Positions 1 to 64,000 of a DNA stretch of 64,000 bases are shown here, piece by piece. Position 1 is the stretch's first letter. Each line of letters starts with the position of its first letter. The stretch comes from Arthrobacter sp. PAMC25284. GTDB lineage: Bacteria > Actinomycetota > Actinomycetes > Actinomycetales > Micrococcaceae. Location: contig NZ_CP080382.1 of the NCBI RefSeq assembly GCF_019443425.1, positions 1 through 64,000 on the forward strand. The letters are read 5' to 3'. Under the pieces are notes generated by a model. The model was not told the DNA's origin and did no database searches. It saw nothing but the letters and a program-made list of their open reading frames with translations. The position numbers and the translations under genes were made by a program.

Positions 1-1085
1 TCACCCAGCACCGCTCGGCCACCCCGAAGTCTGCTGAAGAACGTGCCGCCATCCTGGCAAACCCGGGATTCGGCGACTATTTCACCGACCACACGGCAAT
101 CGTCGACTACACCGTCGACGCCGAGGGCAAGGGCGGCTGGCACGACGCCCGCGTTGAGCCCTACGGGCCGATCTCGCTGGACCCGTCCGCTGCCGTGCTG
201 CACTACGGCCAGGAGATCTTCGAGGGACTCAAGGCCTACCGCCACGCCGACGGCTCCATCTGGACCTTCCGTCCGGAAGCCAACGCCGCCCGGCTGAACA
301 AGTCGGCCCGCCGCCTGGCCCTTCCCGAACTTCCGGAAGAGTACTTCCTGGCCGCCATCCGCGAACTTGTCTCAGCGGACAAGGAATGGGTCCCTTCCGG
401 CGACGGCGAGGCGCTGTACCTGCGGCCGTTTATGATCGCCACGGAGGCCTTCCTCGGTGTCCGTGCCGCCCGCGAAGTCTCGTTCCGGGTCATCGCTTCC
501 CCTGCCGGCAACTACTTCGGCGGCGAGCTCAAACCCATCTCCATCTGGATTTCCCGCGAATACGCCCGCGCCGGCCGTGGCGGAACCGGTGCCGCGAAGT
601 GCGGGGGCAACTACGCCGCGTCCCTGATTGCGCAGCAGGAAGCTGAGGCCCACGGCTGCAAGCAGGTGTTGTTCCTGGACCAGTTCAACGACAACGCCGT
701 GGAAGAGCTCGGCGGCATGAACGTGTTCTTCGTGATGAAGGACGGGTCATTGGTCACCCCCGCCCTGAGCGGCACCATCCTCGAAGGGGTCACCCGGATG
801 TCCGTCATGCAGGTGGCCAAGGACATGGGCCGTGAAGTCACCGAACGCAAAATCACCCTGGACGAGTGGCGTGATGGCGTGGCCTCAGGCGAGATTGCCG
901 AGGTCTTCGCCTGCGGCACCGCTGCCGTGATCACGCCGATCGGCGTGCTCAAGGACACCACCGAGTTCATCGGTTCGGAGGATGCCAGGGCGGGGGAGAC
1001 CACCATGGTGATCCGCCAACAGTTGCTGGGCATCCAGACCGGCACCGTGGAAGACACGCACGGCTGGCTAACCCGCCTGGCCTAG
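1..1085 (+). CDS. ilvE: Branched-chain amino acid aminotransferase, 5'-truncated by window edge
   Basis: Class IV PLP aminotransferase that transfers the amino group between glutamate and the 2-oxo acids of leucine, isoleucine and valine. The frame is open from base 3, so the start lies before the window; an internal GTG at 195 is not the start because the conserved N-terminal part ([11 protein letters not shown], then [14 protein letters not shown]) is read upstream of and across it. The likely PLP lysine is in [14 protein letters not shown] (codon 597-599). The cofactor-phosphate region [15 protein letters not shown] is near the C-terminus, and the protein ends at the usual place for the family. 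A strong hairpin terminator follows. It is the first of several branched-chain amino acid genes in the window (leuCD at 18-20 kb). Confidence 0.95.
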
Positions 1086-1098
1086 TCAGGACCAGCCG

Positions 1099-1139
1099 AC
1101 GACGGCGGCCCCGCACCCTTGGTGCGGGGCCGCCGTCGT
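1099..1139 (+). terminator. Rho-independent-type terminator after ilvE
   Basis: A perfect 19-bp stem (1099-1117 with 1121-1139) around a 3-nt loop, 13 nt after the ilvE stop. The T tract is short, as is common in GC-rich actinobacteria. The 3' arm lies within the large inverted repeat that begins at 1122, so the repeat boundary falls almost exactly at the apex of this hairpin. Confidence 0.8.
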
Positions 1140-1222
1140 TCTCTGCGCGGGTGGTCCAGGCCGGTGTTGGCTGGTGTTGAACGGGTGGTTGTGTAACGGG
1201 TTGGTGACGGTCGTGCGGGGAC

Positions 1223-1250
1223 CCATCCGGGGTGGGGTGCCGGTCCGAAG
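1223..1250 (+). promoter_or_regulatory. SigK-like promoter upstream of lipoprotein copy 1
   Basis: CCATCC (1223-1228), 16 nt, then CCGAAG (1245-1250), about 97 nt before the start codon. This resembles the CCATCC / CCGAAT elements described for mycobacterial SigK. A SigK-like sigma factor is encoded at 7039-7611. The promoter is inside the inverted repeat and so is present in both copies. Confidence 0.55.
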
Positions 1251-1346
1251 TACTCCTGAAAGATCAAGCCGGTCCAAGTCATACCGACCCCGCACCGCGG
1301 GGCGTGGGACCGGCGGAAAACCCCCCATCGTTTTAGGAGCTCTTCC

Positions 1347-2030
1347 ATGCGCACTTCACTGAAAACTTTCCTTGGCGTTGCCGCTGCCGGTTCGCTGATG
1401 TTCTCCCTGGCCGCCTGCAGCCCGGCCGAGAGCACCGCCACGGCCGCGCCGGCCGCCTCCTCGTCCTCTTCCGCCGCCGCGGAGATGCCGAAGCCGTTGG
1501 CCTCCATCCCGGCCCTGACCGGTGTTTCCACCGCCGTGAAGCTGGACGCGTCCTTCGCCGCGGCACTGGAGACCCTGAAGCTGACCCCGGGCACCGTCGG
1601 GACCGCGGAACTGACCGACGGTTCGCTGGTCTTCCCGATCACCGGCGGCAAGGTCGACTACTACGACCCGGCCAAGGACTACCGCCCGTACGTCCAGGGC
1701 CTGATCAGCCACGCCGGCTCCGGGTTCTCCCTGACCGCCGGGGAGACCACCGTGGACCTGACGAACTTCACCATCGACCCGGGCACCTCCAAGCTCTACG
1801 GCGACGTCGCCGTCAACGGGACCACCGCCGTGAAGCAGGCCTACATCTTCAACCTCGACGGCTCCACCCTCAAGCCGCTCCAGGCCGCCGGTGACACCGC
1901 GGTCCTGGAAGGCACCCGGGTGCTGATCTCCGACACGGCCGCCGGCCTGCTGAACAAGACGTTCAACACCGACGCCGTGAAGGCCGATATGCTCGTCGGC
2001 ATCGCCAAAATCACCGTCAACACCAAGTAA
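1347..2030 (+). CDS. Putative lipoprotein, copy 1
   Basis: 227 aa of unknown function. The N-terminus has MRTSLK, a hydrophobic stretch and the lipobox LAAC, so Cys-24 should be lipidated after export. An Ala/Ser-rich linker (residues ~30-48) leads to a probably beta-rich domain with GSLVFPITGG, GSGFSLTAGETTVDLTNF and NGTTAVKQAYIF. I do not recognise the family; it has no FAS1 boxes despite the SigK context. ATG is preceded by AGGAG (1335-1339). The protein is identical to that at 6088-6771. It has its own promoter and terminator and is probably controlled by the SigK-like factor nearby, which is inference. Confidence 0.85.
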   Translation: MRTSLKTFLGVAAAGSLMFSLAACSPAESTATAAPAASSSSSAAAEMPKPLASIPALTGVSTAVKLDASFAAALETLKLTPGTVGTAELTDGSLVFPITGGKVDYYDPAKDYRPYVQGLISHAGSGFSLTAGETTVDLTNFTIDPGTSKLYGDVAVNGTTAVKQAYIFNLDGSTLKPLQAAGDTAVLEGTRVLISDTAAGLLNKTFNTDAVKADMLVGIAKITVNTK

Positions 2031-2051
2031 CACCCCCGGGGAACAGCCCGG

Positions 2052-2084
2052 AAACGCCACGGACCCTTAGGGGCCGTGGCGTTT
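2052..2084 (+). terminator. Terminator after lipoprotein copy 1
   Basis: Hairpin with stem AAACGCCACGG and its complement CCGTGGCGTTT, ending in TTTT, about 20 nt after the stop. It is outside the inverted repeat, so the two lipoprotein copies use different terminators. Confidence 0.7.
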
Positions 2085-2140
2085 TGGGGTCGAGGTTAGG
2101 GTGGTCCCTGGCGGCCACGGAATGGTTATGTGATCCAGAC

Positions 2141-3361
2141 ATGCAAAAACTTGACGGGCAAAAGCTCACGGGGGCTTTGGCGGCGAAGTTTGCTTCGCCG
2201 ACTCGCAGCACACGATTGAGCGTTGTCCTGGGCCGCTGGCTCGGGATCACCTTCACCATTTGTTTTCTCACCGGTCTTTTCAGCCATGGGCTTCAGAATC
2301 CACCGTCGTGGATGTTTTTTCCCACCAGCCCTGTGTGGATCTACCAGTTCACCCAGGGACTGCACGTGACCGCCGGGATCGCCGCGATCCCGCTGCTACT
2401 GGCGAAACTGTGGTCGGTGTATCCGGAACTGCTCGCCTGGCCGCCGGTGAAGTCCCTGGTGCACGGTCTTGAGCGGGCTTCCATTGCATTGTTTGTCGCC
2501 TCGTCACTGCTGCAGCTGGCTACCGGGCTGATCAACACCTATAAGTGGTACCCGTGGCCCTTTCCGTTTCGCGAAACCCACTACTGGCTGGCGTGGGTGA
2601 TCTGGGGCTCGCTGTTGCTGCATATTGCGGTCAAACTTCCGGTAATTGCCGATCACTGGCGTCGTAGACCGGCGCGACGTGAGGCCGTTGGCCATACACG
2701 GGCCGCCGCGGACATCGGCGCTTCCGGCGGTGCCTCCACTGAGGGCGGCGGCACAGCAGCTCCGGGCCGCTGGTCCCGGCGGGCGTTTTTGACGGCCATT
2801 ACGGCCGCGACCGGAGCCGTCGTCGTGACGACGGCGGGACAGTCGTTCTCATGGCTGGCGCCGGTCAACCTGTTCGCGCCACGCAAAATGGGGACCGGCC
2901 CCCAGGGGGTGCCGGTGAACCGGACCGCAGCCGCTGCCAAGGTGACCGGACTCGCGATGTCCCCGGCCTGGGCGCTCGTGGTGCGCTCGGGGGCTGCCAC
3001 CCGGTCCTTCACCCTCGATCAGCTCCGGGCGATGCCCCAGCACAGCTACGATCTGCCGATCGCGTGCGTGGAAGGGTGGAGCCAGCTGGCTTCCTGGAGG
3101 GGCGTGCGGGTCCGGGACCTGATCGCAGCCGTTGGCGCTCCGGCGGGATCTGAACTCCGGTTCACCAGTTTGGAGCCCGAGGGCGGTTACCGCATTATGA
3201 ACATGCCTGCCGGGTACAGTCAGGACGAGAAGACCCTGGTGGCCCTTGACCTCAACGGATCAGTGCTCGATCTGGACCATGGCTACCCGGCCAGAATCAT
3301 TGCCCCCGGCCGCCCCGGAGTCCTGCAGACCAAGTGGCTGCACAGTGTGGAGGTCCTGTGA
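2141..3361 (+). CDS. Membrane-anchored molybdopterin-dependent oxidoreductase (sulfite oxidase/YedY-like fold fused to a cytochrome b-like domain)
   Basis: 406 aa. The first half has about four membrane helices (WLGITFTICFLTGLF; HVTAGIAAIPLLL; ASIALFVASSLLQL; AWVIWGSLLLHI) with histidines that could ligate haem. After a Gly/Ala linker comes RRAFLTAITAATGAVVV, a further membrane or Tat-like segment. The C-terminal domain is of the sulfite-oxidase molybdopterin type, with the likely molybdenum-ligand cysteine in PIACVEGWS and the ending GVLQTKWLHSVEVL. I chose ATG 2141 because the longer frame back to 2084 runs into the terminator hairpin. The next gene overlaps by 4 nt. Substrate unknown; an electron-transfer or repair role at the outer membrane face is inferred. 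Confidence 0.85.
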   Translation: MQKLDGQKLTGALAAKFASPTRSTRLSVVLGRWLGITFTICFLTGLFSHGLQNPPSWMFFPTSPVWIYQFTQGLHVTAGIAAIPLLLAKLWSVYPELLAWPPVKSLVHGLERASIALFVASSLLQLATGLINTYKWYPWPFPFRETHYWLAWVIWGSLLLHIAVKLPVIADHWRRRPARREAVGHTRAAADIGASGGASTEGGGTAAPGRWSRRAFLTAITAATGAVVVTTAGQSFSWLAPVNLFAPRKMGTGPQGVPVNRTAAAAKVTGLAMSPAWALVVRSGAATRSFTLDQLRAMPQHSYDLPIACVEGWSQLASWRGVRVRDLIAAVGAPAGSELRFTSLEPEGGYRIMNMPAGYSQDEKTLVALDLNGSVLDLDHGYPARIIAPGRPGVLQTKWLHSVEVL

Positions 3362-3810
3362 AAACGTCTTCTGTTGTCAAAGCCTCCAGGGCAGCGCTCG
3401 GCGTGGCGGGGGCGGGAATTGCCGGCTACGGGCTGCTGGGTCTGCCCACCCAACTGGGTCCGGCGCAGCTGGTTGGCCTGCTGACATGGATGGCTGTTGC
3501 CGTCCTTATCCACGACGGCGTCATGGTGCCGCTCGCCACGCTGGCCGGCGCGAGCCTGACACGAGTCGGCTCGCAACTCCAGCGCCCGTCCGCCGCCGTC
3601 CTGCGCGGGGCACTGCTCACCGGGGCTCTGGTGACCCTGCTGGCGGGGACCCTGCTCAAGGCCCAGTCCGTAGCGCAGTCCGCGACGGTCCTGGAGGCCC
3701 ACTACGCGGTGAACCTTGCGTGGTTCTGGGGAGGTTTAGTTCTGGTCTCCGCCGCCGCGATCCTGGTCCTGGAACGCCGGGCCCGCGCGTCACGAGGCAT
3801 CCGTCCCTGA
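3358..3810 (+). CDS. Small four-helix membrane protein of unknown function
   Basis: 150 aa, starting at GTG 3358 that overlaps the oxidoreductase stop (GTGA), so it is probably translationally coupled. Four hydrophobic segments are visible: GAGIAGYGLLGL, LLTWMAVAVLIHDGVMVPL, RGALLTGALVTLLAGTLL and WFWGGLVLVSAAAILVL. No family recognised. Tight coupling suggests a partner or membrane subunit for the molybdopterin enzyme (inference). Its 3' end overlaps by about 20 nt the end of the convergent methyltransferase gene. Confidence 0.75.
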   Translation: MKTSSVVKASRAALGVAGAGIAGYGLLGLPTQLGPAQLVGLLTWMAVAVLIHDGVMVPLATLAGASLTRVGSQLQRPSAAVLRGALLTGALVTLLAGTLLKAQSVAQSATVLEAHYAVNLAWFWGGLVLVSAAAILVLERRARASRGIRP

Positions 3811-4524
3811 CCCAAAAGGCTTCGCGACCCTGCCTGCCTCGGCCGCGGGCGATAGACGGCAAAAGATACGGCCTTGAAGGTGCTGAACGGACGCTACGGT
3901 CCAGCCGCTGCGCCGGGCCCGTTCTGCCAGTCCGGCGGTGCCGGTCCGGGCCCAGCGGAAAGGCTCGCTAAGGTTTCCGGTGTCGTCTTCGAGGACCGCC
4001 GAGTAGGCGGTATCGAGGTCTTGGTCGGGATCCACCTCGACCAGCAGGGTCCCGGTCGGGGCGATGAGTTGCCGGCAGCGGCGCAGCAGGGCCGTGACGC
4101 TGCCGCCAATGCCGATATTGCCGTCCAGGACGACGACCGACTGCCAGGTACCGGTTTGCGGGACGGGGGCGAAGATCGATTGTTCGAGCGCGCGGGCGCC
4201 CCGGTTCAGGGCCCACCGGACGGCCTCGGCACTGGTGTCGATGCCGAGGGCGGTCAGGCCCATGGCGCCGGAGGCCGCCAGCAGCCGGCCGGGGCCGCAG
4301 CCGACGTCGAGGAGGGGTCCCTGCAGGCTCCGCAGCAGGGACCGTTCGAGCAGGCTTGCCTCAGCACACCAGTCACGGACCTGGAAGTGGACCGGCGGTG
4401 CGGCGGAAATCTCGCTTTCCGGACGCAGCGTCAGCGTTCCGGTGCCGGCCTGCAGTGCCCGGGCGTAGGGCTCCCGCGAGCCCTGTCCGAAGTGGGCCGC
4501 CGGCGCCAGCCCGGTCGCTGTCAT
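3790..4524 (-). CDS. Class I SAM-dependent methyltransferase
   Basis: 244 aa with a Rossmann methyltransferase core. Motif I is LLDVGCGPGRLL (about residues 70-81), followed by the acidic end of strand 2 in ALGIDTSAEAV and a motif IV-like VVVLDGNIGIGG. It is the last gene of a three-gene minus-strand operon with a DUF2064-type transferase and a GT2 enzyme, all overlapping by 4 nt. The substrate is probably a lipid- or sugar-linked intermediate made by those two neighbours (inference). Confidence 0.85.
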   Translation of the reverse strand: MTATGLAPAAHFGQGSREPYARALQAGTGTLTLRPESEISAAPPVHFQVRDWCAEASLLERSLLRSLQGPLLDVGCGPGRLLAASGAMGLTALGIDTSAEAVRWALNRGARALEQSIFAPVPQTGTWQSVVVLDGNIGIGGSVTALLRRCRQLIAPTGTLLVEVDPDQDLDTAYSAVLEDDTGNLSEPFRWARTGTAGLAERARRSGWTVASVQHLQGRIFCRLSPAAEAGRVAKPFGSGTDAS

Positions 4525-5210
4525 GGTCGGGTCCCGGCGGCTGGGGCGCTGGCGGCTGTGGCGGCGGCGGCGGTGACGGCGCGGGCGAAGTCTGTTCCCG
4601 GGATAGCGGCCGCGATCTGGACGGCGTCGCTGAAATGGTCCATGTCCCGGAGTTCGGGAAGCACCCCCACCTCAAGGCCTGCGCCGGCGAGCCGGGCGTG
4701 CTGGGCGGCGCCGGTGGTGTTCGTGGACATCGGGATGCCCCGGAGCAGGGCGCCGTCGGGCCGGCGCAGGGCCAGGGCCCAGAATCCGCCGTCGGTGGCC
4801 GGTCCCAGCCAGGCCCCGTGCCGGGGTGTGTCCGCGGACCAGTCCTCGAACAGGGCGGACAGGTGTGCGGGGGAGACCTGGGGGGTGTCCATGCCGAGGA
4901 TCAGAAGTGGACCCGTGACCGCGTCGCAGATCGCCGCGAGCCGTTCGTCAAGGCCTCCTGCGGCCTGCGGCACGACCGTGAACTGTGCGGCATCCCGGGG
5001 AGCCGGGGTGCCGTCCATGACCAGGAGCCGGTGCCGGGCCGGGAGGGAACGGACGGTGCCCAGGGTCCGGCTCAGGCTCAGCTGGGCCAGGGCCGCAGCC
5101 GTTTCGGGACTCAGCGGGGGAGTGAGCCGGGTCTTGACCCGACCCGGCAGGCACTCCTTGGCGATGACCGCCACCGTCAATTCCGTACTCAGGTCAGCAC
5201 TGGTACTCAT
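4521..5210 (-). CDS. DUF2064 / TIGR04282-type nucleotidyl- or glycosyltransferase
   Basis: 229 aa. Motifs of the GT-A-fold family often paired with a GT2 partner are present: AKECLPGRVKTRL near the N-terminus, LILGMDTPQV in the middle and GPATDGGFWALALR. It overlaps both neighbours by 4 nt and is therefore co-translated with the GT2 gene upstream and the methyltransferase downstream. The family is often annotated as glycosyltransferase or as related to the MobA/CofC fold; the exact donor is not known. Confidence 0.85.
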   Translation of the reverse strand: MSTSADLSTELTVAVIAKECLPGRVKTRLTPPLSPETAAALAQLSLSRTLGTVRSLPARHRLLVMDGTPAPRDAAQFTVVPQAAGGLDERLAAICDAVTGPLLILGMDTPQVSPAHLSALFEDWSADTPRHGAWLGPATDGGFWALALRRPDGALLRGIPMSTNTTGAAQHARLAGAGLEVGVLPELRDMDHFSDAVQIAAAIPGTDFARAVTAAAATAASAPAAGTRP

Positions 5211-5923
5211 GGCGTTCCTTCGCTGCCGCGGCCGGGCCGGACCGGTCCCGGGGCCAACGCCGCCGCCGCGGCCTTGAGCTGGGCGGACATGTCGCGGACG
5301 GCCGTGACCGTCCCGCGGAGGGTCCCGGTGACCTTGGACTTGCCGGTGCGCGGGGCATAGGGCACGGGCAACTCCCGGATCCGCCAGCCGTCCCGGTGGG
5401 CCTTGAGGAACATCTCCAGCGGGTAGCCGCTGCGGCGGTCCTGCAAGTCCAGGGACAGCAGCCCGACCCGCCGCGCAGCCCGCATCGGACCCAGATCCGT
5501 AATCCGTTCCCCCGTCAGCCGCCGCAGCCGCCGGGCGAGCACCACGTTGGCGATTCGGGCGTGCAGCGGCCAGGAGCCGCGCTGCGGCCGGCGCGCACCG
5601 AGGACCAAGTCGGCACTGCCGGCAATGACCGGCGCCAGCAGGCCCGGCAGTTGCGCGGGGTCCAGGGAGCCGTCGCAGTCGCAGAAAGCCACGTACTCGG
5701 CCGTGGCCGCCAGCAGGCCCGCATGGGCGGCTGCCCCAAACCCCCGGCGTTCCTCGCGGACGACGACGGCACCCAGGCCCGCGGCAACCTCAGCGGAACC
5801 ATCCGTTGAGCCGTTATCCACCACAATCGCCCGGTACCCCTCCGGCAACCGCGACAAAACCCAGGGCAGGGCGCCCACCTCGTCCAGGCACGGCAGAACA
5901 ACATCCACGGCGGCACCAGTCAT
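5207..5923 (-). CDS. Glycosyltransferase family 2 (polyprenol-phosphate type)
   Basis: 238 aa from ATG 5923; a GTG at 5932 gives three more residues, but GAGAGG sits better for the ATG. The GT-A core reads VDVVLPCLDEVGALPWVL, AIVVDNGSTDGSAEVA, VAFCDCDGSLDPAQL and ITDLGPMRAARR, without C-terminal membrane helices. It is first in the operon with the DUF2064-like protein and the methyltransferase. It is typical of enzymes that glycosylate polyprenyl phosphate or related lipids; the acceptor is unknown. Confidence 0.88.
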   Translation of the reverse strand: MTGAAVDVVLPCLDEVGALPWVLSRLPEGYRAIVVDNGSTDGSAEVAAGLGAVVVREERRGFGAAAHAGLLAATAEYVAFCDCDGSLDPAQLPGLLAPVIAGSADLVLGARRPQRGSWPLHARIANVVLARRLRRLTGERITDLGPMRAARRVGLLSLDLQDRRSGYPLEMFLKAHRDGWRIRELPVPYAPRTGKSKVTGTLRGTVTAVRDMSAQLKAAAAALAPGPVRPGRGSEGTP

Positions 5924-5996
5924 TTCAAACACCTCTCAAGGCTACGGATTCCACGGCGGCAGGTGGCCGGGGAATCCTTACGGAATGCACACGGAA

Positions 5997-6031
5997 AAGT
6001 GCCACGGCGCCAAATTGGAACCGCGGCACTT
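5997..6031 (-). terminator. Terminator after lipoprotein copy 2
   Basis: Inverted repeat with arms AAGTGCC (5997-6003) and GGCACTT (6025-6031), plus inner CGG/CCG pairing. On the minus strand it is followed by TTTTCC. It lies downstream of the minus-strand lipoprotein gene and outside the inverted repeat. Confidence 0.6.
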
Positions 6032-6087
6032 CCCGCCGGCGCAGACCAAGCATCCGGCAGGTCTCCCGGTGGTACGTCGGGTGGGTG

Positions 6088-6771
6088 TTACTTGGTGTTG
6101 ACGGTGATTTTGGCGATGCCGACGAGCATATCGGCCTTCACGGCGTCGGTGTTGAACGTCTTGTTCAGCAGGCCGGCGGCCGTGTCGGAGATCAGCACCC
6201 GGGTGCCTTCCAGGACCGCGGTGTCACCGGCGGCCTGGAGCGGCTTGAGGGTGGAGCCGTCGAGGTTGAAGATGTAGGCCTGCTTCACGGCGGTGGTCCC
6301 GTTGACGGCGACGTCGCCGTAGAGCTTGGAGGTGCCCGGGTCGATGGTGAAGTTCGTCAGGTCCACGGTGGTCTCCCCGGCGGTCAGGGAGAACCCGGAG
6401 CCGGCGTGGCTGATCAGGCCCTGGACGTACGGGCGGTAGTCCTTGGCCGGGTCGTAGTAGTCGACCTTGCCGCCGGTGATCGGGAAGACCAGCGAACCGT
6501 CGGTCAGTTCCGCGGTCCCGACGGTGCCCGGGGTCAGCTTCAGGGTCTCCAGTGCCGCGGCGAAGGACGCGTCCAGCTTCACGGCGGTGGAAACACCGGT
6601 CAGGGCCGGGATGGAGGCCAACGGCTTCGGCATCTCCGCGGCGGCGGAAGAGGACGAGGAGGCGGCCGGCGCGGCCGTGGCGGTGCTCTCGGCCGGGCTG
6701 CAGGCGGCCAGGGAGAACATCAGCGAACCGGCAGCGGCAACGCCAAGGAAAGTTTTCAGTGAAGTGCGCAT
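6088..6771 (-). CDS. Putative lipoprotein, copy 2
   Basis: 227 aa, identical in sequence to the product of 1347-2030: lipobox LAAC at Cys-24, Ala/Ser linker and a beta-rich domain of unknown function. It lies downstream of, and in the same direction as, the SigK-like sigma factor gene (7039-7611), with the SigK-like promoter between them. The sigma factor could therefore drive it from its own promoter and possibly by read-through. Identity at the DNA level implies a recent duplication or ongoing gene conversion. Confidence 0.85.
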   Translation of the reverse strand: MRTSLKTFLGVAAAGSLMFSLAACSPAESTATAAPAASSSSSAAAEMPKPLASIPALTGVSTAVKLDASFAAALETLKLTPGTVGTAELTDGSLVFPITGGKVDYYDPAKDYRPYVQGLISHAGSGFSLTAGETTVDLTNFTIDPGTSKLYGDVAVNGTTAVKQAYIFNLDGSTLKPLQAAGDTAVLEGTRVLISDTAAGLLNKTFNTDAVKADMLVGIAKITVNTK

Positions 6772-6868
6772 GGAAGAGCTCCTAAAACGATGGGGGGGTT
6801 TTCCGCCGGTCCCACGCCCCGCGGTGCGGGGTCCGTATGACTTGGACCGGCTTGATCTTTCAGGAGTA

Positions 6869-6896
6869 CTTCGGACCGGCACCCCACCCCGGATGG
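6869..6896 (-). promoter_or_regulatory. SigK-like promoter upstream of lipoprotein copy 2
   Basis: On the minus strand, CCATCC (complement of 6891-6896), 16 nt, then CCGAAG (complement of 6869-6874). It is the same element as at 1223-1250, carried in the right copy of the inverted repeat. Confidence 0.55.
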
Positions 6897-7038
6897 GTCC
6901 CCGCACGACCGTCACCAACCCGTTACACAACCACCCGTTCAACACCGGCCAACACCGGCCTGGACCACCCGCGCAGAGAACGACGGCGGCCCCGCACATT
7001 CCCGGGAGCCCCGCTCGCGCTGCGGGGAGACTGTCCAG

Positions 7039-7611
7039 TCAGGTTGGTGCGAGCCGGGTACGGAGGTTTTCGAGTCCGTCGCGGATCCGCGTTTTGACGG
7101 TCGGGAGCGGAATGCCGAGGCGTTCGGCAACTTGGCGGTAGGTAAGGCCGGCGAAATATGCCAGCTGGATGGACTCACGCTGCAAAACGGAGAGAAAGGA
7201 CAGCGACTCCATGAGCATTCGTACATCGGAGCGGTCTGTGGCGTGTTCGGCGACATCGTCGTAGGCGATGCTTTGGTTGGCGGCGGCCCAGCGCCGGTCA
7301 CGCTCGGCGCTGCGTTGATGGGAACGGACCTTGTCAACGGCCCGGCGGTGGGTGATGGTCATCAGCCACCCGATCGGACTTCCCAGCGCCGGACTGTACT
7401 TGGCGGCTTGCTGCCAGACGGTGATGAAGGTCTCCTGCAGTACTTCCTCGCTGAGCCCGGCATCCACCACCACCCGCCGGGCCAGACCGAAGACCCGCCG
7501 GGACGTCATCCGGTAGAACTCCGCAAAGGCTATTTGGTCCCCTTCGGCGGTCCTGAGCAACAGCTCTTCCAGATGTTCCGGCATGCCGTGGTAGTCGTCC
7601 TGAGTGTCCAT
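7039..7611 (-). CDS. sigK: ECF RNA polymerase sigma factor, SigK-like
   Basis: 190 aa from ATG 7611, preceded by GAAGG. The same frame stays open to 7773, but that extension is Cys/Gly-rich and has no conserved features. Sigma region 2 is visible as AFAEFYRMTSRRVFGLARR and LSEEVLQETFITVWQQA. Region 4 is SVLQRESIQLAYFAGLTYRQ followed by AERLGIPLPTVKTRIRDG. SigK in mycobacteria is held by the anti-sigma factor RskA and controls secreted antigens; no RskA-like gene is seen next to this one. The SigK-like promoters in front of both lipoprotein copies make this module its likely regulon (inference). Confidence 0.85.
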   Translation of the reverse strand: MDTQDDYHGMPEHLEELLLRTAEGDQIAFAEFYRMTSRRVFGLARRVVVDAGLSEEVLQETFITVWQQAAKYSPALGSPIGWLMTITHRRAVDKVRSHQRSAERDRRWAAANQSIAYDDVAEHATDRSDVRMLMESLSFLSVLQRESIQLAYFAGLTYRQVAERLGIPLPTVKTRIRDGLENLRTRLAPT

Positions 7612-7725
7612 GGTGCCTTCACCGTTGGGTCCGCCGGCCCCCAGCGGACCGACGTCACTGCATCCGCAGGGGAGCATGTCACCGGTCCCGTGAGTCAAGG
7701 GCCGGCAGGTTCTTTCCACAGAGAG

Positions 7726-7739
7726 AGAACGCGCGTTCT
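7726..7739. promoter_or_regulatory. Perfect palindrome between sigK and the TetR gene
   Basis: AGAACGCGCGTTCT, a perfect 14-bp palindrome 71 nt before the divergent TetR start and about 115 nt before the sigK start. Size and position fit an autoregulatory TetR operator. A further AGAACG half-site occurs at about 7764. Confidence 0.45.
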
Positions 7740-7809
7740 TGGCCTGTCGCTTAGAATAGACATAGAACGCCATGGGCGCAAGTGGAACATTACGAGGAGC
7801 AGGTCTGGG

Positions 7810-8475
7810 ATGTCTGATAATTCAACGCTGACCCCGGCCCGCGACATCGCGCCCACAGACGAGGACACCGCCCGCCAGATGGTCATTGCCGCCGCGAGCC
7901 ATTTGTTTTACGCCCGCGGGTTCACTGCTGTGGGGATGGATGAACTCAGAACAGTCACCGGGATGCCGCTCAAGCGCCTCTACCGGCTCTTTCCGTCCAA
8001 GGAAGCCATCATCGAACAGGTCCTGCAGGTCTGGCAGGAGACCTGGGAAACGAGCGTCACGGCACAGGTCGAATCGACCCAGGTACCCCGGGACCGGCTG
8101 CTCGCAGTGTTCGATTTCCTTGCCGTCTGGTTTTCCTCGGAGGGCTTCCGGGGATGTGCTTTCATAAACTCCTTCGGCGAACTCGGCGCCAGCTCGGGGC
8201 TCATCGCCGGTATCGTCCGGGATCAAAAGAAGGACTTCCAGGACTACCTGGCCCAGGTGGCGGCCGGGGTGGGCGCGCCGGAAACGCTCGCCCCTCAACT
8301 GGCGATCCTCGCCGAAGGTGCGGTCACCACGGCGGCCATTTCGGCCAGGTCCGAACCGGCACGCCAGGCCCGGGCCGCCGCGGAGGTCCTGATCGATGCA
8401 GCCATGGCCACCGTCCCGGGCAACTGCTGCCGGTGCCACCCGGACAGCCCGGGCGCTGAGGGACCCGGCTCCTGA
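7810..8475 (+). CDS. TetR/AcrR family transcriptional regulator
   Basis: 221 aa from ATG 7810, with GAGGAG at 7794-7799. The N-terminal helix-turn-helix reads MVIAAASHLFYARGFTAVGM, DELRTVTGMPLKRLYRLFPS, KEAIIEQVLQ. The C-terminal ligand domain follows (AVWFSSEGFRGCAFINSFGE resembles the effector domain of TetR subfamilies near detoxification genes). It is divergent from sigK and upstream of an MBL-fold hydrolase. It probably represses itself through the palindrome at 7726-7739; the ligand is unknown. Confidence 0.88.
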   Translation: MSDNSTLTPARDIAPTDEDTARQMVIAAASHLFYARGFTAVGMDELRTVTGMPLKRLYRLFPSKEAIIEQVLQVWQETWETSVTAQVESTQVPRDRLLAVFDFLAVWFSSEGFRGCAFINSFGELGASSGLIAGIVRDQKKDFQDYLAQVAAGVGAPETLAPQLAILAEGAVTTAAISARSEPARQARAAAEVLIDAAMATVPGNCCRCHPDSPGAEGPGS

Positions 8476-8530
8476 CGCTCGTTTGACTGCCGGTCTCGTG
8501 GGGCTTCCCGTTCGGTGCGAAGATGGAAGG

Positions 8531-9328
8531 GTGATCCCGGACCAGTCCAGCGCCATAGTTCGCAGCACCGAGCTGACCCGCTTTCGGCTCGCCCCCAACC
8601 CGGGCCCGATGAGTCTGCACGGGACCAACTCCTATGTGATTTCCGCCCCCGGTGCGACCGGCACCGTTGTGGTGGATCCCGGCCCGCTGGATGAGTCGCA
8701 CCTGCAGGAACTGGCCCGGGCCGGCACCGTCGAGCTCATCCTGATCACGCACCGGCACGCGGACCATACGGCCGCCGCCGCCAGGTTCTCCGAGCTGACC
8801 GGAGCACCCGTGCGCGCCATGGATCCCGCCCACTGCCGTGGCGGCAGTCCGCTGGTGGACGGGGAAGTCATCCATTCCGGCGGAGTGGAGATCCGGGTCG
8901 TGTCGACGCCGGGCCACACCTCGGACTCCGTCAGCTTCCACCTCCCGCACGACGGATCCAGCGGATCCGTCCTGACTGGAGATACGATCCTGGGCATTGG
9001 GACGACAGTCCTTGACTACCCGGACGGCACGCTGGGCGACTACCTCGCGTCGCTGGACCGGCTGGAACGCCTCGGCCCCGCGACAGTTCTCCCAGCCCAC
9101 GGCCCGGTCCTGCCTGCCCTGGACCGGATTGTCCGCGCCTACCGGGACCACCGCGCCGACCGCCTCGCGCAGGTCAGCACAGCCCTCGCAGGCCTGGGCC
9201 CGGACGCCGCCGTGGGGGACGTGGCCGACGCCGTATACGCCGCCGTCGATCCCGCAGTACGTCCGGCCGCGGAATTGTCGGTTGCGGCGCAACTGCACTA
9301 CCTGCGCTCGGACCGCCCGGTCCGCTAG
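8531..9328 (+). CDS. MBL-fold metallo-hydrolase (LACTB2-like)
   Basis: 265 aa. Zinc-site motifs of the metallo-beta-lactamase fold are complete: LITHRHADHTAAA (HxHxDH), STPGHTSDS, VLTGDTILG and LPAHGPVLP. An N-terminal segment SLHGTNSYVI and a helical C-terminal domain (HYLRSD) are typical of the LACTB2/RNase-like subgroup. The GTG at 8531 sits immediately after GGAAGG, too close for an ideal ribosome site, so a start a few codons away is possible. Substrate unknown. Confidence 0.85.
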   Translation: MIPDQSSAIVRSTELTRFRLAPNPGPMSLHGTNSYVISAPGATGTVVVDPGPLDESHLQELARAGTVELILITHRHADHTAAAARFSELTGAPVRAMDPAHCRGGSPLVDGEVIHSGGVEIRVVSTPGHTSDSVSFHLPHDGSSGSVLTGDTILGIGTTVLDYPDGTLGDYLASLDRLERLGPATVLPAHGPVLPALDRIVRAYRDHRADRLAQVSTALAGLGPDAAVGDVADAVYAAVDPAVRPAAELSVAAQLHYLRSDRPVR

Positions 9329-9399
9329 CTCATTGGCACGGAACCGCCCGGTGCGCACCACCAGTCCCGGCGCCCGGCCGAGACGGTAGGCTAGCAGCC

Positions 9400-11978
<2,579 letters not shown>

Positions 11979-11979
<1 letters not shown>

Positions 11980-12734
11980 TGATGGGGGCCGCAACAGGTA
12001 CCGGAGTCCCGGCCGCCGTTTCGGACGGCGTCCCGGGTGACGTCCGCGGGGTGCTCTTCGATATTGACGACACCCTGGTGGATCTGGAGTTCTCCATGAC
12101 ATCCGCGCTCCGGGACGTCAGTGAACACCTGCTGCCGGGACTGGACCAGGCCGGATGGGATAAGTTCGGCCGGATCTTCACGCACGAAACGACGCACTTC
12201 TATGACCGGTACCTGGCCGGCCAAATAACGTTCAACGAGCAGCGGCTGCTCCGCGGCCGGGCCGCCCTGGGGCACTTCGGCGTCGAACTCGACGACGGTG
12301 AGCAGGCGCACCACTGGGTGAGCTCCTACGCGAGCCGCCAGCACGGCTACATCCGGGCCTTCGATGACGTCACACCGTTGCTGGACGCCCTCGATTCAGC
12401 AGGGATTCCCTACGGGGCAGTGAGCAACAACGTCCACGATTACCAGCGGATCAAGCTCGACGCCGCCGGGCTGGAACGGATCGGGATCCTGATCGGAACC
12501 GACACCGTCGGCGTGGCGAAGCCGGATCCTGCCATCTACCTCGAGGGGGTCCGGCGCCTCGGAACCGCCGCCGCAGACACGCTGTACGTCGGCGACAACC
12601 GGCTGCTGGACGCGGAAGGCTCGACGGCGGCCGGCCTCCGGGGCATCTGGCTGAACCGGGGCGCCGAAGCGGCCCCGGACTTCCAGGGACGTGAAATCGG
12701 CTCCCTCCTGGACGTGCTCGCCGTGCTGGCCTAA
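11979..12734 (+). CDS. HAD-superfamily hydrolase
   Basis: 251 aa starting at ATG 11979, which overlaps the gltX stop (TGATG). The HAD motifs are in order: I, VLFDIDDTLVDLE; II, AVSNN; III, the lysine in GVAKPDPAIY; IV, YVGDNRLLDAEGS. The cap domain lies between motifs I and II (RLLRGRAALGHFGVEL). It is a small-molecule phosphatase of the REG-2/YjjG type; the substrate cannot be read from sequence. It is translationally coupled to gltX. Confidence 0.9.
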
Positions 12735-12851
12735 GGGACCCAACCGGGGCACCGGCTGCGCGCCGCCCCGCGGCGGTCCCGGACGAGGGGCGGGCACCGC
12801 CCGGCGGGGGACGAGCCGCCCAGCGGGCCGCGGAAGCATCCGGGCCACGAT

Positions 12852-12880
12852 TTGTACAAGCCAAAAGACTCGTGTAAAGT
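12852..12880 (+). promoter_or_regulatory. Promoter for the tRNA-Gln/tRNA-Glu region
   Basis: TTGTAC (12852-12857), a 17-nt spacer and TAAAGT (12875-12880), about 65 nt before tRNA-Gln. The spacing fits a housekeeping sigma factor. Confidence 0.5.
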
Positions 12881-12945
12881 AATTTCTCGTGCTGAGGCGC
12901 CGGGAGCGAGGGTTTGAACCCAACAATCCGGTCCGAAAGTTCCAT

Positions 12946-13017
12946 TGGGATATGGTGTAATTGGCAACACTACGGTTTCTGGTACCGTCATTCTAGGTTC
13001 GAGTCCTGGTATCCCAG
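12946..13017 (+). tRNA. tRNA-Gln (anticodon CTG)
   Basis: 72 nt. The acceptor stem is TGGGATA with TATCCCA plus discriminator G. The anticodon stem ACGGT/ACCGT encloses the loop TTCTGGT, so the anticodon is CTG. The T-arm has GGTTCGAGTCC. CCA is not encoded. A short palindrome, AAAACCGCGGTTTT (13025-13038), follows and may terminate transcription or separate it from tRNA-Glu. Confidence 0.95.
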
Positions 13018-13147
13018 CTCTGAAAAAACCGCGGTTTTCTGCGGAAAATCAGGAGTTTTGAATCGCACGATTGGATTTGAAACGCTGCCAAGTGTGTGAA
13101 ACAATCATTTGGCTTGAACGGCGGAGACGCAGTTCTGGAGAGTACTT

Positions 13148-13220
13148 GGCCCCATCGTATAGCGGCCTAGTACGCTGCCCTCTCACGGCGGTAACGCGGG
13201 TTCGAATCCCGCTGGGGTCA
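13148..13220 (+). tRNA. tRNA-Glu (anticodon CTC)
   Basis: 73 nt. The acceptor stem is GGCCCCA with TGGGGTC and discriminator A. The anticodon loop CTCTCAC gives anticodon CTC, and the T-arm has GGTTCGAATCC. CCA is not encoded. Both tRNAs are substrates, directly or through misacylation, of the GltX encoded about 1 kb upstream. Confidence 0.95.
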
Positions 13221-13227
13221 CAAATAA

Positions 13228-13260
13228 AGCGGTCCCGGGCATTAGCCCGGGGCTGCTTTT
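13228..13260 (+). terminator. Terminator after tRNA-Glu
   Basis: CCCGGGC (13234-13240) pairs with GCCCGGG (13245-13251), with outer AGC/GCT pairing, followed by TTTTGTTTT. Confidence 0.8.
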
Positions 13261-13338
13261 GTTTTCCCCGGTGCAACCCCCGGATGTACCGGCCGGGCGC
13301 CCGGCCCGGAGGCGGGGCTGAACTGGCATGATGATCCT

Positions 13339-15111
13339 GTGAGCACGACAGAGAATTTTGACAAGTCCCGGCGCCCGGCGCCGGCACGGCCCCCGGGCGC
13401 CGCCGTACTGCTGGAAACGGTCCGCAACGACCTCGCGGCCACCACCCTCCCGCTCGCCCTGCCCGGCGTCGAACAGGCCCGACTGGACCTCCGAAACGCG
13501 GTCGCCCAGCTCGATGACTACATCATTCCGCGCTACCGCAGCCTGGACGCACCCCTGCTCGCCGTGGTGGGCGGTTCCACCGGGGCCGGAAAATCAACCC
13601 TCGTCAACGCGCTCGTGGGGCACGCGGTCACGCGCGCCGGCGCCATCCGCCCCACCACCCGGCAACCGATCCTGCTGCACCACCCCCGCGATGCCCGCTG
13701 GTTTGAAAATGACAGGGTCCTGCCGGGGCTCGCCCGCATCCGCGGCACCCTGACAGCTGCACCGTCCGACGCTGGCGCGTCCGGCCGCGGCCAGGCTCCC
13801 GTGGCGTCCCTCGTGCTCGTCGGTGACCCCGCCGTCCCGGCCGGCATTGCAGTGGTGGATGCCCCCGACGTCGACTCCATCTCCGATGACAACCGCCAGC
13901 TGGCCGGCCAGTTGCTGGCCGCGGCGGACCTGTGGGTTTTCGTCACCACCGCCAACCGTTACGCCGACGCCGTCCCGTGGCGGCTGCTCCTGGATGCCGC
14001 CTCACGGGACATCCTGGTGGCCGTGGTGCTGGACCGGGTGCCGCCGGCTGCCGAAGCCGAGGTGAGCGCGGACCTGCACGCGATGCTCAGCCGCGAAGGC
14101 CTGGGCGGGGCCAGGGTCTTCGTGGTGCCGGAGCTGCCGCTGGATGCCACCGGAATGCTCCCCGCGGCCGCCGTCGAACCGTTACTGGGGTGGCTCCGTG
14201 ACCTCGCAGCAGACGCCGCCGGCCGGGCGGAGATCGCCCGGCGCACCGTCAACGGAACCGTCCGGGCGCTCGTCGGACGGGTGGAGGCGGCGGCCCTCGG
14301 CGCCGAGGCCCAAATCACGGCCACCGACGTCCTCGCGGCCGACGTCCGCACATCTTACGACGACGCCGTCGCCCGGATTCTGGAGGCCACCCGGGACGGG
14401 GCGCTGCTGCGCGGCGAGGTCTTGGCCCGCTGGCAGGACTTCGTGGGGACCGGCGAGTTCTTCCGCGCGATGGAACAGAACATCGGACGCTTCAGGGACC
14501 GGATGGGCGCCTTCTTCCGGGGCGAACCGGCCCCGGCGGTCCGGGTCGAAGCAGCCATCGAAACCGGGCTGCAGGCCGTCATCATCGATGAAGCAGCCAA
14601 CGCCGCCGAACGCACCGACCAGCGGTGGCGCTCCGATCCCGCCGGACGCCAGCTGCTGGGCACCGACGACCTCTCCGGCACATCCGGTGGCTTCGCGGCG
14701 ACGGTGGCCGCAGAGATCAGGGCGTGGCAGGGAAGCCTGATGGAATTGATCCGGACCGAGGGGCAGGGCAAACGCACGCAGGCACGCTGGCTGTCATTTG
14801 GCATCAATGGCCTCGGGGCAGCCCTCATGATCGTGGTGTTCTCGATGACCGCGGGCCTGACCGGGCTGGAGATCGGGGTCGCCGGCGGGACGGCCGTCGT
14901 CGGCCAGCGGCTCCTCGAAGCAGTCTTCGGCGAGGACGCCGTCCGGCGCCTCGCCAAGACGGCCCGCGAGGACCTGCACACACGCTGCCTGGGCCTGCTC
15001 CTGCAGGAGCAGCAGCGCTTCCAGAAGCGGCTGGATATCGGCACCGGCGTGCCCCCGGCCGTCCTCGCCCAACACGCCGCTGCCCTGCGCAAGCTGGCGG
15101 CAGCGGCATGA
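13339..15111 (+). CDS. Dynamin-like GTPase, first of a pair
   Basis: 590 aa. The G1 P-loop is VVGGSTGAGKSTLVNAL (about residues 74-90), G2 is likely RPTTRQP, and the G3-like element is VVDAPDVDSI. A G4-like NKxD is not obvious; ANRYADAVPW is in the equivalent area. A hydrophobic segment near residues 490-525 (ALMIVVFSMTAGLTGLEIGV) suggests membrane association. The stop overlaps the start of a second GTPase (ATGA), so the two are probably a heteromeric pair like other actinobacterial tandem dynamin/YfjP-type GTPases. The role is unknown; membrane remodelling or stress tolerance is inferred. The start is GTG 13339 with a poor ribosome site. Confidence 0.8.
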   Translation: MSTTENFDKSRRPAPARPPGAAVLLETVRNDLAATTLPLALPGVEQARLDLRNAVAQLDDYIIPRYRSLDAPLLAVVGGSTGAGKSTLVNALVGHAVTRAGAIRPTTRQPILLHHPRDARWFENDRVLPGLARIRGTLTAAPSDAGASGRGQAPVASLVLVGDPAVPAGIAVVDAPDVDSISDDNRQLAGQLLAAADLWVFVTTANRYADAVPWRLLLDAASRDILVAVVLDRVPPAAEAEVSADLHAMLSREGLGGARVFVVPELPLDATGMLPAAAVEPLLGWLRDLAADAAGRAEIARRTVNGTVRALVGRVEAAALGAEAQITATDVLAADVRTSYDDAVARILEATRDGALLRGEVLARWQDFVGTGEFFRAMEQNIGRFRDRMGAFFRGEPAPAVRVEAAIETGLQAVIIDEAANAAERTDQRWRSDPAGRQLLGTDDLSGTSGGFAATVAAEIRAWQGSLMELIRTEGQGKRTQARWLSFGINGLGAALMIVVFSMTAGLTGLEIGVAGGTAVVGQRLLEAVFGEDAVRRLAKTAREDLHTRCLGLLLQEQQRFQKRLDIGTGVPPAVLAQHAAALRKLAAAA

Positions 15112-16727
15112 GCCGGCACGGCGCCGCCCGCGAATCCTCGCGGCTGCACAGCAGGCTTGAGGCCCTTAACGACGCGCGGGAGCTCGCCGCTGGCGCGCTG
15201 CCCGAGGAAGCCCTCGACGAAGTGCTGGAGGTATTGGACCGGGCCAGCTCGCGGCGTTCCCTCTCGGCGGCGCACACCGTGGTGGGCTTCTTCGGCGCCA
15301 CCGGCAGCGGGAAATCCTCGCTCTTCAACGCCGTCAGCGGCGCGGAGATCGCGACGGCGGCCGCCCGGCGACCGACCACTGCCGAGCCGCAAGCCGGAAT
15401 CTGGGGAGCCGACGACAGCGAACCGTTGCTCGACTGGCTCGAGGTGCGGAACCGCCACCACGCCGCTCCCGTCCCCGGGTTCGCGGACGAGGATACCGGG
15501 CTGATTCTGCTGGACCTGCCGGATTTCGACTCCACGCGGGCGGCCAACCGGGAGATCGTGCAACGGATGGTCGGACTTGTTGATGTCCTCGTGTGGGTCC
15601 TGGATCCGCAGAAATACGCCGATGCCGCCGTACACAATGATTTCCTGGCGCCGCTTTCCTCACACGGGGCGGTGACGCTGGTGGTGCTGAACCAGATCGA
15701 CCGACTGCCCGGGCACGACGTCCGGCCGGTCCTGGAATCGCTCCGCGGCATCCTCGCACGCGACGGCCTGGGCAAAGTGCAGGTCATCGGTGCGTCTGCC
15801 GTCGAAGGGACGGGCGTTGACCAGGTCCGTGGTGCCATCCGCGCCGCCGCGATCCGCCGGCAGGCCCTCTCCCAACGGCTCGCCGCCGACGTCGCACGGT
15901 CAGCGGCCATGCTCGCCGAGGCCTCGGGGACCGGGGAAGCGGCCGGGGTCACCGCGGCGTCCGGGTCGCGGCTGACGGCGGAGCTGGCGGTCGCAGCGAA
16001 CGTCCCGGTGGTGGTCGACGCCGTCGTCCGCTCCTACCGGCTGGAAGCCGGGCGCCGCACGGGCTGGCCCGTGACACGGTGGCTCGCGAGGTTCCGGCCG
16101 GATCCGCTGCGGCGCCTTAACCTGCGCCGCGACCGCGGCACGCCGGAGGTGAACCGGACATCGCTGCCGGCCGCCGGGGCGCCGGAACGCGCCCGGACCG
16201 ATGCCGCCGTGCGCGAATTCGCCGATGCCGCGTCCGAAGGCGCCCCCGGTCCCTGGCGCGCCGCCATCCGCGGGGCCGCCCGTGAGGGGCGGGAACGGCT
16301 GCCGGATGCCCTGGATCAGGCGATCGCCTCGACGGATCTAAAAGCCGCACGGAAGTCCTGGTGGTGGTCTGTCCTCAACGTCATCCAGTGGCTGGCGCTC
16401 GTCCTGGCGGTCGGCGGATTCGTGTGGCTTGGCCTCCTCGCCGTGCTGGGATACCTGCAGTTGCCGGTGCCGGAGGTCCCGCGGATCGAAGGCTGGCCGC
16501 TGCCGACCGTCATGATTGCCGGAGGCATCCTGGTGGGCGTTGTGTTGGCGCTCGCGGCAGCGTTCATTGCCGGTGCGGCAGCGCGGGCGCGCGGGGCGGC
16601 GGCGCGAAAGCGGCTCAGCGCCGCCGTCGGCGCCGTGGCGCAGGACCTTGTGGTGGAACCGGTTGCCCTTGAGGTCAGCCGGCTGGCGTCCTTCAACGCG
16701 GCGCTGAAAATGGCCTCCACGGATTAG
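15108..16727 (+). CDS. Era/YfjP-like GTPase with C-terminal membrane helices, second of a pair
   Basis: 539 aa. G1 is VGFFGATGSGKSSLFNAV, G2 RRPTTAEPQ, G3 LLDLPDFDST and G4 VVLNQIDRL, so all main GTPase motifs are present. Two membrane segments lie near the C-terminus: WLALVLAVGGFVWLGLLAVLG and MIAGGILVGVVLALAAAFI. It overlaps the first GTPase by 4 nt. Partner and function are unknown, but the pairing and the membrane anchor argue for a complex at the membrane. Confidence 0.82.
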   Translation: MSRHGAARESSRLHSRLEALNDARELAAGALPEEALDEVLEVLDRASSRRSLSAAHTVVGFFGATGSGKSSLFNAVSGAEIATAAARRPTTAEPQAGIWGADDSEPLLDWLEVRNRHHAAPVPGFADEDTGLILLDLPDFDSTRAANREIVQRMVGLVDVLVWVLDPQKYADAAVHNDFLAPLSSHGAVTLVVLNQIDRLPGHDVRPVLESLRGILARDGLGKVQVIGASAVEGTGVDQVRGAIRAAAIRRQALSQRLAADVARSAAMLAEASGTGEAAGVTAASGSRLTAELAVAANVPVVVDAVVRSYRLEAGRRTGWPVTRWLARFRPDPLRRLNLRRDRGTPEVNRTSLPAAGAPERARTDAAVREFADAASEGAPGPWRAAIRGAAREGRERLPDALDQAIASTDLKAARKSWWWSVLNVIQWLALVLAVGGFVWLGLLAVLGYLQLPVPEVPRIEGWPLPTVMIAGGILVGVVLALAAAFIAGAAARARGAAARKRLSAAVGAVAQDLVVEPVALEVSRLASFNAALKMASTD

Positions 16728-16758
16728 CCGGAATGGTCCCGCCGGGCCCGGCTGCCGG

Positions 16759-17307
16759 CTACTGCAGCCCCTCGAGGGCGGCCGCGGCGTCCCGGACCTT
16801 CACCAGCGTCCGCAGGTTCCGGGTGGTGGTGAAGGCCTTGTACTTCGGTTTGGCGGAGATCCGGCCGAACGGGCTGTCCAGGGTGCCACCGGCGGGAGCC
16901 AGCCAGGCCAGGGCCTCCGGCCCCAGCCGGGTCAGATCGGTCCCGCCCGCGGCAGTCGCGGCCGCCTGCAGTTCGTCGAGTGTCTCCGGGGCCGAGGTGA
17001 GCGTCATATAAGTGTGGGTGGAGGCGTCGTCGGCCGGGTAGGGGCATGCCGCGGCCAGTTCCGCGACGCGGGCGGCTGTCAGGACCACCACCCAGGCGTC
17101 GTAGCCGAAGGCAGCGCGGAGGCAGGATTCGAACTCGTCCTTGACCCCTGCCTGGTCCAGGGAGCTGGTCAGCACCACGTTGCCGCTGGCCAGGAGTGTC
17201 TTCACTCCGGTGAACGGCCGCGGCGCCAGGGCGTTCCTGAGGTCGGCCATTTTGATGGTTACGCCGCCGACATTGATGCCCCGCAGAAACACCGCGTAGC
17301 TGGTCAC
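16759..17307 (-). CDS. DUF1697 family protein
   Basis: 182 aa with the family signature near the N-terminus (YAVFLRGINVGGVTIKMADL, then LLASGNVVLTS) and a C-terminal FGRISAKPKYKAFTTTRNLR. This matches the usual length of DUF1697 proteins, whose function is unknown. It begins 5 nt after the IclR-type regulator stop on the same strand and is probably co-transcribed with it. Confidence 0.85.
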   Translation of the reverse strand: MTSYAVFLRGINVGGVTIKMADLRNALAPRPFTGVKTLLASGNVVLTSSLDQAGVKDEFESCLRAAFGYDAWVVVLTAARVAELAAACPYPADDASTHTYMTLTSAPETLDELQAAATAAGGTDLTRLGPEALAWLAPAGGTLDSPFGRISAKPKYKAFTTTRNLRTLVKVRDAAAALEGLQ

Positions 17308-17311
17308 CGGA

Positions 17312-18031
17312 TCAGTCGCTGCCCTTGCGCAGGGCCTCGGTGAGGACCCGGCCGGCGTTGCAGACCACCTCGGCGTGCAGCCGGCCCGGCTGGCGGGTGA
17401 GCCGTTCGATCGGGCCGGAGATGGAGACCGCTGCGATCACCCGGCCGGACGGCCCGCGGACGGGAGCCGACACGGAGGCGACGCCCGGTTCGCGCTCGCC
17501 GAGGCTCTGCCCCCAGCCGCGGCGGCGGACGCCGGCAAGGACCGTAGGGGTGAAGCGGGCGGTCTGCAGACCCTCGAGCAGCCGGTCGTGGTCTTCCCAT
17601 GCCAGCAGAACCTGAGCCGCAGAGCCGGCCTTCATGGAGAGCTGGGTGCCCACCGGGATAGTGTCGCGCAGGCCGATGGGCCGTTCGGCGGACGCGACGC
17701 AGACACGCCACTCGCCCTGGCGGCGGAAGATCTGGGCGCTCTCGCCGGTGGCGTCGCGCAATTGCATCAGGACAGGGCCGGCGGAGGCAATAAGCCGGTC
17801 TTCCCCCGCGGCGGAGGCAAGCTCCACAAGCCGGCTGCCGAGGACGAAGCGTCCCTGAATGTCGCGGCTGACCAGGCGGTGGTGGACCAGTGCCAGCGCG
17901 AGCCGGTGCACCGTGGGCCGGGCGAGGCCGGTGGCGGCCACGAGCTGCGCCAGGGTGGTGGGGCCGGCCTCAAGTGCGTCGAGCACACGGGCCGCTTTAT
18001 CGATGACACCGACGCCGCTAGAATTGTCCAT
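17312..18031 (-). CDS. ltbR: IclR-family regulator, LtbR/NdgR-like
   Basis: 239 aa from ATG 18031; the frame stays open far upstream through leuC antisense, which is not coding. The N-terminal winged helix is ARVLDALEAGPTTLAQLVAA then TGLARPTVHRLALALVHHRL. The C-terminal IclR effector domain includes VCVASAERPIGLRDTIPVGT and SVSAPVRGPSGRVIAAVSIS. It is divergent from leuCD with a 112-bp gap. In Corynebacterium the LtbR regulator in this position represses leucine and tryptophan biosynthesis genes; the same role is inferred here. Confidence 0.88.
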   Translation of the reverse strand: MDNSSGVGVIDKAARVLDALEAGPTTLAQLVAATGLARPTVHRLALALVHHRLVSRDIQGRFVLGSRLVELASAAGEDRLIASAGPVLMQLRDATGESAQIFRRQGEWRVCVASAERPIGLRDTIPVGTQLSMKAGSAAQVLLAWEDHDRLLEGLQTARFTPTVLAGVRRRGWGQSLGEREPGVASVSAPVRGPSGRVIAAVSISGPIERLTRQPGRLHAEVVCNAGRVLTEALRKGSD

Positions 18032-18046
18032 GTACTGATATTGACG

Positions 18047-18061
18047 TCTCATTATCTGAGA
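18047..18061. promoter_or_regulatory. Candidate LtbR operator in the ltbR-leuC intergenic region
   Basis: TCTCATTATCTGAGA, with perfect 5-bp arms TCTCA/TGAGA around a 5-nt centre. It begins directly after TTGACG (18041-18046), a possible -35 toward leuC. On the minus strand it covers TTGCAT and GATAAT promoter-like words for ltbR. The position suits coordinate control of both genes. Confidence 0.5.
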
Positions 18062-18143
18062 TGCAAGTCGTTTGACTGGCGGATTGCGAGCCGCTGCTGG
18101 TTCAGTGGAGACAAACAACCAATTGCAGTGAAGGGAGAAGGCC

Positions 18144-19598
18144 GTGGCAAAGACACTGGCCGAGAAAGTTTGGGACGCGCACGTGGTGCGCAAGGGCGAC
18201 GGCGAAGGAGTCAACGCCCAGCCAGACCTTCTCTTCATCGACCTCCACCTGGTGCACGAGGTGACGTCCCCGCAGGCCTTTGAAGGACTGCGCCTGGCCG
18301 GCCGCAAACTGCGCCGCCCGGACCTCACCATCGCAACGGAAGACCACAACACTCCCACGCTGGATATCGACAAGCCTATCGCCGATCTGACCAGCCGGAC
18401 CCAGATCCAGACCCTGCGCAACAACTGCAAGGAGTTTGGCGTCCGGCTGCACTCGCTCGGCGACGCCGAGCAGGGGATTGTCCATGTGGTGGGGCCGCAG
18501 CTGGGCCTGACCCAGCCGGGCATGACCGTCGTCTGCGGCGACTCGCACACCTCCACCCACGGTGCGTTCGGCGCGCTGGCAATGGGCATCGGCACGTCCG
18601 AAGTCGAACACGTGATGGCGACCCAGTCGCTTTCGCTCAAGCCGTTCAAGACGATGGCCATCAATGTCGAAGGCACCCTGCGTCCGGGCGTCTCGGCGAA
18701 GGACATCATCCTGGCCGTCATTGCCAAGATCGGCACCGGCGGCGGGCAGGGCTACGTGCTCGAATACCGCGGCTCCGCGATCCGGGCGCTGTCCATGGAT
18801 GCCCGGATGACGATCTGTAACATGTCCATCGAGGCCGGCGCTCGAGCCGGTATGGTGGCCCCGGACCAGACCACGTACGACTTTATGTTTGGCCGCCCGC
18901 ACGCACCCCAGGGTGCCGACTGGGATGCCGCCGTCGAGCACTGGAGCACCCTGCAGACCGACGAAGGCGCCGTGTTCGACGTCGAGGTGGACCTCGACGC
19001 CGACACCCTGGAACCGTTCGTCACGTGGGGGACCAACCCCGGCCAGGGCGTGTCGCTCTCCGGCAACGTGCCCTCACCCGAGGACTTCGGCGACGAGAAC
19101 GCCAAGGCCGCCGCTGAACGCGCCCTGCAGTACATGGATCTTCAAGCCGGCACCCCGATGAAGGAGATTCGGGTGGACACGGTCTTCCTGGGTTCCTGCA
19201 CCAATTCCCGGATGGAAGACCTCCGGGCAGCCGCGGACATCATCCGCGGGCGGACCAAGGACCCCAACGTGCGCATGCTGGTGGTTCCCGGCTCTGCCCG
19301 CGTCCGCCTCGAAGCCGAGGCCGAGGGCCTGGACAAGGTGTTCAAGGACTTTGGCGCCGAGTGGCGCTTCGCCGGCTGCTCGATGTGCCTGGGCATGAAC
19401 CCGGACCAGCTGGAGCCGGGGGAGCGCTGCGCCTCCACCTCGAACCGGAACTTTGAGGGACGCCAGGGCAAGGGTGGCCGCACGCACCTGGTCTCACCGG
19501 TCGTGGCGGCAGCCACGGCGGTGCGCGGCACGCTGAGCTCGCCGTCGGACCTGGAGCCCGCTCCGGAGTCCGCCGCCATCCGTATCGACGCAGCGTAG
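18144..19598 (+). CDS. leuC: 3-isopropylmalate dehydratase large subunit
   Basis: 484 aa from GTG 18144, with AGGGAG upstream. With LeuD it isomerises 2- to 3-isopropylmalate in leucine biosynthesis, using a [4Fe-4S] cluster. The three cluster cysteines are visible in [14 protein letters not shown] and CSMCLGMN. Other family blocks are [32 protein letters not shown] and [20 protein letters not shown]. leuD follows after 25 nt. Confidence 0.97.
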
Positions 19599-19623
19599 CT
19601 GCGACAGCACCGAAGGATCCGCC

Positions 19624-20226
19624 ATGGAAAAGTTCACCACCCACACCGGAATCGGCGTTCCGCTGCGTCAGAGCAACGTCGACACCGACCAGATCATCCC
19701 CGCCGTCTACCTCAAGCGGATCACGCGCACCGGCTTCGAGGACGCACTCTTCGCTGCCTGGCGGAAGGACCCGTCCTTCATCCTGAACACGGAGCCGTTC
19801 AGCTCCGGTTCAGTGCTGGTGGCCGGCCCTGACTTCGGCACCGGGTCCTCCCGTGAACACGCCGTCTGGGCGCTGAAGGACTACGGCTTCAAAACAGTCC
19901 TGTCCTCACGCTTCGCGGATATTTTCCGCGGCAACTCCGGCAAGCAGGGACTGCTCGCCGCCGAACTGGCCCAGGACGACATCGAACTCGTCTGGAAAGA
20001 GCTCGAGAATAACCCCGGCATCGAGGTCACCGTGGATCTGGTCTCCAAGACTGTCCAGTGCGGGACCATCGTGGCGCCGTTCCAGATTGACGACTACACC
20101 CGCTGGCGTTTGCTCGAGGGCCTGGACGACATTGGTCTGACCCTTCAGCATGAGACAGATATCACGGCGTTTGAGGCCACCCGCCCCGGGTTTATGCCCA
20201 AGACGCTGCCCGCCAAACTGTCCTAA
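19624..20226 (+). CDS. leuD: 3-isopropylmalate dehydratase small subunit
   Basis: 200 aa, ATG preceded by GAAGGA. It is the swivelling domain that completes the LeuCD active site. Signature blocks are [40 protein letters not shown] and the C-terminal substrate-binding region [18 protein letters not shown]. It is in an operon with leuC and is followed by a strong terminator. Confidence 0.97.
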
Positions 20227-20246
20227 GAAAACCTGTCGTCTTGATG

Positions 20247-20287
20247 ACGGCGCCGCCTCCGAAAGCGAGTTTCGGAGGCGGCGCCGT
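20247..20287 (+). terminator. Terminator after leuD
   Basis: 18-bp perfect stem (20247-20264 with 20270-20287) around a 5-nt loop, followed by TTCGCG. It lies 20 nt after the leuD stop. Confidence 0.8.
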
Positions 20288-20332
20288 TTCGCGTTAACGG
20301 TGCGCCTCGACTGGCGCGGCCCGGGTGGAGGC

Positions 20333-20440
20333 TTGCCGGACTGGCCGGGATGGCCGGGCTTGCCGGACTGGCCGGGATTGCCGGGCTTGCCGGACTGGTC
20401 GGGATTGCCGGGCTTGCCGGACTGGTCGGGATTGCCGGGC
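20333..20440. repeat. Four tandem copies of a 27-bp unit
   Basis: Unit TTGCCGGACTGG followed by CCGGGATTGCCGGGC (with T for C in later copies), four copies in exact 27-bp register with single-base variants. The length is a multiple of three; on the minus strand it would read as a 9-residue GNPDQSGKP repeat. It lies between the leuD terminator and the 3' end of the HNH gene. Confidence 0.85.
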
Positions 20441-20500
20441 ATGGCTCGTCTTGCCTGCCTGGGTCGCCCGGCTGGACCGATGCTGGCCGGGGCCTGGAAA

Positions 20501-22028
20501 TCAGGCTGCCATTGCCGCTGTGCCACGGGCACGCTTGAGGGCTTTGGCGCGATGCCTGAGTGCGCGGCGGTGGTGGCGTGACTGTGCGTCGTTGGCGGAC
20601 GGCGCCGTGGCGTCCGCTGCGGCTCCGTTGTGGGGTGGTCCGCTGTGCGGTGAGTGGTTCAGGGGCGTGCCGGGGAGGGGCGGGGCGGTGGAATGGTAGG
20701 TGCGGCCGGTGGGGGTGGTGACTTCGATGCTGTGCCGCGGTCCCGATACTGGGTGCGATCTCCAGCCAGGGATTTCTTTGGTGTGATTGCAGGCTTCGCA
20801 GAGGCCGGCGCCGTTGCCAGCGGTGGTGCCGCCGTTCTGGTGCCAGGGGATGATGTGGTCCAGGTGCCGGATGGGAGCGTCGCAGTAGGGCGTGCGGCAG
20901 GTATCGTCGCGGGTCCGGATGAAGCGGCGGAGCCCGCCCGGGAAGAGCCGGGCACGGGAGTCCATCGCCACCAGGTCGCCGGTAGCTGGTGCGGTGTAGA
21001 GACGGCGCAGCCAGGTGCGGAAGGCCGGTGAGGGTACCTCGTCGCGGCCGGCGGAGGTTTGTCCCGGGGTGCTGCCGGTCCCGGCGGTGGTAAGGAGTTC
21101 CCGTGCCCGTTCGGCGGGGATGATGCCGTAGCAGGGGATCCGGGCGGGTTCGGCGTCGGCCTGGAGGAGGGCCCGGTCGGTCATGATCAGCTGGAGTTCG
21201 ATCCCGGCAAACCCGCCGGGGGTGCCGGTGATCCGTTCCACGAGGGTATCGGCCATGGCCTGGCCGCCGGTGCGGGAATCCCCTCCGGCGCGGACGGTAT
21301 CGGCGGCCCGGGCCAGTGCGGTGTGGACACCGACGCCCTGGGCGACCGGGAGCAGGGCGGTCAAATACGTCATGGTGTCCGGGGCCGGGCGGAGGCTGAC
21401 GTGTCGGTCGGCGGCGGCGTGGCGGGCACGCTGCGTAACGGAGCGCGGGTCGGCGCGGTAGGCGGCGGCGCGTGCAGCGGCGGTGATGGACCGGTCACCG
21501 GCGCCGTCGAAGGTCCCGGCGTCCGCGGCGAGCTCTTCATCCACCGCGGGCCCGGTCCGCTGCGGAAAGGCACGCGGTTTCCTTCACGATCAGAGTCGCC
21601 CGCCATTCGCTGAATTGCCCCGACTCGAGCGCGGCGAAGGTGTGGGGCATCTCGGTGATGAGGGCTTTGGCCAGGCCCAGAAGCCGTCCGCCGCGGGCCG
21701 GGGATTCGCGCCGGGCCAAGGCGATCTGCGCCCCAGCCCCGGTCCCAAGCCGGTCCGCCGGGAGCCCGGCGTCGGCCTGCTCGCGGCGCTGCAGGGCATC
21801 GAAGGCGACCGCGATCCGAGCCTGCAGTGCGGCCGCAGCGGACTTGAGATCCTCAAGGTCCCTTAGCTGGCCGATTATTCCGGCACTGTCAACTGCTGGC
21901 CGGACGGCACCGAGGAATCGGGCCACTTCCGTGACCCTCCAATTTCCTTGATCCACCGCTGTGGCAGCGCCCTTGCCGTCCATAAATAAAGTCTCCCAGG
22001 GGCCACTGACATTTAAAGCCTGTGGCAT
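20501..22028 (-). pseudogene. DUF222 / HNH endonuclease family protein, apparent frameshift at about 21550
   Basis: The N-terminal DUF222 part is read from 22028 ([18 protein letters not shown] to [20 protein letters not shown]). The rest is in another frame from [13 protein letters not shown] to the stop at 20501. It contains [40 protein letters not shown] and NHTKEIPG, a complete HNH nuclease motif. Removing one base in the GGGCCC at 21548-21553 joins them into about 508 aa. Such genes are numerous in actinobacteria, sometimes mobile, and of unknown role. The start could also be the in-frame ATG at MDGKGAATA. Confidence 0.8.
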
Positions 22029-22359
22029 GAGGCACGCTGGTACCGCGTTGTCAGTCGACCCGACCCGCGGCGTGTCAGTCGACCCGCGGCGCCGGTGCAG
22101 CCGTGATCGAACGCTTGACCTGCTAAGACCAAGGTGCCCCCGACAATATTGACCGGCCGTACGGATCGGACGGTTCTGCGCCCGAGAAGGGCGGACTTCG
22201 AGATTCTAGCCTCCCTTTTCGGCGCTCACGGAGCATCTCAGGGGCCGGGCGGCAGGCCGGGCCAGATCCGGGCTATTTCGGATCGGTAACGCTTGCTCCT
22301 ATGCTTAGCAGGGGCCTTTGTAAGGGTTTGGGGGCTAGTAGTCGTGAGGAAACCGATAT
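22029..22359. other. Intergenic region upstream of murA
   Basis: 331 bp between divergent genes. It contains the direct repeat TGTCAGTCGACCCG, twice about 25 nt apart near 22049-22088. GTGAGGAAACC just before murA supplies the ribosome site. I see no convincing -35/-10 pair and no gene. Confidence 0.4.
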
Positions 22360-23685
22360 ATGAGTAGTGTTCTGACAATCCGCGGAGGCGTCCCGCTGAC
22401 CGGCCGTGTCACCGTTCGCGGGGCCAAAAATTTGGTCCCGAAGGCGATGGTGGCTGCGCTGCTGGGCAACGAGCCGTCAGTGTTGCGCAACGTTCCCGAA
22501 ATCAAGGACGTTGAGGTTGTCACAAGCCTGCTCCAGCTCCATGGCGTCACGGTCGATAAAGACCCGGTCACGGGAGACCTGACCCTCGATCCCAAGGGTG
22601 CGAAGACCGCCTCCAGCACCGCGATCGATGCCCACGCGGGCGATTCGCGCATCCCGATCCTGCTCTGCGGGCCGCTGATCCACGCCATCGGCGAAGCCTT
22701 CATCCCGGACCTTGGCGGCTGCAAGATCGGCGACCGCCCCATTGATTACCACCTCAACGTCCTGCGCCAGTTCGGCGCCGTGGTGGAAAAACGACCCGGC
22801 GGAATCCACATCTCCGCCCCCCACGGGCTCAAGGGCGCAAAAATCGCGTTGCCGTACCCGTCTGTGGGCGCCACGGAGCAGGTTCTGCTCAGCGCCACGC
22901 GGGCCGAAGGCATCACCGAACTTTCCGGCGCGGCCACGGAGCCTGAGATCGTGGATCTCATCGCCGTGCTGCAGAAGATGGGCGCGATCATCAGCGTCCA
23001 GACGGACCGGACCATCAGAATTGAAGGCGTCCGGGATCTGGGCGGCTACAACCACCGCGCACTCTCTGACCGTAACGAATCCGCCTCCTGGGCGTCGGCG
23101 GCACTGGTGACCCGTGGCGATATTTTTGTCGAAGGCGCCACGCAGCGCGACATGATGACGTTCCTGAACACCTACCGCAAGGTTGGCGGGGGAATGGACA
23201 TTGGCGACGACGGCATCCGCTTCTACCACCATGGCGGCAAGCTCAACCCACTCGTCCTCGAAACGGATGTGCACCCGGGCTTTATGACGGACTGGCAGCA
23301 GCCGCTGATTGTAGCCCTGACCCAGGCCGAGGGGGTGTCGATTGTGCACGAGACCGTCTACGAGAACCGCTTCGGGTTCACCGACGCGCTGATAAGGATG
23401 GGCGCCAACATCCAGGTCCACCGTGAATGCCTCGGTAGTGTCCCGTGCCGCTTCGGCCAGCGCAACTTCCTGCATTCAGCCGTGATTTCGGGGCCGTCGC
23501 AGCTCAAGGGTACCGACATCGATGTGCCGGATCTGCGCGGCGGCTTCAGCCACCTCATTGCCGCCCTGGCAGCTACCGGAACCTCGCGTGTGACCGGAAT
23601 CGACATCATCAACCGCGGCTACGAGCGTTTTACCGAGAAGCTAGCCGGCCTCGGTGCCGACTTCGACATCACCACAGCCAAGTAA
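22360..23685 (+). CDS. murA: UDP-N-acetylglucosamine 1-carboxyvinyltransferase
   Basis: 441 aa, first committed step of peptidoglycan synthesis: transfer of enolpyruvate from PEP to UDP-GlcNAc. Family blocks visible are RGAKNLVPKAMVAALL and LGGCKIGDRPIDYHLNVL, with the active-site Cys in GGCKIG (fosfomycin target), plus LRGGFSHLIAALAATG and NRGYERFTEKLAGLGAD. ATG 22360 follows GAGGA at a normal distance. First gene of murA-plsC-gpsA-ddl. Confidence 0.96.
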   Translation: MSSVLTIRGGVPLTGRVTVRGAKNLVPKAMVAALLGNEPSVLRNVPEIKDVEVVTSLLQLHGVTVDKDPVTGDLTLDPKGAKTASSTAIDAHAGDSRIPILLCGPLIHAIGEAFIPDLGGCKIGDRPIDYHLNVLRQFGAVVEKRPGGIHISAPHGLKGAKIALPYPSVGATEQVLLSATRAEGITELSGAATEPEIVDLIAVLQKMGAIISVQTDRTIRIEGVRDLGGYNHRALSDRNESASWASAALVTRGDIFVEGATQRDMMTFLNTYRKVGGGMDIGDDGIRFYHHGGKLNPLVLETDVHPGFMTDWQQPLIVALTQAEGVSIVHETVYENRFGFTDALIRMGANIQVHRECLGSVPCRFGQRNFLHSAVISGPSQLKGTDIDVPDLRGGFSHLIAALAATGTSRVTGIDIINRGYERFTEKLAGLGADFDITTAK

Positions 23686-23695
23686 GCAGCGCCCA

Positions 23696-24502
23696 GTGAA
23701 AGAATCGGCCACGAGCCACACTACTTTCGTCATCGTTGCCGCCATTGTCCGGCCAGTCTTGAATTTGCTGATGAACAAGAAGTGGGAGGGGCTCGAGAAG
23801 CTCCCGGCCGGTGGCTTTATTGCCGTGCCCAACCACTGCACCGAGATCGATCCGCTGGTGGTAGCCCACATGCTCTATAACCAGAAGAGGATGCCACACT
23901 TCCTGGCCAAGGCGGGCCTCTTCAAGGTTCCCGTGCTCCGCGCTGTCCTGCGCAATACGAAGCAGATCCCGGTGGAGCGTTCGTCGGCAGGGGCCAACCG
24001 CTCCCTGCAACTCGCCAAGGAAGTCGTGGATGAGGGTGGCGCCATCATCATTTATCCGGAGGGAACGCTAACCCGCGATCCGGACCTGTGGCCGATGCGC
24101 GGACACACCGGAGCTGCAAGGATGGCTCTGGAGAGCGGCATCCCACTTGTGCCCATGGCCCATTGGGGCGCCCATGAGGTCTTTCCCCGCTATGCCAAGC
24201 GCTTCCACATTTTCCCGCGGAAGACATCCCGTCTGGTTGTGGGGGAACCCGTGGACCTTAGCGCCTTCGCCGGCCGGACCTTAGACAAGGCGACGCTCAC
24301 CGAGGCGACCAACGTGATCATGGAGGCCATCACAGGCCTCCTCGCGGGATTGCGCGGCGAAGAGCCGCCGGCCCAGCGTTGGGACCCGTCAGCGCACAAC
24401 CAATCCACACACGGCCGCTTCGGTGAGCGCGGCGGTGCATCCGAAGGCAAGACCGCCCGCAAGAGCGGTCCAGACAACATCATTGGGGACAGTACGGAAT
24501 GA
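23696..24502 (+). CDS. plsC: 1-acyl-sn-glycerol-3-phosphate acyltransferase
   Basis: 268 aa from GTG 23696. The acyltransferase motif I is NHCTEIDPL (NHx4D), motif III is IIIYPEGTLTRD, and GIPLVPMAHWGAHEVFPR is the downstream block. It adds the second acyl chain in phosphatidic acid synthesis. Its last codons overlap the gpsA start (ATGA). Its place between murA and gpsA is characteristic of actinobacteria and links glycerolipid and wall precursor synthesis. The C-terminal tail (QRWDPSAHNQSTHGRFGERG) is polar and probably disordered. Confidence 0.92.
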   Translation: MKESATSHTTFVIVAAIVRPVLNLLMNKKWEGLEKLPAGGFIAVPNHCTEIDPLVVAHMLYNQKRMPHFLAKAGLFKVPVLRAVLRNTKQIPVERSSAGANRSLQLAKEVVDEGGAIIIYPEGTLTRDPDLWPMRGHTGAARMALESGIPLVPMAHWGAHEVFPRYAKRFHIFPRKTSRLVVGEPVDLSAFAGRTLDKATLTEATNVIMEAITGLLAGLRGEEPPAQRWDPSAHNQSTHGRFGERGGASEGKTARKSGPDNIIGDSTE

Positions 24503-25551
24503 CCGTCAATCTTGAACGGGGGGAATCGGCCGCCACAGTCGCCGTCCTCGGCGCAGGCTCGTGGGGGACGACGTTTGCGAAGATCGTCGCCGACGCGGCC
24601 GCCGCCTCCGACGTCGACCGCCAGATCCTGTTGTGGGGCCGGCGCCCGGAAGTCGTGGAACAGATCAATACGCTGCACCGCAACCGGCAGTACCTCAAGG
24701 ACATCGCCCTGCCGGAGAGCATCAGGGCATCGACCGACGTCGCGGAGGTGCTCGGCGACGCCGAACTCATCATCCTGGCCGTTCCGGCGCAGACCCTGCG
24801 GCTCCAGCTGCGCGAATGGAAGCACCTCGTTCGGCCCGGCGCATTTGTGGTGTCCCTCATGAAGGGCCTCGAACTGCACACCGACTCCCGCATGAGTGAA
24901 GTGATCTGCGAAGAGCTGGGAATTCCTGCCAGCCAGGTGGCTGTGGTCTCCGGACCCAACCTGGCCATGGAGATCGCCCGGGAAGAGCCCACGGCATCCG
25001 TGGTGGCGTGCCCGGATAAGGAAGCGGCGGCCTGGATCGCGCGCAGCTGCACGGCACCGTACTTCCGGCCGTACACCACCACTGATGTGACGGGCGTTGA
25101 AATTGGCGGGATCGTCAAGAACATCATTGCTTTGGCTGTCGGGATCTGCGAAGGCAAGCAGATGGGGGACAACACGAAGGCCTCGGTCATCACGCGGGGC
25201 CTCGCGGAAACTTCACGGCTGAGTTTGGCACTGGGCGGCGACGCCCGGACGATGGCCGGACTGGCCGGGCTGGGCGATCTCGTGGCGACGTGCTCCTCGC
25301 CGCTGTCCCGGAACCACACCGCGGGACGGCTGCTGGGCAAGGGCCTGACCCTCGATGAGGTCACCGCCGAAATGAACCAGACGGCCGAAGGCATCAAGTC
25401 GAGCCAGGCTGTCCACGAACTCGCCGGGAAACTCGGCGTCGAAATGCCTATTACGGCGGCCGTGGTGGCCGTGCTGGACGGAAAACTGTCCGTCGACCAA
25501 CTGGGTCCGTTGCTGCTGTCACGGGATCTGAAATCTGAAGGCGATTACTGA
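24499..25551 (+). CDS. gpsA: Glycerol-3-phosphate dehydrogenase [NAD(P)+]
   Basis: 350 aa. The Rossmann start is VAVLGAGSWGTTFAKIVADA. Later blocks are VSGPNLAMEIAREEPTASVV, GGIVKNIIALAVGICEGKQMGDN, TRGLAETSRLSLALGGDART and AGLGDLVATCSSPLSRN. It supplies glycerol-3-phosphate for the acyltransferase encoded just upstream, with which it overlaps by 4 nt. Confidence 0.96.
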   Translation: MTVNLERGESAATVAVLGAGSWGTTFAKIVADAAAASDVDRQILLWGRRPEVVEQINTLHRNRQYLKDIALPESIRASTDVAEVLGDAELIILAVPAQTLRLQLREWKHLVRPGAFVVSLMKGLELHTDSRMSEVICEELGIPASQVAVVSGPNLAMEIAREEPTASVVACPDKEAAAWIARSCTAPYFRPYTTTDVTGVEIGGIVKNIIALAVGICEGKQMGDNTKASVITRGLAETSRLSLALGGDARTMAGLAGLGDLVATCSSPLSRNHTAGRLLGKGLTLDEVTAEMNQTAEGIKSSQAVHELAGKLGVEMPITAAVVAVLDGKLSVDQLGPLLLSRDLKSEGDY

Positions 25552-25553
25552 GA

Positions 25554-26714
25554 GTGGCTGAAAACACCATGCCGACAAATACGACCGAAAAAGGCCGGTC
25601 CGGCCAGTCCAAACCACGGGTGGCTGTGCTGTTCGGCGGACGCTCCAGCGAACACGCGGTCAGCTGCGTTACGGCGGCCGGCGTGCTCGGCGCGATCGAC
25701 CAGGACAAATACGAGGTCATTCCCATCGGGATCGCCAAGACCGGACAATGGGTGCTGGCCTCCGGCGACACGGCGCAGTGGTCGCTGTCTGCGTCGTCGC
25801 TGCCCGAAGTGGCGCCCTCTGCGCAGACCGTAACGCTGGCCGAAATCGGCGGAGAACACCAACTGATCGTCGCCTCCACGGACGAGGTCCCGAAGGAACT
25901 CGGTACCGTCGACGTCGTCTTCCCGCTGCTGCACGGGCCCTTCGGCGAGGACGGGACCATCCAGGGCCTGCTGGAACTCTCCGACACGCGCTACGTAGGG
26001 GCCGGCGTACTGGCATCCGCCGTCGGCATGGACAAGCACTTCATGAAAGTGGTCTTCGAATCGGCGGGCCTTCACGTGGGGCCCTACATCGCCGTGACGG
26101 ACCGGCAGTGGCGCAATGACCCGGAGCTCGTCCGCAAACGGGTGGACCAGCTCGGCTTCCCGGTGTTCGTTAAGCCGTCCCGCGCCGGTTCGTCGATGGG
26201 TATCTCCAAAGTTGACGCCATGGAGCACCTTGACGCCGCGATTGAGGCGGCACGCGAGCACGATCCCAAGCTGGTCATTGAAGCCGGAATAGTCGGACGG
26301 GAGATTGAATGCGCCGTGCTGGAAGGCCGCGGAACCGATGCGCCGCGGACATCCATGCCGGGGGAGATTTCGGTTGCCGGCGGCGGACACGAATTCTACG
26401 ACTTCAACGCCAAATACGTGGAGGATGGCGCCGCAGCGCTGAGCTGCCCGGCGGACATCCCCGAGGAAGCGATCATCCGGGTCCGTGATCTGGCGGCCAT
26501 CGCGTTCGACGCCGTTGGCGCCGAAGGCCTGAGCCGGGTGGATTTCTTCTACACGCCCGACGGCGAACTGATCATCAACGAAATCAACACCATGCCAGGT
26601 TTTACTCCCAAGAGCATGTACCCGCAGATGTGGGCTGCCTCAGGCCTGGGCTACGCGGAACTGATTGATGAGCTCATTTCGCTGGCGCTGAACCGCAAGA
26701 CAGGCCTGCGGTAG
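25554..26714 (+). CDS. ddl: D-alanine--D-alanine ligase
   Basis: 386 aa (GTG 25554; ATG 25569 would remove five residues). It makes the D-Ala-D-Ala dipeptide of peptidoglycan. ATP-grasp family signatures are VLFGGRSSEHAVSCVTAAGV, PLLHGPFGEDGTIQGLLEL, VKPSRAGSSMGISKV, GREIECAVLE and INEINTMPGFTPKSMYPQMW. It starts 2 nt after gpsA, completing a wall/lipid precursor operon. Confidence 0.95.
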   Translation: MAENTMPTNTTEKGRSGQSKPRVAVLFGGRSSEHAVSCVTAAGVLGAIDQDKYEVIPIGIAKTGQWVLASGDTAQWSLSASSLPEVAPSAQTVTLAEIGGEHQLIVASTDEVPKELGTVDVVFPLLHGPFGEDGTIQGLLELSDTRYVGAGVLASAVGMDKHFMKVVFESAGLHVGPYIAVTDRQWRNDPELVRKRVDQLGFPVFVKPSRAGSSMGISKVDAMEHLDAAIEAAREHDPKLVIEAGIVGREIECAVLEGRGTDAPRTSMPGEISVAGGGHEFYDFNAKYVEDGAAALSCPADIPEEAIIRVRDLAAIAFDAVGAEGLSRVDFFYTPDGELIINEINTMPGFTPKSMYPQMWAASGLGYAELIDELISLALNRKTGLR

Positions 26715-26735
26715 GAGCGGCTGCCCGCCGGACTG

Positions 26736-27239
26736 CTACTTGCTGGTCGGGAGGCCGGCGAGGTCCTGCTGGCCCACGCAATTCCGTGTCGGCGGGATCT
26801 TCCGGGCGGACGGGGCAAGATCTGCCAGCACCGTGGCCGAGCTGATTTTGTTCGGGTCCATCAGGATCTCCGTGGCTGGTTCGCGGCCATAGGTGGTGAG
26901 TGTCCAGACCGGGTCACCTTCCTTGATCACCCAATCAACATCATTGACGCTCACGCAGCGGTCCGTCGTGGGTCCCGGTACGTTGACGCCGCAACGCAGG
27001 ATCACCAGTGACGGATCACCCCAGGCCGCCGTTGCCTGGGCATTGGTCTTGCGAAGTTTTGCGTCCCCAATGGCGTCGGGCAGCGCCACCATCATGGGTG
27101 CACAGGCGGCGTTCGCCGCGTCCTGCGCCGGAGTGACATCCACCACAGGAGAACACGCGCTCAAGGCCGTAGCGGTGGCTGCGGCAATGGCGGCGCACGT
27201 CAGCAGGCGGGCGGTCAGGCGGGGGCGGAGAAGCTGCAT
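26736..27239 (-). CDS. DUF3515 family lipoprotein
   Basis: 167 aa. A basic N-terminus, a hydrophobic stretch and the lipobox LSAC (Cys-29) predict a lipoprotein. The body holds the conserved segments ANAACAPMMVALPDAIG, AWGDPSLVILRCGV and DVDWVIKEGDPVWTLTTYGR. DUF3515 proteins commonly lie next to ddl in actinobacteria, which agrees with this position. The gene is convergent with ddl, 21 nt away. Function unknown. Confidence 0.85.
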   Translation of the reverse strand: MQLLRPRLTARLLTCAAIAAATATALSACSPVVDVTPAQDAANAACAPMMVALPDAIGDAKLRKTNAQATAAWGDPSLVILRCGVNVPGPTTDRCVSVNDVDWVIKEGDPVWTLTTYGREPATEILMDPNKISSATVLADLAPSARKIPPTRNCVGQQDLAGLPTSK

Positions 27240-27333
27240 AATTCCAGCCTATCCCGGTCTGCGCGGCACTCCGGCGTCATAGCCCGCACGCCCAAAAAGG
27301 GTCCGGCAACAACCAGTTTGTTCAGCCCAAGGC

Positions 27334-27361
27334 TTGGCGTCGAGGCGGCTTCGAGTAGACT
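27334..27361 (+). promoter_or_regulatory. Candidate promoter for the proline-rich protein
   Basis: TTGGCG (27334-27339), 16 nt, TAGACT (27356-27361), about 100 nt before the ATG at 27462. The leader ends with a strong GGGGGAGGA ribosome site. Confidence 0.4.
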
Positions 27362-27461
27362 GGGGCGAACGTGGAGCGCTGGGCTCTGCCAACAAAGACC
27401 TGAGTGCTGGCCTGGACCGCACAATTCTGATCTATTTCTCGCACCTGGGGGAGGACTGTCG

Positions 27462-27965
27462 ATGATGTCGCGCAGCCAAAAACTGAAGACAGCCCGTGCC
27501 GGGCTTGGAGGACTCCTCCTGGCGCTCTCGGTCGCGGGTACGGCCTCGGCCGCCCACGCCGACAGTTCCATTCTTGGGCTGCCATTCACAACCGTGGTGG
27601 ATCCCGCTCCGGCAACAACAACGCCGCCGGTGATAATTCCGGCACCGGCACCAACGACAGCACCGGCCCCGAGCCCTGATCCCGTTCCGACGACGCCCGC
27701 AGAGCCTGCCCCGCCCGCGGAGCCCGCGCCGCCGGTAGAGACTGCCCCGCCTGTGATCGCCCCCGCGCCTCCGGTTGTTGTGGCGCCGCCGGCTCCGGCT
27801 CCTGAAATCCCGGCCGTTGTGGTCCCGCCCGTGGCCCCGCCCGTCGTGGAACCCCCGCCCGTCGAACCGGCCGCAGAAGTGACCCCAACGCCGTCCCCCA
27901 CGCCCACGCCCGCGAAGTCCACGGCTCCTGCCGCCATTGCGACCCCGGCCAAGGGCCCCCCCTGA
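27462..27965 (+). CDS. Secreted proline-rich wall-spanning-type protein
   Basis: 167 aa. A Sec signal peptide (KTARAGLGGLLLALSVAGTA, ASAAHA cleavage) is followed by more than 110 residues of Pro/Ala/Thr/Val low-complexity sequence built from PAPPAEPAPPVE-like units, as in stalk regions crossing the actinobacterial wall. The frame ends just after a run of seven C (27956-27962). One extra C would fuse it to the next small frame, which carries a membrane segment, giving an anchored protein. As read, the product is secreted without an anchor. It is the first gene of the polysaccharide locus. Confidence 0.75.
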   Translation: MMSRSQKLKTARAGLGGLLLALSVAGTASAAHADSSILGLPFTTVVDPAPATTTPPVIIPAPAPTTAPAPSPDPVPTTPAEPAPPAEPAPPVETAPPVIAPAPPVVVAPPAPAPEIPAVVVPPVAPPVVEPPPVEPAAEVTPTPSPTPTPAKSTAPAAIATPAKGPP

Positions 27966-28126
27966 TGGTAAAGGCCGAAGTGCAGGCCGCAGTGGCCGTC
28001 GCCACCGGCAGTCCGTTGGCGGTCCAGGTCTTCACCGCAATGTTCCTGATCGGGCTCGGGGTAGCCTACTTCCGCTTCCTGGGCTCCAAGAAACCCAACG
28101 GCACACCCCGGACCGGCAAATCCTGA
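27965..28126 (+). CDS. 53-aa peptide with one membrane segment (probable anchor of the proline-rich protein)
   Basis: ATG 27965 overlaps the preceding stop (TGATG). The peptide reads MVKAEVQAAVAVATG, then the hydrophobic VQVFTAMFLIGLGVAYF and a basic tail RFLGSKKPNG. The arrangement, stalk then helix then positive tail, is that of a C-terminal membrane anchor. It can be a separately translated, coupled peptide or the true C-terminus of the preceding protein, split by a missing base in the C run. Too short for standard gene calling; its coding status is inferred. Confidence 0.55.
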   Translation: MVKAEVQAAVAVATGSPLAVQVFTAMFLIGLGVAYFRFLGSKKPNGTPRTGKS

Positions 28127-28131
28127 AAGCC

Positions 28132-29385
28132 ATGCAGGATGAAACAATCGTTGAGCCCGTACCCGGTCAGCCGGCCGGTCGCGGGCTGCAAATAACACTC
28201 ATTACGCACTCCTACTGGCCTGAGCAAAGCCCTCCCCAGCGGCGCTGGACCGCCATGATCAAGGAATTCTCGCACGCAGGATGGGGCGTCGACGTGATTA
28301 CGCCCGTCGCGCACTATCCGTTCGGACGCCGGGCACTTCCGCGCTGGATGGCCGGCAGGCCATTCCACTTGCGGAACGGCCAGTTCACCGAAAAGATCCT
28401 CCACGTCCCGTATCTGCGGCACGGCAATTCCCGTGTCGCACGCCTGCTGGATCAGTGCTATTCAGCAGCGCTCTCAGTGCCAGCCGGAATGATGGTCCGC
28501 AAGCCCGACGTCGTCATCGTCACCGCGCCCGGGCTGCCATCCCTCATGGCCGGGTATGTATTAGCGAAACTCCGCCGCGTACCGCTCATTGTGGAAATGC
28601 GCGATGCCTGGCCCGATCTGGCCCGGGACGCACGCCTAGTCCAGGGTAGCGTCAAGAGCATCGCGGAACACGTCGTGGACTTCGTACAGCACCGGGCCAA
28701 CCTCGTTGTCACCGTGACGGAGGGTTTTGCTGCGACCCTGCGCTCCCGCGGCGTCCGCAACGTCGCCACGGTCAGCAACGGTGTGGCCTTGGACGCCATC
28801 CCGGTGCTTGATGCGCCCGAACCGGAGCGGGACCATTTCGAAGCCCTGTACCTGGGAAACCACGGGGAGAGCCAGCGGCTGGACGTCGCCATCCGTGCCA
28901 GCGCCCTGGTGGGGGACTCCATGCACCTGCACCTGGTGGGCCACGGCACCCAGCGGCCCGCACTGGAGAAACTGGCGCGCCAGCTCAAGGCGCCCGTGAC
29001 CTTCCACGCGCCGCTGACCGGCGACGCGATGATGGAGCGCTACGCTTCGGCCGATACTTGCCTGGTGTCGCTGCGCGATGACTGGAAGTCCTTTGAAACC
29101 ACCGTTCCGTCAAAAACCTACGAGGTCCTGGCGATCGGGCGGCACGTGACAGCGATCGTGCGCGGCGAAGCGGCGCGGATTGTGGAAGATGCCGAAGCCG
29201 GCGACATCGTGGCCAGCGACCCGGAGGCCCTGGCGGCCCTGTGGCGGGACCTCGCCGCGGACCGGGGCCGTCTCATCCGGAACGGCGACAGTCGCCAGTG
29301 GGTCAAGACCCACGCCGAATTTTCGCAGCTCGCAGGTGATTACATGGAGCTCATTACCGGTCTCCTGACGGAATCGCGTTCGTAG
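28132..29385 (+). CDS. Glycosyltransferase family 4 (WbuB-like)
   Basis: 417 aa from ATG 28132; an open extension upstream to 27937 is the shadow of the previous genes. The GT-B N-terminal domain starts ITLITHSYWPEQSPPQRRWT and contains DVVIVTAPGLPSL and PLIVEMRDAWPD. The C-terminal donor domain has ALYLGNHGESQRLDVAIRAS, HLVGHGTQRPALEKLA and SLRDDWKSFETTVPSKTYEV. It is likely a retaining sugar transferase on a lipid-linked precursor, first of the glycosyltransferases in the operon that runs to 43552. Confidence 0.88.
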   Translation: MQDETIVEPVPGQPAGRGLQITLITHSYWPEQSPPQRRWTAMIKEFSHAGWGVDVITPVAHYPFGRRALPRWMAGRPFHLRNGQFTEKILHVPYLRHGNSRVARLLDQCYSAALSVPAGMMVRKPDVVIVTAPGLPSLMAGYVLAKLRRVPLIVEMRDAWPDLARDARLVQGSVKSIAEHVVDFVQHRANLVVTVTEGFAATLRSRGVRNVATVSNGVALDAIPVLDAPEPERDHFEALYLGNHGESQRLDVAIRASALVGDSMHLHLVGHGTQRPALEKLARQLKAPVTFHAPLTGDAMMERYASADTCLVSLRDDWKSFETTVPSKTYEVLAIGRHVTAIVRGEAARIVEDAEAGDIVASDPEALAALWRDLAADRGRLIRNGDSRQWVKTHAEFSQLAGDYMELITGLLTESRS

Positions 29386-29389
29386 CCCC

Positions 29390-31138
29390 ATGGTGCAGCT
29401 TTTGAAAAACGCCCGGCTGGCTGCGGGCGTCGTTAGTCATCACCTGATCGACGATCCGGTGGTCCTGTTCCTGCAACTTTCCCGCAGGCTGCCCGCAGCG
29501 GTGCTCCCACTCGCCAAACGGTTCTGCCGCTGGGCACCGAAGGATTCCATCTCCGCCGCCGTACTCTTCGCCGCCCTCGCCGCCGGGGACGAGGCCGACG
29601 TCGAACGCCGGCTGAATCTCGCGGCAGACGCCCGCATTGGCGTCGAACAGGCACGCCGCCTGGCGGACATCGCCCTCGCAGCCCACCTGCCCTCGCTCGC
29701 TGACCGCTTCCTGGCCCGGGCCGGGGGTGCGCGGCGCTTCAGGCCGGCGCGCGCGCGCCGCCTCTGGTACGCCGGCGCCGTCAGTGAGGCCGTGGCGGTC
29801 CTGACAGGGCCGCACGCAGGACAAAACGCAGGGGAGGCCCGGCAGCGGGCGCGGCTCGCTGCCGAAGTAGCAATCCTCACGGACGCGTCACCGGTGCTGG
29901 CTCCCCGCGCCTACGCTCCCGTCCCGGGCCGGATCCTGCACCTGCTGACGAACTCTCTGCCGCACACGGCCAGCGGCTACGCCCAGCGAACGCACTCCAC
30001 CCTGCTGGCGCAACAGGAGGCAGGCTGGGAGGTGCTCGCCGTCACCCGGCTGGGCTACCCGGTCCAGGTCGGCAAAATCTTCGCCCAGGCAGCGGACACG
30101 GTCGACGGAGTGAGGTACCACCGCCTGCTGCCGGCCAGCCTTGCACCGACCATCGATGCCCGGTTGCAGCAGCAGACCGAAGAACTACTGGCCGTCGCCC
30201 TCAAGTTCCGGCCCAGTGTGCTGCAGACCACAACCCACTACGTCAACGGCCTGGTGATCCGGGCCGTGGCCGAGGCACTTGGCGTTCCGTGGGTCTACGA
30301 GGTCCGCGGGCAGTTGGCCGACACCTGGGCGGCCTCGCGAGGGCCCGAGGCCCGGGACAGCGAACGGTACCGGAGCTTCAACCTGCGTGAAGCCGAAGTC
30401 ATGGGCACGGCGGATCTTGTCCTGACCTTGGGGGATGCCATGAAAACCAACATCGTAGCAGCCGGCATTCCGGAACATAAGGTCATTATCGCCCCCAACG
30501 CCGTGGGTGGGGATTTCCTCGAGGCACCCCGTGACACGGCCCAAGCCCGGCGTGAGCTTGGCCTCGACGAGGGCGGCCAGATGATCGGTACCGTCAGCAG
30601 CTTGGTACCCTATGAAGGGATCGAAGACCTGATTACAGCGTTTGGGCTGCTGGCACCTGACTTCCCCAAACTCCGTCTGCTGATAGTTGGTGACGGATCA
30701 GCCAAGCCGTCACTACAGACTTTGGCGCAGCGCAGCGGCTATCCGGAACGCATCAGCTTTCCCGGCCGCGTGCCGCGCAGCCTGGCAGTCCGGTACCATC
30801 AAGCGCTCGATGTATTTGTTGTGCCGCGTAAGGATTTGGAGGTGACGCGCTCGGTGACACCGCTGAAACCGGTAGAGGCCATGGCGTGTTCCCGCCCGGT
30901 CGTAGCCAGCGACCTGCCGGCCCTGGCCGAGATTGTGAAGGACGGCGTGACGGGACTCCTTGCTCAGCCCGGCGATCCGGCGTCGTTCGCGGCAGCGCTC
31001 AGGACAATACTGACCGCTCCCGGGTCGGCAGCGGCCATGGGGGCCGCTGGCCGGGAACGCGTACTGCGGGAGCGGACGTGGGCCGCCAATGCAGCCGCGC
31101 TGGCCGAGGAACTAAAGAAGCTGGGAGTATCCATCTAG
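29390..31138 (+). CDS. Glycosyltransferase family 4 with helical N-terminal extension
   Basis: 582 aa. Residues 1-175 are an Ala/Arg-rich helical extension with TPR-like spacing. The GT-B fold starts at PGRILHLLTNSLPHTASGYA. The C-terminal half holds MIGTVSSLVPYEGIEDLITA, LIVGDGSAKPSLQTLA and the nucleotide-sugar site SVTPLKPVEAMACSRPVVAS. It begins 4 nt after the previous glycosyltransferase. Its core resembles the enzyme at 50067-52244 (VVYEVRG/VPWVYEVRG, TPLKP.EAMA), so the two are paralogues at opposite ends of the locus. Confidence 0.87.
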   Translation: MVQLLKNARLAAGVVSHHLIDDPVVLFLQLSRRLPAAVLPLAKRFCRWAPKDSISAAVLFAALAAGDEADVERRLNLAADARIGVEQARRLADIALAAHLPSLADRFLARAGGARRFRPARARRLWYAGAVSEAVAVLTGPHAGQNAGEARQRARLAAEVAILTDASPVLAPRAYAPVPGRILHLLTNSLPHTASGYAQRTHSTLLAQQEAGWEVLAVTRLGYPVQVGKIFAQAADTVDGVRYHRLLPASLAPTIDARLQQQTEELLAVALKFRPSVLQTTTHYVNGLVIRAVAEALGVPWVYEVRGQLADTWAASRGPEARDSERYRSFNLREAEVMGTADLVLTLGDAMKTNIVAAGIPEHKVIIAPNAVGGDFLEAPRDTAQARRELGLDEGGQMIGTVSSLVPYEGIEDLITAFGLLAPDFPKLRLLIVGDGSAKPSLQTLAQRSGYPERISFPGRVPRSLAVRYHQALDVFVVPRKDLEVTRSVTPLKPVEAMACSRPVVASDLPALAEIVKDGVTGLLAQPGDPASFAAALRTILTAPGSAAAMGAAGRERVLRERTWAANAAALAEELKKLGVSI

Positions 31139-32017
31139 ATGAGCGTCGAAGAACAAACCAAGGCGCCCGCCGTATCCGTGCCGGTGGACCTTGTCCACCT
31201 GACCCGGATTGGGCAACGGCCTGGCCTCGCCGATTACCTGGTCCAGCTCTGGGACCGCCGAAGCTTTATCCTTTTTGATGCGCAGGCAAGAGTCCAGGGC
31301 GGCAACGAAAAAAACTTTCTGGGCAGCGCCTGGCTGGTGCTGACCCCCATCCTCACCGGGTTGAGTTTCTATCTCGTCTTCGGCCTGCTGCTTAACACCA
31401 GCAAGGGCATCGAGAACTTCCTCGGTTACCTGGTGATCGGCGTCTTCACCTTTCAGATGACCACCAGGTCCATTCTCGACGGGGCCAAATCACTCACTGG
31501 CAACACCTCCATGATCCGGGCCTTTCAGTTCCCGCGGGCAGCGCTGCCGATCGCGATTAATGTCCGCGAGTTCCTGGCAAATATCCCTGTGGTCCTCGTG
31601 ATGCTCCTTCTGATTATTTTTATTGCTCCGGCAGAGGAGATCAGTTGGCGGTGGCTGCTGATCCTGCCTGCGCTTGGTCTGCAGTTTTTGTTTAACCTGG
31701 GGATCGGTATGTTGCTGGCCCGTCCGCTGCTGAAGATTCCCGACGTCGGTATGCTGCTGTCCTTTTTCATGCGTCTCTGGATGTATACCTCGGCGGTGTT
31801 CTTCGCCGAAACCAAGTTCGACAGCGTCCCCATCATCAAACACATCATGGACGTGAACCCCTTGTTCCTGATTATCAAAATCATCCGCGACTCGGTCCTG
31901 TACGCGGCCACGCCGTCGTGGCGGTCCTGGGCGATTGTTTCCTTGTGGGCACTGGGCTCGCTGATCGTTGGCCTGATTGTGTTCTGGCGCGGGGAGGAAT
32001 CCTATGGACGCGCCTGA
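31139..32017 (+). CDS. ABC-2 type polysaccharide exporter permease (Wzm/TagG-like)
   Basis: 292 aa that begins immediately after the previous stop. The cytoplasmic start ends with LFDAQARVQGGNEKNFLGSAWLVLTPI, typical of Wzm/TagG. Six hydrophobic segments follow, for example LVLTPILTGLSFYLVFGLLL, IPVVLVMLLLIIFIAP, LLILPALGLQFLFNLGIGML and AIVSLWALGSLIVGLIVFW. It forms the membrane channel that exports an undecaprenyl-linked glycan with the ATPase encoded next, which overlaps it by 14 nt. Confidence 0.9.
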   Translation: MSVEEQTKAPAVSVPVDLVHLTRIGQRPGLADYLVQLWDRRSFILFDAQARVQGGNEKNFLGSAWLVLTPILTGLSFYLVFGLLLNTSKGIENFLGYLVIGVFTFQMTTRSILDGAKSLTGNTSMIRAFQFPRAALPIAINVREFLANIPVVLVMLLLIIFIAPAEEISWRWLLILPALGLQFLFNLGIGMLLARPLLKIPDVGMLLSFFMRLWMYTSAVFFAETKFDSVPIIKHIMDVNPLFLIIKIIRDSVLYAATPSWRSWAIVSLWALGSLIVGLIVFWRGEESYGRA

Positions 32018-32891
32018 GATGTCCTCGGCTCTGCATCAGCCGACCGTGGTGGTGGACGACATCTCCGTCGTCTACCGGACCAAGAACCAGCCTGCAGGCC
32101 GGACCAACACCCGGAAAACACTCTGGCAGGCCCTGGGCCGGGGTGCCGGTGCCGACAGTGCCGTGCGGACTACCGCCCTGCGAAACGTGTCCTTCGTCGC
32201 CAACAAAGGCGATTCGATCGGAGTCATTGGCCGCAACGGATCCGGCAAGAGCACCTTGATGAAGGTCCTGGCCGGCCTGATCATTCCCGACACCGGTAGC
32301 GTCTACGCCTCCAGCAACCCGATCCTGCTCGGGGTTAATGCCGCTCTCATCACGTCCATGTCCGGGGCACAGAACATCCGGCTTGGATGCCTGGCCATGG
32401 GCATGAGCCACAGCGAAATCGACGCGAAGTATGACGCCATCGTGGAAATGTCGGGACTCGAACACGAGATCTATCACCCGATGAACTCCTACTCATCCGG
32501 GATGGGCGCACGGCTTCGCTTTGCGATTGCCGCGGCCGTAGACCCCGAAATCCTTCTGGTTGATGAGGCGCTGAATACCGGTGACGCCCAGTTCAAGGAG
32601 CGCTCGAAGATGCGCATGCAGCAAGTCACGCAGCAGGCCGGAACGGTCTTCATCGTCAGCCACAGCCTCAGCACCATCACCTCCACCTGCAACCGGGCCA
32701 TCTGGATCGACAAAGGCGACTTTGTGATGGACGGGACACCGGACGACGTTGCCAAGGAATACCGGAACTTCATCTGGCGGATCAACGAGGGCAATGCGGA
32801 CTACGGCCGTCAAATCCGCGCCGAATTGATGGCGAGCCTGCCGGAAATCCGCACCACGCTGTTGCCCAACGGCTGGAAGCGCGCCCGGTAA
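32004..32891 (+). CDS. ABC-2 type polysaccharide exporter ATPase (Wzt/TagH-like)
   Basis: 295 aa from ATG 32004. Walker A is GVIGRNGSGKSTLMKVLAGL, the signature is YSSGMGARLRF, Walker B is EILLVDEAL, followed by FIVSHSLSTI. The protein ends shortly after the ATPase (LLPNGWKRAR), without the C-terminal sugar-recognition domain of long Wzt proteins. That suggests export not coupled to recognition of a chain-end modification. It powers the permease encoded just upstream. Confidence 0.92.
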   Translation: MDAPEMSSALHQPTVVVDDISVVYRTKNQPAGRTNTRKTLWQALGRGAGADSAVRTTALRNVSFVANKGDSIGVIGRNGSGKSTLMKVLAGLIIPDTGSVYASSNPILLGVNAALITSMSGAQNIRLGCLAMGMSHSEIDAKYDAIVEMSGLEHEIYHPMNSYSSGMGARLRFAIAAAVDPEILLVDEALNTGDAQFKERSKMRMQQVTQQAGTVFIVSHSLSTITSTCNRAIWIDKGDFVMDGTPDDVAKEYRNFIWRINEGNADYGRQIRAELMASLPEIRTTLLPNGWKRAR

Positions 32892-32895
32892 CCAG

Positions 32896-34818
32896 ATGAC
32901 AATTCAGGACAGGATCGCGTACTGGCGCCGTGCCTTGTGGCATATCCGGAACGGCGGGATGGCACAGGCGAAGGGCTATCTGCACCGCAGCGGCACCGAA
33001 CGGGACGAGGCCAGCCTTGCCGGAGTCCGCGGCGCCGAAGGGGCCTGGCGCGGCTTTGGCCGGGGACGTCACCTCGTCTTCCGCGAGGCTTCCACTCCCG
33101 GCCCGGCGGCCACAGCCCCGCAGCTGCGGGTTGGCATCATCATGGACGATTTCTCGGCCCTGGCGTTCTCCTGCGAATGGTCCGTAGTAGCGCTCCGGCC
33201 CGACAGCTGGGAACAGCAACTCCGCGACGAGAAGCTGTCTTTTGTTGCCATCGAATCTGCCTGGGCCGGCAACAACGGCCTCTGGCGGGGAAAAATCACC
33301 GGCCCAGCCGGACCGTCTGCCGTCTTCCGCGACCTGATCCAGGCCTGCCGTACCGCGGGCCTCCCCACGGTCTTCTGGAACAAAGAAGATCCGCCCCACT
33401 ACGACGACTTCCTCCCGGCCGCCAAACTGTGCGACCACGTCTTCACCACGGACGAGAACATGCTGCCGCGCTACCGGACGGACCTGGGCCACAACCGCGT
33501 CTCCGTCCTGCCGTTCGCGGCGCAACCGAAAATCCACAACCCCGTCCGGCCCCGGCACGGCTGGCATGCCCGGGAAATCGCCTTTGCCGGAATGTACTTC
33601 GCGCACAAGTATGAAGACCGGCGCCGGCAGATGGACTACCTCCTGGGCGCGGCGGCTGACGTCTCAGAGGGCAAACGCTCAGGGTTTGAAATTTTCTCCC
33701 GCCAACTCGGCAAGGAACCCCAGTACCAGTTCCCGGGAATCCTCGCACGGCACGTCGTCGGCTCGCTGTCCTACAAGCAGATGCTGACGGCTTACAAGGC
33801 CTACAAGGTTTTCCTCAACGTCAACTCCGTCACGGATTCACCGTCCATGTGCGCGCGCAGGATTTTCGAGATCACGGCCGCCGGCACCTGTGTAGTCTCC
33901 TCGCCGAGCACGGCCATCACCACCTTCTTCCCCGGCAACGAAATTCCCACGGCAGAAACGAAAGAGCAGGCAGCGTCCCTGTTGAAAGCTCTGCTGGCGA
34001 ATCAGGATTACGCGTCCCGGCTGGTCCACAAGGCACAGCGAAGCATCTGGACAGAGCACACCTACCGCCACCGTGCAGCGTCCATGGTCGCCGTTGCCCG
34101 CCCGGACCTGATCCTGCCCGCGGAGCTGCCGCGCGTCTCTGTCCTCGTCTCCAGCTTCCGGCCGCAGCAGGTGGATCACGTCATCGCCGGTGTGGCCGCC
34201 CAGGAAGGCGTGGATGTCCAGTTGGTCTATTTGGCGCACGGCTTCGACTTGGACGGGGCCGGTTTCCGCCGGAAATGCCTCGCCGCCGGGCTTGCCGACG
34301 TCGTGGTTCTGCAGGAACCGCAGGAAACGACGCTGGGGGACTGCCTCAACGCCCTGGTAGCGCAGGCGGACGGAACATACTCCACGAAGTGGGACGACGA
34401 CGACCTCTACAGCCGTCACTATTTGGCCGATCAGGCCCACTCCATGATGTACTCGGAGGCGGACGTGGTCGGAAAACGCGCCCACTACATGCATCTGGCG
34501 GGCCCGGGAGCCACCATCCTGAGGAACCCGCAACTGGAACACCGCTTTGTGGAAGCAGTCTCCGGCCCGACGATTTTTGCCGCCACCGAAACCTTCCGCC
34601 GTTTTCCGTTCCAGCAGCTGCAGCGCGGCGAGGACTCGCGCTTCCTCAGCGACGTGATAGCGGCGGGGGCGCGGATCTACTCGTCCGACAGGTTCAACTA
34701 CTGCCAGATGCGCGGCGAAAACGTCGCCGGGCACACCTGGTCGATCAGTCATGAAGAGCTGCTTGCTTCTTCCAAAATTCAGTTCTTCGGGTCACCCGAA
34801 GACCACATTGCAGTTTAA
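32896..34818 (+). CDS. Two-domain glycosyltransferase (CgeB/GT1-like plus GT2)
   Basis: 640 aa. The first half resembles CgeB-type transferases: GIIMDDFSALAFSCEWSVVA, PTVFWNKEDPPHYDDFL, HVFTTDENMLPRYRTDLG, VFLNVNSVTDSPSMCARRIFEI. The second half is a GT2 domain: PRVSVLVSSFRPQQVDHVIA, the unusual LVYLAHGFDLDGAG, and the metal-site run TKWDDDDLYSRHYLADQ. The GT2 part is related to that of 36981-38843 (LHGFD, KMDDDDWY). Such bifunctional enzymes are typical of teichoic-acid-like or capsule chain synthesis. Confidence 0.82.
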   Translation: MTIQDRIAYWRRALWHIRNGGMAQAKGYLHRSGTERDEASLAGVRGAEGAWRGFGRGRHLVFREASTPGPAATAPQLRVGIIMDDFSALAFSCEWSVVALRPDSWEQQLRDEKLSFVAIESAWAGNNGLWRGKITGPAGPSAVFRDLIQACRTAGLPTVFWNKEDPPHYDDFLPAAKLCDHVFTTDENMLPRYRTDLGHNRVSVLPFAAQPKIHNPVRPRHGWHAREIAFAGMYFAHKYEDRRRQMDYLLGAAADVSEGKRSGFEIFSRQLGKEPQYQFPGILARHVVGSLSYKQMLTAYKAYKVFLNVNSVTDSPSMCARRIFEITAAGTCVVSSPSTAITTFFPGNEIPTAETKEQAASLLKALLANQDYASRLVHKAQRSIWTEHTYRHRAASMVAVARPDLILPAELPRVSVLVSSFRPQQVDHVIAGVAAQEGVDVQLVYLAHGFDLDGAGFRRKCLAAGLADVVVLQEPQETTLGDCLNALVAQADGTYSTKWDDDDLYSRHYLADQAHSMMYSEADVVGKRAHYMHLAGPGATILRNPQLEHRFVEAVSGPTIFAATETFRRFPFQQLQRGEDSRFLSDVIAAGARIYSSDRFNYCQMRGENVAGHTWSISHEELLASSKIQFFGSPEDHIAV

Positions 34819-34826
34819 GGGGAGTC

Positions 34827-36137
34827 ATGGACGAGACGGTTTTTGACGTAGCGGTCATTGGACTCGGCTACATTGGCCTGCCGACGGCGGCCAGCTTCGC
34901 TGCCAAGGGCAAACGGGTTGCCGGCGTTGACGTCAAGCAGGCGACGGTCGACGCCGTCAACCGGGGCGAAGTGCCGTTCGTGGAGCCGGACATGGGTGTG
35001 GTGGTCTCCGGCGCCGTGAGCCTCGGAAACCTGGTCGCCATGACGACGGTCCCGGCCGCGGATGCCTTCATTATTGCCGTTCCCACTCCCCTCGCCGAGG
35101 GCAACGGTGCCGATCTCTCCTACCTGCTCAGCGCCGCCCGTGCCGTGGCTCCCGTGCTCCGCGGCGGGGAACTTGTGATCCTGGAATCGACCTCCCCGCC
35201 CGGCACCACCCAGCGACTGGGCGCCTACCTTATGGAGCTCCGGCCGGACCTGTCCCTCGAGGCCGTGCCGGGACGGAACCAGGTGCACGTGGTGCACTCA
35301 CCCGAGCGCGTCCTGCCGGGCCGCATCATGATTGAAATGGTCACGAATGACCGTGTGATCGGTGGCCTGACCGAAGAGGGGGCGCTGTTGGCAAAGCGGC
35401 TCTACGAAGTCATCTGCCAGGGTGAAATCCTTCTCACGGACGCCACGACGGCCGAAATGACCAAACTGGTCGAAAACACCTTCCGTGACGTCAACATCGC
35501 CTTTGCCAACGAACTGTCCATGATTTGCGACAAACTCGGCATCGATGTGTGGAAGCTGATCGAACTGGCGAACCACCACCCGCGCGTGAACGTCCTGCGG
35601 CCCGGCCCCGGCGTCGGTGGACACTGCATCGCCGTCGACCCATGGTTCATTGTTGACGCCGTGCCGGAGCTTGCCACCCTGACCCGTACGGCCCGCGAAG
35701 TAAATGACGCCAAACCCCACCACGTGGTCGCGCAGACAGTCGCGGCCCTGGAAGCGCGCCCGGGTGCGAGCATCGCAGTATTGGGCCTTGCTTTCAAGGC
35801 CAACATCGACGACGTCCGCGAGTCACCTTCGGTCACTGTCGTGGAAGAACTCCTCCGCCAGATTCCCGACGCCCGGCTCCTGCTCGTGGACCCGAACGTG
35901 GAGGAAGTTCCCGCGCCGCTGGCCGCACTCGGCATTTCACGGCTTCACCCGCTGGACGAGGCACTGGCCGGGTCCGATCTGGTGCTGCTGCTCGTTGACC
36001 ATGACGAATTCCTCAGCCCGGACCCGCGGGCATTGGCCGGGAAGACGATCATCGACACGCGCGGCATCTGGACGCAGCCCAAGCAGGAGGAATCCGCCAG
36101 GGGGCTGGCCACAGTAGGGGCGACCGCCAGTGCTTAG
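34827..36137 (+). CDS. wecC: Nucleotide-sugar dehydrogenase, UDP-N-acetyl-D-mannosaminuronate-type (WecC-like)
   Basis: 436 aa. The NAD fold starts VAVIGLGYIGLPTAASFAAK. The middle has ESTSPPGTTQRLGAYL, HSPERVLPGRIMIEM and LVENTFRDVNIAFANEL. The catalytic cysteine is in GPGVGGHCIAVDPWF, and the C-terminal domain is AVLGLAFKANIDDVRESPS. The GGHCI form with a substrate-domain FRDVNIAFANEL fits UDP-ManNAc or UDP-GlcNAc dehydrogenases, so the polymer probably contains an acidic amino sugar. No WecB-like epimerase is in the window. Confidence 0.88.
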   Translation: MDETVFDVAVIGLGYIGLPTAASFAAKGKRVAGVDVKQATVDAVNRGEVPFVEPDMGVVVSGAVSLGNLVAMTTVPAADAFIIAVPTPLAEGNGADLSYLLSAARAVAPVLRGGELVILESTSPPGTTQRLGAYLMELRPDLSLEAVPGRNQVHVVHSPERVLPGRIMIEMVTNDRVIGGLTEEGALLAKRLYEVICQGEILLTDATTAEMTKLVENTFRDVNIAFANELSMICDKLGIDVWKLIELANHHPRVNVLRPGPGVGGHCIAVDPWFIVDAVPELATLTRTAREVNDAKPHHVVAQTVAALEARPGASIAVLGLAFKANIDDVRESPSVTVVEELLRQIPDARLLLVDPNVEEVPAPLAALGISRLHPLDEALAGSDLVLLLVDHDEFLSPDPRALAGKTIIDTRGIWTQPKQEESARGLATVGATASA

Positions 36138-36976
36138 CAGTGACCACAGCGGAGGTATCGCCATCGAGGAGGAGCTCCGGCTCGCCGGGGTGGTCCTCAA
36201 ACCGCTCCACACGCCGCGGCAGGCGACGCCGTTGGTCCATATTCTCATCCGGGCCGGAAAAGCCACGGATCTTGAGGTGGCCGGCACCATTGCCTCCCTG
36301 TTTCGGTCATCGTGCCAGGACTTCGCGGTGGACGTGGTCCAGGCAGATCACAGCCGCCGGACCAAGCTGGAAGAGTGGCTGGCCACGGACACCCGCTTCA
36401 CCTTCGTCCAGGCCGGTCACAAGCGGCCGGGGAATGGCGCCTATACGTTGGTGCTGAACGCCGGAACGGCCCTCGGCGTGCATTCGCTGGAGGCTATGAT
36501 CGACAGCCTGGTGGAGACGCAGGCGACTGTCCTGCGTGCCCTGGTGGACGGCCAAAGCGGCGGGATCGAACTCTGGCGGACGGTAGACCTTACCGCCCAT
36601 GCGGAGGCCGGCACCGATCCGGAGAAGGCTGCCCGCCGCGCCGGCGGAGAACGCTGGATCGCCGGAAACGCCGTGGGACTGCACGAATTCCGGCGCCCCA
36701 AACCCAAAGTGCATCTGCGCAAGGGCGTTGCGGGCGCCCACGACCTGACCATCGTGGTTCGGGACCTGCGGGACCGCTCCACCCGGTCCGACTATGAGCA
36801 GCAGATCCGCGCGCTGGAGTCACGGCTGCATAAGTCCGAATCCGAGCGGCGCCGGCTGGAACAAGGGCTCAAGCCCAATCGGGGGCCTGGCTCGCGCCCA
36901 AGCGATCATCCGCCGCGGCCCCGCCTACATCCTGGTTCGGCTGAAGGCCCGTGCCGGGCGGATTCAGGGGAGCTAG
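36130..36976 (+). pseudogene. GT2-like protein lacking DxD, with coiled-coil tail; apparent frameshift near its end
   Basis: GTG 36130 overlaps the wecC stop. The body (PLVHILIRAGKATDLEVAGT, YTLVLNAGTALGVHSLEAMI) has the rhythm of a GT-A fold but no acidic metal motif; no family firmly recognised. A coiled coil follows (YEQQIRALESRLHKSESERR RLEQ). After GLKPNR the frame loses sense at a run of five G (36881-36885). Removing one G gives GLARAQAIIRRGPAYILVRL and a stop at 36976, 4 nt before the next gene. The frameshift is probably a sequencing error. Confidence 0.6.
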
Positions 36977-36980
36977 CGCC

Positions 36981-38843
36981 ATGCCGATCCCTTCCGTCGT
37001 CGTCGGCTCGGCAGGACGTTCCATGGCCAAGTTGGCCTTGGATCTTGGGCTTGACTACGCCCCGACAGACTGGCAGCGCCGCGATCCTGGCCTCACTTCG
37101 GACTGGCAGCATACTGTCCCTGCGGACCAGTTGTGGTGGGGCAGCTACGTCGTTGACGCGGAGTCGTTGGTCGAAGCACGGAAGCTGCTTCCCCTGTTCC
37201 GCAGCGAGGGCAGAACGCAACGTTTCGTCCTTGTCATCAGGGGATTCTTCCCCGCTGCAGGTTTTTCCGTCTGGACTCCCCGCAGTCTTCAGGCCAAGGC
37301 CGAGACTTCCGCCATGACAGTTCCGGGGCTCGGGTTCGCCGTGGCGGTTGACGGCGGAAATTGGGTGAACGTCCATGCTGCGGCAGTTGCGGCTCTGGCC
37401 TGCTGCTCAGTCGCTGCGCCGCGGCCGGTACTGGGCGGACTGCGGGTCGGCATCACGGACGCCGCCGACACGGCGTGGCTCGGCGGCGATGCTCTGGGCA
37501 GTTTTATGACTGCGCAGCTCCTGGATCCCGAGCCGGATGATATCTATTCCGTCGATGTGGTGGTTGGCAGCGCGCAGCCCGCTAAACACCTACGGGCCGA
37601 GCCGGGGCGCGTAACGCCGCCTGTCTGGACCCCAACGGGCACTCTACTGCCTCCCGTTGATACGGCAGTTATCTCACCGATGGGGTTTCTGCCCTACCCG
37701 AACCAGCCAGCGCGGACTCTCGAACCACACGATCTCGGCGGGGGAGAGCTGACCGAAGCCGACCTGGCCGCATTGCGGCCGCACAGTTACCTGGAAGTCG
37801 ACGGCGATCGCTTTGACGGCATGGATTGGGCGTTGGCACGGCACTTGTCCCAGCTTGCTGTGGCCGGCGTGCCCATGCTGACCCGTGCTCTGTCGGCTCC
37901 GGCGTGTTCGCTGCTCGGGGAGCACCTGCTCGAACGAATCCAGGCGTTCGATGCCGCCGACCCCTGCGTTCTGCGCGAGTCGAAGTCAATCGAGCTTCGC
38001 CGGGCCGCGCTGGATCTTTACAGCCCGCGCGCCGTCTGGAACACCGTGCTGGGTCAGCTTGGCAAGCCTCTCATTCCCTTGCCGTCCGTCAGCGTGGTGC
38101 TCGCCACCCGCCGGCCTGACAAGCTGGCCTCAGCCTTGGTTCAGCTGGCACGCCAGAGCTGGGATGCCGTGGAAGTGGTAGTGGTGCTGCACGGTTTCGA
38201 CGCCGACCTGCCCGAGGTACGGCGCGCCGTCGAAGGCTATCCCGGCGAACTGCAAGTGCGCTCCGCTCCCGCCAGCATGGTTTTCGGCGACGTGTTGAAT
38301 CTCGGCGTCGGTGCCGCCAGCGGTGATCTCGTCTGCAAGATGGACGACGACGACTGGTACGGCGAACACCATCTTCGGGACCTCGTCCACGCGAAAGATT
38401 TCAGTGGAGCCACCTTGGTGGGGGCACAGGTTGAATTCGTCTACCTGGAAAGCCTGGACATCACCACACGCCGTCCTCCGGTGGGCGAGCGGTATGCGGA
38501 CCATGTGGCGGGCGGGACCATGATGCTGGGCCGGGACGACCTGCGCCACCTTGGTGGCTGGCGGCCGGTTCACCGCGCCGTTGACCGTTGCCTCCTGCAG
38601 GCCGTTCAAGCGGCCGGCGGGCTTATCTACCGCTCGCATGGCCAGAATTACCTGATGCACCGGCACTCCGGTACGGATTCGCATGGCGGCCACACGTGGA
38701 ATCCGGAAGACAGCGTATTCCTGCAAAGTATTGCCGAACAGTGGGACGGATTCAGGCCGCCGCCACAGCTCGGCGTGGGGAAGGCGGCCAAAGGTGCCCG
38801 AGCCCAAGCCTTCCGCAGCCATTTTTCGGATTTCTCCCACTAG
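36981..38843 (+). CDS. Large glycosyltransferase with C-terminal GT2 domain
   Basis: 620 aa from ATG 36981, preceded by GGGGAG (36967-36972). Residues 1-370 are not recognised, though SVVVGSAGRSMAKLALDLGL and GLRVGITDAADTAWLGGDAL suggest Rossmann-like halves. From about residue 370 a GT2 domain follows: SVSVVLATRRPDKLASALVQ, EVVVVLHGFDADLPEVRRAV, DLVCKMDDDDWYGEHHLRDL, with a late HRHSGTDSHGGHTWNPED. It shares the LHGFD and DDDD features with the enzyme at 32896-34818. It probably acts on the same polymer. Confidence 0.78.
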   Translation: MPIPSVVVGSAGRSMAKLALDLGLDYAPTDWQRRDPGLTSDWQHTVPADQLWWGSYVVDAESLVEARKLLPLFRSEGRTQRFVLVIRGFFPAAGFSVWTPRSLQAKAETSAMTVPGLGFAVAVDGGNWVNVHAAAVAALACCSVAAPRPVLGGLRVGITDAADTAWLGGDALGSFMTAQLLDPEPDDIYSVDVVVGSAQPAKHLRAEPGRVTPPVWTPTGTLLPPVDTAVISPMGFLPYPNQPARTLEPHDLGGGELTEADLAALRPHSYLEVDGDRFDGMDWALARHLSQLAVAGVPMLTRALSAPACSLLGEHLLERIQAFDAADPCVLRESKSIELRRAALDLYSPRAVWNTVLGQLGKPLIPLPSVSVVLATRRPDKLASALVQLARQSWDAVEVVVVLHGFDADLPEVRRAVEGYPGELQVRSAPASMVFGDVLNLGVGAASGDLVCKMDDDDWYGEHHLRDLVHAKDFSGATLVGAQVEFVYLESLDITTRRPPVGERYADHVAGGTMMLGRDDLRHLGGWRPVHRAVDRCLLQAVQAAGGLIYRSHGQNYLMHRHSGTDSHGGHTWNPEDSVFLQSIAEQWDGFRPPPQLGVGKAAKGARAQAFRSHFSDFSH

Positions 38844-38872
38844 CAGTCACTTCTAAGCCAATTATCAACTCG

Positions 38873-41119
38873 ATGCCACCCCGGGGGAATATCTTGAACG
38901 TCAAACAGCTCATGCGCAGAGCCAGGAAGCTCGCCCTGAGGAAGAAGGCCGCGGCGGCGGGGCTGGCTGTTCTGTTCTTCACGGTTCTCGCGGGCGCCTA
39001 CTTCCGCTCTGTATTCATCCTCGTCCCGGCTCTGCTCCTGATGCTTGTGGCCCTGCTGGCGGGACTGGCGAAGATGGACACGGCGCTAAGGCAGGCTCGA
39101 CGAGCGGCAAAAGTGTCGGTTCCGGTATTGGTCCCCGCCTCGCAGCGGACTGCAGCCGAGAGCGTGGGACCTGCCCATTGGTGGGGCACTCAATCAAACA
39201 TCACGCCCGCCAAACTGTCTCAGCGACTGACGAAATTTCGCTCCTTTGACGGCCGGGACGTGCTTGCCCGAAGCGTGACGTCGGGTCGCTGGGACTGGCA
39301 ACATATGCAATATGCCCTCGAGCTGTTCCGGATCGGGGGCCTGGCACAGGACTCGATCCTCGACGTCCTCGACTCGACTGCCAAGAGCAGGCTCCTCCTT
39401 CTGGCGGACGTCTGCTACCGGCAAAACCTCCGCCAAGACGACATCCTTAACGCCGCCACGATTTATCAGTATGTCTATGGCGAGCTGGGTCCGAAACACT
39501 TCCAGGGCAAACGCCGGGGTGAGTTCTTCCTCGACGCCCTGGCACAGACGGGACGCGGTGAGCAGACCCTGGAACTCGAGGGCCTCTGCGACACGGATTC
39601 CAAGAATCCCAACGATCTCCATCTCTACAGGGCCAACGCAAAAAATCCTTTCCGCCACTCGTCCCGCACGGTAGACGAATGGATGTCGGAGATCAATGCC
39701 ATGTATGAGGCCGCTGGCCTTGCGCCGATTCGGCTCAAAGACGGCGCTGAACCGGCCTTCCTCCGGCTGTCCACGGATCGCGTACCGGCTGTGACGGAAG
39801 GACCGCTGGTAACGATCGTGATGCCAGTCTTCCGCCCTGACGCATTTACCGATCTCGCGATCGAGTCGGCGCTTGCTCAGAGCTACCGGAATATCGAGGT
39901 CATCATCGTCGACGACGGTTCCGGGGACGCTTTTGCGAACCGGCTTGAGAAGTGGGAACTTGCCGACCCGCGCGTGAAAGTGGTGCGCAACACGCCAAAC
40001 TCGGGAGCATACACCTCCCGTAATATCGGATATTCAATGGCCGCCGGCGAATTCATCACCATCTTCGACGGGGACGACTGGCAACACCCCCAAAAAATCG
40101 AAATGCTGGTGGCAGTGGCCGTTCGGCAGGAAGACCGCAGGCTGGTCTCGGCACCGTGGTCACGCGTTGGCGAAGACCTGATGTTCCATTACCGAGGCTG
40201 GAGGGGAGCCTATGTAACTCCCTCCCACGTCTCAGCGATGTTTCCTGTCAGAGTCATCAAGGACCGGTTGGGCTACTGGGACCCCGTTCGAAAAGCGGCA
40301 GACACCGAGTTCATTCTTAGGTACCAGCTCCTGGTGAACAGCAAGGAAGTCCTGGAAGCCACCCCAGCACCCCTCACGCTTTCACTGGTGGGCTCCACCA
40401 ACCTGTCCATGGACGACTTCCGGTTGGGCTACCGCTCACCCGATCGGGTGGCCTACCGGGCCGCCTACGAACACTGGCACCGCCAGATCCGCCACGGCCA
40501 CCACAGTGGCTACTTGGACCTTCTGCCCAGCCGGCGTGCCTTTCCTGCGCCCGCCAGGTTCCTGCCGGCCCGGCCAGAGCGAGTTGAACTCGACGAGCTC
40601 TTCGTCGGCGATTTCGGCGCCCCCAGGGAGAGCGCACCGGCGATGTGGCGGGACATCGACGAAGCTCGATCGGCGGGACGCCGACTCGGAATGATGCATA
40701 TTCCCAGCATCCTAAACACCATCTCGTTTGACGCATCTTTCAGCGAAGAAATGTTAGACGAGTTCGCTGAGCAACAGCTCACCCGGGTGGAACTGACGGA
40801 CGAGCTCCATTCCCGAATCGTCAACATCTACGACCCCACAAGCTTCCAGTTCACGCGCGAATTACAGTGCGGACACACAGCGGACACTATAATGGTTCGA
40901 GCTTTCGAGCCTCCCTTCAACCCGCACACTGGAGTACACTCATATGCCGTCACGACCGTCGCCCGCAACCTTGGCACGATCTTTGGCGGAGTTGTTCAGT
41001 GGACCTCGGAGGATCCTGACGTGGCCGCCGTCCTGGAACGGAGCATTGGCAACCCGGCTCAGGTGGAGGGTTCGGACAGCGAAGTTCCGGAGTTCCTGGC
41101 GACTGTCGGCCAAGGCTAG
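38873..41119 (+). CDS. Membrane-anchored GT2-type glycosyltransferase
   Basis: 748 aa from ATG 38873; a TTG at 38894 with GGGGGAA before it is a good alternative. Two N-terminal membrane helices (AAGLAVLFFTVLAGAYFRSV, FILVPALLLMLVALLAGLA) precede a helical linker. The GT2 domain is PLVTIVMPVFRPDAFTDLAI, EVIIVDDGSGDAFANRLEKW, GEFITIFDGDDWQHPQKIEM. A further conserved block, GYRSPDRVAYRAAYEHWHRQ IRHG, recurs as GYLAPERRAYLRGYKSWHRE in the protein at 45024-49122, so the two are paralogues. The last 150 residues are unrecognised. It is followed directly by an Asp2-like hydrolase. Confidence 0.8.
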   Translation: MPPRGNILNVKQLMRRARKLALRKKAAAAGLAVLFFTVLAGAYFRSVFILVPALLLMLVALLAGLAKMDTALRQARRAAKVSVPVLVPASQRTAAESVGPAHWWGTQSNITPAKLSQRLTKFRSFDGRDVLARSVTSGRWDWQHMQYALELFRIGGLAQDSILDVLDSTAKSRLLLLADVCYRQNLRQDDILNAATIYQYVYGELGPKHFQGKRRGEFFLDALAQTGRGEQTLELEGLCDTDSKNPNDLHLYRANAKNPFRHSSRTVDEWMSEINAMYEAAGLAPIRLKDGAEPAFLRLSTDRVPAVTEGPLVTIVMPVFRPDAFTDLAIESALAQSYRNIEVIIVDDGSGDAFANRLEKWELADPRVKVVRNTPNSGAYTSRNIGYSMAAGEFITIFDGDDWQHPQKIEMLVAVAVRQEDRRLVSAPWSRVGEDLMFHYRGWRGAYVTPSHVSAMFPVRVIKDRLGYWDPVRKAADTEFILRYQLLVNSKEVLEATPAPLTLSLVGSTNLSMDDFRLGYRSPDRVAYRAAYEHWHRQIRHGHHSGYLDLLPSRRAFPAPARFLPARPERVELDELFVGDFGAPRESAPAMWRDIDEARSAGRRLGMMHIPSILNTISFDASFSEEMLDEFAEQQLTRVELTDELHSRIVNIYDPTSFQFTRELQCGHTADTIMVRAFEPPFNPHTGVHSYAVTTVARNLGTIFGGVVQWTSEDPDVAAVLERSIGNPAQVEGSDSEVPEFLATVGQG

Positions 41120-41132
41120 GGAGGCGCCGGCC

Positions 41133-42101
41133 GTGGATCCCGGCCTCGGCACGACGGCGGCGCAAGCCTTCCCGATCGACTGGAACCATATCGATGAATG
41201 GGATTCGGACAACGGCGTCGCAAAGCTCACTGCGCCGGCCGGGGCATCAGTCACTTCACTTCCGGCCCAGGATACTTACGTCGTCTTTGAGTCAGCCCTT
41301 CGCGATGGACTGCCACTCAGGATGCTCTTTGAGCCGGCGAACAGTGACACACTGGTGATTTCACTGCACGGGGCAATGAACCGTGCTCGGTTCACGGTGC
41401 CCCGGTTCGAATGGCGCCGCACGCTTAACCGTCTCGACTCGGCCAGGCTCTACCTCTCTGACAGTACCCTCGAGATCAACGGCTCCCTGGAAATCGGCTG
41501 GTATATCGGCACTGAAGGCCAAGATCTCATTGCCGAATACGCGGCTGTCGTCAACCAGATCATTGCTGCCGGTGGCTACTCAAGGGTGGTCTGCATCGGC
41601 AGCAGCGCAGGCGGATATGGCGCACTTGCCCTGTCCCGCCGAATCCCCAACTCCGTGGCCGTAGCGTTCTCGCCCCAGACCACCATTGGCGGCTATCACC
41701 TGGCTCATCGAAAGGCGTTAGCATCAGCCGCCTTTCCGCGGCACAAATCCTATGAGCAGGTCGAGGAAAATTTCGGAACCAGAGTCAATTTGCGCAAGCT
41801 TTACCAAGAGATGCGCCCGGTCAATTTTGTGCACTTTGTTCAAAACACTGGTGACCAGTTCCATTTTGAGGCCCATTATGTGCCGTTCGCCTTAGCGAAT
41901 GGTGTCAACCCGGACAAGGGCGGCTACGACCCGCGACGGAGAGTAAATTTTGTGGCTGAGCGCTACGAAAACGAGCATGCACCTCCCGCGCGGGGGTACT
42001 TCCTTGCTCATATCCAACAGGCGCACTTGAACTTCTATGGCCGGGAGCTCCCTCTCAGGCCCTCCGATCCAGTACGTGAAGCAGAACTAGGACCACGATG
42101 A
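41133..42101 (+). CDS. Asp2-like serine hydrolase/acyltransferase, first of three in the window
   Basis: 322 aa from GTG 41133, with GGGAGG after the previous stop. Alpha/beta-hydrolase features: strand LVISLHGAMNRARFT, nucleophile elbow VVCIGSSAGGYGALALS, then AFSPQTTIGGY, then QNTGDQFHFEAHYVPFALAN. The same three elements (GSSxGG, xPQT, D-x-x-H-[FY]-x-x-H-x-x-PF) recur at 49112-49940 and 62821-63600. No signal peptide, so it acts in the cytoplasm or with a membrane partner. Similar proteins (Asp2, XcbA-region proteins) modify glycans; de-/acetylation of the polymer is inferred. Overlaps the next gene by 4 nt. Confidence 0.72.
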   Translation: MDPGLGTTAAQAFPIDWNHIDEWDSDNGVAKLTAPAGASVTSLPAQDTYVVFESALRDGLPLRMLFEPANSDTLVISLHGAMNRARFTVPRFEWRRTLNRLDSARLYLSDSTLEINGSLEIGWYIGTEGQDLIAEYAAVVNQIIAAGGYSRVVCIGSSAGGYGALALSRRIPNSVAVAFSPQTTIGGYHLAHRKALASAAFPRHKSYEQVEENFGTRVNLRKLYQEMRPVNFVHFVQNTGDQFHFEAHYVPFALANGVNPDKGGYDPRRRVNFVAERYENEHAPPARGYFLAHIQQAHLNFYGRELPLRPSDPVREAELGPR

Positions 42102-43552
42102 CATTATTGCCCTGCCTTCCCGCAAACGCGGAGCTGAAACGCCTGTTGTATAGGAACGGCTTCGTCGTGTCTAAGTCCCCGGCTGAAACTCCTTCGCTGG
42201 CCGGCTGGAAGACCGTGCCACTGGGCGATTTGTATCTGACGCTGCATCCGGAGACCCGGTTTGTCACGGCCATCGCGGACGGGCGGCATCTCGCGCTGGT
42301 GGGGCAGGCTTTTGACCCGGAATATGGGATCTATCAGGAGGGCGTTGTCCTGGCAGCCCTCCTGGATGCCGTAGCCAACGACGAAGATTTTTACGCCGTT
42401 CTCGACCGGCTGGCGGGCAGGTTCGCGCTGATTGTCCAGATGGACGGCAGGACCGAGATTTATCAGGACGCGATGGGATCCAGATCCGTTTTTTACTCCA
42501 CAGCCGGGGCGCCCATTGCAGCGTCACACGCCGAGATCGTGGCTGACTTAATCGGCGCGCGCTTCGCGGACTATTTCGTGCCATTTCTTACCTCGCGAAA
42601 TTATCAGCAGCGGGATGTGAAGTACCTGCCAGGCGTCGCGACCCCCTACGACCACGTGGTTCAGCTGACGCCCAACACCAAGCTGATCATGCCGCACCAA
42701 ACGGTCGAGCGCTTCTGGCCCCGGGAAGACATCGGAATGGAGACGACCAATGAGGAAGCAACTGCAGCCTTAGTGGCGCACCTGCATGGTCTTCGCTGGT
42801 ACTTGGCGATCAACGGACGGCGCCCGGTGCTGGGTTTGACGGCAGGCACGGACAGCAGGGGCGTCTTTGCCGCCACGAAGGACAGCAACCCGGTCATCTT
42901 CACCTACGTACGCAGCGAAGCGGCCAATACGACAAGCTCGCCGGACGCCCGTAGGGCGTCGGAAATCGCTGGAGCCTATGGGTTGGAAGCGCAGGTCTGG
43001 CCCATCCACAACCGCCTCACACTCAATCAGACGGACAACGCGCTATCAGAGGCGTTCCGACGGGCCACCGCCTATTATCGAGGGCCGGGCTCGCCATGGC
43101 TCGGGCGCTTGGCGGCGACAGGGGAAAAGGTGCGGGACGGACTCTTTATCCGGGGCTTCGGCGGCGAGGTGATGCGTGGCTTCTATCAGAGCCAGGAGAA
43201 GCGGATTACCAAAGTCAACGTTCAGCAGCTTTCAAATGCCTATGACGTCAACGCCGGTTCGCGCATCACTCGGGGCTTTTTCGAGGACATGATGAGCCGG
43301 GTGTCTTTCACAGCTGACTCGCTCAAAGGTTACGACCCTAACGACATTTTCTATTGGGAGCACAGGATGGGAACCTGGGGGAGCGTGTCCATGTCTGAGG
43401 CCGATCTGGCGATGCCGTCAATGGTGGCGTACAACTCCCGCAATCTTTTCAAGACCTTTATGGCGCTGCCGCAAGCGGTGAGGGCCAGCAGATCGGCCTT
43501 CGAGGTGGCCACCCTCGAGTTGGCCCCCGCCCTGAAAGATCTCTGCTCCTAG
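42098..43552 (+). CDS. Asparagine-synthase-like protein without the glutaminase cysteine
   Basis: 484 aa. The N-terminal half follows the Ntn/GATase II plan (FDPEYGIYQEGVVLAALLDA, LAGRFALIVQMDGRTEIYQD AMGSRSVFY), but the mature protein starts MTLLPC, without the Cys-2 that glutamine hydrolysis needs. The C-terminal half has a synthetase-like loop GLTAGTDSRGVFAATKD in place of SGGLDS and later GFGGEVMRGF. It would adenylate a carboxylate, perhaps the uronic acid made by the WecC-like enzyme, and use ammonia or another amine (inference). Last gene of the operon; overlaps the hydrolase by ATGA. Confidence 0.72.
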   Translation: MTLLPCLPANAELKRLLYRNGFVVSKSPAETPSLAGWKTVPLGDLYLTLHPETRFVTAIADGRHLALVGQAFDPEYGIYQEGVVLAALLDAVANDEDFYAVLDRLAGRFALIVQMDGRTEIYQDAMGSRSVFYSTAGAPIAASHAEIVADLIGARFADYFVPFLTSRNYQQRDVKYLPGVATPYDHVVQLTPNTKLIMPHQTVERFWPREDIGMETTNEEATAALVAHLHGLRWYLAINGRRPVLGLTAGTDSRGVFAATKDSNPVIFTYVRSEAANTTSSPDARRASEIAGAYGLEAQVWPIHNRLTLNQTDNALSEAFRRATAYYRGPGSPWLGRLAATGEKVRDGLFIRGFGGEVMRGFYQSQEKRITKVNVQQLSNAYDVNAGSRITRGFFEDMMSRVSFTADSLKGYDPNDIFYWEHRMGTWGSVSMSEADLAMPSMVAYNSRNLFKTFMALPQAVRASRSAFEVATLELAPALKDLCS

Positions 43553-43561
43553 GACGGAAAA

Positions 43562-43597
43562 GTCCGTTTCGAGACGCGGCGGCGTCTCGAAACGGAC
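43562..43597 (+). terminator. Bidirectional-type terminator between operon end and GH gene
   Basis: 16-bp perfect stem (43562-43577 with 43582-43597) around GGCG, 10 nt after the asparagine-synthase-like stop. It lies between two convergent genes and can serve both. Confidence 0.75.
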
Positions 43598-43640
43598 ATG
43601 ACGAACGGTAACCGGGGATACGGTGACAGCCCGCTTTGGC

Positions 43641-44510
43641 TTAGAGTGAGGCGTAGAGTCGGCCGGTGCTGGTCAGGGTGCCGTCCGTGTTGTACAGGGC
43701 TGAACGCCCCATCACCGGGTCGCTAATAGGCCGCGTCTTCCACGCGAATCGCTCAACGAACGGCATCTGTCGCATTCCGGCTACGGTTGCCCGCATGAAG
43801 TCGTTGGTCTGGGTCCTGCTGTAGCGGCTGGGGCGGGTTGACGTTGCCCTCCAGTCTGCTACCGCATACTCGGTCACCCACACAGGCTTGCCATACTTTT
43901 CATGCAATGCGGTGACCTTGTTCAGGAAGTCCTCGGCGTTGGGCCAGGCATAGCAATGCATGGTCACGAAATCGACGCGGAGTCCACGGTTCTTGGCCTT
44001 GGACATAAATTCCTGAAGCCACTGGCTTGAGGGATTCGCTGTCGCGGGCGATCCGAGCCTCAGCCCGGTTGCCTGAAGTTTGGGCCACAGGCTGATCGCC
44101 TGGTCTACAGTCATGTTCGCCTGGGACCGGACGTCCGGCTCATTGAACCCCAGAAGGTTCTTCGACTTGGTGAGAGGCAACTGGCTGGTGGCGTACTTGA
44201 TGGCTCCCTGGTCCAGGGATTTCGCGCTCCGGATCATCGGCACGAAACCTGGCGTGGTGGTTACGGTGTATTTAGAACCCCAGGAGTAGTACCAGCTGAG
44301 ATTCAGGCTCTTAATCTGCCGGAGTGCCAAAGCATCAGTACCGGCGTGGCCAACGCCCTTCAGCGCTTTGACGACCGGGAGCACCGTTGGGGACATTGCC
44401 ATGCCAGGCTGTAGAAGGGCCGCCTGCGCCGGGACGGCGTTGGCCGCGAGGAGTGCGCCGGGGGCGGCCATTGCGGCGAGGGGGATCGTGAGAAACTTTC
44501 GGCGCTCCAT
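43641..44510 (-). CDS. Secreted glycoside hydrolase, GH128-like
   Basis: 289 aa. The N-terminus ERRKFLTIPLAAMAAPGALL, ending AQAA, looks like a Tat-type signal. The (beta/alpha)8 catalytic core has NLSWYYSWGSK, LLGFNEPDVRSQANMTVDQA (acid/base Glu in GFNEPD), RVDFVTMHCYAWPN and GKPVWVTEYAVADW (nucleophile Glu). This is the pattern of GH128/Asl1-type endo-beta-glucanases. It is convergent with the polymer operon and may trim or release the surface glycan, or digest foreign glucan (inference). Confidence 0.8.
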   Translation of the reverse strand: MERRKFLTIPLAAMAAPGALLAANAVPAQAALLQPGMAMSPTVLPVVKALKGVGHAGTDALALRQIKSLNLSWYYSWGSKYTVTTTPGFVPMIRSAKSLDQGAIKYATSQLPLTKSKNLLGFNEPDVRSQANMTVDQAISLWPKLQATGLRLGSPATANPSSQWLQEFMSKAKNRGLRVDFVTMHCYAWPNAEDFLNKVTALHEKYGKPVWVTEYAVADWRATSTRPSRYSRTQTNDFMRATVAGMRQMPFVERFAWKTRPISDPVMGRSALYNTDGTLTSTGRLYASL

Positions 44511-45023
44511 AACGACCTTTCTGGAATAGTTGGCTGACGCTCATAGTGTGGCGGATGCGGCGCCGGCAGATCTCCGGACCTGCGTCACATACAAAAGGGT
44601 AGGTCGAGAGACAAATTAGCACGGCCGGCCCAGGCTGAAGCGTGATTCGGCCGCAGGATTAGCGTAGTTTTGACCCCTGTCATCAGCTATCCGGACCAGT
44701 CCGGGGGTTTATCGATGATCATTGCTGGCGCCGAGACCAGTCTTGCCCGCAGACGTGGGGTAGCGGAGACACCTGGAGATTTGCCTACTCCTGATCTTCG
44801 CGCGCGTGACCCAGATTCTCTAGGTTTGCGCGAGATCGCCACAGGTGACGCCCCGCGGGACCCCGTGGGCGCAATTCCGAGCCTCGGGACCTCCGGCTTT
44901 GGTAGCATGGCCTGTGGTTCCCTCGCCCCATGGCAGCTCACGCTTGTGGTTCCCTAGCTCCTTACGGCTCCTCACGCCTCTGGTTCCCTAGCCGCTTATG
45001 GCTCCTCACGAGATCGCAGGTCT
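44511..45023. other. Intergenic region upstream of the giant glycosyltransferase
   Basis: 513 bp between divergent genes. I see no convincing gene. Its end (44913-45012) is a three-copy imperfect repeat listed separately. TTGACC at about 44668 could be a -35 element, but no good -10 follows. Confidence 0.4.
44913..45012. repeat. Three imperfect copies of a ~33-bp unit
   Basis: Units start TGTGGTTCCCTCGCC (44913), TGTGGTTCCCTAGCT (44945) and TCTGGTTCCCTAGCC (44979); the last two end GGCTCCTCACG. They end 11 nt before the ATG of the giant glycosyltransferase, so they form its 5' leader. Possible roles are a regulator array or simple slippage. Confidence 0.7.
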
Positions 45024-48000
45024 ATGAAGTTCAAGATTGTCAATTACCAGGCCCACCGGATCAGCGGTTGGGTGTACGAGCCTGGCGCCGATCAGGGAAC
45101 GACAGTACTGGACCTCATGGTCAACGGTGAAGTAGTCTCCACCCTCACCTGCAATATCTTCCGCGACGAACTTTCTGCTGAGGACTTCAGTACCCGAAAT
45201 GTGGGTTTCCTGGGTACCCTGCCTCCGCAGTTCTGGAACGGTGAACAGCACGACGTCGCTCTCGTGCACCGCGGGACGGGCAATGTCCTTACGCAGAAGG
45301 GGATCAGTACATCTGATTCCCGGATCGCCGGCGCGGAGGACCTCAGTGCCGACTTCATGGTCACCCCACGGGGCCAGGTGGCCGGATGGGCCAGCGTCGA
45401 AAATCTTCCAGCGTACGCCCGAGTGACAGTTGACGGCACGGTCGTTGACCTAGCGAGAACTGACCGACGCGTCCTTCCATGGAAGCGCGACACGTTGAAA
45501 TTCGACGCCCCTTTCGGCTATATGCATGGCGCCCAGATTCCTCCAGAATTCTTCGATGGACAGGTACACCGGATTCAGGTTTTCGCCGGTAGTGAGCCGC
45601 ACGCGCCGGTGGCGGTGTTGGACCAGATGCTGGAGCTTGCTGCAGAGCACCGCGATGCCGCAGCTCGCGAAGCGCAACAGCTCCAGCATGAGGCACCGGA
45701 TACTTCATCCCCGTGGCTGAAGCCTGCCCGGGTGCATCCCGACATACACGTTGCTCACATAGCACTGACGGAGTCCTATGCCTCGGTCACGCTAACGGGG
45801 GAGACTGGGCATCGGCGACTGGTCCTGCGGCTAGGCGAGGCTGCGGTGATCCTGACAGCACTGGCTGGGCCTCCCGAAAGGGGCCCCGGCGGCCGGGGGG
45901 GGCCAGCGGTATTCCGGTGCGATCCCACTCGAGGGCAGGTTTACGGACTCCATCCAACTGTTCACCCCGGGGGCAGAAGTTGGCAGTACCTATGAACTCC
46001 GCCTCGGAGATACCACCGGACGCAGGCCGGCTGGCATGCCAGAAACAATCGTTCAGGACACTGAAGGAGAGTTCCTGCTCTCCGAGGTTGTCCTTGACGG
46101 GGGAGTTTTCACCGGGTGGGCTTTTCACACGGCGGGACTCGACTTCCCCGTGGAACTGGTCCTACGTGAGATTACCGAGACCGGAGAGACGGAGGTCCAC
46201 CGGACGGCCGCAACCCTGAAGAACAGACACTCGAAACTGCACCATGGAATTTCACGGTCGGGCTACGCTCTCGCTTTGCCTTCCTCAGTCTTACTGCGGC
46301 GCAGCGCTCATCTGCAGCTGCTCGCCGTACACGGGCGAGGGGAAAGGCTGCTCTGGGAGGACACATCTTTCTTTGCCACCAACCAGTTCCTGCTGGCGCA
46401 GGCCCTCCAGGCTTCCTCGTCATCCCATGCCCTTCAGCTTGTGGGAAATGCCCGCCGAGCCGGACGCAAGCACTTCGTCGAGTCATTCCTAGGAACCTAT
46501 AAGCACTCCCGGGCCCAGATTAGCCTGGAGGGGTTGGAAGGTGCCATCGCTCCTCAGAGTCAGGGCACCGGCGCGACGCTCGAGCCAGCTCTCGGCGCAA
46601 TCTGGTACTGGGTTCAGGAGCTGCGCGTAAATCCAGGTCGACTCCAGTGGTTCACTGTGAACGCGATCCGCAACCGCAACGGTGGCGCTCGGGACGTGCT
46701 GGCCTATGCCGCGTCCAAGGGGCGCTATGACTTTGCCCAGCTCCATGGGATTCTCGAGTCCTACCGGACAGAGCTCTTTCGTGAATCCGCCACCGAGATG
46801 CTGGGAGATAGGCCCTGGACGTCCGGTTTGCTCGCTATGGCCCGGTTTCTCTTTGCCGCACCCCGGGACGAGACTGACCACCTTGATGCGCTGACTCTGT
46901 ATTCGATGCTCGAGGCAGGGCGGGGGCTGCAGGAGATCACCGGTGCCGATCGTGCCTTCTATGGAGATCTCCTTCGGTGGCGCGGAGAGTTCGCGGAATC
47001 TGCCCGGGTGCTCACCACGGAAGACCCTGAAGCCGATCATGACTTCTCGCAGAACTTGCTGGCCCTCAACGCGCTCAACCCCCACGTGGCAGGCATTCCC
47101 GAGTACTCGCGTGCCTGGTTGGCAGGTTTCAACGAGATGCTCGAGGGAGATGGCATCGCTCCAATCTCGATGCAGCACGACGAGATCGGTTTCTACAACG
47201 TCACTACGGACCTTCCCCCAGCTGCTGAGGATCCGGGAGCTCCGCTGGTAACGGTCATTATGCCAATTTACGAACCCAGCGCCGCTACTAATATTGCAGT
47301 GGATTCCTTATTACGGCAGACCTGGCGCAAGCTTGAGATCATCATTATCGACGATTGTTCACCCGAACGGGATGCGGATGGTCAACCTACGCCATACAGG
47401 CGACAGCTTCAGGACCTTGCAGCACGGGATCCTCGCATCCGCCTGGTGCTCAACGCGGTAAACCGCGGCTCCTACTCCGTGCGTAATGATGCTCTCGACC
47501 TCGCCACAGGTGACCTAATCACCGTGGCGGATAAGGATGATTGGCACCACCCTCAGCAGATCGAGCTTCAGGTTCGCGATTTCGTGGCCAGTCCTGAACT
47601 TGTTGCGAATATGACCAACTGGGTCCGCGTGGACGAGCAACTTATTCTCATGCTGCGGTCCGCCACGGGTCGGGTTGTCTACCCTTCAATGGCCTCGTTG
47701 ATGTTCCGACGTGATCCGGTGCTGGAGGACCTCGGATACTGGGACACGATCCGTAAGTCCGGAGACTCAGAGTTCAAGAGCCGCATCGAGAACTACTACG
47801 GCATCACGGTGGAGCCGGTTACCACGGCACCCCTTGCTTTCGCCCTTATGGACGGTGCAAACCTCACCCGCGATGACATGGGGGTGGGGTATCTTGCCCC
47901 AGAACGCCGAGCTTACCTTCGTGGCTACAAGAGTTGGCATCGCGAGATCCGTGAATCCGGGGAATCGCCCTACATGCCCAAAATCTTGGCAGAGCGGCGC

Positions 48001-49122
48001 TTCGTGGCCCCGGATGCATACCTTCCGGGAACCCGGTCGGTCGGGCCCACGCAGTATGATGTCATTTTCGCGTCTGAGTTCGGTTTTCTGGCCGGCAACT
48101 CCACGTCACTCTTCAATGAAATCTCCGTCTGTTTGAACGCTGGACTCCGGGTGGGTGTGATCCCGTTCCAGAATGGCTTGATCCCCTCGGCTTCCAAGCG
48201 TCAGTTCAGCCGCAAAATAGATGACTTGGTGCTGACTGGCAAGGTGGACCGCCTGTCGTTGGACACCGTAGCTGAGACCGACCTGCTTATTGTGCGGTGG
48301 CCCACTGCGCTGCAGGTCGTACCGGACGCACCAGCCGCGGTGAAGCCCAAAAAGGTCGTCATCGTTTCCAACCATCCGCCGTTCGAACCGAGCGGCGAGA
48401 GGCGCAGCTACGACATCGGCGTTGTCACCCGAAATGTCGAGGGCCTCTTTGGCGTCCGCCCACTTTGGGCCCCCCAGAGCGAACAGATCGGGGCAATGAT
48501 CGCGCCGCTCATGCCCGCGTCAGACCTCACGAGCTTCTCTTGGAAGGGCATCATCGAGCTGAAAGAGGATGCGACGAAGAATAGGTACAGAGGCGGTGTG
48601 CCGACCATCGGACGTCATGCCCGTGATGACGCCGCAAAGTGGCCATCGGATCGAAAAGTCTTCACCCAGGTATACCCGGCCGATGGCTCCGCGAACGTTT
48701 GCATCCTTGGTGGTACCAAGGTGCCCGTGCAGAAGGGCTTCCTCTCAAGGAAGCCGCTCTCTTGGGAGATCTACGCCTTCAACGAGATAAGCGTGGAAGA
48801 GTACCTGTCGGAGAAAATCGACTTCTTCGTTTACTACCACAGCGACGGCTGGCTCGAAGCCTTCGGCATGGCTATTCTCGAAGCCATGAGCTACGGGGTG
48901 GTGTGTGTGTTGCCCCGGCACTTTGAACCAGTGTTCAGAGATGCGGCTGTTTATGCGCAGCCGGATCAGGTGCAAGCGGTCATCCGTCAGCTTTGGGACT
49001 CCCAGAATTATGCGCTGCAGCAGCAGCGCGCAGTCCGATTCATCCAGCAGGAATGCACTCCGGCGGCGTATCTGAAACGCCTCGCCGGACTCGGCGTAGA
49101 GGTAGAGCAGAGTGAAGGCTAA
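45024..49122 (+). pseudogene. Giant modular glycosyltransferase (beta repeats + GT2 + GT4), apparent frameshift at about 45900
   Basis: About 1365 aa if one base in the run of eight G at 45895-45902 is removed: the first frame ends at 45995, and the second is open upstream of its ATG at 46036 through QLFTPGAEVGSTYELRLGD. Order: three similar beta units (ISGWVYEPGADQG, QVAGWASVENLP, VFTGWAFHTAGLD, each followed by a strand pair), a helical region, GT2 (PLVTVIMPIYEPSAATNIAV, EIIIIDDCSPERD, DLITVADKDDWHHPQQIEL), then a GT4-like C-terminus (FVYYHSDGWLEAFGMAILEA). The GT2 part is paralogous to 38873-41119. The beta units may bind carbohydrate (inference). Confidence 0.75.
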
Positions 49123-49940
49123 GAAAACATCAATCAAGCATCTGGACAGCGTTCCTCGCCACGTGTGGCAAGGGCCGGCTGACCTCGACCTCCGGGAGCG
49201 GGGTCTCTATACCGAGCACGCCGAAGGTGAGCAGTTTGATTTCATTTTCGATCCCAAGCCGCAGACGGGACGTCTGGTTATCTTTTTCTCCGGAGACGCA
49301 CGACGGAGCACGTTCGAGCCGCCAGTATTTCAGCGCTGGAGTTGGGGCCTCTAAGTTTCCGGCCAGCTGCCTGTACTTTTCAGATCCTGCGCTCTACCAC
49401 AACAGCAATCTTGGACTCGCCTGGTATGCAGGCAACCGCCAGGGTGACTACCTTGCGCATATTGCCCAGATAGTGGCCTCAGTAGCGACCGCTATTGGCG
49501 CCGACCAGGATCAAGTCTTCTCCTATGGGTCCAGTGGAGGAGGATTCGCAGCGCTCCGCTTCGCGCGCTACTACCAGGGGCTCCAGGTGATCGCGATCAA
49601 CCCGCAGACGGACTTGTGGAAATATCCCGTCAAATGGACCAACCGCATGTCGAAGGTTTGCTACAACGCAGACGATCTTGGGGGAGTCCCGCACGATCAG
49701 GCGTATAAGTTCACGGCTCTTGATCCTGACGTGATGGCGGGAGCGCGCAGTATCTTCCTAGCGCAGAATGTTCAGGACACGGACCATTACGAGAACCATT
49801 TCACGCCCTTTAGAAAGTACGTAGAGTCCTCCGACCACTCAGAGAAGCTCATAGTCCGCGAGTTTTCCGATGAGTCCGGCCACGCCGGTGCGGAAAACGC
49901 AGAAGTGTTCTCCGAACTGCAACAGCACATAGTTCGATAA
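49112..49940 (+). pseudogene. Asp2-like serine hydrolase, second of three; apparent frameshift at about 49345
   Basis: GTG 49112 overlaps the end of the giant glycosyltransferase. The first frame (RLVIFFSGDARRSTFEPPVF QRWSW) stops at 49354. Removing one G from GGGG at 49344-49347 continues it as ASKFPASCLYFSDPALYHNS to the stop at 49940, about 275 aa. It has the shared elements: FSYGSSGGGFAALRF, AINPQTDLWKY and QNVQDTDHYENHFTPFRKYV. As with 41133-42101 it directly follows a GT2-containing enzyme, so glycosyltransferase and hydrolase appear as a repeated gene pair. Confidence 0.7.
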
Positions 49941-50066
49941 TTCTTAAGCACTTTTGACGGATTCGAGTCGGTAGGCTCGGCGACACCCAACAATTCGTTT
50001 CGATGTAATGAGTCTGGCCCTTCCAGCTGGATGCCTGACATGCCGGAGCGATGACTAAGGAGCGAG

Positions 50067-52244
50067 ATGGCGGAGAACTTTCCTTTACCTGGGTTTGAGG
50101 CTAGCTGGGGGTGGGTCAACCTCTGGCGCCTCGGCAACCCATCATCTGCACAAGTGGAGTTGACGGATGATGGCTTCATAAAGATCAATAAATTCGACTC
50201 TCACACAGTCCATTTGATTCTTAACGGCGAAGCAGGCGACTTAAAGTCACTTAAACCCGAGTCTGGTGTAAAACTACCCGCCGAGCTTGGGTCGGGAATG
50301 ACTTTCGGTCTATTTGGCGAAGTGAGTGGCAGCGTCCATGCCCAACTTGTCATACATGAGTTTTCGCGGGAAGGTGAGCGACTTTCCAGGGAAGTTGTGG
50401 ACAACGAATTCAAGTCCATCTTCTTTACGGACCCACAGGCTAATGCACTGCTCTTGACGGTTCGACTATCGGGGCTTGGGAGTCTCACGATCAAACACCT
50501 CCAAGCGACACTCCATGAGGCGGTTAGGGGAGCGCCCCCGGGAATATATCCCCTAGGCAGGGCAGAAGCGTCCAATTCCGGTTTGGCTGATGTTGGTACA
50601 TCAGATATCGGTTCCGTCATGACTATCCGTAGGGCTCTCAAAGATGGGGTGCCATTGCGATCGATTTTGACCGCACAAGAGTCTCTACCGCTGGCGATCG
50701 GACTTGCTTCTAACAACTACCTGCTGGAAGCGAAGGAAATTGTCTGCGATTTCGAGCTGTACCCGCAACTACCCCTTGCAGCTCTCCATAAAATGCTCGC
50801 ACACGCGCGAGACACTGGATATCTCGTGCACGCTCTGGCGTGCGCAGAGGAGATGGAGCGCAGAGGTACCAGGCTTCCTGACCGCCGCGGAGCGGCAGAA
50901 ATTGCTCAAGAATCAAACTTTCTCAAGGACCCCTGGCGAATGATGCCAGAAGTTGCCATGGCAGATGGTCTTGATCCGGAAGGGCCGATACTACACCTAG
51001 TTGGAAAATGTTTCCCGAAAAAACAAAATGGCTATACAATTAGGACCAAAAATACTACGGAGGCGCAGTTCGAGGCCGGTCTGCACCCTATTATAGCCGT
51101 TCAATCTGGCGGAATAAGTAACCTCACGGACGAGCAGCAGCTCATGGCGAGTAATTCGCCGGTAAACATGATATCGCTTGGTAGCAGGACTCGATCAGAC
51201 CTGCCAATACATGACTGGATTAAAGAAAATGTAAGCACGTTGTATGAATTGGTCAGGGAGTTGCGCCCGCGAGTAATTCATGCTCACTCCAATTTTGTGA
51301 ATGTTGTTCTCGCGACTCATGTCGGTGAGGCGCTGTCCGTGCCTGTCGTGTACGAAGTTAGAGGAATTTGGGAAGAATCGTGGCTCGCCCGAACGGTGCA
51401 GACTGAACATTGGCTTGCGACTGCAAATGGGATCACGATGTTTGGGTCGCCGGAGTATTTCGAATGGACGCAGAAGGCTGAGCGTGCAGCAAGGGAGCGT
51501 GTGTCGCACGTAATAACTCTATCGAAGACACTGAAGGAATTCATTGTGGGAGATGAATTTTCAGGAATCGAATCCAAAGACGTAACGGTTATCCCCAATG
51601 CAGCGGTGCCCCGTCAGTCCCCTGGCGAGTTAGTTTCACAACAGGTTCGAGGAGGTCTTGATATTGGGAGAGAAGTACTCGTCTTCGGATATATTTCTAC
51701 CCTTGCAGCCCACGAAGACGTTGAAACGCTTATAGGTGCTTATGAAATCTTTGCCAAACGCGGGACGGCCATTGAACATCGTCTCTTGATTGTCGGGGCG
51801 GGTCCCAAGCTCAACGCGCTTAAACAGCTCGTGCGTGAACGCCAGCTCGACGGAGTCCTTTTTACCGGACGTGTAGATCACGAGGACGTGGAAGGCTATT
51901 ACGCGGCTATCGATGTCTTTGTCACACCTCGTTCGATGTCCCGAGTGACTCAGCTGGTGACACCACTGAAGCCATTTGAGGCGATGGCGAGTGGCTGTAT
52001 CAACGTATTTGCTGACATTCCTGCGCTGCGTGAAGTGGGTGATTATTGTATAGATAGCGCTAAGTACTTTCCCCCCGGTGACAGTCAAGCCCTGGCAGGC
52101 ATCTTTGAATATCTCGCCTCGAAGCCTGAAATGTTTACGGCCGAACAGAGAAACATGCGAATTGGGAGCAGTAGTATCCCTACGTGGCAAAACAACGCGC
52201 AGATATATAGAGAAGTCTACGAGAATATTGGTTGGATAGGATAG
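50067..52244 (+). CDS. Glycosyltransferase family 4 with N-terminal beta domain
   Basis: 725 aa. Residues 1-150 look like a beta-sandwich (FIKINKFDSHTVHLILNGEA, SGSVHAQLVIHEFSREGERL). After a helical linker the GT-B enzyme starts GPILHLVGKCFPKKQNGYTI and ends with LLIVGAGPKLNALKQLV, FVTPRSMSRVTQLVTPLKPF, EAMASGCINVFADIPALREV. The core matches the GT4 at 29390-31138. The gene is more AT-rich than the rest of the locus, with TATA-rich stretches and rarer codons (ATA, TTA, AGA), which suggests separate acquisition. A 127-nt gap separates it from the hydrolase. Confidence 0.85.
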   Translation: MAENFPLPGFEASWGWVNLWRLGNPSSAQVELTDDGFIKINKFDSHTVHLILNGEAGDLKSLKPESGVKLPAELGSGMTFGLFGEVSGSVHAQLVIHEFSREGERLSREVVDNEFKSIFFTDPQANALLLTVRLSGLGSLTIKHLQATLHEAVRGAPPGIYPLGRAEASNSGLADVGTSDIGSVMTIRRALKDGVPLRSILTAQESLPLAIGLASNNYLLEAKEIVCDFELYPQLPLAALHKMLAHARDTGYLVHALACAEEMERRGTRLPDRRGAAEIAQESNFLKDPWRMMPEVAMADGLDPEGPILHLVGKCFPKKQNGYTIRTKNTTEAQFEAGLHPIIAVQSGGISNLTDEQQLMASNSPVNMISLGSRTRSDLPIHDWIKENVSTLYELVRELRPRVIHAHSNFVNVVLATHVGEALSVPVVYEVRGIWEESWLARTVQTEHWLATANGITMFGSPEYFEWTQKAERAARERVSHVITLSKTLKEFIVGDEFSGIESKDVTVIPNAAVPRQSPGELVSQQVRGGLDIGREVLVFGYISTLAAHEDVETLIGAYEIFAKRGTAIEHRLLIVGAGPKLNALKQLVRERQLDGVLFTGRVDHEDVEGYYAAIDVFVTPRSMSRVTQLVTPLKPFEAMASGCINVFADIPALREVGDYCIDSAKYFPPGDSQALAGIFEYLASKPEMFTAEQRNMRIGSSSIPTWQNNAQIYREVYENIGWIG

Positions 52245-52682
52245 TAGGCTAGCTAGCCTTTTCGGTTACCCTGGCACGACTTCAGAGCTGCGTAGCTGGA
52301 GATTTGGCGGCTCCCGGGTATCGAGGGGGAAGTTAGCGATTGTGCATCTGTTCCCGGATAGAGGTCGAGGTCTTCCGGTGATGGAAGCTGCTATATTGTC
52401 GATCCGAAGACCATGTGTTTTAAGGGCCCTTCGTCTCTAAGCGTGGTTAGGTCCAGCTGAGTTGAGGGGTCGGGGTGTTGTCGGCGTGGCGGCAGGAGAG
52501 AGGCGTCAGGGTCTCTTTGAATTGGTAGCGACTAAACAACCATTTCCCAAAGAAACCCTGACGTGTCTTACTCTACTTCTTGCTCCGGCGGGAGGTGGTG
52601 CGATCGCGCGGATGCCGGCTCTCCGTGGTTCATGGTGAAACGGGTTCCGTGTCTTGAAAGCTGAAGGGCTCGTAGCCCTGCT
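52245..52682. other. Non-coding region between the glycan locus and the IS pile
   Basis: 438 bp. It contains a 15-of-16 inverted repeat (52504-52519 with 52548-52563; CGTCAGGGTCTCTTTG and CAAAGAAACCCTGACG) that looks like an IS terminus or a hairpin. The bases after it (GTGTCTTACTCTACTTC) could be the start of a lost transposase. AGGGCTCGTAGCCCTG at about 52667 is the start of the ISL3-type leader. No intact gene. Confidence 0.4.
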
Positions 52683-53123
52683 GTGATGGATGTTCTCTAC
52701 GCATTCATCAACCGTCAGGAGCTACGAGCCTTGATCGAGCCTACTGCCCAGCGTCCGGACGCTGCTACCGCCATTTTCAACCTGCCCGACTACCGCGTCA
52801 CAGACGCCAGGTCCTCGCCTTCGGGCAGCGCCGAATCAGTGTCGAAGCCACCGCCGAGGCCGGCTGCCCGTCCTGCGGCGTGATCAGCACCCGCGTTCAT
52901 TCCCGCCGGTCTCAACGGCTGCGCGACATCCCCGTCGCCGGCCCAGTCGAAGTGATCTGGATCAAGCGGAGATTCTTCTGCGATGAGTACCTGTGCCCGC
53001 GCTGGACATTCACCGAGGAGACCGCCCAGGTCCCGCGCCGGGCACGGTCCACCCGCCGGCTCCGTGACGCCCTCGTAGCCGCCGTCATCGGATCCGGAAG
53101 AGCAGCCGCGGAGACAGCCTCCT
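52683..53123 (+). pseudogene. ISL3-family transposase, N-terminal remnant
   Basis: The reading LIEPTAQRPDAATAIFNLPD YRVTDAR shifts frame at about 52810 and continues AFGQRRISVEATAEAGCPSC, GVISTRVHSRRSQRLRDIPV, then IKRRFFCDEYLCPRWTFTEE. These are the Cys-rich DNA-binding start of ISL3 transposases. It is a different member from the two intact ISL3 copies in the window. It is cut off at the left end of the IS1634-like element after about 150 codons, so the catalytic part is missing. Confidence 0.75.
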
Positions 53124-53351
53124 CCTGACTTGGCTCATTTGTGTGTGATCGACTATCTGTAGGCCGTTTCAGCCAGGAATTTGAGCCAAGTTGGTGGCTC
53201 GTTTCAGGCCAAAAGAGCGGTAAGAATCAGGCCAGTTTTTCCCGAAATCATGGTTTCGGGGGCTTGCCTGGATAGAGATCACCGGGTGGCCGGCGCCCTT
53301 CCCAGAGTGTCAGGGACATGGGGCCCGCCACCCCCAGATAGGTTCCTTACG

Positions 53352-54760
53352 GGCTCTTCCACTTTTGACGTGGTGGCAGGTGTTCAGCATGCCTGTTGGG
53401 CTGCCGTGTACAACAATAACCGGAGCCGGTAATGCTCATGATTCCGGTATCCGCGGGCGGCCCGTTTGAGGTTCTTGGCGCTGAGGTTCGCCGCCTCGCT
53501 GCGTGCATTTGTGACCCTGGTCCGGCAGAACGTGAGCAGCTCCTTGCGCCACATCTTCAGGGTCGTGAATAGTGATTTGGCCTCCCGCATTCTGGTCGCT
53601 TTGACGGCGTGTTCGAGTTCGGCCCAGGCGCGGTGGAAGCCGTCGATGTGATCGGTCTTCAGTAGTTGGCGGACGTGTTCCTTGATGCCCCAGATGACGC
53701 CGAGCTCAACGTCGGAGGCGATGATTTCCTGCATTCTTCCGCGCTGGGCGGAAGACATGTTCTCCTGGTTGCAGGTCAGCAGTTTCCGGTATTTCCAGGC
53801 CGGATCCGTGGCCCGGCCCCGCCGGCCGTGGAGGTCATGCGCGCGGCGCCGGCGGACCTCGGTGACCATTTGGTTCGCCCGCGCCACCACGTGCCAGTGG
53901 TCCACGGTGATGGCCGCCTTGGGCAGAACCTTGCGGACGGCCCGGCGAAACTCGGTGGACATGTCCATCGCCACCAATTCGACCCTGTTGCGCCACCAGC
54001 GCGGCCGGGCTCCGATCCAGTCCCGCACCGCCTGGCCGCGGCGGCCGTCCACGATGTCCAGGATCGCCCCGGTGTCCAGGTCCGTGAACACGATCGACCA
54101 GGGCTCCACCCGGGTGACTTTGCCGGCTTCGTTTTTCAGGTACCGGACCCGACGGAAGCGATGCTCGTCAACGCCCAGCCGGCGGACCAGTCTTCGGTCC
54201 ACGCCGCCGTCCACCACGGCCGTGTCCTCCATGACACGCATGACCGTCGTCCACGACACACCCGAGGCGCCGGCCACCCGGGACACGGCCCGAAGCTCCG
54301 CGGACAGGGCAGCGACCATGCCGGCCACCAGCCTGCTGGTCAGCCTCGAACGCAGCGGAATCTCATCGGTGGTCTGCACGAAGGACCGGCGCGGACACTG
54401 CGGTTCCAGACACGCCAGCCGTCGCTTCCGGACCCTGACCTCCACCGGCGACCCGCCACACGGGACGTCCCGGACCCGGTGGACCGGGCGGGCCTGGATC
54501 CGGGAGGACATCACGCCGCAGTCAGGGCAGGCTCCTTCCCGCTCGATCGGCTCGACCAGCACAGTGCGGGTGTCGCCGGTACGCTCTGCGGAGAGCACAA
54601 CATGGCCCTCCAAATTGAACAGAATCGACGCGGCATCGCGCGTCTGCGTAATCTGTAACAAGGCTCGTAGTCCTCAGCAATAGATGTCTCGACAACACCT
54701 ATGCTCGCAGGGCTACGAGCCCCTTCATTTGAAGGACGCCACGCTAAAAGTTGATGAGCC
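53352..54760 (-). mobile_element. ISL3-family element, copy 1 (1409 bp)
   Basis: Identical by eye to 59577-60985 in opposite orientation. Ends GGCTCTTCCACTTTTGACG and (complement) GGCTCATCAACTTTTAGCG form imperfect inverted repeats. The 8-bp target duplication TCCTTACG lies at 53344-53351 and 54761-54768, as expected of ISL3. It is inserted in the region between the left end and istA of IS21 element A and so may alter istA expression. Confidence 0.93.
53384..54661 (-). CDS. ISL3-family transposase, copy 1
   Basis: 425 aa, intact. N-terminal zinc-binding part: ACPDCGVMSSRIQARPVHRV and LACLEPQCPRRSF. A helix-turn-helix follows (RVAGASGVSWTTVMRVMEDT). The DDE catalytic domain has RRLGVDEHRFRRVRY, VELVAMDMSTEFRRAVRKVL, KAAITVDHWHVVARANQMV and LEHAVKATRMREAKSLF. 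The start is TTG 54661, immediately after a CTACGAGCC arm of the leader hairpin; the same protein is encoded at 59676-60953. Confidence 0.93.
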   Translation of the reverse strand: MLQITQTRDAASILFNLEGHVVLSAERTGDTRTVLVEPIEREGACPDCGVMSSRIQARPVHRVRDVPCGGSPVEVRVRKRRLACLEPQCPRRSFVQTTDEIPLRSRLTSRLVAGMVAALSAELRAVSRVAGASGVSWTTVMRVMEDTAVVDGGVDRRLVRRLGVDEHRFRRVRYLKNEAGKVTRVEPWSIVFTDLDTGAILDIVDGRRGQAVRDWIGARPRWWRNRVELVAMDMSTEFRRAVRKVLPKAAITVDHWHVVARANQMVTEVRRRRAHDLHGRRGRATDPAWKYRKLLTCNQENMSSAQRGRMQEIIASDVELGVIWGIKEHVRQLLKTDHIDGFHRAWAELEHAVKATRMREAKSLFTTLKMWRKELLTFCRTRVTNARSEAANLSAKNLKRAARGYRNHEHYRLRLLLYTAAQQAC

Positions 54761-54813
54761 TCCTTACGGCGCTGCCATTGCGAAGCGTATGCGCCGGAAG
54801 GGCTGGAAAGCAG

Positions 54814-56292
54814 ATGACGGTACCCATGTCCGTACAAGAAAATATCAGAAGGCTGGACTCCCAGGGAGTCCCGGGCCGGGAGATCGCGCGCAGGCTCGGC
54901 GTTAGCCGGTCCTCGGTGACCAAATACGCCGATCAGGAGAACTACTCCCCTGAACCGCCGGTGCCGCTGGCCCGGCACGGGGCTTCGGTGCTCACCGGGT
55001 TCGAGCACATTATCGAAGCGTGGCTCACCGAGGACCAGCGCCGGAACCGCAAGCAACGGCATACGGCCAAACGCGTCTTTGACCGGCTCGTGGATGAGCA
55101 TGGTTTCACCGGCACGTATTCCCCGGTGCAGCGGTCCGTGAAGAAATGGACGGCCCGCAACAGGATCGCTGGTGAAGGTTTCACCGAGTTGGTGTGGCCG
55201 GCCGGGACCGCGCAGGTCGACTTCGGGCAGGCCGAGGCGATCATCGCCGGGATCCGGCAGGTCCTTCACATCCTGGTGGTGACCTTCCCGTTCTCGAACA
55301 TGCGCTTCGTCCAGGCATACCGCGGCGAAACCGCCGAATGCGTCTGCCACGGACTGCGGAAGGTGTTCGAGCACATCGGGGCCGCACCGAGGCACCTGGT
55401 CTTTGATAACGCCACCGGCATCGGGCGCCGGGTGGGCACCAGGGTCGTGGAGACGAAACTGTTCGGGGCGTTCAAGCTTCACTACCGCTCCGAATCCCGC
55501 TACTGCAACCCGTACTCCGGGCATGAAAAAGGGAACGTGGAAAACGCGGTCGGGTTCCTGCGCCGTAACCTCATGGTTCCCGAACCCGTGGCCTCCAGCC
55601 TGCAGGCCTTGAACGAGGTGCTCATGGCCCGGTGCGACGCGTTGGCCACCACCACGCATTACCGCAAGGGCCTGCCCCTGGGCGAGCTGTTCACCCACGA
55701 CGTTGCCTCATCCCTGGCGTTGCCCGGGGTCGGGTTCGACCCGGTGCGCTACGAATCGCGCAAGGCCGACAAGACCGGGAACCTGCTCATTGACGGGAAC
55801 ACCTACGCCGCCGGGTCCTCCTTCCATGGGCGGATGCTCACCGTGGGACTCCGCCACGACGTGGTTCAAATCCTCGATGAGCACTCCGAACCGATCCGGT
55901 CCTTTGACCGGGTGTTCGGCCGGCAGGCGACAACGATCTTCGACCCCGCCTCCCTGGTCCCGCTGCTGGTGACCAAGCCCGGCGCCTGGAGCCATTCCCC
56001 GTTACGGGCCCTGGTCACCGACCCGGTCCGCGACTGGATCGATGCCGCGGCACCCACGGACCGTCGCCGCCTGCTCAACGCGGTGGATGCCGCGACCGGG
56101 TCCGCCGGCTTCGACGCCGCGATGGCCGCCGCCGACACGCTGATCCGGCGCGGGGACCAACCGGACATGGCAGCCCTGGGAATGCTCGCCCGCCGGTTAG
56201 CCCACGGCACCGAACCGGCCGCCGCCAACGTGGACTTAAGCGTCTATGACACCTTCACCACCCTGAACACGAACACCGGAGAAGTCGCATGA
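54814..56292 (+). CDS. istA: IS21-family transposase IstA
   Basis: 492 aa from ATG 54814 (GGAAAG before it; ATG 54826 is possible). N-terminal HTH: RLDSQGVPGREIARRLGVSR SSVTKYA. The integrase core has the DDE residues in GTAQVDFGQAEAIIAG, RHLVFDNATGIGRRVG and GHEKGNVENAVGFLRRN. The C-terminal beta domain is present (YAAGSSFHGRMLTVGLRHDV). It overlaps istB by ATGA. It appears complete, and its promoter region is displaced by the ISL3 insertion. Confidence 0.95.
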   Translation: MTVPMSVQENIRRLDSQGVPGREIARRLGVSRSSVTKYADQENYSPEPPVPLARHGASVLTGFEHIIEAWLTEDQRRNRKQRHTAKRVFDRLVDEHGFTGTYSPVQRSVKKWTARNRIAGEGFTELVWPAGTAQVDFGQAEAIIAGIRQVLHILVVTFPFSNMRFVQAYRGETAECVCHGLRKVFEHIGAAPRHLVFDNATGIGRRVGTRVVETKLFGAFKLHYRSESRYCNPYSGHEKGNVENAVGFLRRNLMVPEPVASSLQALNEVLMARCDALATTTHYRKGLPLGELFTHDVASSLALPGVGFDPVRYESRKADKTGNLLIDGNTYAAGSSFHGRMLTVGLRHDVVQILDEHSEPIRSFDRVFGRQATTIFDPASLVPLLVTKPGAWSHSPLRALVTDPVRDWIDAAAPTDRRRLLNAVDAATGSAGFDAAMAAADTLIRRGDQPDMAALGMLARRLAHGTEPAAANVDLSVYDTFTTLNTNTGEVA

Positions 56293-57020
56293 ACCCGATC
56301 ACCGTCCAAGACATCCTCGAAGCGGGCAAACATGCCTCACTGACCGGCAGCGTGTTGACCGAATGGGCCGAGAAAGGCACCCCGAAACAACGCGAATACC
56401 TCCACGGGGTCCTGCTGGCCGAACACGAATCCCGGCAGGAATCACGCCGCCAACGATTGCTGAAATCCGCGAGGCTCCCTGCCCTGAAAACACTCACGGG
56501 ATTCGACTACACCAGTGTCAGGTTCCCCGAGGACTACGGCCGCGAACCCCTCGAATCCCTGGAGTTCATCAACCGGGCCCAGGACCTGGTCCTCTACGGG
56601 GATGTCGGCACCGGCAAAACCCACATGGCCACCGCCCTGGTCGCAGCCGCCTGCCGACAAGGCATCCCGGCCAGGTTCTTCACCACCTCAGCCCTGGTCA
56701 TGATGCTGCGCCGCGCCAAGGACGAGGACCGGCTGGACAAGGAGCTCGCCTCCCTGGCCAAAAACCAGCTCCTGGCCATCGATGAACTGGGCTACCTCCC
56801 GATCGATACCGAAGGGGCCAGGCTCCTGTTCCAAGTCATCGCGGACGGCTACGAGAAACGCAGCCTCATCATCACCACCAACCTCGAGTTCTCCCGCTGG
56901 GGAACGGTGTTCGGGGACGACAACATGGCCGCGGCCGTCATCGACCGGCTGGTGCACCACGGACGGCTCCTGCAGTTCCGTGGTGAGTCCTACCGGGTCA
57001 AAAATGCCCTGATGAAATAA
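56289..57020 (+). CDS. istB: IS21-family helper ATPase IstB
   Basis: 243 aa AAA+ protein that works with IstA. The Walker A region is VLYGDVGTGKTHMATALVAA, Walker B is QLLAIDELGYLPID, and sensor elements are SLIITTNLEFSRWG and DRLVHHGRLLQFRGESYR. Complete. About 85 nt separate its stop from the right end of the element, which contains repeated GGCCTGGAAACG/GGCCTGATTCTTAGC terminal motifs. Confidence 0.95.
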   Translation: MNPITVQDILEAGKHASLTGSVLTEWAEKGTPKQREYLHGVLLAEHESRQESRRQRLLKSARLPALKTLTGFDYTSVRFPEDYGREPLESLEFINRAQDLVLYGDVGTGKTHMATALVAAACRQGIPARFFTTSALVMMLRRAKDEDRLDKELASLAKNQLLAIDELGYLPIDTEGARLLFQVIADGYEKRSLIITTNLEFSRWGTVFGDDNMAAAVIDRLVHHGRLLQFRGESYRVKNALMK

Positions 57021-57113
57021 CCAAAACGCTGAAATGGCCTGGAAACGTGCCGAGGTGGCCTGATTCTTAGCGCTGAAATGGCCTACTTAAAGTTGACGAA
57101 ACACATCATTTGC

Positions 57114-57479
57114 TTAGTGCGTGAAGTTCGGGCTTTGGATGGCGTCGAGGATGGCTTGCTGGTCGGCGGCGATGTCGGGCGCGAATGTCTGGGTGGTGCC
57201 GTTGATGGCGATGGTTGCCGAGCGCAGCGGCCGGAGTTGCTTGACCACGTTCGCGATGGCGAGCCCTGTTCTGTTCTGGACGGTTCGGGAGAGGGCAAGC
57301 GCGGTGAATACGATCGTCAGGTGCGCCTCGATCGCGTCCCGGGTGCGGTGGAACATGGGCCTGGCACGCAGGTCCGTCTTGCTCATTCGGAAGGACTGCT
57401 CGACGTGCCACAGTTCGTGGTAGGAGCCAATGACTTCTGACGAGGCCATGACGGCCGCGGGGATGTTCGTCACGTAGCC
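57114..57479 (-). pseudogene. IS1634-like transposase, C-terminal fragment
   Basis: Reads VTNIPAAVMASSEVIGSYHE, LWHVEQSFRMSKTDLRARPM, FHRTRDAIEAHLTIVFTALA, the conserved end of IS1634/IS4-type transposases including the YHELWHVEQSFR catalytic-Glu region. It continues exactly from GLKGY of the fragment at 61109-62380, across the IS21 element B insertion and its GTAGCC target duplication. Stop at 57114. Confidence 0.88.
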
Positions 57480-57613
57480 TGTCAATGGCCAATTGTTTGT
57501 GCCCACGGGCGGCCAGCAAAAATGCCCGCTGGTGGCCATGAAAACTGCCCACTCATGGCCACCAGATCTGCCCACCGGGTGTTCGGCGGCGTTGGCCATG
57601 TTGGGGTGCGGGT

Positions 57614-58033
57614 TTAGTTCATTGGGGTGACTCCTTTTCCGGCCAGGGCCTGGCTGAGGCGGATCGATTCTCCTGAGGTTTGGCAGACGTGCGCGTGGTG
57701 CAGCAGCCGGTCGACGGTGGCGGTGGCGAGGGTTTTGGGCATGAGCTCGTCAAAACCGGCCGGATGTAGGTTCGAGGAGACCGCGATGGAGCGCTTCTCG
57801 TAGGCGGCGTCGACGAGGCGGTAGAGCCCCTCGGCCGCGTCGGTGCCCACCGGCAACAGGCCTATGTCATCGACCACCACCAAATCTGCCCGCAGGATCC
57901 GGGCGACAACTTTGGTAACGCTGTCATCGGAGCGGTGGGCGCGCATGAGAGCGCCGAGGTCCTCGAGCCGGAACCACGCGACCCGCAGGCCGGCCTCGAC
58001 GGCCTGTTGAATACTGGCTTCCAAGGGAGCCAC
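57614..58033 (-). pseudogene. IstB C-terminal fragment of IS21 element B
   Basis: About 139 codons: VTKVVARILRADLVVVDDIG LLPVG (Walker B), AYEKRSIAVSSNLHPAGFDE and ATVDRLLHHAHVCQTSGESI. The Walker A half is missing because the upstream part was replaced by foreign IS21 sequence at about 58034. It cannot be an active ATPase. Confidence 0.85.
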
Positions 58034-58440
58034 CTGCCGTGCGCTTCAGAGCCAGCTGCCCAGATCGCGGATCGTATCGTTCAGCGCCACGATTGGCGTG
58101 GTTGAGAGCCACCTGAAAAGCTCCTCCCACCATGTGATGGCCACGTGGTGGGAGGAGTACCGGTAATGGTACGGAAGATCAAGGCGAAACTTGTCTTGCA
58201 GTTACGAAATCAGGGTTTGTCAGGCAGGTCGATCGCCTCGGCTCAGGGCATCGCGCGCAATAGCATTCAGGCGGTGCTCGATGCAGCGGACCGGCTCGGC
58301 GTCGTCTGGGATGACGTCGCGGAGCTGTCGGAAGCCGAGGTGTATGCGGCCGTGTTCCCTGGCCGCGGCGTTTATGAGAGCGTCTTCGTGCAGCCGGACT
58401 GGCCCCGGGTTCACACTGAGTTGGCCCGGGTCGGGGTGAC
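58034..58440 (+). pseudogene. IstA N-terminal fragment of a third IS21-family element (C)
   Basis: From ATG 58166 it reads MVRKIKAKLVLQLRNQGLSG, RSIASAQGIARNSIQAVLDA, then LSEAEVYAAVFPGRGVYESV and WPRVHTELARVGVTL, the start of a different IS21 subgroup. It then runs into the antisense of element B istA at about 58437. Its leader contains CTCCTCCCAC/GTGGGAGGAG, a stable hairpin (58112-58158). It lies opposite to, and replaces, the istA-istB junction of element B. Confidence 0.75.
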
Positions 58441-59547
58441 GTTGATGACCTGCTCGTCGGGCCCGGCGCCGTGGGCGCGGACGAACACCCGGGAGCCGAG
58501 CAGATACGCCGGAACGGAGTATTGGCCGTTTTCGAAGGTGACCATTGGTGTGTTCTCCGGGACGGTGCGGGAGAGCCCGAACGCGACGGTGTGCGCGGCG
58601 TCCGGGATCCGGTGCAACCGCGGCGCCTCCTCGGTGAGCATCGCGGCGGGTTTGCGCCGGGTAGCCCGGTGTTCACGATGGTTGACCTCGTCCATGAACG
58701 ACTGGCACGCCTGTTCGAGCTCGGCGAACGAAGCGTACTCGGCACGCAGGTTGGTGTCCTTGGGCACGATGTCTGCCTTGGCGAGCTTCACCGAGGACTC
58801 CACGCCGCCCTTGGACGCAGGATCCGCCGGCTGGCAGGTCAGCACCGTCACCCCGTAATGGCGGGCGAAGTCGACCGTCTGCTGGTTACGGACCGGGACC
58901 CCGGCAACGTGGGACACCGTCACGGTCTTCTCGTTATCCGTCAGAACGTAGGTCGGGGCGCCGCCCAGGACCCGCAAGCTGCGGTCAAGAGCTGCGAACA
59001 CACTCGGCGCCGTCCGGTCCCGCAGCGCGATCACGATCCTGAAGCGGGACCAGGCCAGCCAGGCCACGAACAAAACGGTCTTCTTCCCCTCGATCACGGG
59101 GCCGTCGCCGAAATCGTACTGAAGCCACATGCCCGGTTCCGTGATCCACGGCCGGTGCACCCGGACGTGGCCGAGCCGCCAGGCGGCGCGGACCTGGGCG
59201 ACGGCCCGGCGGGTTGAGCGCTCCGAGCCCTCGTAGCCGAGGGCCAGGAGTTTCTGGTGGGCTTTGTCGGCGCGGATCTTGCCCTTGGAGGCCTCGATCC
59301 ATTCCTCGATCTTGGGCAGGAACGCATCGGTGACCCGGCCCCGGTAGACCGGTTCGGCGATCGGCTGGCCCGCGTCCCTGGCAGCGACGTGCCTGGCGAC
59401 CGTGTGGTGCGAGCAGCCGGTGAGTTCCGCGGCGGCGCGCAACGATCCGGTCAGATCATACGCAGCAAGTATTTCCATGATTTCTCCGTCAAACTTCATT
59501 AGGGCCTCTTCCCGGGCGACTTTGGTGCGACTAGACACCGTCATCAA
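58411..59547 (-). pseudogene. IstA of IS21 element B, 3'-truncated
   Basis: 378 codons of a normally longer transposase. HTH part: LRAAAELTGCSHHTVARHVA. Integrase core: MWLQYDFGDGPVIEGKKTVL, PTYVLTDNEKTVTV and PASKGGVESSVKLAKADI, so all three DDE acidic positions are present. The C-terminal domain breaks off after GAGPDEQVINVTP, where foreign IS21 sequence begins. ISL3 copy 2 is inserted about 30 nt upstream of the start. Confidence 0.88.
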
Positions 59548-59615
59548 ACCCCGGGGAGAGGCTCCCGCCGCTTAAGGGCTCATCAACTTTTAGCGTGGCG
59601 TCCTTCAAATGAAGG

Positions 59616-59675
59616 GGCTCGTAGCCCTGCGAGCATAGGTGTTGTCGAGACATCTATTGCTGAGGACTACGAGCC
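59616..59675 (+). promoter_or_regulatory. Leader inverted repeat of ISL3 transposase
   Basis: GGCTCGTAG (59616-59624) and CTACGAGCC (59667-59675) bracket the leader and end right before the TTG start codon. The same arms occur in ISL3 copy 1 and in the unrelated-sequence ISL3 remnant at about 52669-52732, so the pairing is conserved between different ISL3 members. It could be an RNA hairpin that limits translation or an internal transposase site. Confidence 0.45.
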
Positions 59676-60953
59676 TTGTTACAGATTACGCAGACGCGCG
59701 ATGCCGCGTCGATTCTGTTCAATTTGGAGGGCCATGTTGTGCTCTCCGCAGAGCGTACCGGCGACACCCGCACTGTGCTGGTCGAGCCGATCGAGCGGGA
59801 AGGAGCCTGCCCTGACTGCGGCGTGATGTCCTCCCGGATCCAGGCCCGCCCGGTCCACCGGGTCCGGGACGTCCCGTGTGGCGGGTCGCCGGTGGAGGTC
59901 AGGGTCCGGAAGCGACGGCTGGCGTGTCTGGAACCGCAGTGTCCGCGCCGGTCCTTCGTGCAGACCACCGATGAGATTCCGCTGCGTTCGAGGCTGACCA
60001 GCAGGCTGGTGGCCGGCATGGTCGCTGCCCTGTCCGCGGAGCTTCGGGCCGTGTCCCGGGTGGCCGGCGCCTCGGGTGTGTCGTGGACGACGGTCATGCG
60101 TGTCATGGAGGACACGGCCGTGGTGGACGGCGGCGTGGACCGAAGACTGGTCCGCCGGCTGGGCGTTGACGAGCATCGCTTCCGTCGGGTCCGGTACCTG
60201 AAAAACGAAGCCGGCAAAGTCACCCGGGTGGAGCCCTGGTCGATCGTGTTCACGGACCTGGACACCGGGGCGATCCTGGACATCGTGGACGGCCGCCGCG
60301 GCCAGGCGGTGCGGGACTGGATCGGAGCCCGGCCGCGCTGGTGGCGCAACAGGGTCGAATTGGTGGCGATGGACATGTCCACCGAGTTTCGCCGGGCCGT
60401 CCGCAAGGTTCTGCCCAAGGCGGCCATCACCGTGGACCACTGGCACGTGGTGGCGCGGGCGAACCAAATGGTCACCGAGGTCCGCCGGCGCCGCGCGCAT
60501 GACCTCCACGGCCGGCGGGGCCGGGCCACGGATCCGGCCTGGAAATACCGGAAACTGCTGACCTGCAACCAGGAGAACATGTCTTCCGCCCAGCGCGGAA
60601 GAATGCAGGAAATCATCGCCTCCGACGTTGAGCTCGGCGTCATCTGGGGCATCAAGGAACACGTCCGCCAACTACTGAAGACCGATCACATCGACGGCTT
60701 CCACCGCGCCTGGGCCGAACTCGAACACGCCGTCAAAGCGACCAGAATGCGGGAGGCCAAATCACTATTCACGACCCTGAAGATGTGGCGCAAGGAGCTG
60801 CTCACGTTCTGCCGGACCAGGGTCACAAATGCACGCAGCGAGGCGGCGAACCTCAGCGCCAAGAACCTCAAACGGGCCGCCCGCGGATACCGGAATCATG
60901 AGCATTACCGGCTCCGGTTATTGTTGTACACGGCAGCCCAACAGGCATGCTGA
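59676..60953 (+). CDS. ISL3-family transposase, copy 2
   Basis: 425 aa, identical to the product of 53384-54661, with the zinc-binding N-terminus, helix-turn-helix and complete DDE domain. Intact, so the element is probably still active in this genome. Start TTG directly after the leader hairpin arm. Confidence 0.93.
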   Translation: MLQITQTRDAASILFNLEGHVVLSAERTGDTRTVLVEPIEREGACPDCGVMSSRIQARPVHRVRDVPCGGSPVEVRVRKRRLACLEPQCPRRSFVQTTDEIPLRSRLTSRLVAGMVAALSAELRAVSRVAGASGVSWTTVMRVMEDTAVVDGGVDRRLVRRLGVDEHRFRRVRYLKNEAGKVTRVEPWSIVFTDLDTGAILDIVDGRRGQAVRDWIGARPRWWRNRVELVAMDMSTEFRRAVRKVLPKAAITVDHWHVVARANQMVTEVRRRRAHDLHGRRGRATDPAWKYRKLLTCNQENMSSAQRGRMQEIIASDVELGVIWGIKEHVRQLLKTDHIDGFHRAWAELEHAVKATRMREAKSLFTTLKMWRKELLTFCRTRVTNARSEAANLSAKNLKRAARGYRNHEHYRLRLLLYTAAQQAC

Positions 60954-61108
60954 ACACCTGCCACCACGTCAAAAGTGGAAGAGCCCGCTTAAGCGGCAGG
61001 GTTCAGTAAGGAAGTGGGCAGATCTCATGGCCACCGACGGGCAGTTTTCATGGCCGTCAGTGGGCAGTTCCGTGGCCGCCTATGGGCAGTTTTTCATGGC
61101 CGCTAACA

Positions 61109-62380
61109 GTAGCCCTTGAGGCCGGCCAGTTGCCGGGCACGTGTCAGTGATGCCTCGTCCAGGCTCCGCGCCCCGCCGCTGGTCTTGACGAATCGCGGGG
61201 TCCGGGCCGCTTTCTGGCCGTCAATGACTTCACGGGCTCGGCTCTCCTGAAGCGCGAGGGTGGCGGTATCACGGGCGGCTCTTTTGCGGGAGTAGGCCCA
61301 CACGGCCCGCCACGAGCCGGGGTGCGTTCCGGGGTCCCAGACGGGTTCGGCGCGGAGGTCGGGATTGTTCTCGTTCCTGTGGCCAGTTCTGGGGGTGAGG
61401 GTGTCGATCAGCTGCCCGTCGGTAAACGCGTCGCCGTGCCAGCGGAAGTGCGAGGCCAGATCGGCCGGGGCCTTGGTCATCCGGGAACCGACGATGAACC
61501 GCAGGTCCGCCTCATCCAGCTCACGCAGGTTCGAAGACGAGAGCATGCCGGCGTCCGCGACGACAACCATGTCGGCCAGGTTGTGGCGGGCCTGGAACTG
61601 CTTGATGATCGGGACGATGGTCGCGGTCTCGGCCTTGTTGCCTTCGAAGCAGCCGATCTCCAGCGGGAACCCGCCACGGTCCACGAGCAGGCCAACCACG
61701 ATTTGCGGGTCGACGCGACGCTCCTTGGAGTACCCGACCTTTCGCAGTTCATCTTCCTTTTCGGCCTCGAAGTACAGCGTGGTGACGTCGTAGAGCACCA
61801 GGGAAACATCCCCGCTGGTGCTGGCGTGCTGGAAGCACCAGGTCGCGATCAGGTCGCGGTACTTACCCGCCCCGGCCCGGCCAAGGGTGCGTTTCATCGT
61901 TGCGTAACTGGCCGGGGCCCGGCCCAGGTCCCGCAGGACCCTGCCGGTATCAAGCAACGATGTCGGTTCCACGACCCGGGCGATCACTAAGTCGCGGAAC
62001 ACCTCATCACCGAGACCGTCGAAGCCCAATGCCGTAAACACCCCGGCCAACGCACCGAACAGGATCCGCGAGTCGGTGCCGACCACGCGACCCGGACCGT
62101 CACGGCCAGCAGGCACCGCCGTGCCGGCCGCGGCGAACAAGCCCGACCCTACCGGGGTGACCAGCGCCTTCACCGGCGGTGCCGGAACGACACCAAGATC
62201 GAAAACACCCTGGGCCGGGTCCTCCAGCAGCTCACTGGCGCGCTGGAGCAGCACGCCGAGCTCGGCTTCCGAATGCGCCGATCCGATGTGCTCCACGATC
62301 CGCTGACGGCCCCGCACGTACTCGGCGATCTGCACCGCCGTCGCTCCCGAGGCCGTCAGCACCCGCCTGATGAACACCAC
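61109..62380 (-). pseudogene. IS1634-like transposase, N-terminal fragment
   Basis: About 424 codons from ATG 62380: MVFIRRVLTASGATAVQIAE, RQRIVEHIGSAHSEAELGVL, VSLVLYDVTTLYFEAE (first catalytic Asp region), GGFPLEIGCFEGNKAETATI and MVVVADAGMLSSSNLRELDE (second Asp). It breaks at RARQLAGLKGY, where IS21 element B begins. The missing end is at 57114-57479. Confidence 0.9.
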
Positions 62381-62492
62381 ACGGCGACCCTAGGCCAAAT
62401 CCTTAGTGCGTGAAAAGACACAAATCAGAACACATCACCGCAGGTCACAGCCGCAGCCCATCCCCAAGTCACGCCCCGTGAGCCAAGTCAGG

Positions 62493-62760
62493 TTAAGAGA
62501 TACAAGCCTTCAAACCCGCCATCAATGCCATGCTGACGGGAGACCTCAGCGCCAAGGAAGCAGCACCATACCGCCCGCAGGGAATTGGCCCGGCTGATCG
62601 AGGAGCACGGAGGGGAGGATCCGTCGTATTCCAAGGTGCGTGACTACGTGCGGTTCCGCCGGGCGCAGATCGATGTGAAAGTCGGCCGCCGGGTTGAGGT
62701 TTTTGTGCCACAGGGACACGAGCCAGGCGCTGAACTCCCGAACCCACATTCCCCGAATGG
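62493..62760 (+). pseudogene. IstA internal fragment of a fourth IS21-family element
   Basis: In two frames it reads KPAINAMLTGDLSA and then APRKQHHTARRELARLIEEH, GGEDPSYSKVRDYVRFRRAQ, IDVKVGRRVEVFVPQGHEPG, a standard IstA segment just before the DDE core. A small deletion at about 62552 breaks the frame. It ends where the AT-rich hydrolase region begins. Confidence 0.7.
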
Positions 62761-62820
62761 CCCTCGACCTGTGCTAAAACCCCCACGATACTCGACATTG
62801 TATAATACAACAGAGATTGG

Positions 62821-63600
62821 TCAACTTAGTATTGAGTTGAGTGTGGAAAACAAGAATCCCGGAAAATACCTGCCTACCTCTGAATGGAGTTCATATTCCT
62901 GAACATCCAAAACATGATCTGCGCCCATTTCTTTAAGAAGCTCGACAAAAGGCACTACATGACCTTTATAGTGGTGATCTCCTCTGCCTACGTGCAAATA
63001 AATCTGTGGTATATAAGTTGCTCTCTCTAGTTCAATAGGTAGCAACGTATTTAGAAATTCCCTATCCACGTCGGACAGTCCTCCAGAGATGTATTCTCCT
63101 ACATCTCTATGGTTATTGAAAACAAAGTTCCCCAGTCTAGTTTGAGGAGCCGCGGAAATGACATGGCCAAAACTGTATTTTATGCCAAAATATAGTGCTG
63201 CAAACCCGCCTTTGCTAGATCCCATTGAAATAATATGCTTAGTATCGAATCCGTGTTCTCTACTCAGATCCCTAATAAGCGCGATTACAGATTCTTCCAC
63301 CGCAAAATCTCTATTTCGCCCTAAGTAGTAACTAGCTGACGGACCATACTCGTCCAAAATAAATAGTCTATTACAAGCTACAGGAGAAAGTGTTCTAACA
63401 TAATTATAGACTGGTGAATGTCCGATTTTTGGGATGGCAGAAAATACAACTATCAGATATTTGCTTTCAGTTGTTGATTTCTGAAACAAATAGTGAAGCT
63501 TGAGTTTAGCTTTATCGTAGCTCCTCTCACCAGGAAACCCGGAACCTTTAACTTCTTCAAACTCGATGCTATCTGTTGTCTCGGAATCAAAATTTGTCAT
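62821..63600 (-). CDS. Asp2-like serine hydrolase, third of three (AT-rich, probably transferred)
   Basis: 259 aa, intact. Shared elements: KHIISMGSSKGGFAALYFGI (nucleophile elbow), VISAAPQTRLGNFVF and HVGRGDHHYKGHVVPFVELL. Upstream parts are YLIVVFSAIPKIG and RLFILDEYGPSASYYLGRNR. No signal peptide. Unlike every other gene here it is AT-rich with many ATA, AGA and TTA codons, pointing to acquisition from a low-GC donor. It is stranded beyond the IS pile, away from the glycosyltransferases its homologues follow. Confidence 0.75.
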   Translation of the reverse strand: MTNFDSETTDSIEFEEVKGSGFPGERSYDKAKLKLHYLFQKSTTESKYLIVVFSAIPKIGHSPVYNYVRTLSPVACNRLFILDEYGPSASYYLGRNRDFAVEESVIALIRDLSREHGFDTKHIISMGSSKGGFAALYFGIKYSFGHVISAAPQTRLGNFVFNNHRDVGEYISGGLSDVDREFLNTLLPIELERATYIPQIYLHVGRGDHHYKGHVVPFVELLKEMGADHVLDVQEYELHSEVGRYFPGFLFSTLNSILS

Positions 63601-64000
63601 AGCACAACATCGACTACAATAGAACTCGTAATTGGCACTTTTACTTCTTTCACAGATTCTTTATCTTCACACTCTCGAAGTAACTAATTAGTGTAAGGCT
63701 GAATATTCAAACTGCTTTTTTTGCATCTTGAAAATACAAAAGACAATATAATGCTGTCGTATGCATAGATCTATCCAGGTCGGGCAAACAACCCCGCGAT
63801 CAAGGACAAGCGCACCGCGAGAGGAATTCGTCAATTGTGCCACTTACACAGCGAAAATTGTGCCGCCAGAGGACTAAGTCAGCACTGGCAAAATCACTTA
63901 GGTGGCCCCATCGTGTACGAATCAAGTTTTATCGCTGGAAACTGCGGTGGGGACACCGAAATATAGATAACTACGAAGTGTGCCTGGCCCCGGCCACTGA
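63601..64000. other. AT-rich leader, then GC-rich IS-like sequence at window end
   Basis: 63601-63770 is AT-rich and should hold the promoter of the minus-strand hydrolase (TTGAATATT and TAATTAG words read on the minus strand). From about 63775 composition returns to the host level. 63835-63935 has repeated GTGCC/GTGCCGCC words (for example AATTGTGCCACTTACACAGC) like the multiple terminal repeats of IS21 elements, but no gene is visible. Confidence 0.35.

What the first reader, a model, noticed from the sequence alone, without database searches (positions are those of the whole stretch)
41133..63600. Three divergent Asp2-like hydrolases share an unusual motif set and pair with giant glycosyltransferases
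The proteins at 41133-42101, 49112-49940 and 62821-63600 have little overall similarity, yet share GSSxGGxxAL, a following xPQT (SPQT, NPQT, APQT) and D-x-x-H-[FY]-x-x-H-x-x-PF. The first two directly follow paralogous GT2 enzymes (38873 and 45024), so glycosyltransferase plus hydrolase looks like a repeated functional unit. The PQT and HxxPF elements are not part of the generic alpha/beta-hydrolase pattern. The unit may add or remove acyl groups on a surface polymer during chain growth.
Basis: partly seen in the sequence, partly recalled or inferred. Interest (0 to 1): 0.72.

Follow-up and report, generated by a model that had tools for sequence, protein, structure and literature searches.

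The report
Probable O-acetyltransferases paired with glycosyltransferases
An Arthrobacter-like bacterium carries three related enzymes, beside the enzymes that build a surface sugar polymer, that share the unusual active site of a protein known to attach acetyl groups to a bacterial capsule, so they probably acetylate sugars rather than act as generic hydrolases.

Summary
The motif set is real and largely explained. Models of proteins A (pLDDT 90.5) and C (91.9) match CsaC first and an Asp2-type chain close behind. Gln lies 24 residues after Ser in all three; the aligned Asp2 and XcbB/CpsF chains lack it. Corrections: the triad base is probably a later His (A: H282), not the His of HxxPF; C's acid is shifted by one residue; B and its partner glycosyltransferase (GT) are each split by a frame change, though an intact unit exists in a related genome. 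The pairing holds: among 150 genomes of the genus, A-type enzyme and A-type GT occur in the same nine, always adjacent. Similar pairs occur in Alphaproteobacteria, once as one GT2-GT4-enzyme polypeptide; other members are fused to heparinase-like, C5-epimerase, hexapeptide-transferase or DUF6270 domains. Against: 23 of 80 surveyed loci showed no GT nearby. Best reading: cytoplasmic O-acetyltransferases modifying the polymer before export. Activity, donor and substrate are untested.

The parts
38873..41119 (+). GT2-domain glycosyltransferase (748 aa from 38873), partner of A
   Evidence: PF00535 E 9.3e-24; same type adjacent to the A-type enzyme in the 9 genomes of 150 that hold it
41133..42101 (+). 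Protein A, 322 aa (GTG start; the frame has an ATG at 40944): predicted alpha/beta-hydrolase-fold polysaccharide O-acetyltransferase
41502..41504 (+). A Y124 = CsaC Y79
   Evidence: PMC7501274
41604..41606 (+). A S158, nucleophile = CsaC S114
   Evidence: after strand 151-157 of the model
41676..41678 (+). A Q182 (the PQ element) = CsaC Q138, Gln extension of the triad
   Evidence: after strand 174-179
41853..41855 (+). A D241, probable triad acid = CsaC D198
   Evidence: after strand 231-238
41862..41864 (+). A H244 (DxxH), probable counterpart of CsaC H201, which positions the Gln
41874..41876 (+). A H248 (His of HxxPF): conserved, role unknown, no counterpart seen in CsaC
   Evidence: 85 of 95 domains; CsaC segment printed
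41976..41978 (+). A H282, probable triad base = CsaC H228
   Evidence: 91 of 95 domains; after strand 271-276
45024..45995 (+). N-terminal piece of the second giant GT, split from the rest by a frame change
   Evidence: tblastn with the intact 1381-aa relative of G050, 81% identity in this piece
45856..49122 (+). Main piece of the second giant GT (GT2 domain plus weak GT4-like C-terminal match, below cut-off); first ATG 46036
   Evidence: PF00535 E 1.6e-20, PF00534 E 0.0024; 82% identity to the G050 relative
49112..49354 (+). N-terminal piece of protein B (GTG start overlapping the end of the GT), ends in a stop
49227..49940 (+). Catalytic piece of protein B in another frame: Y67, S103, Q127, D184, H187, H191, H219 counted from 49227
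62821..63600 (-). Protein C, 259 aa: Y92, S129, Q153, D208, H239; predicted CsaC-type enzyme
34827..36137 (+). UDP-N-acetyl-D-mannosamine dehydrogenase of the same locus
   Evidence: NF008286 532.5 bits against cut-off 459
31139..32017 (+). ABC-2 exporter membrane subunit
   Evidence: PF01061 E 3.5e-9
31977..32891 (+). ABC exporter ATPase; best NCBIfam matches are teichoic acid exporter ATPase models, below their cut-offs

Best explanation
A, B and C are (or, for the broken B, were) cytoplasmic sugar O-acetyltransferases with an alpha/beta-hydrolase fold and the Gln-extended Ser-His-Asp active site of CsaC. The serine (A S158) takes an acetyl group from a donor, most likely acetyl-CoA; the Gln (A Q182), held by H244 and Y124, positions the acetyl-serine; the His (A H282) activates a hydroxyl of a polymer sugar and the acetyl group moves there. 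A acts on the product of the GT encoded just before it, B on the product of the second giant GT (both broken in this genome), and C within a third set (two GT4-type GTs, a heparinase II/III-like enzyme, C). Modification happens before export by the ABC transporter of the locus. Shown here: homology, predicted fold, conservation of the site, gene pairing and fusions. Inferred: cytoplasmic place (no signal-peptide test was run), transferase rather than esterase activity, acetyl-CoA as donor, the acceptor (perhaps a polymer with ManNAc or ManNAcA, since the locus holds a UDP-ManNAc dehydrogenase and the genome's only PF02350 UDP-GlcNAc 2-epimerase lies about 19 kb beyond the window) and the timing.
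Against: No activity, donor or acceptor was tested. CsaC and the Asp2-type chain differ by less than 1 in Z for both models, a tie by the aligner's rule. The CsaC residue that orients the acceptor (R148) has no fixed counterpart: R193 of A is kept mainly in its closest relatives. The YNY stretch of CsaC that holds the CoA nucleotide is present in C but replaced in A (PRFEW) and not seen in B. In C and its family the acid-to-His spacing differs (the D241 column is Asp in only 48 of 77 rows once the C family is included); 17 of the 85 intact sites have Phe where CsaC has the Tyr whose hydroxyl holds the Gln. Not all members sit with GTs: 23 of 80 loci showed no GT2/GT4 hit in the DNA held (my small profiles, some contigs cut), and a Paenarthrobacter locus has an MFS transporter, a chaplin-like protein and a subtilase as neighbours. 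CsaC itself hydrolyses acetyl-CoA slowly, so an esterase role is chemically near. Distances in the models could not be measured (coordinates are not given).
Confidence: 0.68

Rival explanations
1. They are de-O-acetylases (esterases) that trim acetyl groups from the polymer or its precursors, using the same triad with water as acceptor.
Against: The Gln extension, needed for full transfer activity in CsaC, is conserved and was not seen as Pro-Gln in ordinary hydrolases of the same genome (0 of 35 frames); CsaC ranks above every listed esterase for both models.
Confidence: 0.15
2. They transfer an acyl group other than acetyl, or modify a lipid-linked or nucleotide sugar instead of the polymer.
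For: The CoA nucleotide-binding stretch of CsaC is not kept in A (PRFEW instead of YNY); the acceptor-orienting Arg is variable; partner domains are very varied.
Against: The catalytic core and the Ser that contacts the CoA arm are kept; the two relatives whose papers I saw (CsaC, Asp2) are acetyltransferases.
Confidence: 0.12
3. The GT association is only a by-product of all being in large, mobile polysaccharide islands; the enzyme does not work with its neighbour GT.
For: Islands are rich in GTs; the tree needs 8 changes of the GT-adjacent label; B's catalytic domain groups with proteobacterial ones (97% SH-aLRT) while the place of its GT is unresolved (support 40); 23 of 80 loci show no GT.
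Against: Adjacency in 9 of 9 genomes (match ends under 220 nt apart), mirror-tree r 0.69 with 0 of 2000 permutations as high (24 pairs, chosen because they are adjacent; genomes not corrected for kinship), and a single-polypeptide fusion.
Confidence: 0.12

Closest known systems
CsaC (SacC/MynC), capsule O-acetyltransferase of Neisseria meningitidis serogroup A (PDB 6yuo, 6yuq, 6yus, 6yuv)
   Same: alpha/beta-hydrolase fold; Ser, His, Asp, Gln at Ser+24, Tyr, and (A, B) His at Asp+3; Ser before the nucleophile; gene beside polymer-building enzymes
   Different: 11-12% (A) and 20% (C) identical over the aligned structures; acceptor Arg not fixed; CoA nucleotide stretch differs in A and B; extra conserved HxxPF; partner is a GT2-type giant GT, and fusions occur
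Asp2, O-acetyltransferase of the accessory Sec system (PDB 6lnw chain B named Asp2; 6oyc chain B named Glycosylation Associate Protein 2, its Asp2 kinship recalled)
   Same: fold (next match after CsaC for both models); Ser, acid, His; acetylates sugars laid down by partner GTs (PMC5578698, PMC7948813, passages seen)
   Different: Leu at the Gln position in the 6lnw chain aligned; chain of 511-519 residues; role in export; no accessory Sec genes were looked for here
XcbB/CpsF family capsular polysaccharide biosynthesis proteins (NF033892; PDB 9hvz, whose deposited names mention ACoA)
   Same: C matches the NCBIfam model (E 7e-11) and its family profile matches the solved chain (E 3.3e-12)
   Different: below the family cut-off (41.9 of 125 bits); Ile at the Gln position in the aligned chain
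OatC (CssE) of N. meningitidis C and ORF5 of the E. coli K15 capsule locus
   Same: capsule O-acetyltransferases (K15 ORF5 predicted) placed in the alpha/beta-hydrolase family with GxSxGG (PMC7387560 passages)
   Different: not compared by sequence here

Membership tests
Gln-extended alpha/beta-hydrolase acetyltransferases (CsaC class) | alpha/beta-hydrolase fold closest to CsaC | tested here: met
   best PDB match of both models; the lead over the Asp2-type chain is under 1 Z, a tie by the aligner's rule, for both. B was not modelled
Gln-extended alpha/beta-hydrolase acetyltransferases (CsaC class) | Ser nucleophile, Asp acid and late His base in fold order | tested here: met
   A S158, D241, H282; C S129, D208, H239; positions after the expected strands. 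B by sequence only
Gln-extended alpha/beta-hydrolase acetyltransferases (CsaC class) | Gln 24 residues after Ser, with partner Tyr | tested here: met
   A, B and C; CsaC S114/Q138, Y79
Gln-extended alpha/beta-hydrolase acetyltransferases (CsaC class) | His three residues after the acid (H201) that holds the Gln | tested here: inconclusive
   met in A and B; C reads D-H-H-Y, so which His serves is open
Gln-extended alpha/beta-hydrolase acetyltransferases (CsaC class) | acetyl transfer from acetyl-CoA to a polysaccharide | not testable with these tools
   needs an assay
CsaC proper (same acceptor specificity) | acceptor-orienting Arg R148 | tested here: not met
   no fixed counterpart; possible stand-in R193 in A and near relatives only. 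So not filed as CsaC itself
Asp2 (PF16929 / TIGR03712) | score above the family cut-off | tested here: not met
   C 23.6 of 28 (Pfam) and 23.4 of 210.75 bits (NCBIfam); A and the B piece not listed
Asp2 (PF16929 / TIGR03712) | accessory Sec locus | not tested
   no search for accessory Sec or serine-rich adhesin genes was made
XcbB/CpsF (NF033892) | score above the family cut-off | tested here: not met
   C 41.9, B piece 21.8 of 125 bits; A not listed

The most novel reading that the evidence does not exclude
Giant GT and Gln-extended O-acetyltransferase form a dedicated two-part (in one case one-chain) polymerising machine in which each new sugar is acetylated as it is added and the acetyl group decides what the GT may add next, much as O-acetylation by Asp2 limits later glucose addition on adhesins. 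On this reading the Gln-extended fold is a general, exchangeable 'sugar-acetylating head' that bacteria have repeatedly joined to GTs, C5-epimerases, heparinase-like enzymes and other transferases.
Probability: 0.25. Interest if true: 0.75.

Novelty: new variant of a known kind. Interest (0 to 1): 0.52.

Why it matters
The CsaC authors asked whether adding a glutamine to the Ser-His-Asp triad is a general way to turn hydrolase-fold esterases into transferases (PMC7501274). Here the same network turns up in Actinomycetota, Pseudomonadota and a few loci of other phyla, with a GT nearby in 57 of 80 loci and in one case in one chain with the GT. That gives Arthrobacter strains in which the question can be tested, a way to annotate proteins now called 'alpha/beta hydrolase' or 'hypothetical', and a predicted O-acetylated surface polymer for this lineage.

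Tried and rejected
Asp2 as the main label: set aside, because CsaC ranks first for both models (within a tie) and the aligned Asp2 chain has Leu at the Gln position. XcbB/CpsF as the label: below cut-off, and Ile at that position in the aligned chain. The His of HxxPF as triad base: set aside in favour of the later His on fold order and the CsaC comparison. B as a copy of A by tandem duplication of the unit: not supported; B's catalytic domain groups with proteobacterial ones (97% SH-aLRT), and the place of its GT is unresolved (support 40). B as one working protein by programmed frame change: unlikely, since the relative in G050 is one open frame; a sequencing error in the window cannot be excluded. 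A wider survey in the phylum listed 23 of 296 genomes with a match, many short and centred on the Ser motif, so it was not used as evidence. A family-level search with C found relatives in 44 of 197 genomes. phmmer of the B piece against the PDB gave a TAL effector repeat protein, an antibody and a linker protein as best hits, taken as chance. WHR(Q/E)IR as a marker of the GT type: fails beyond near relatives. Paper searches listed no title that I recognised as dealing with the Arthrobacter enzymes or with GT fusions of them; subscription papers are not held, so this is weak.

Full report
What is there. The window is the first 64 kb of a single 3.88 Mb contig; the nearest named relative of protein A is from Arthrobacter sp. 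C9C5, 77% identical. From about 28 to 84 kb of that contig lies a large polysaccharide region, interrupted by insertion elements: an ABC exporter whose ATPase is nearest to teichoic acid exporter models, below their cut-offs (31139-32891), a UDP-ManNAc dehydrogenase above its NCBIfam cut-off (34827-36137), several glycosyltransferases (GTs), and the genome's only PF02350 UDP-GlcNAc 2-epimerase at 83062-84090. Proteins A (41133-42101), B (49112-49940, in two frames) and C (62821-63600, minus strand) lie in it. The first two follow GTs with a GT2 domain. C follows, on its own strand, a heparinase II/III-like gene, which follows two GT4-type genes (L206).

Are the three related? Yes. A alone finds B and C in its own genome (E 4.3e-11 and 6.0e-4) and the profiles of the A and C families match at E 3.4e-16. 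Pfam sees only weak generic hydrolase matches in A and the B piece and a sub-threshold Asp2 match in C; NCBIfam gives C and the B piece sub-threshold XcbB/CpsF matches.

What the motifs mean. The profile of the A family hits SacC as its best solved structure (E 0.002); that of the C family hits it at E 1e-28. SacC is CsaC, the capsule O-acetyltransferase of N. meningitidis A. Of its structure paper (PMC7501274) I saw the abstract, sections 10-13 and 15, and passages. CsaC uses S114, H228 and D198, and, unusually, Q138 held by H201 and Y79; loss of Q138 costs 96.8% of the transfer activity in the presence of polymer. Ser to Gln is 24 residues, acid to H201 is 3. In A these six are S158, H282, D241, Q182, H244, Y124; in the piece of B S103, H219, D184, Q127, H187, Y67; in C S129, H239, D208, Q153, one uncertain, Y92. 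So GSSxGG is the nucleophile elbow, PQT holds the Gln extension, and DxxH is acid plus Gln-holding His. The second His and the PF of HxxPF have no counterpart that I could see in the CsaC segment printed; 85 of 95 domains keep that His and its role is unexplained.

Conservation and control. In the 21-row alignment A3 S158, Q182, D241, H244 and H282 are invariant. In 77 rows including the C family (A and C counted twice), the S158 column is Ser in 75, Q182 Gln in 72, H282 His in 77, H248 His in 73, but D241 is Asp in 48 and H244 His in 61, because the C family differs there. In 95 domains from 80 named loci, 85 have Tyr/Phe, S, Q, D, H, H (68 with Tyr, 17 with Phe); spacing Ser-Gln is 24 in 89 of 93; where Asp and His are both there, spacing is 3 in 77 and 2 in 12 of 89. 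The loci were found with the Ser motif, so Ser counts are not evidence. Control: from 53 loci of generic hydrolase hits in the same genome, 0 of 35 GxSxG frames have Pro-Gln at this place and 1 has Gln (some frames antisense). In the aligned Asp2 chain (6lnw) the Gln column is Leu, in the XcbB/CpsF chain Ile.

The GT pairing. In 150 genomes of the genus (own genome included), 28 hold a relative of A (E <= 0.001); nine of them hold an A-type enzyme (E <= 1e-60), and the same nine hold an A-type GT (E <= 1e-100); in all nine GT and enzyme are neighbours on one strand, match ends under 220 nt apart (in one, G102, the GT is in two frames). Over the 80 named loci, with small profiles that I built, 57 hold a GT2 or GT4 in the DNA held, 28 a GT matched by the profile of the window's GT pair, 23 a UDP-GlcNAc 2-epimerase; 33 have a GT next door on the same strand, 19 of them with one of the window type (14 upstream, 5 downstream), and 8 have an epimerase next door. 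In Paracoccus fontiphilus (L180) GT2, GT4-like and enzyme domains form one 1207-aa frame. On a tree of 89 domains the GT-adjacent label needs 8 changes, at least 5 of them forced by strongly supported branches, against a shuffled mean of 21.3: the pairing is clustered yet arose or was lost several times. Distances of GT and enzyme in 24 pairs correlate (r 0.69; 0 of 2000 permutations); the pairs were chosen for adjacency. Against: 23 of 80 loci showed no GT, and the Paenarthrobacter locus examined has none among its scanned neighbours.

Other partners. Enzyme domains are fused to heparinase II/III-like domains (L047, L048 and, below cut-off, L136 on the A side; L197, L198, L201, L202 on the C side), DUF6270 (L038, L039, L041, L129; L205 on the C side), C5-epimerase (L109, L111) and hexapeptide transferase (L042). 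C itself is separate but next to a heparinase-like gene, and these four relatives from the same taxonomic family are fused to one, which links the two.

The broken unit. The intact 1381-aa GT and 280-aa B relative of G050 match the window in two frames each (81% and 82% for the GT pieces; 86% and 72% for the B pieces). In G102 the GT is one 1406-aa frame, but the B relative has Arg in the catalytic Ser column and lies elsewhere, after a 484-aa GT fragment. Of the three genomes in the sample of 150 in which one search lists this second GT, only G050 has both parts whole. Whether the window's frame changes are real or errors is open.

Mechanism and rivals. By analogy with CsaC: acetyl-CoA loads the Ser, the polymer sugar takes the acetyl group. 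Nothing was assayed. Asp2 offers a precedent for function: O-acetylation of GlcNAc by Asp2 limits glucose addition by partner GTs (PMC7948813 passages; PMC5578698 passages). That is the base of the bolder reading that acetylation steers the partner GT. The esterase reading and a different acyl donor remain possible; the CoA nucleotide stretch (YNY) is kept in C but not in A.

Verdict. A real, well conserved feature with a known mechanistic template, in a setting (giant GT2 partners, a one-chain fusion, Actinomycetota) for which the paper searches named under Tried and rejected listed nothing. New variant of a known kind.

Noticed in passing
53350-54760 and 59577-60987: Two identical 1411-nt inverted copies of what looks like an insertion element, 4816 nt apart, with an IstB-like gene at 57614-58033 and other transposase-like frames between and beside them; they lie between the GT-enzyme units and C.
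   Followed up: partly
42098-43552: 484-aa protein directly after A with no Pfam or NCBIfam match; a 530-aa frame without Pfam match follows the A-type enzyme in L030. By eye it recalls asparagine synthase-like proteins; no call supports this.
   Followed up: partly
43641-44510 (minus) and L206 11182-12075 (minus): Two glycoside hydrolase catalytic core proteins (PF11790) in the same region, one between the two GT-enzyme units.
   Followed up: no
62001-64000: G+C is 0.504 around C, the lowest of the 32 blocks (others 0.520-0.722), and the nearest named relative of C is from Oceanobacillus kapialis (56%), which suggests recent acquisition.
   Followed up: partly
L033 18186-19016: B relative in genome G102 has Arg in the catalytic Ser column and lies after a 484-aa GT fragment: a second decaying copy of the unit.
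   Followed up: partly
41874-41888: The HxxPF element (A H248, P251, F252) is highly conserved in this branch but has no evident counterpart in CsaC; its role is unexplained.
   Followed up: partly
L039, L038, L041, L129, L205: DUF6270 (with a weak GDSL lipase match in L039) is fused to A-type and to C-type domains in either order, which hints that DUF6270 is itself an acyl-handling partner.
   Followed up: no
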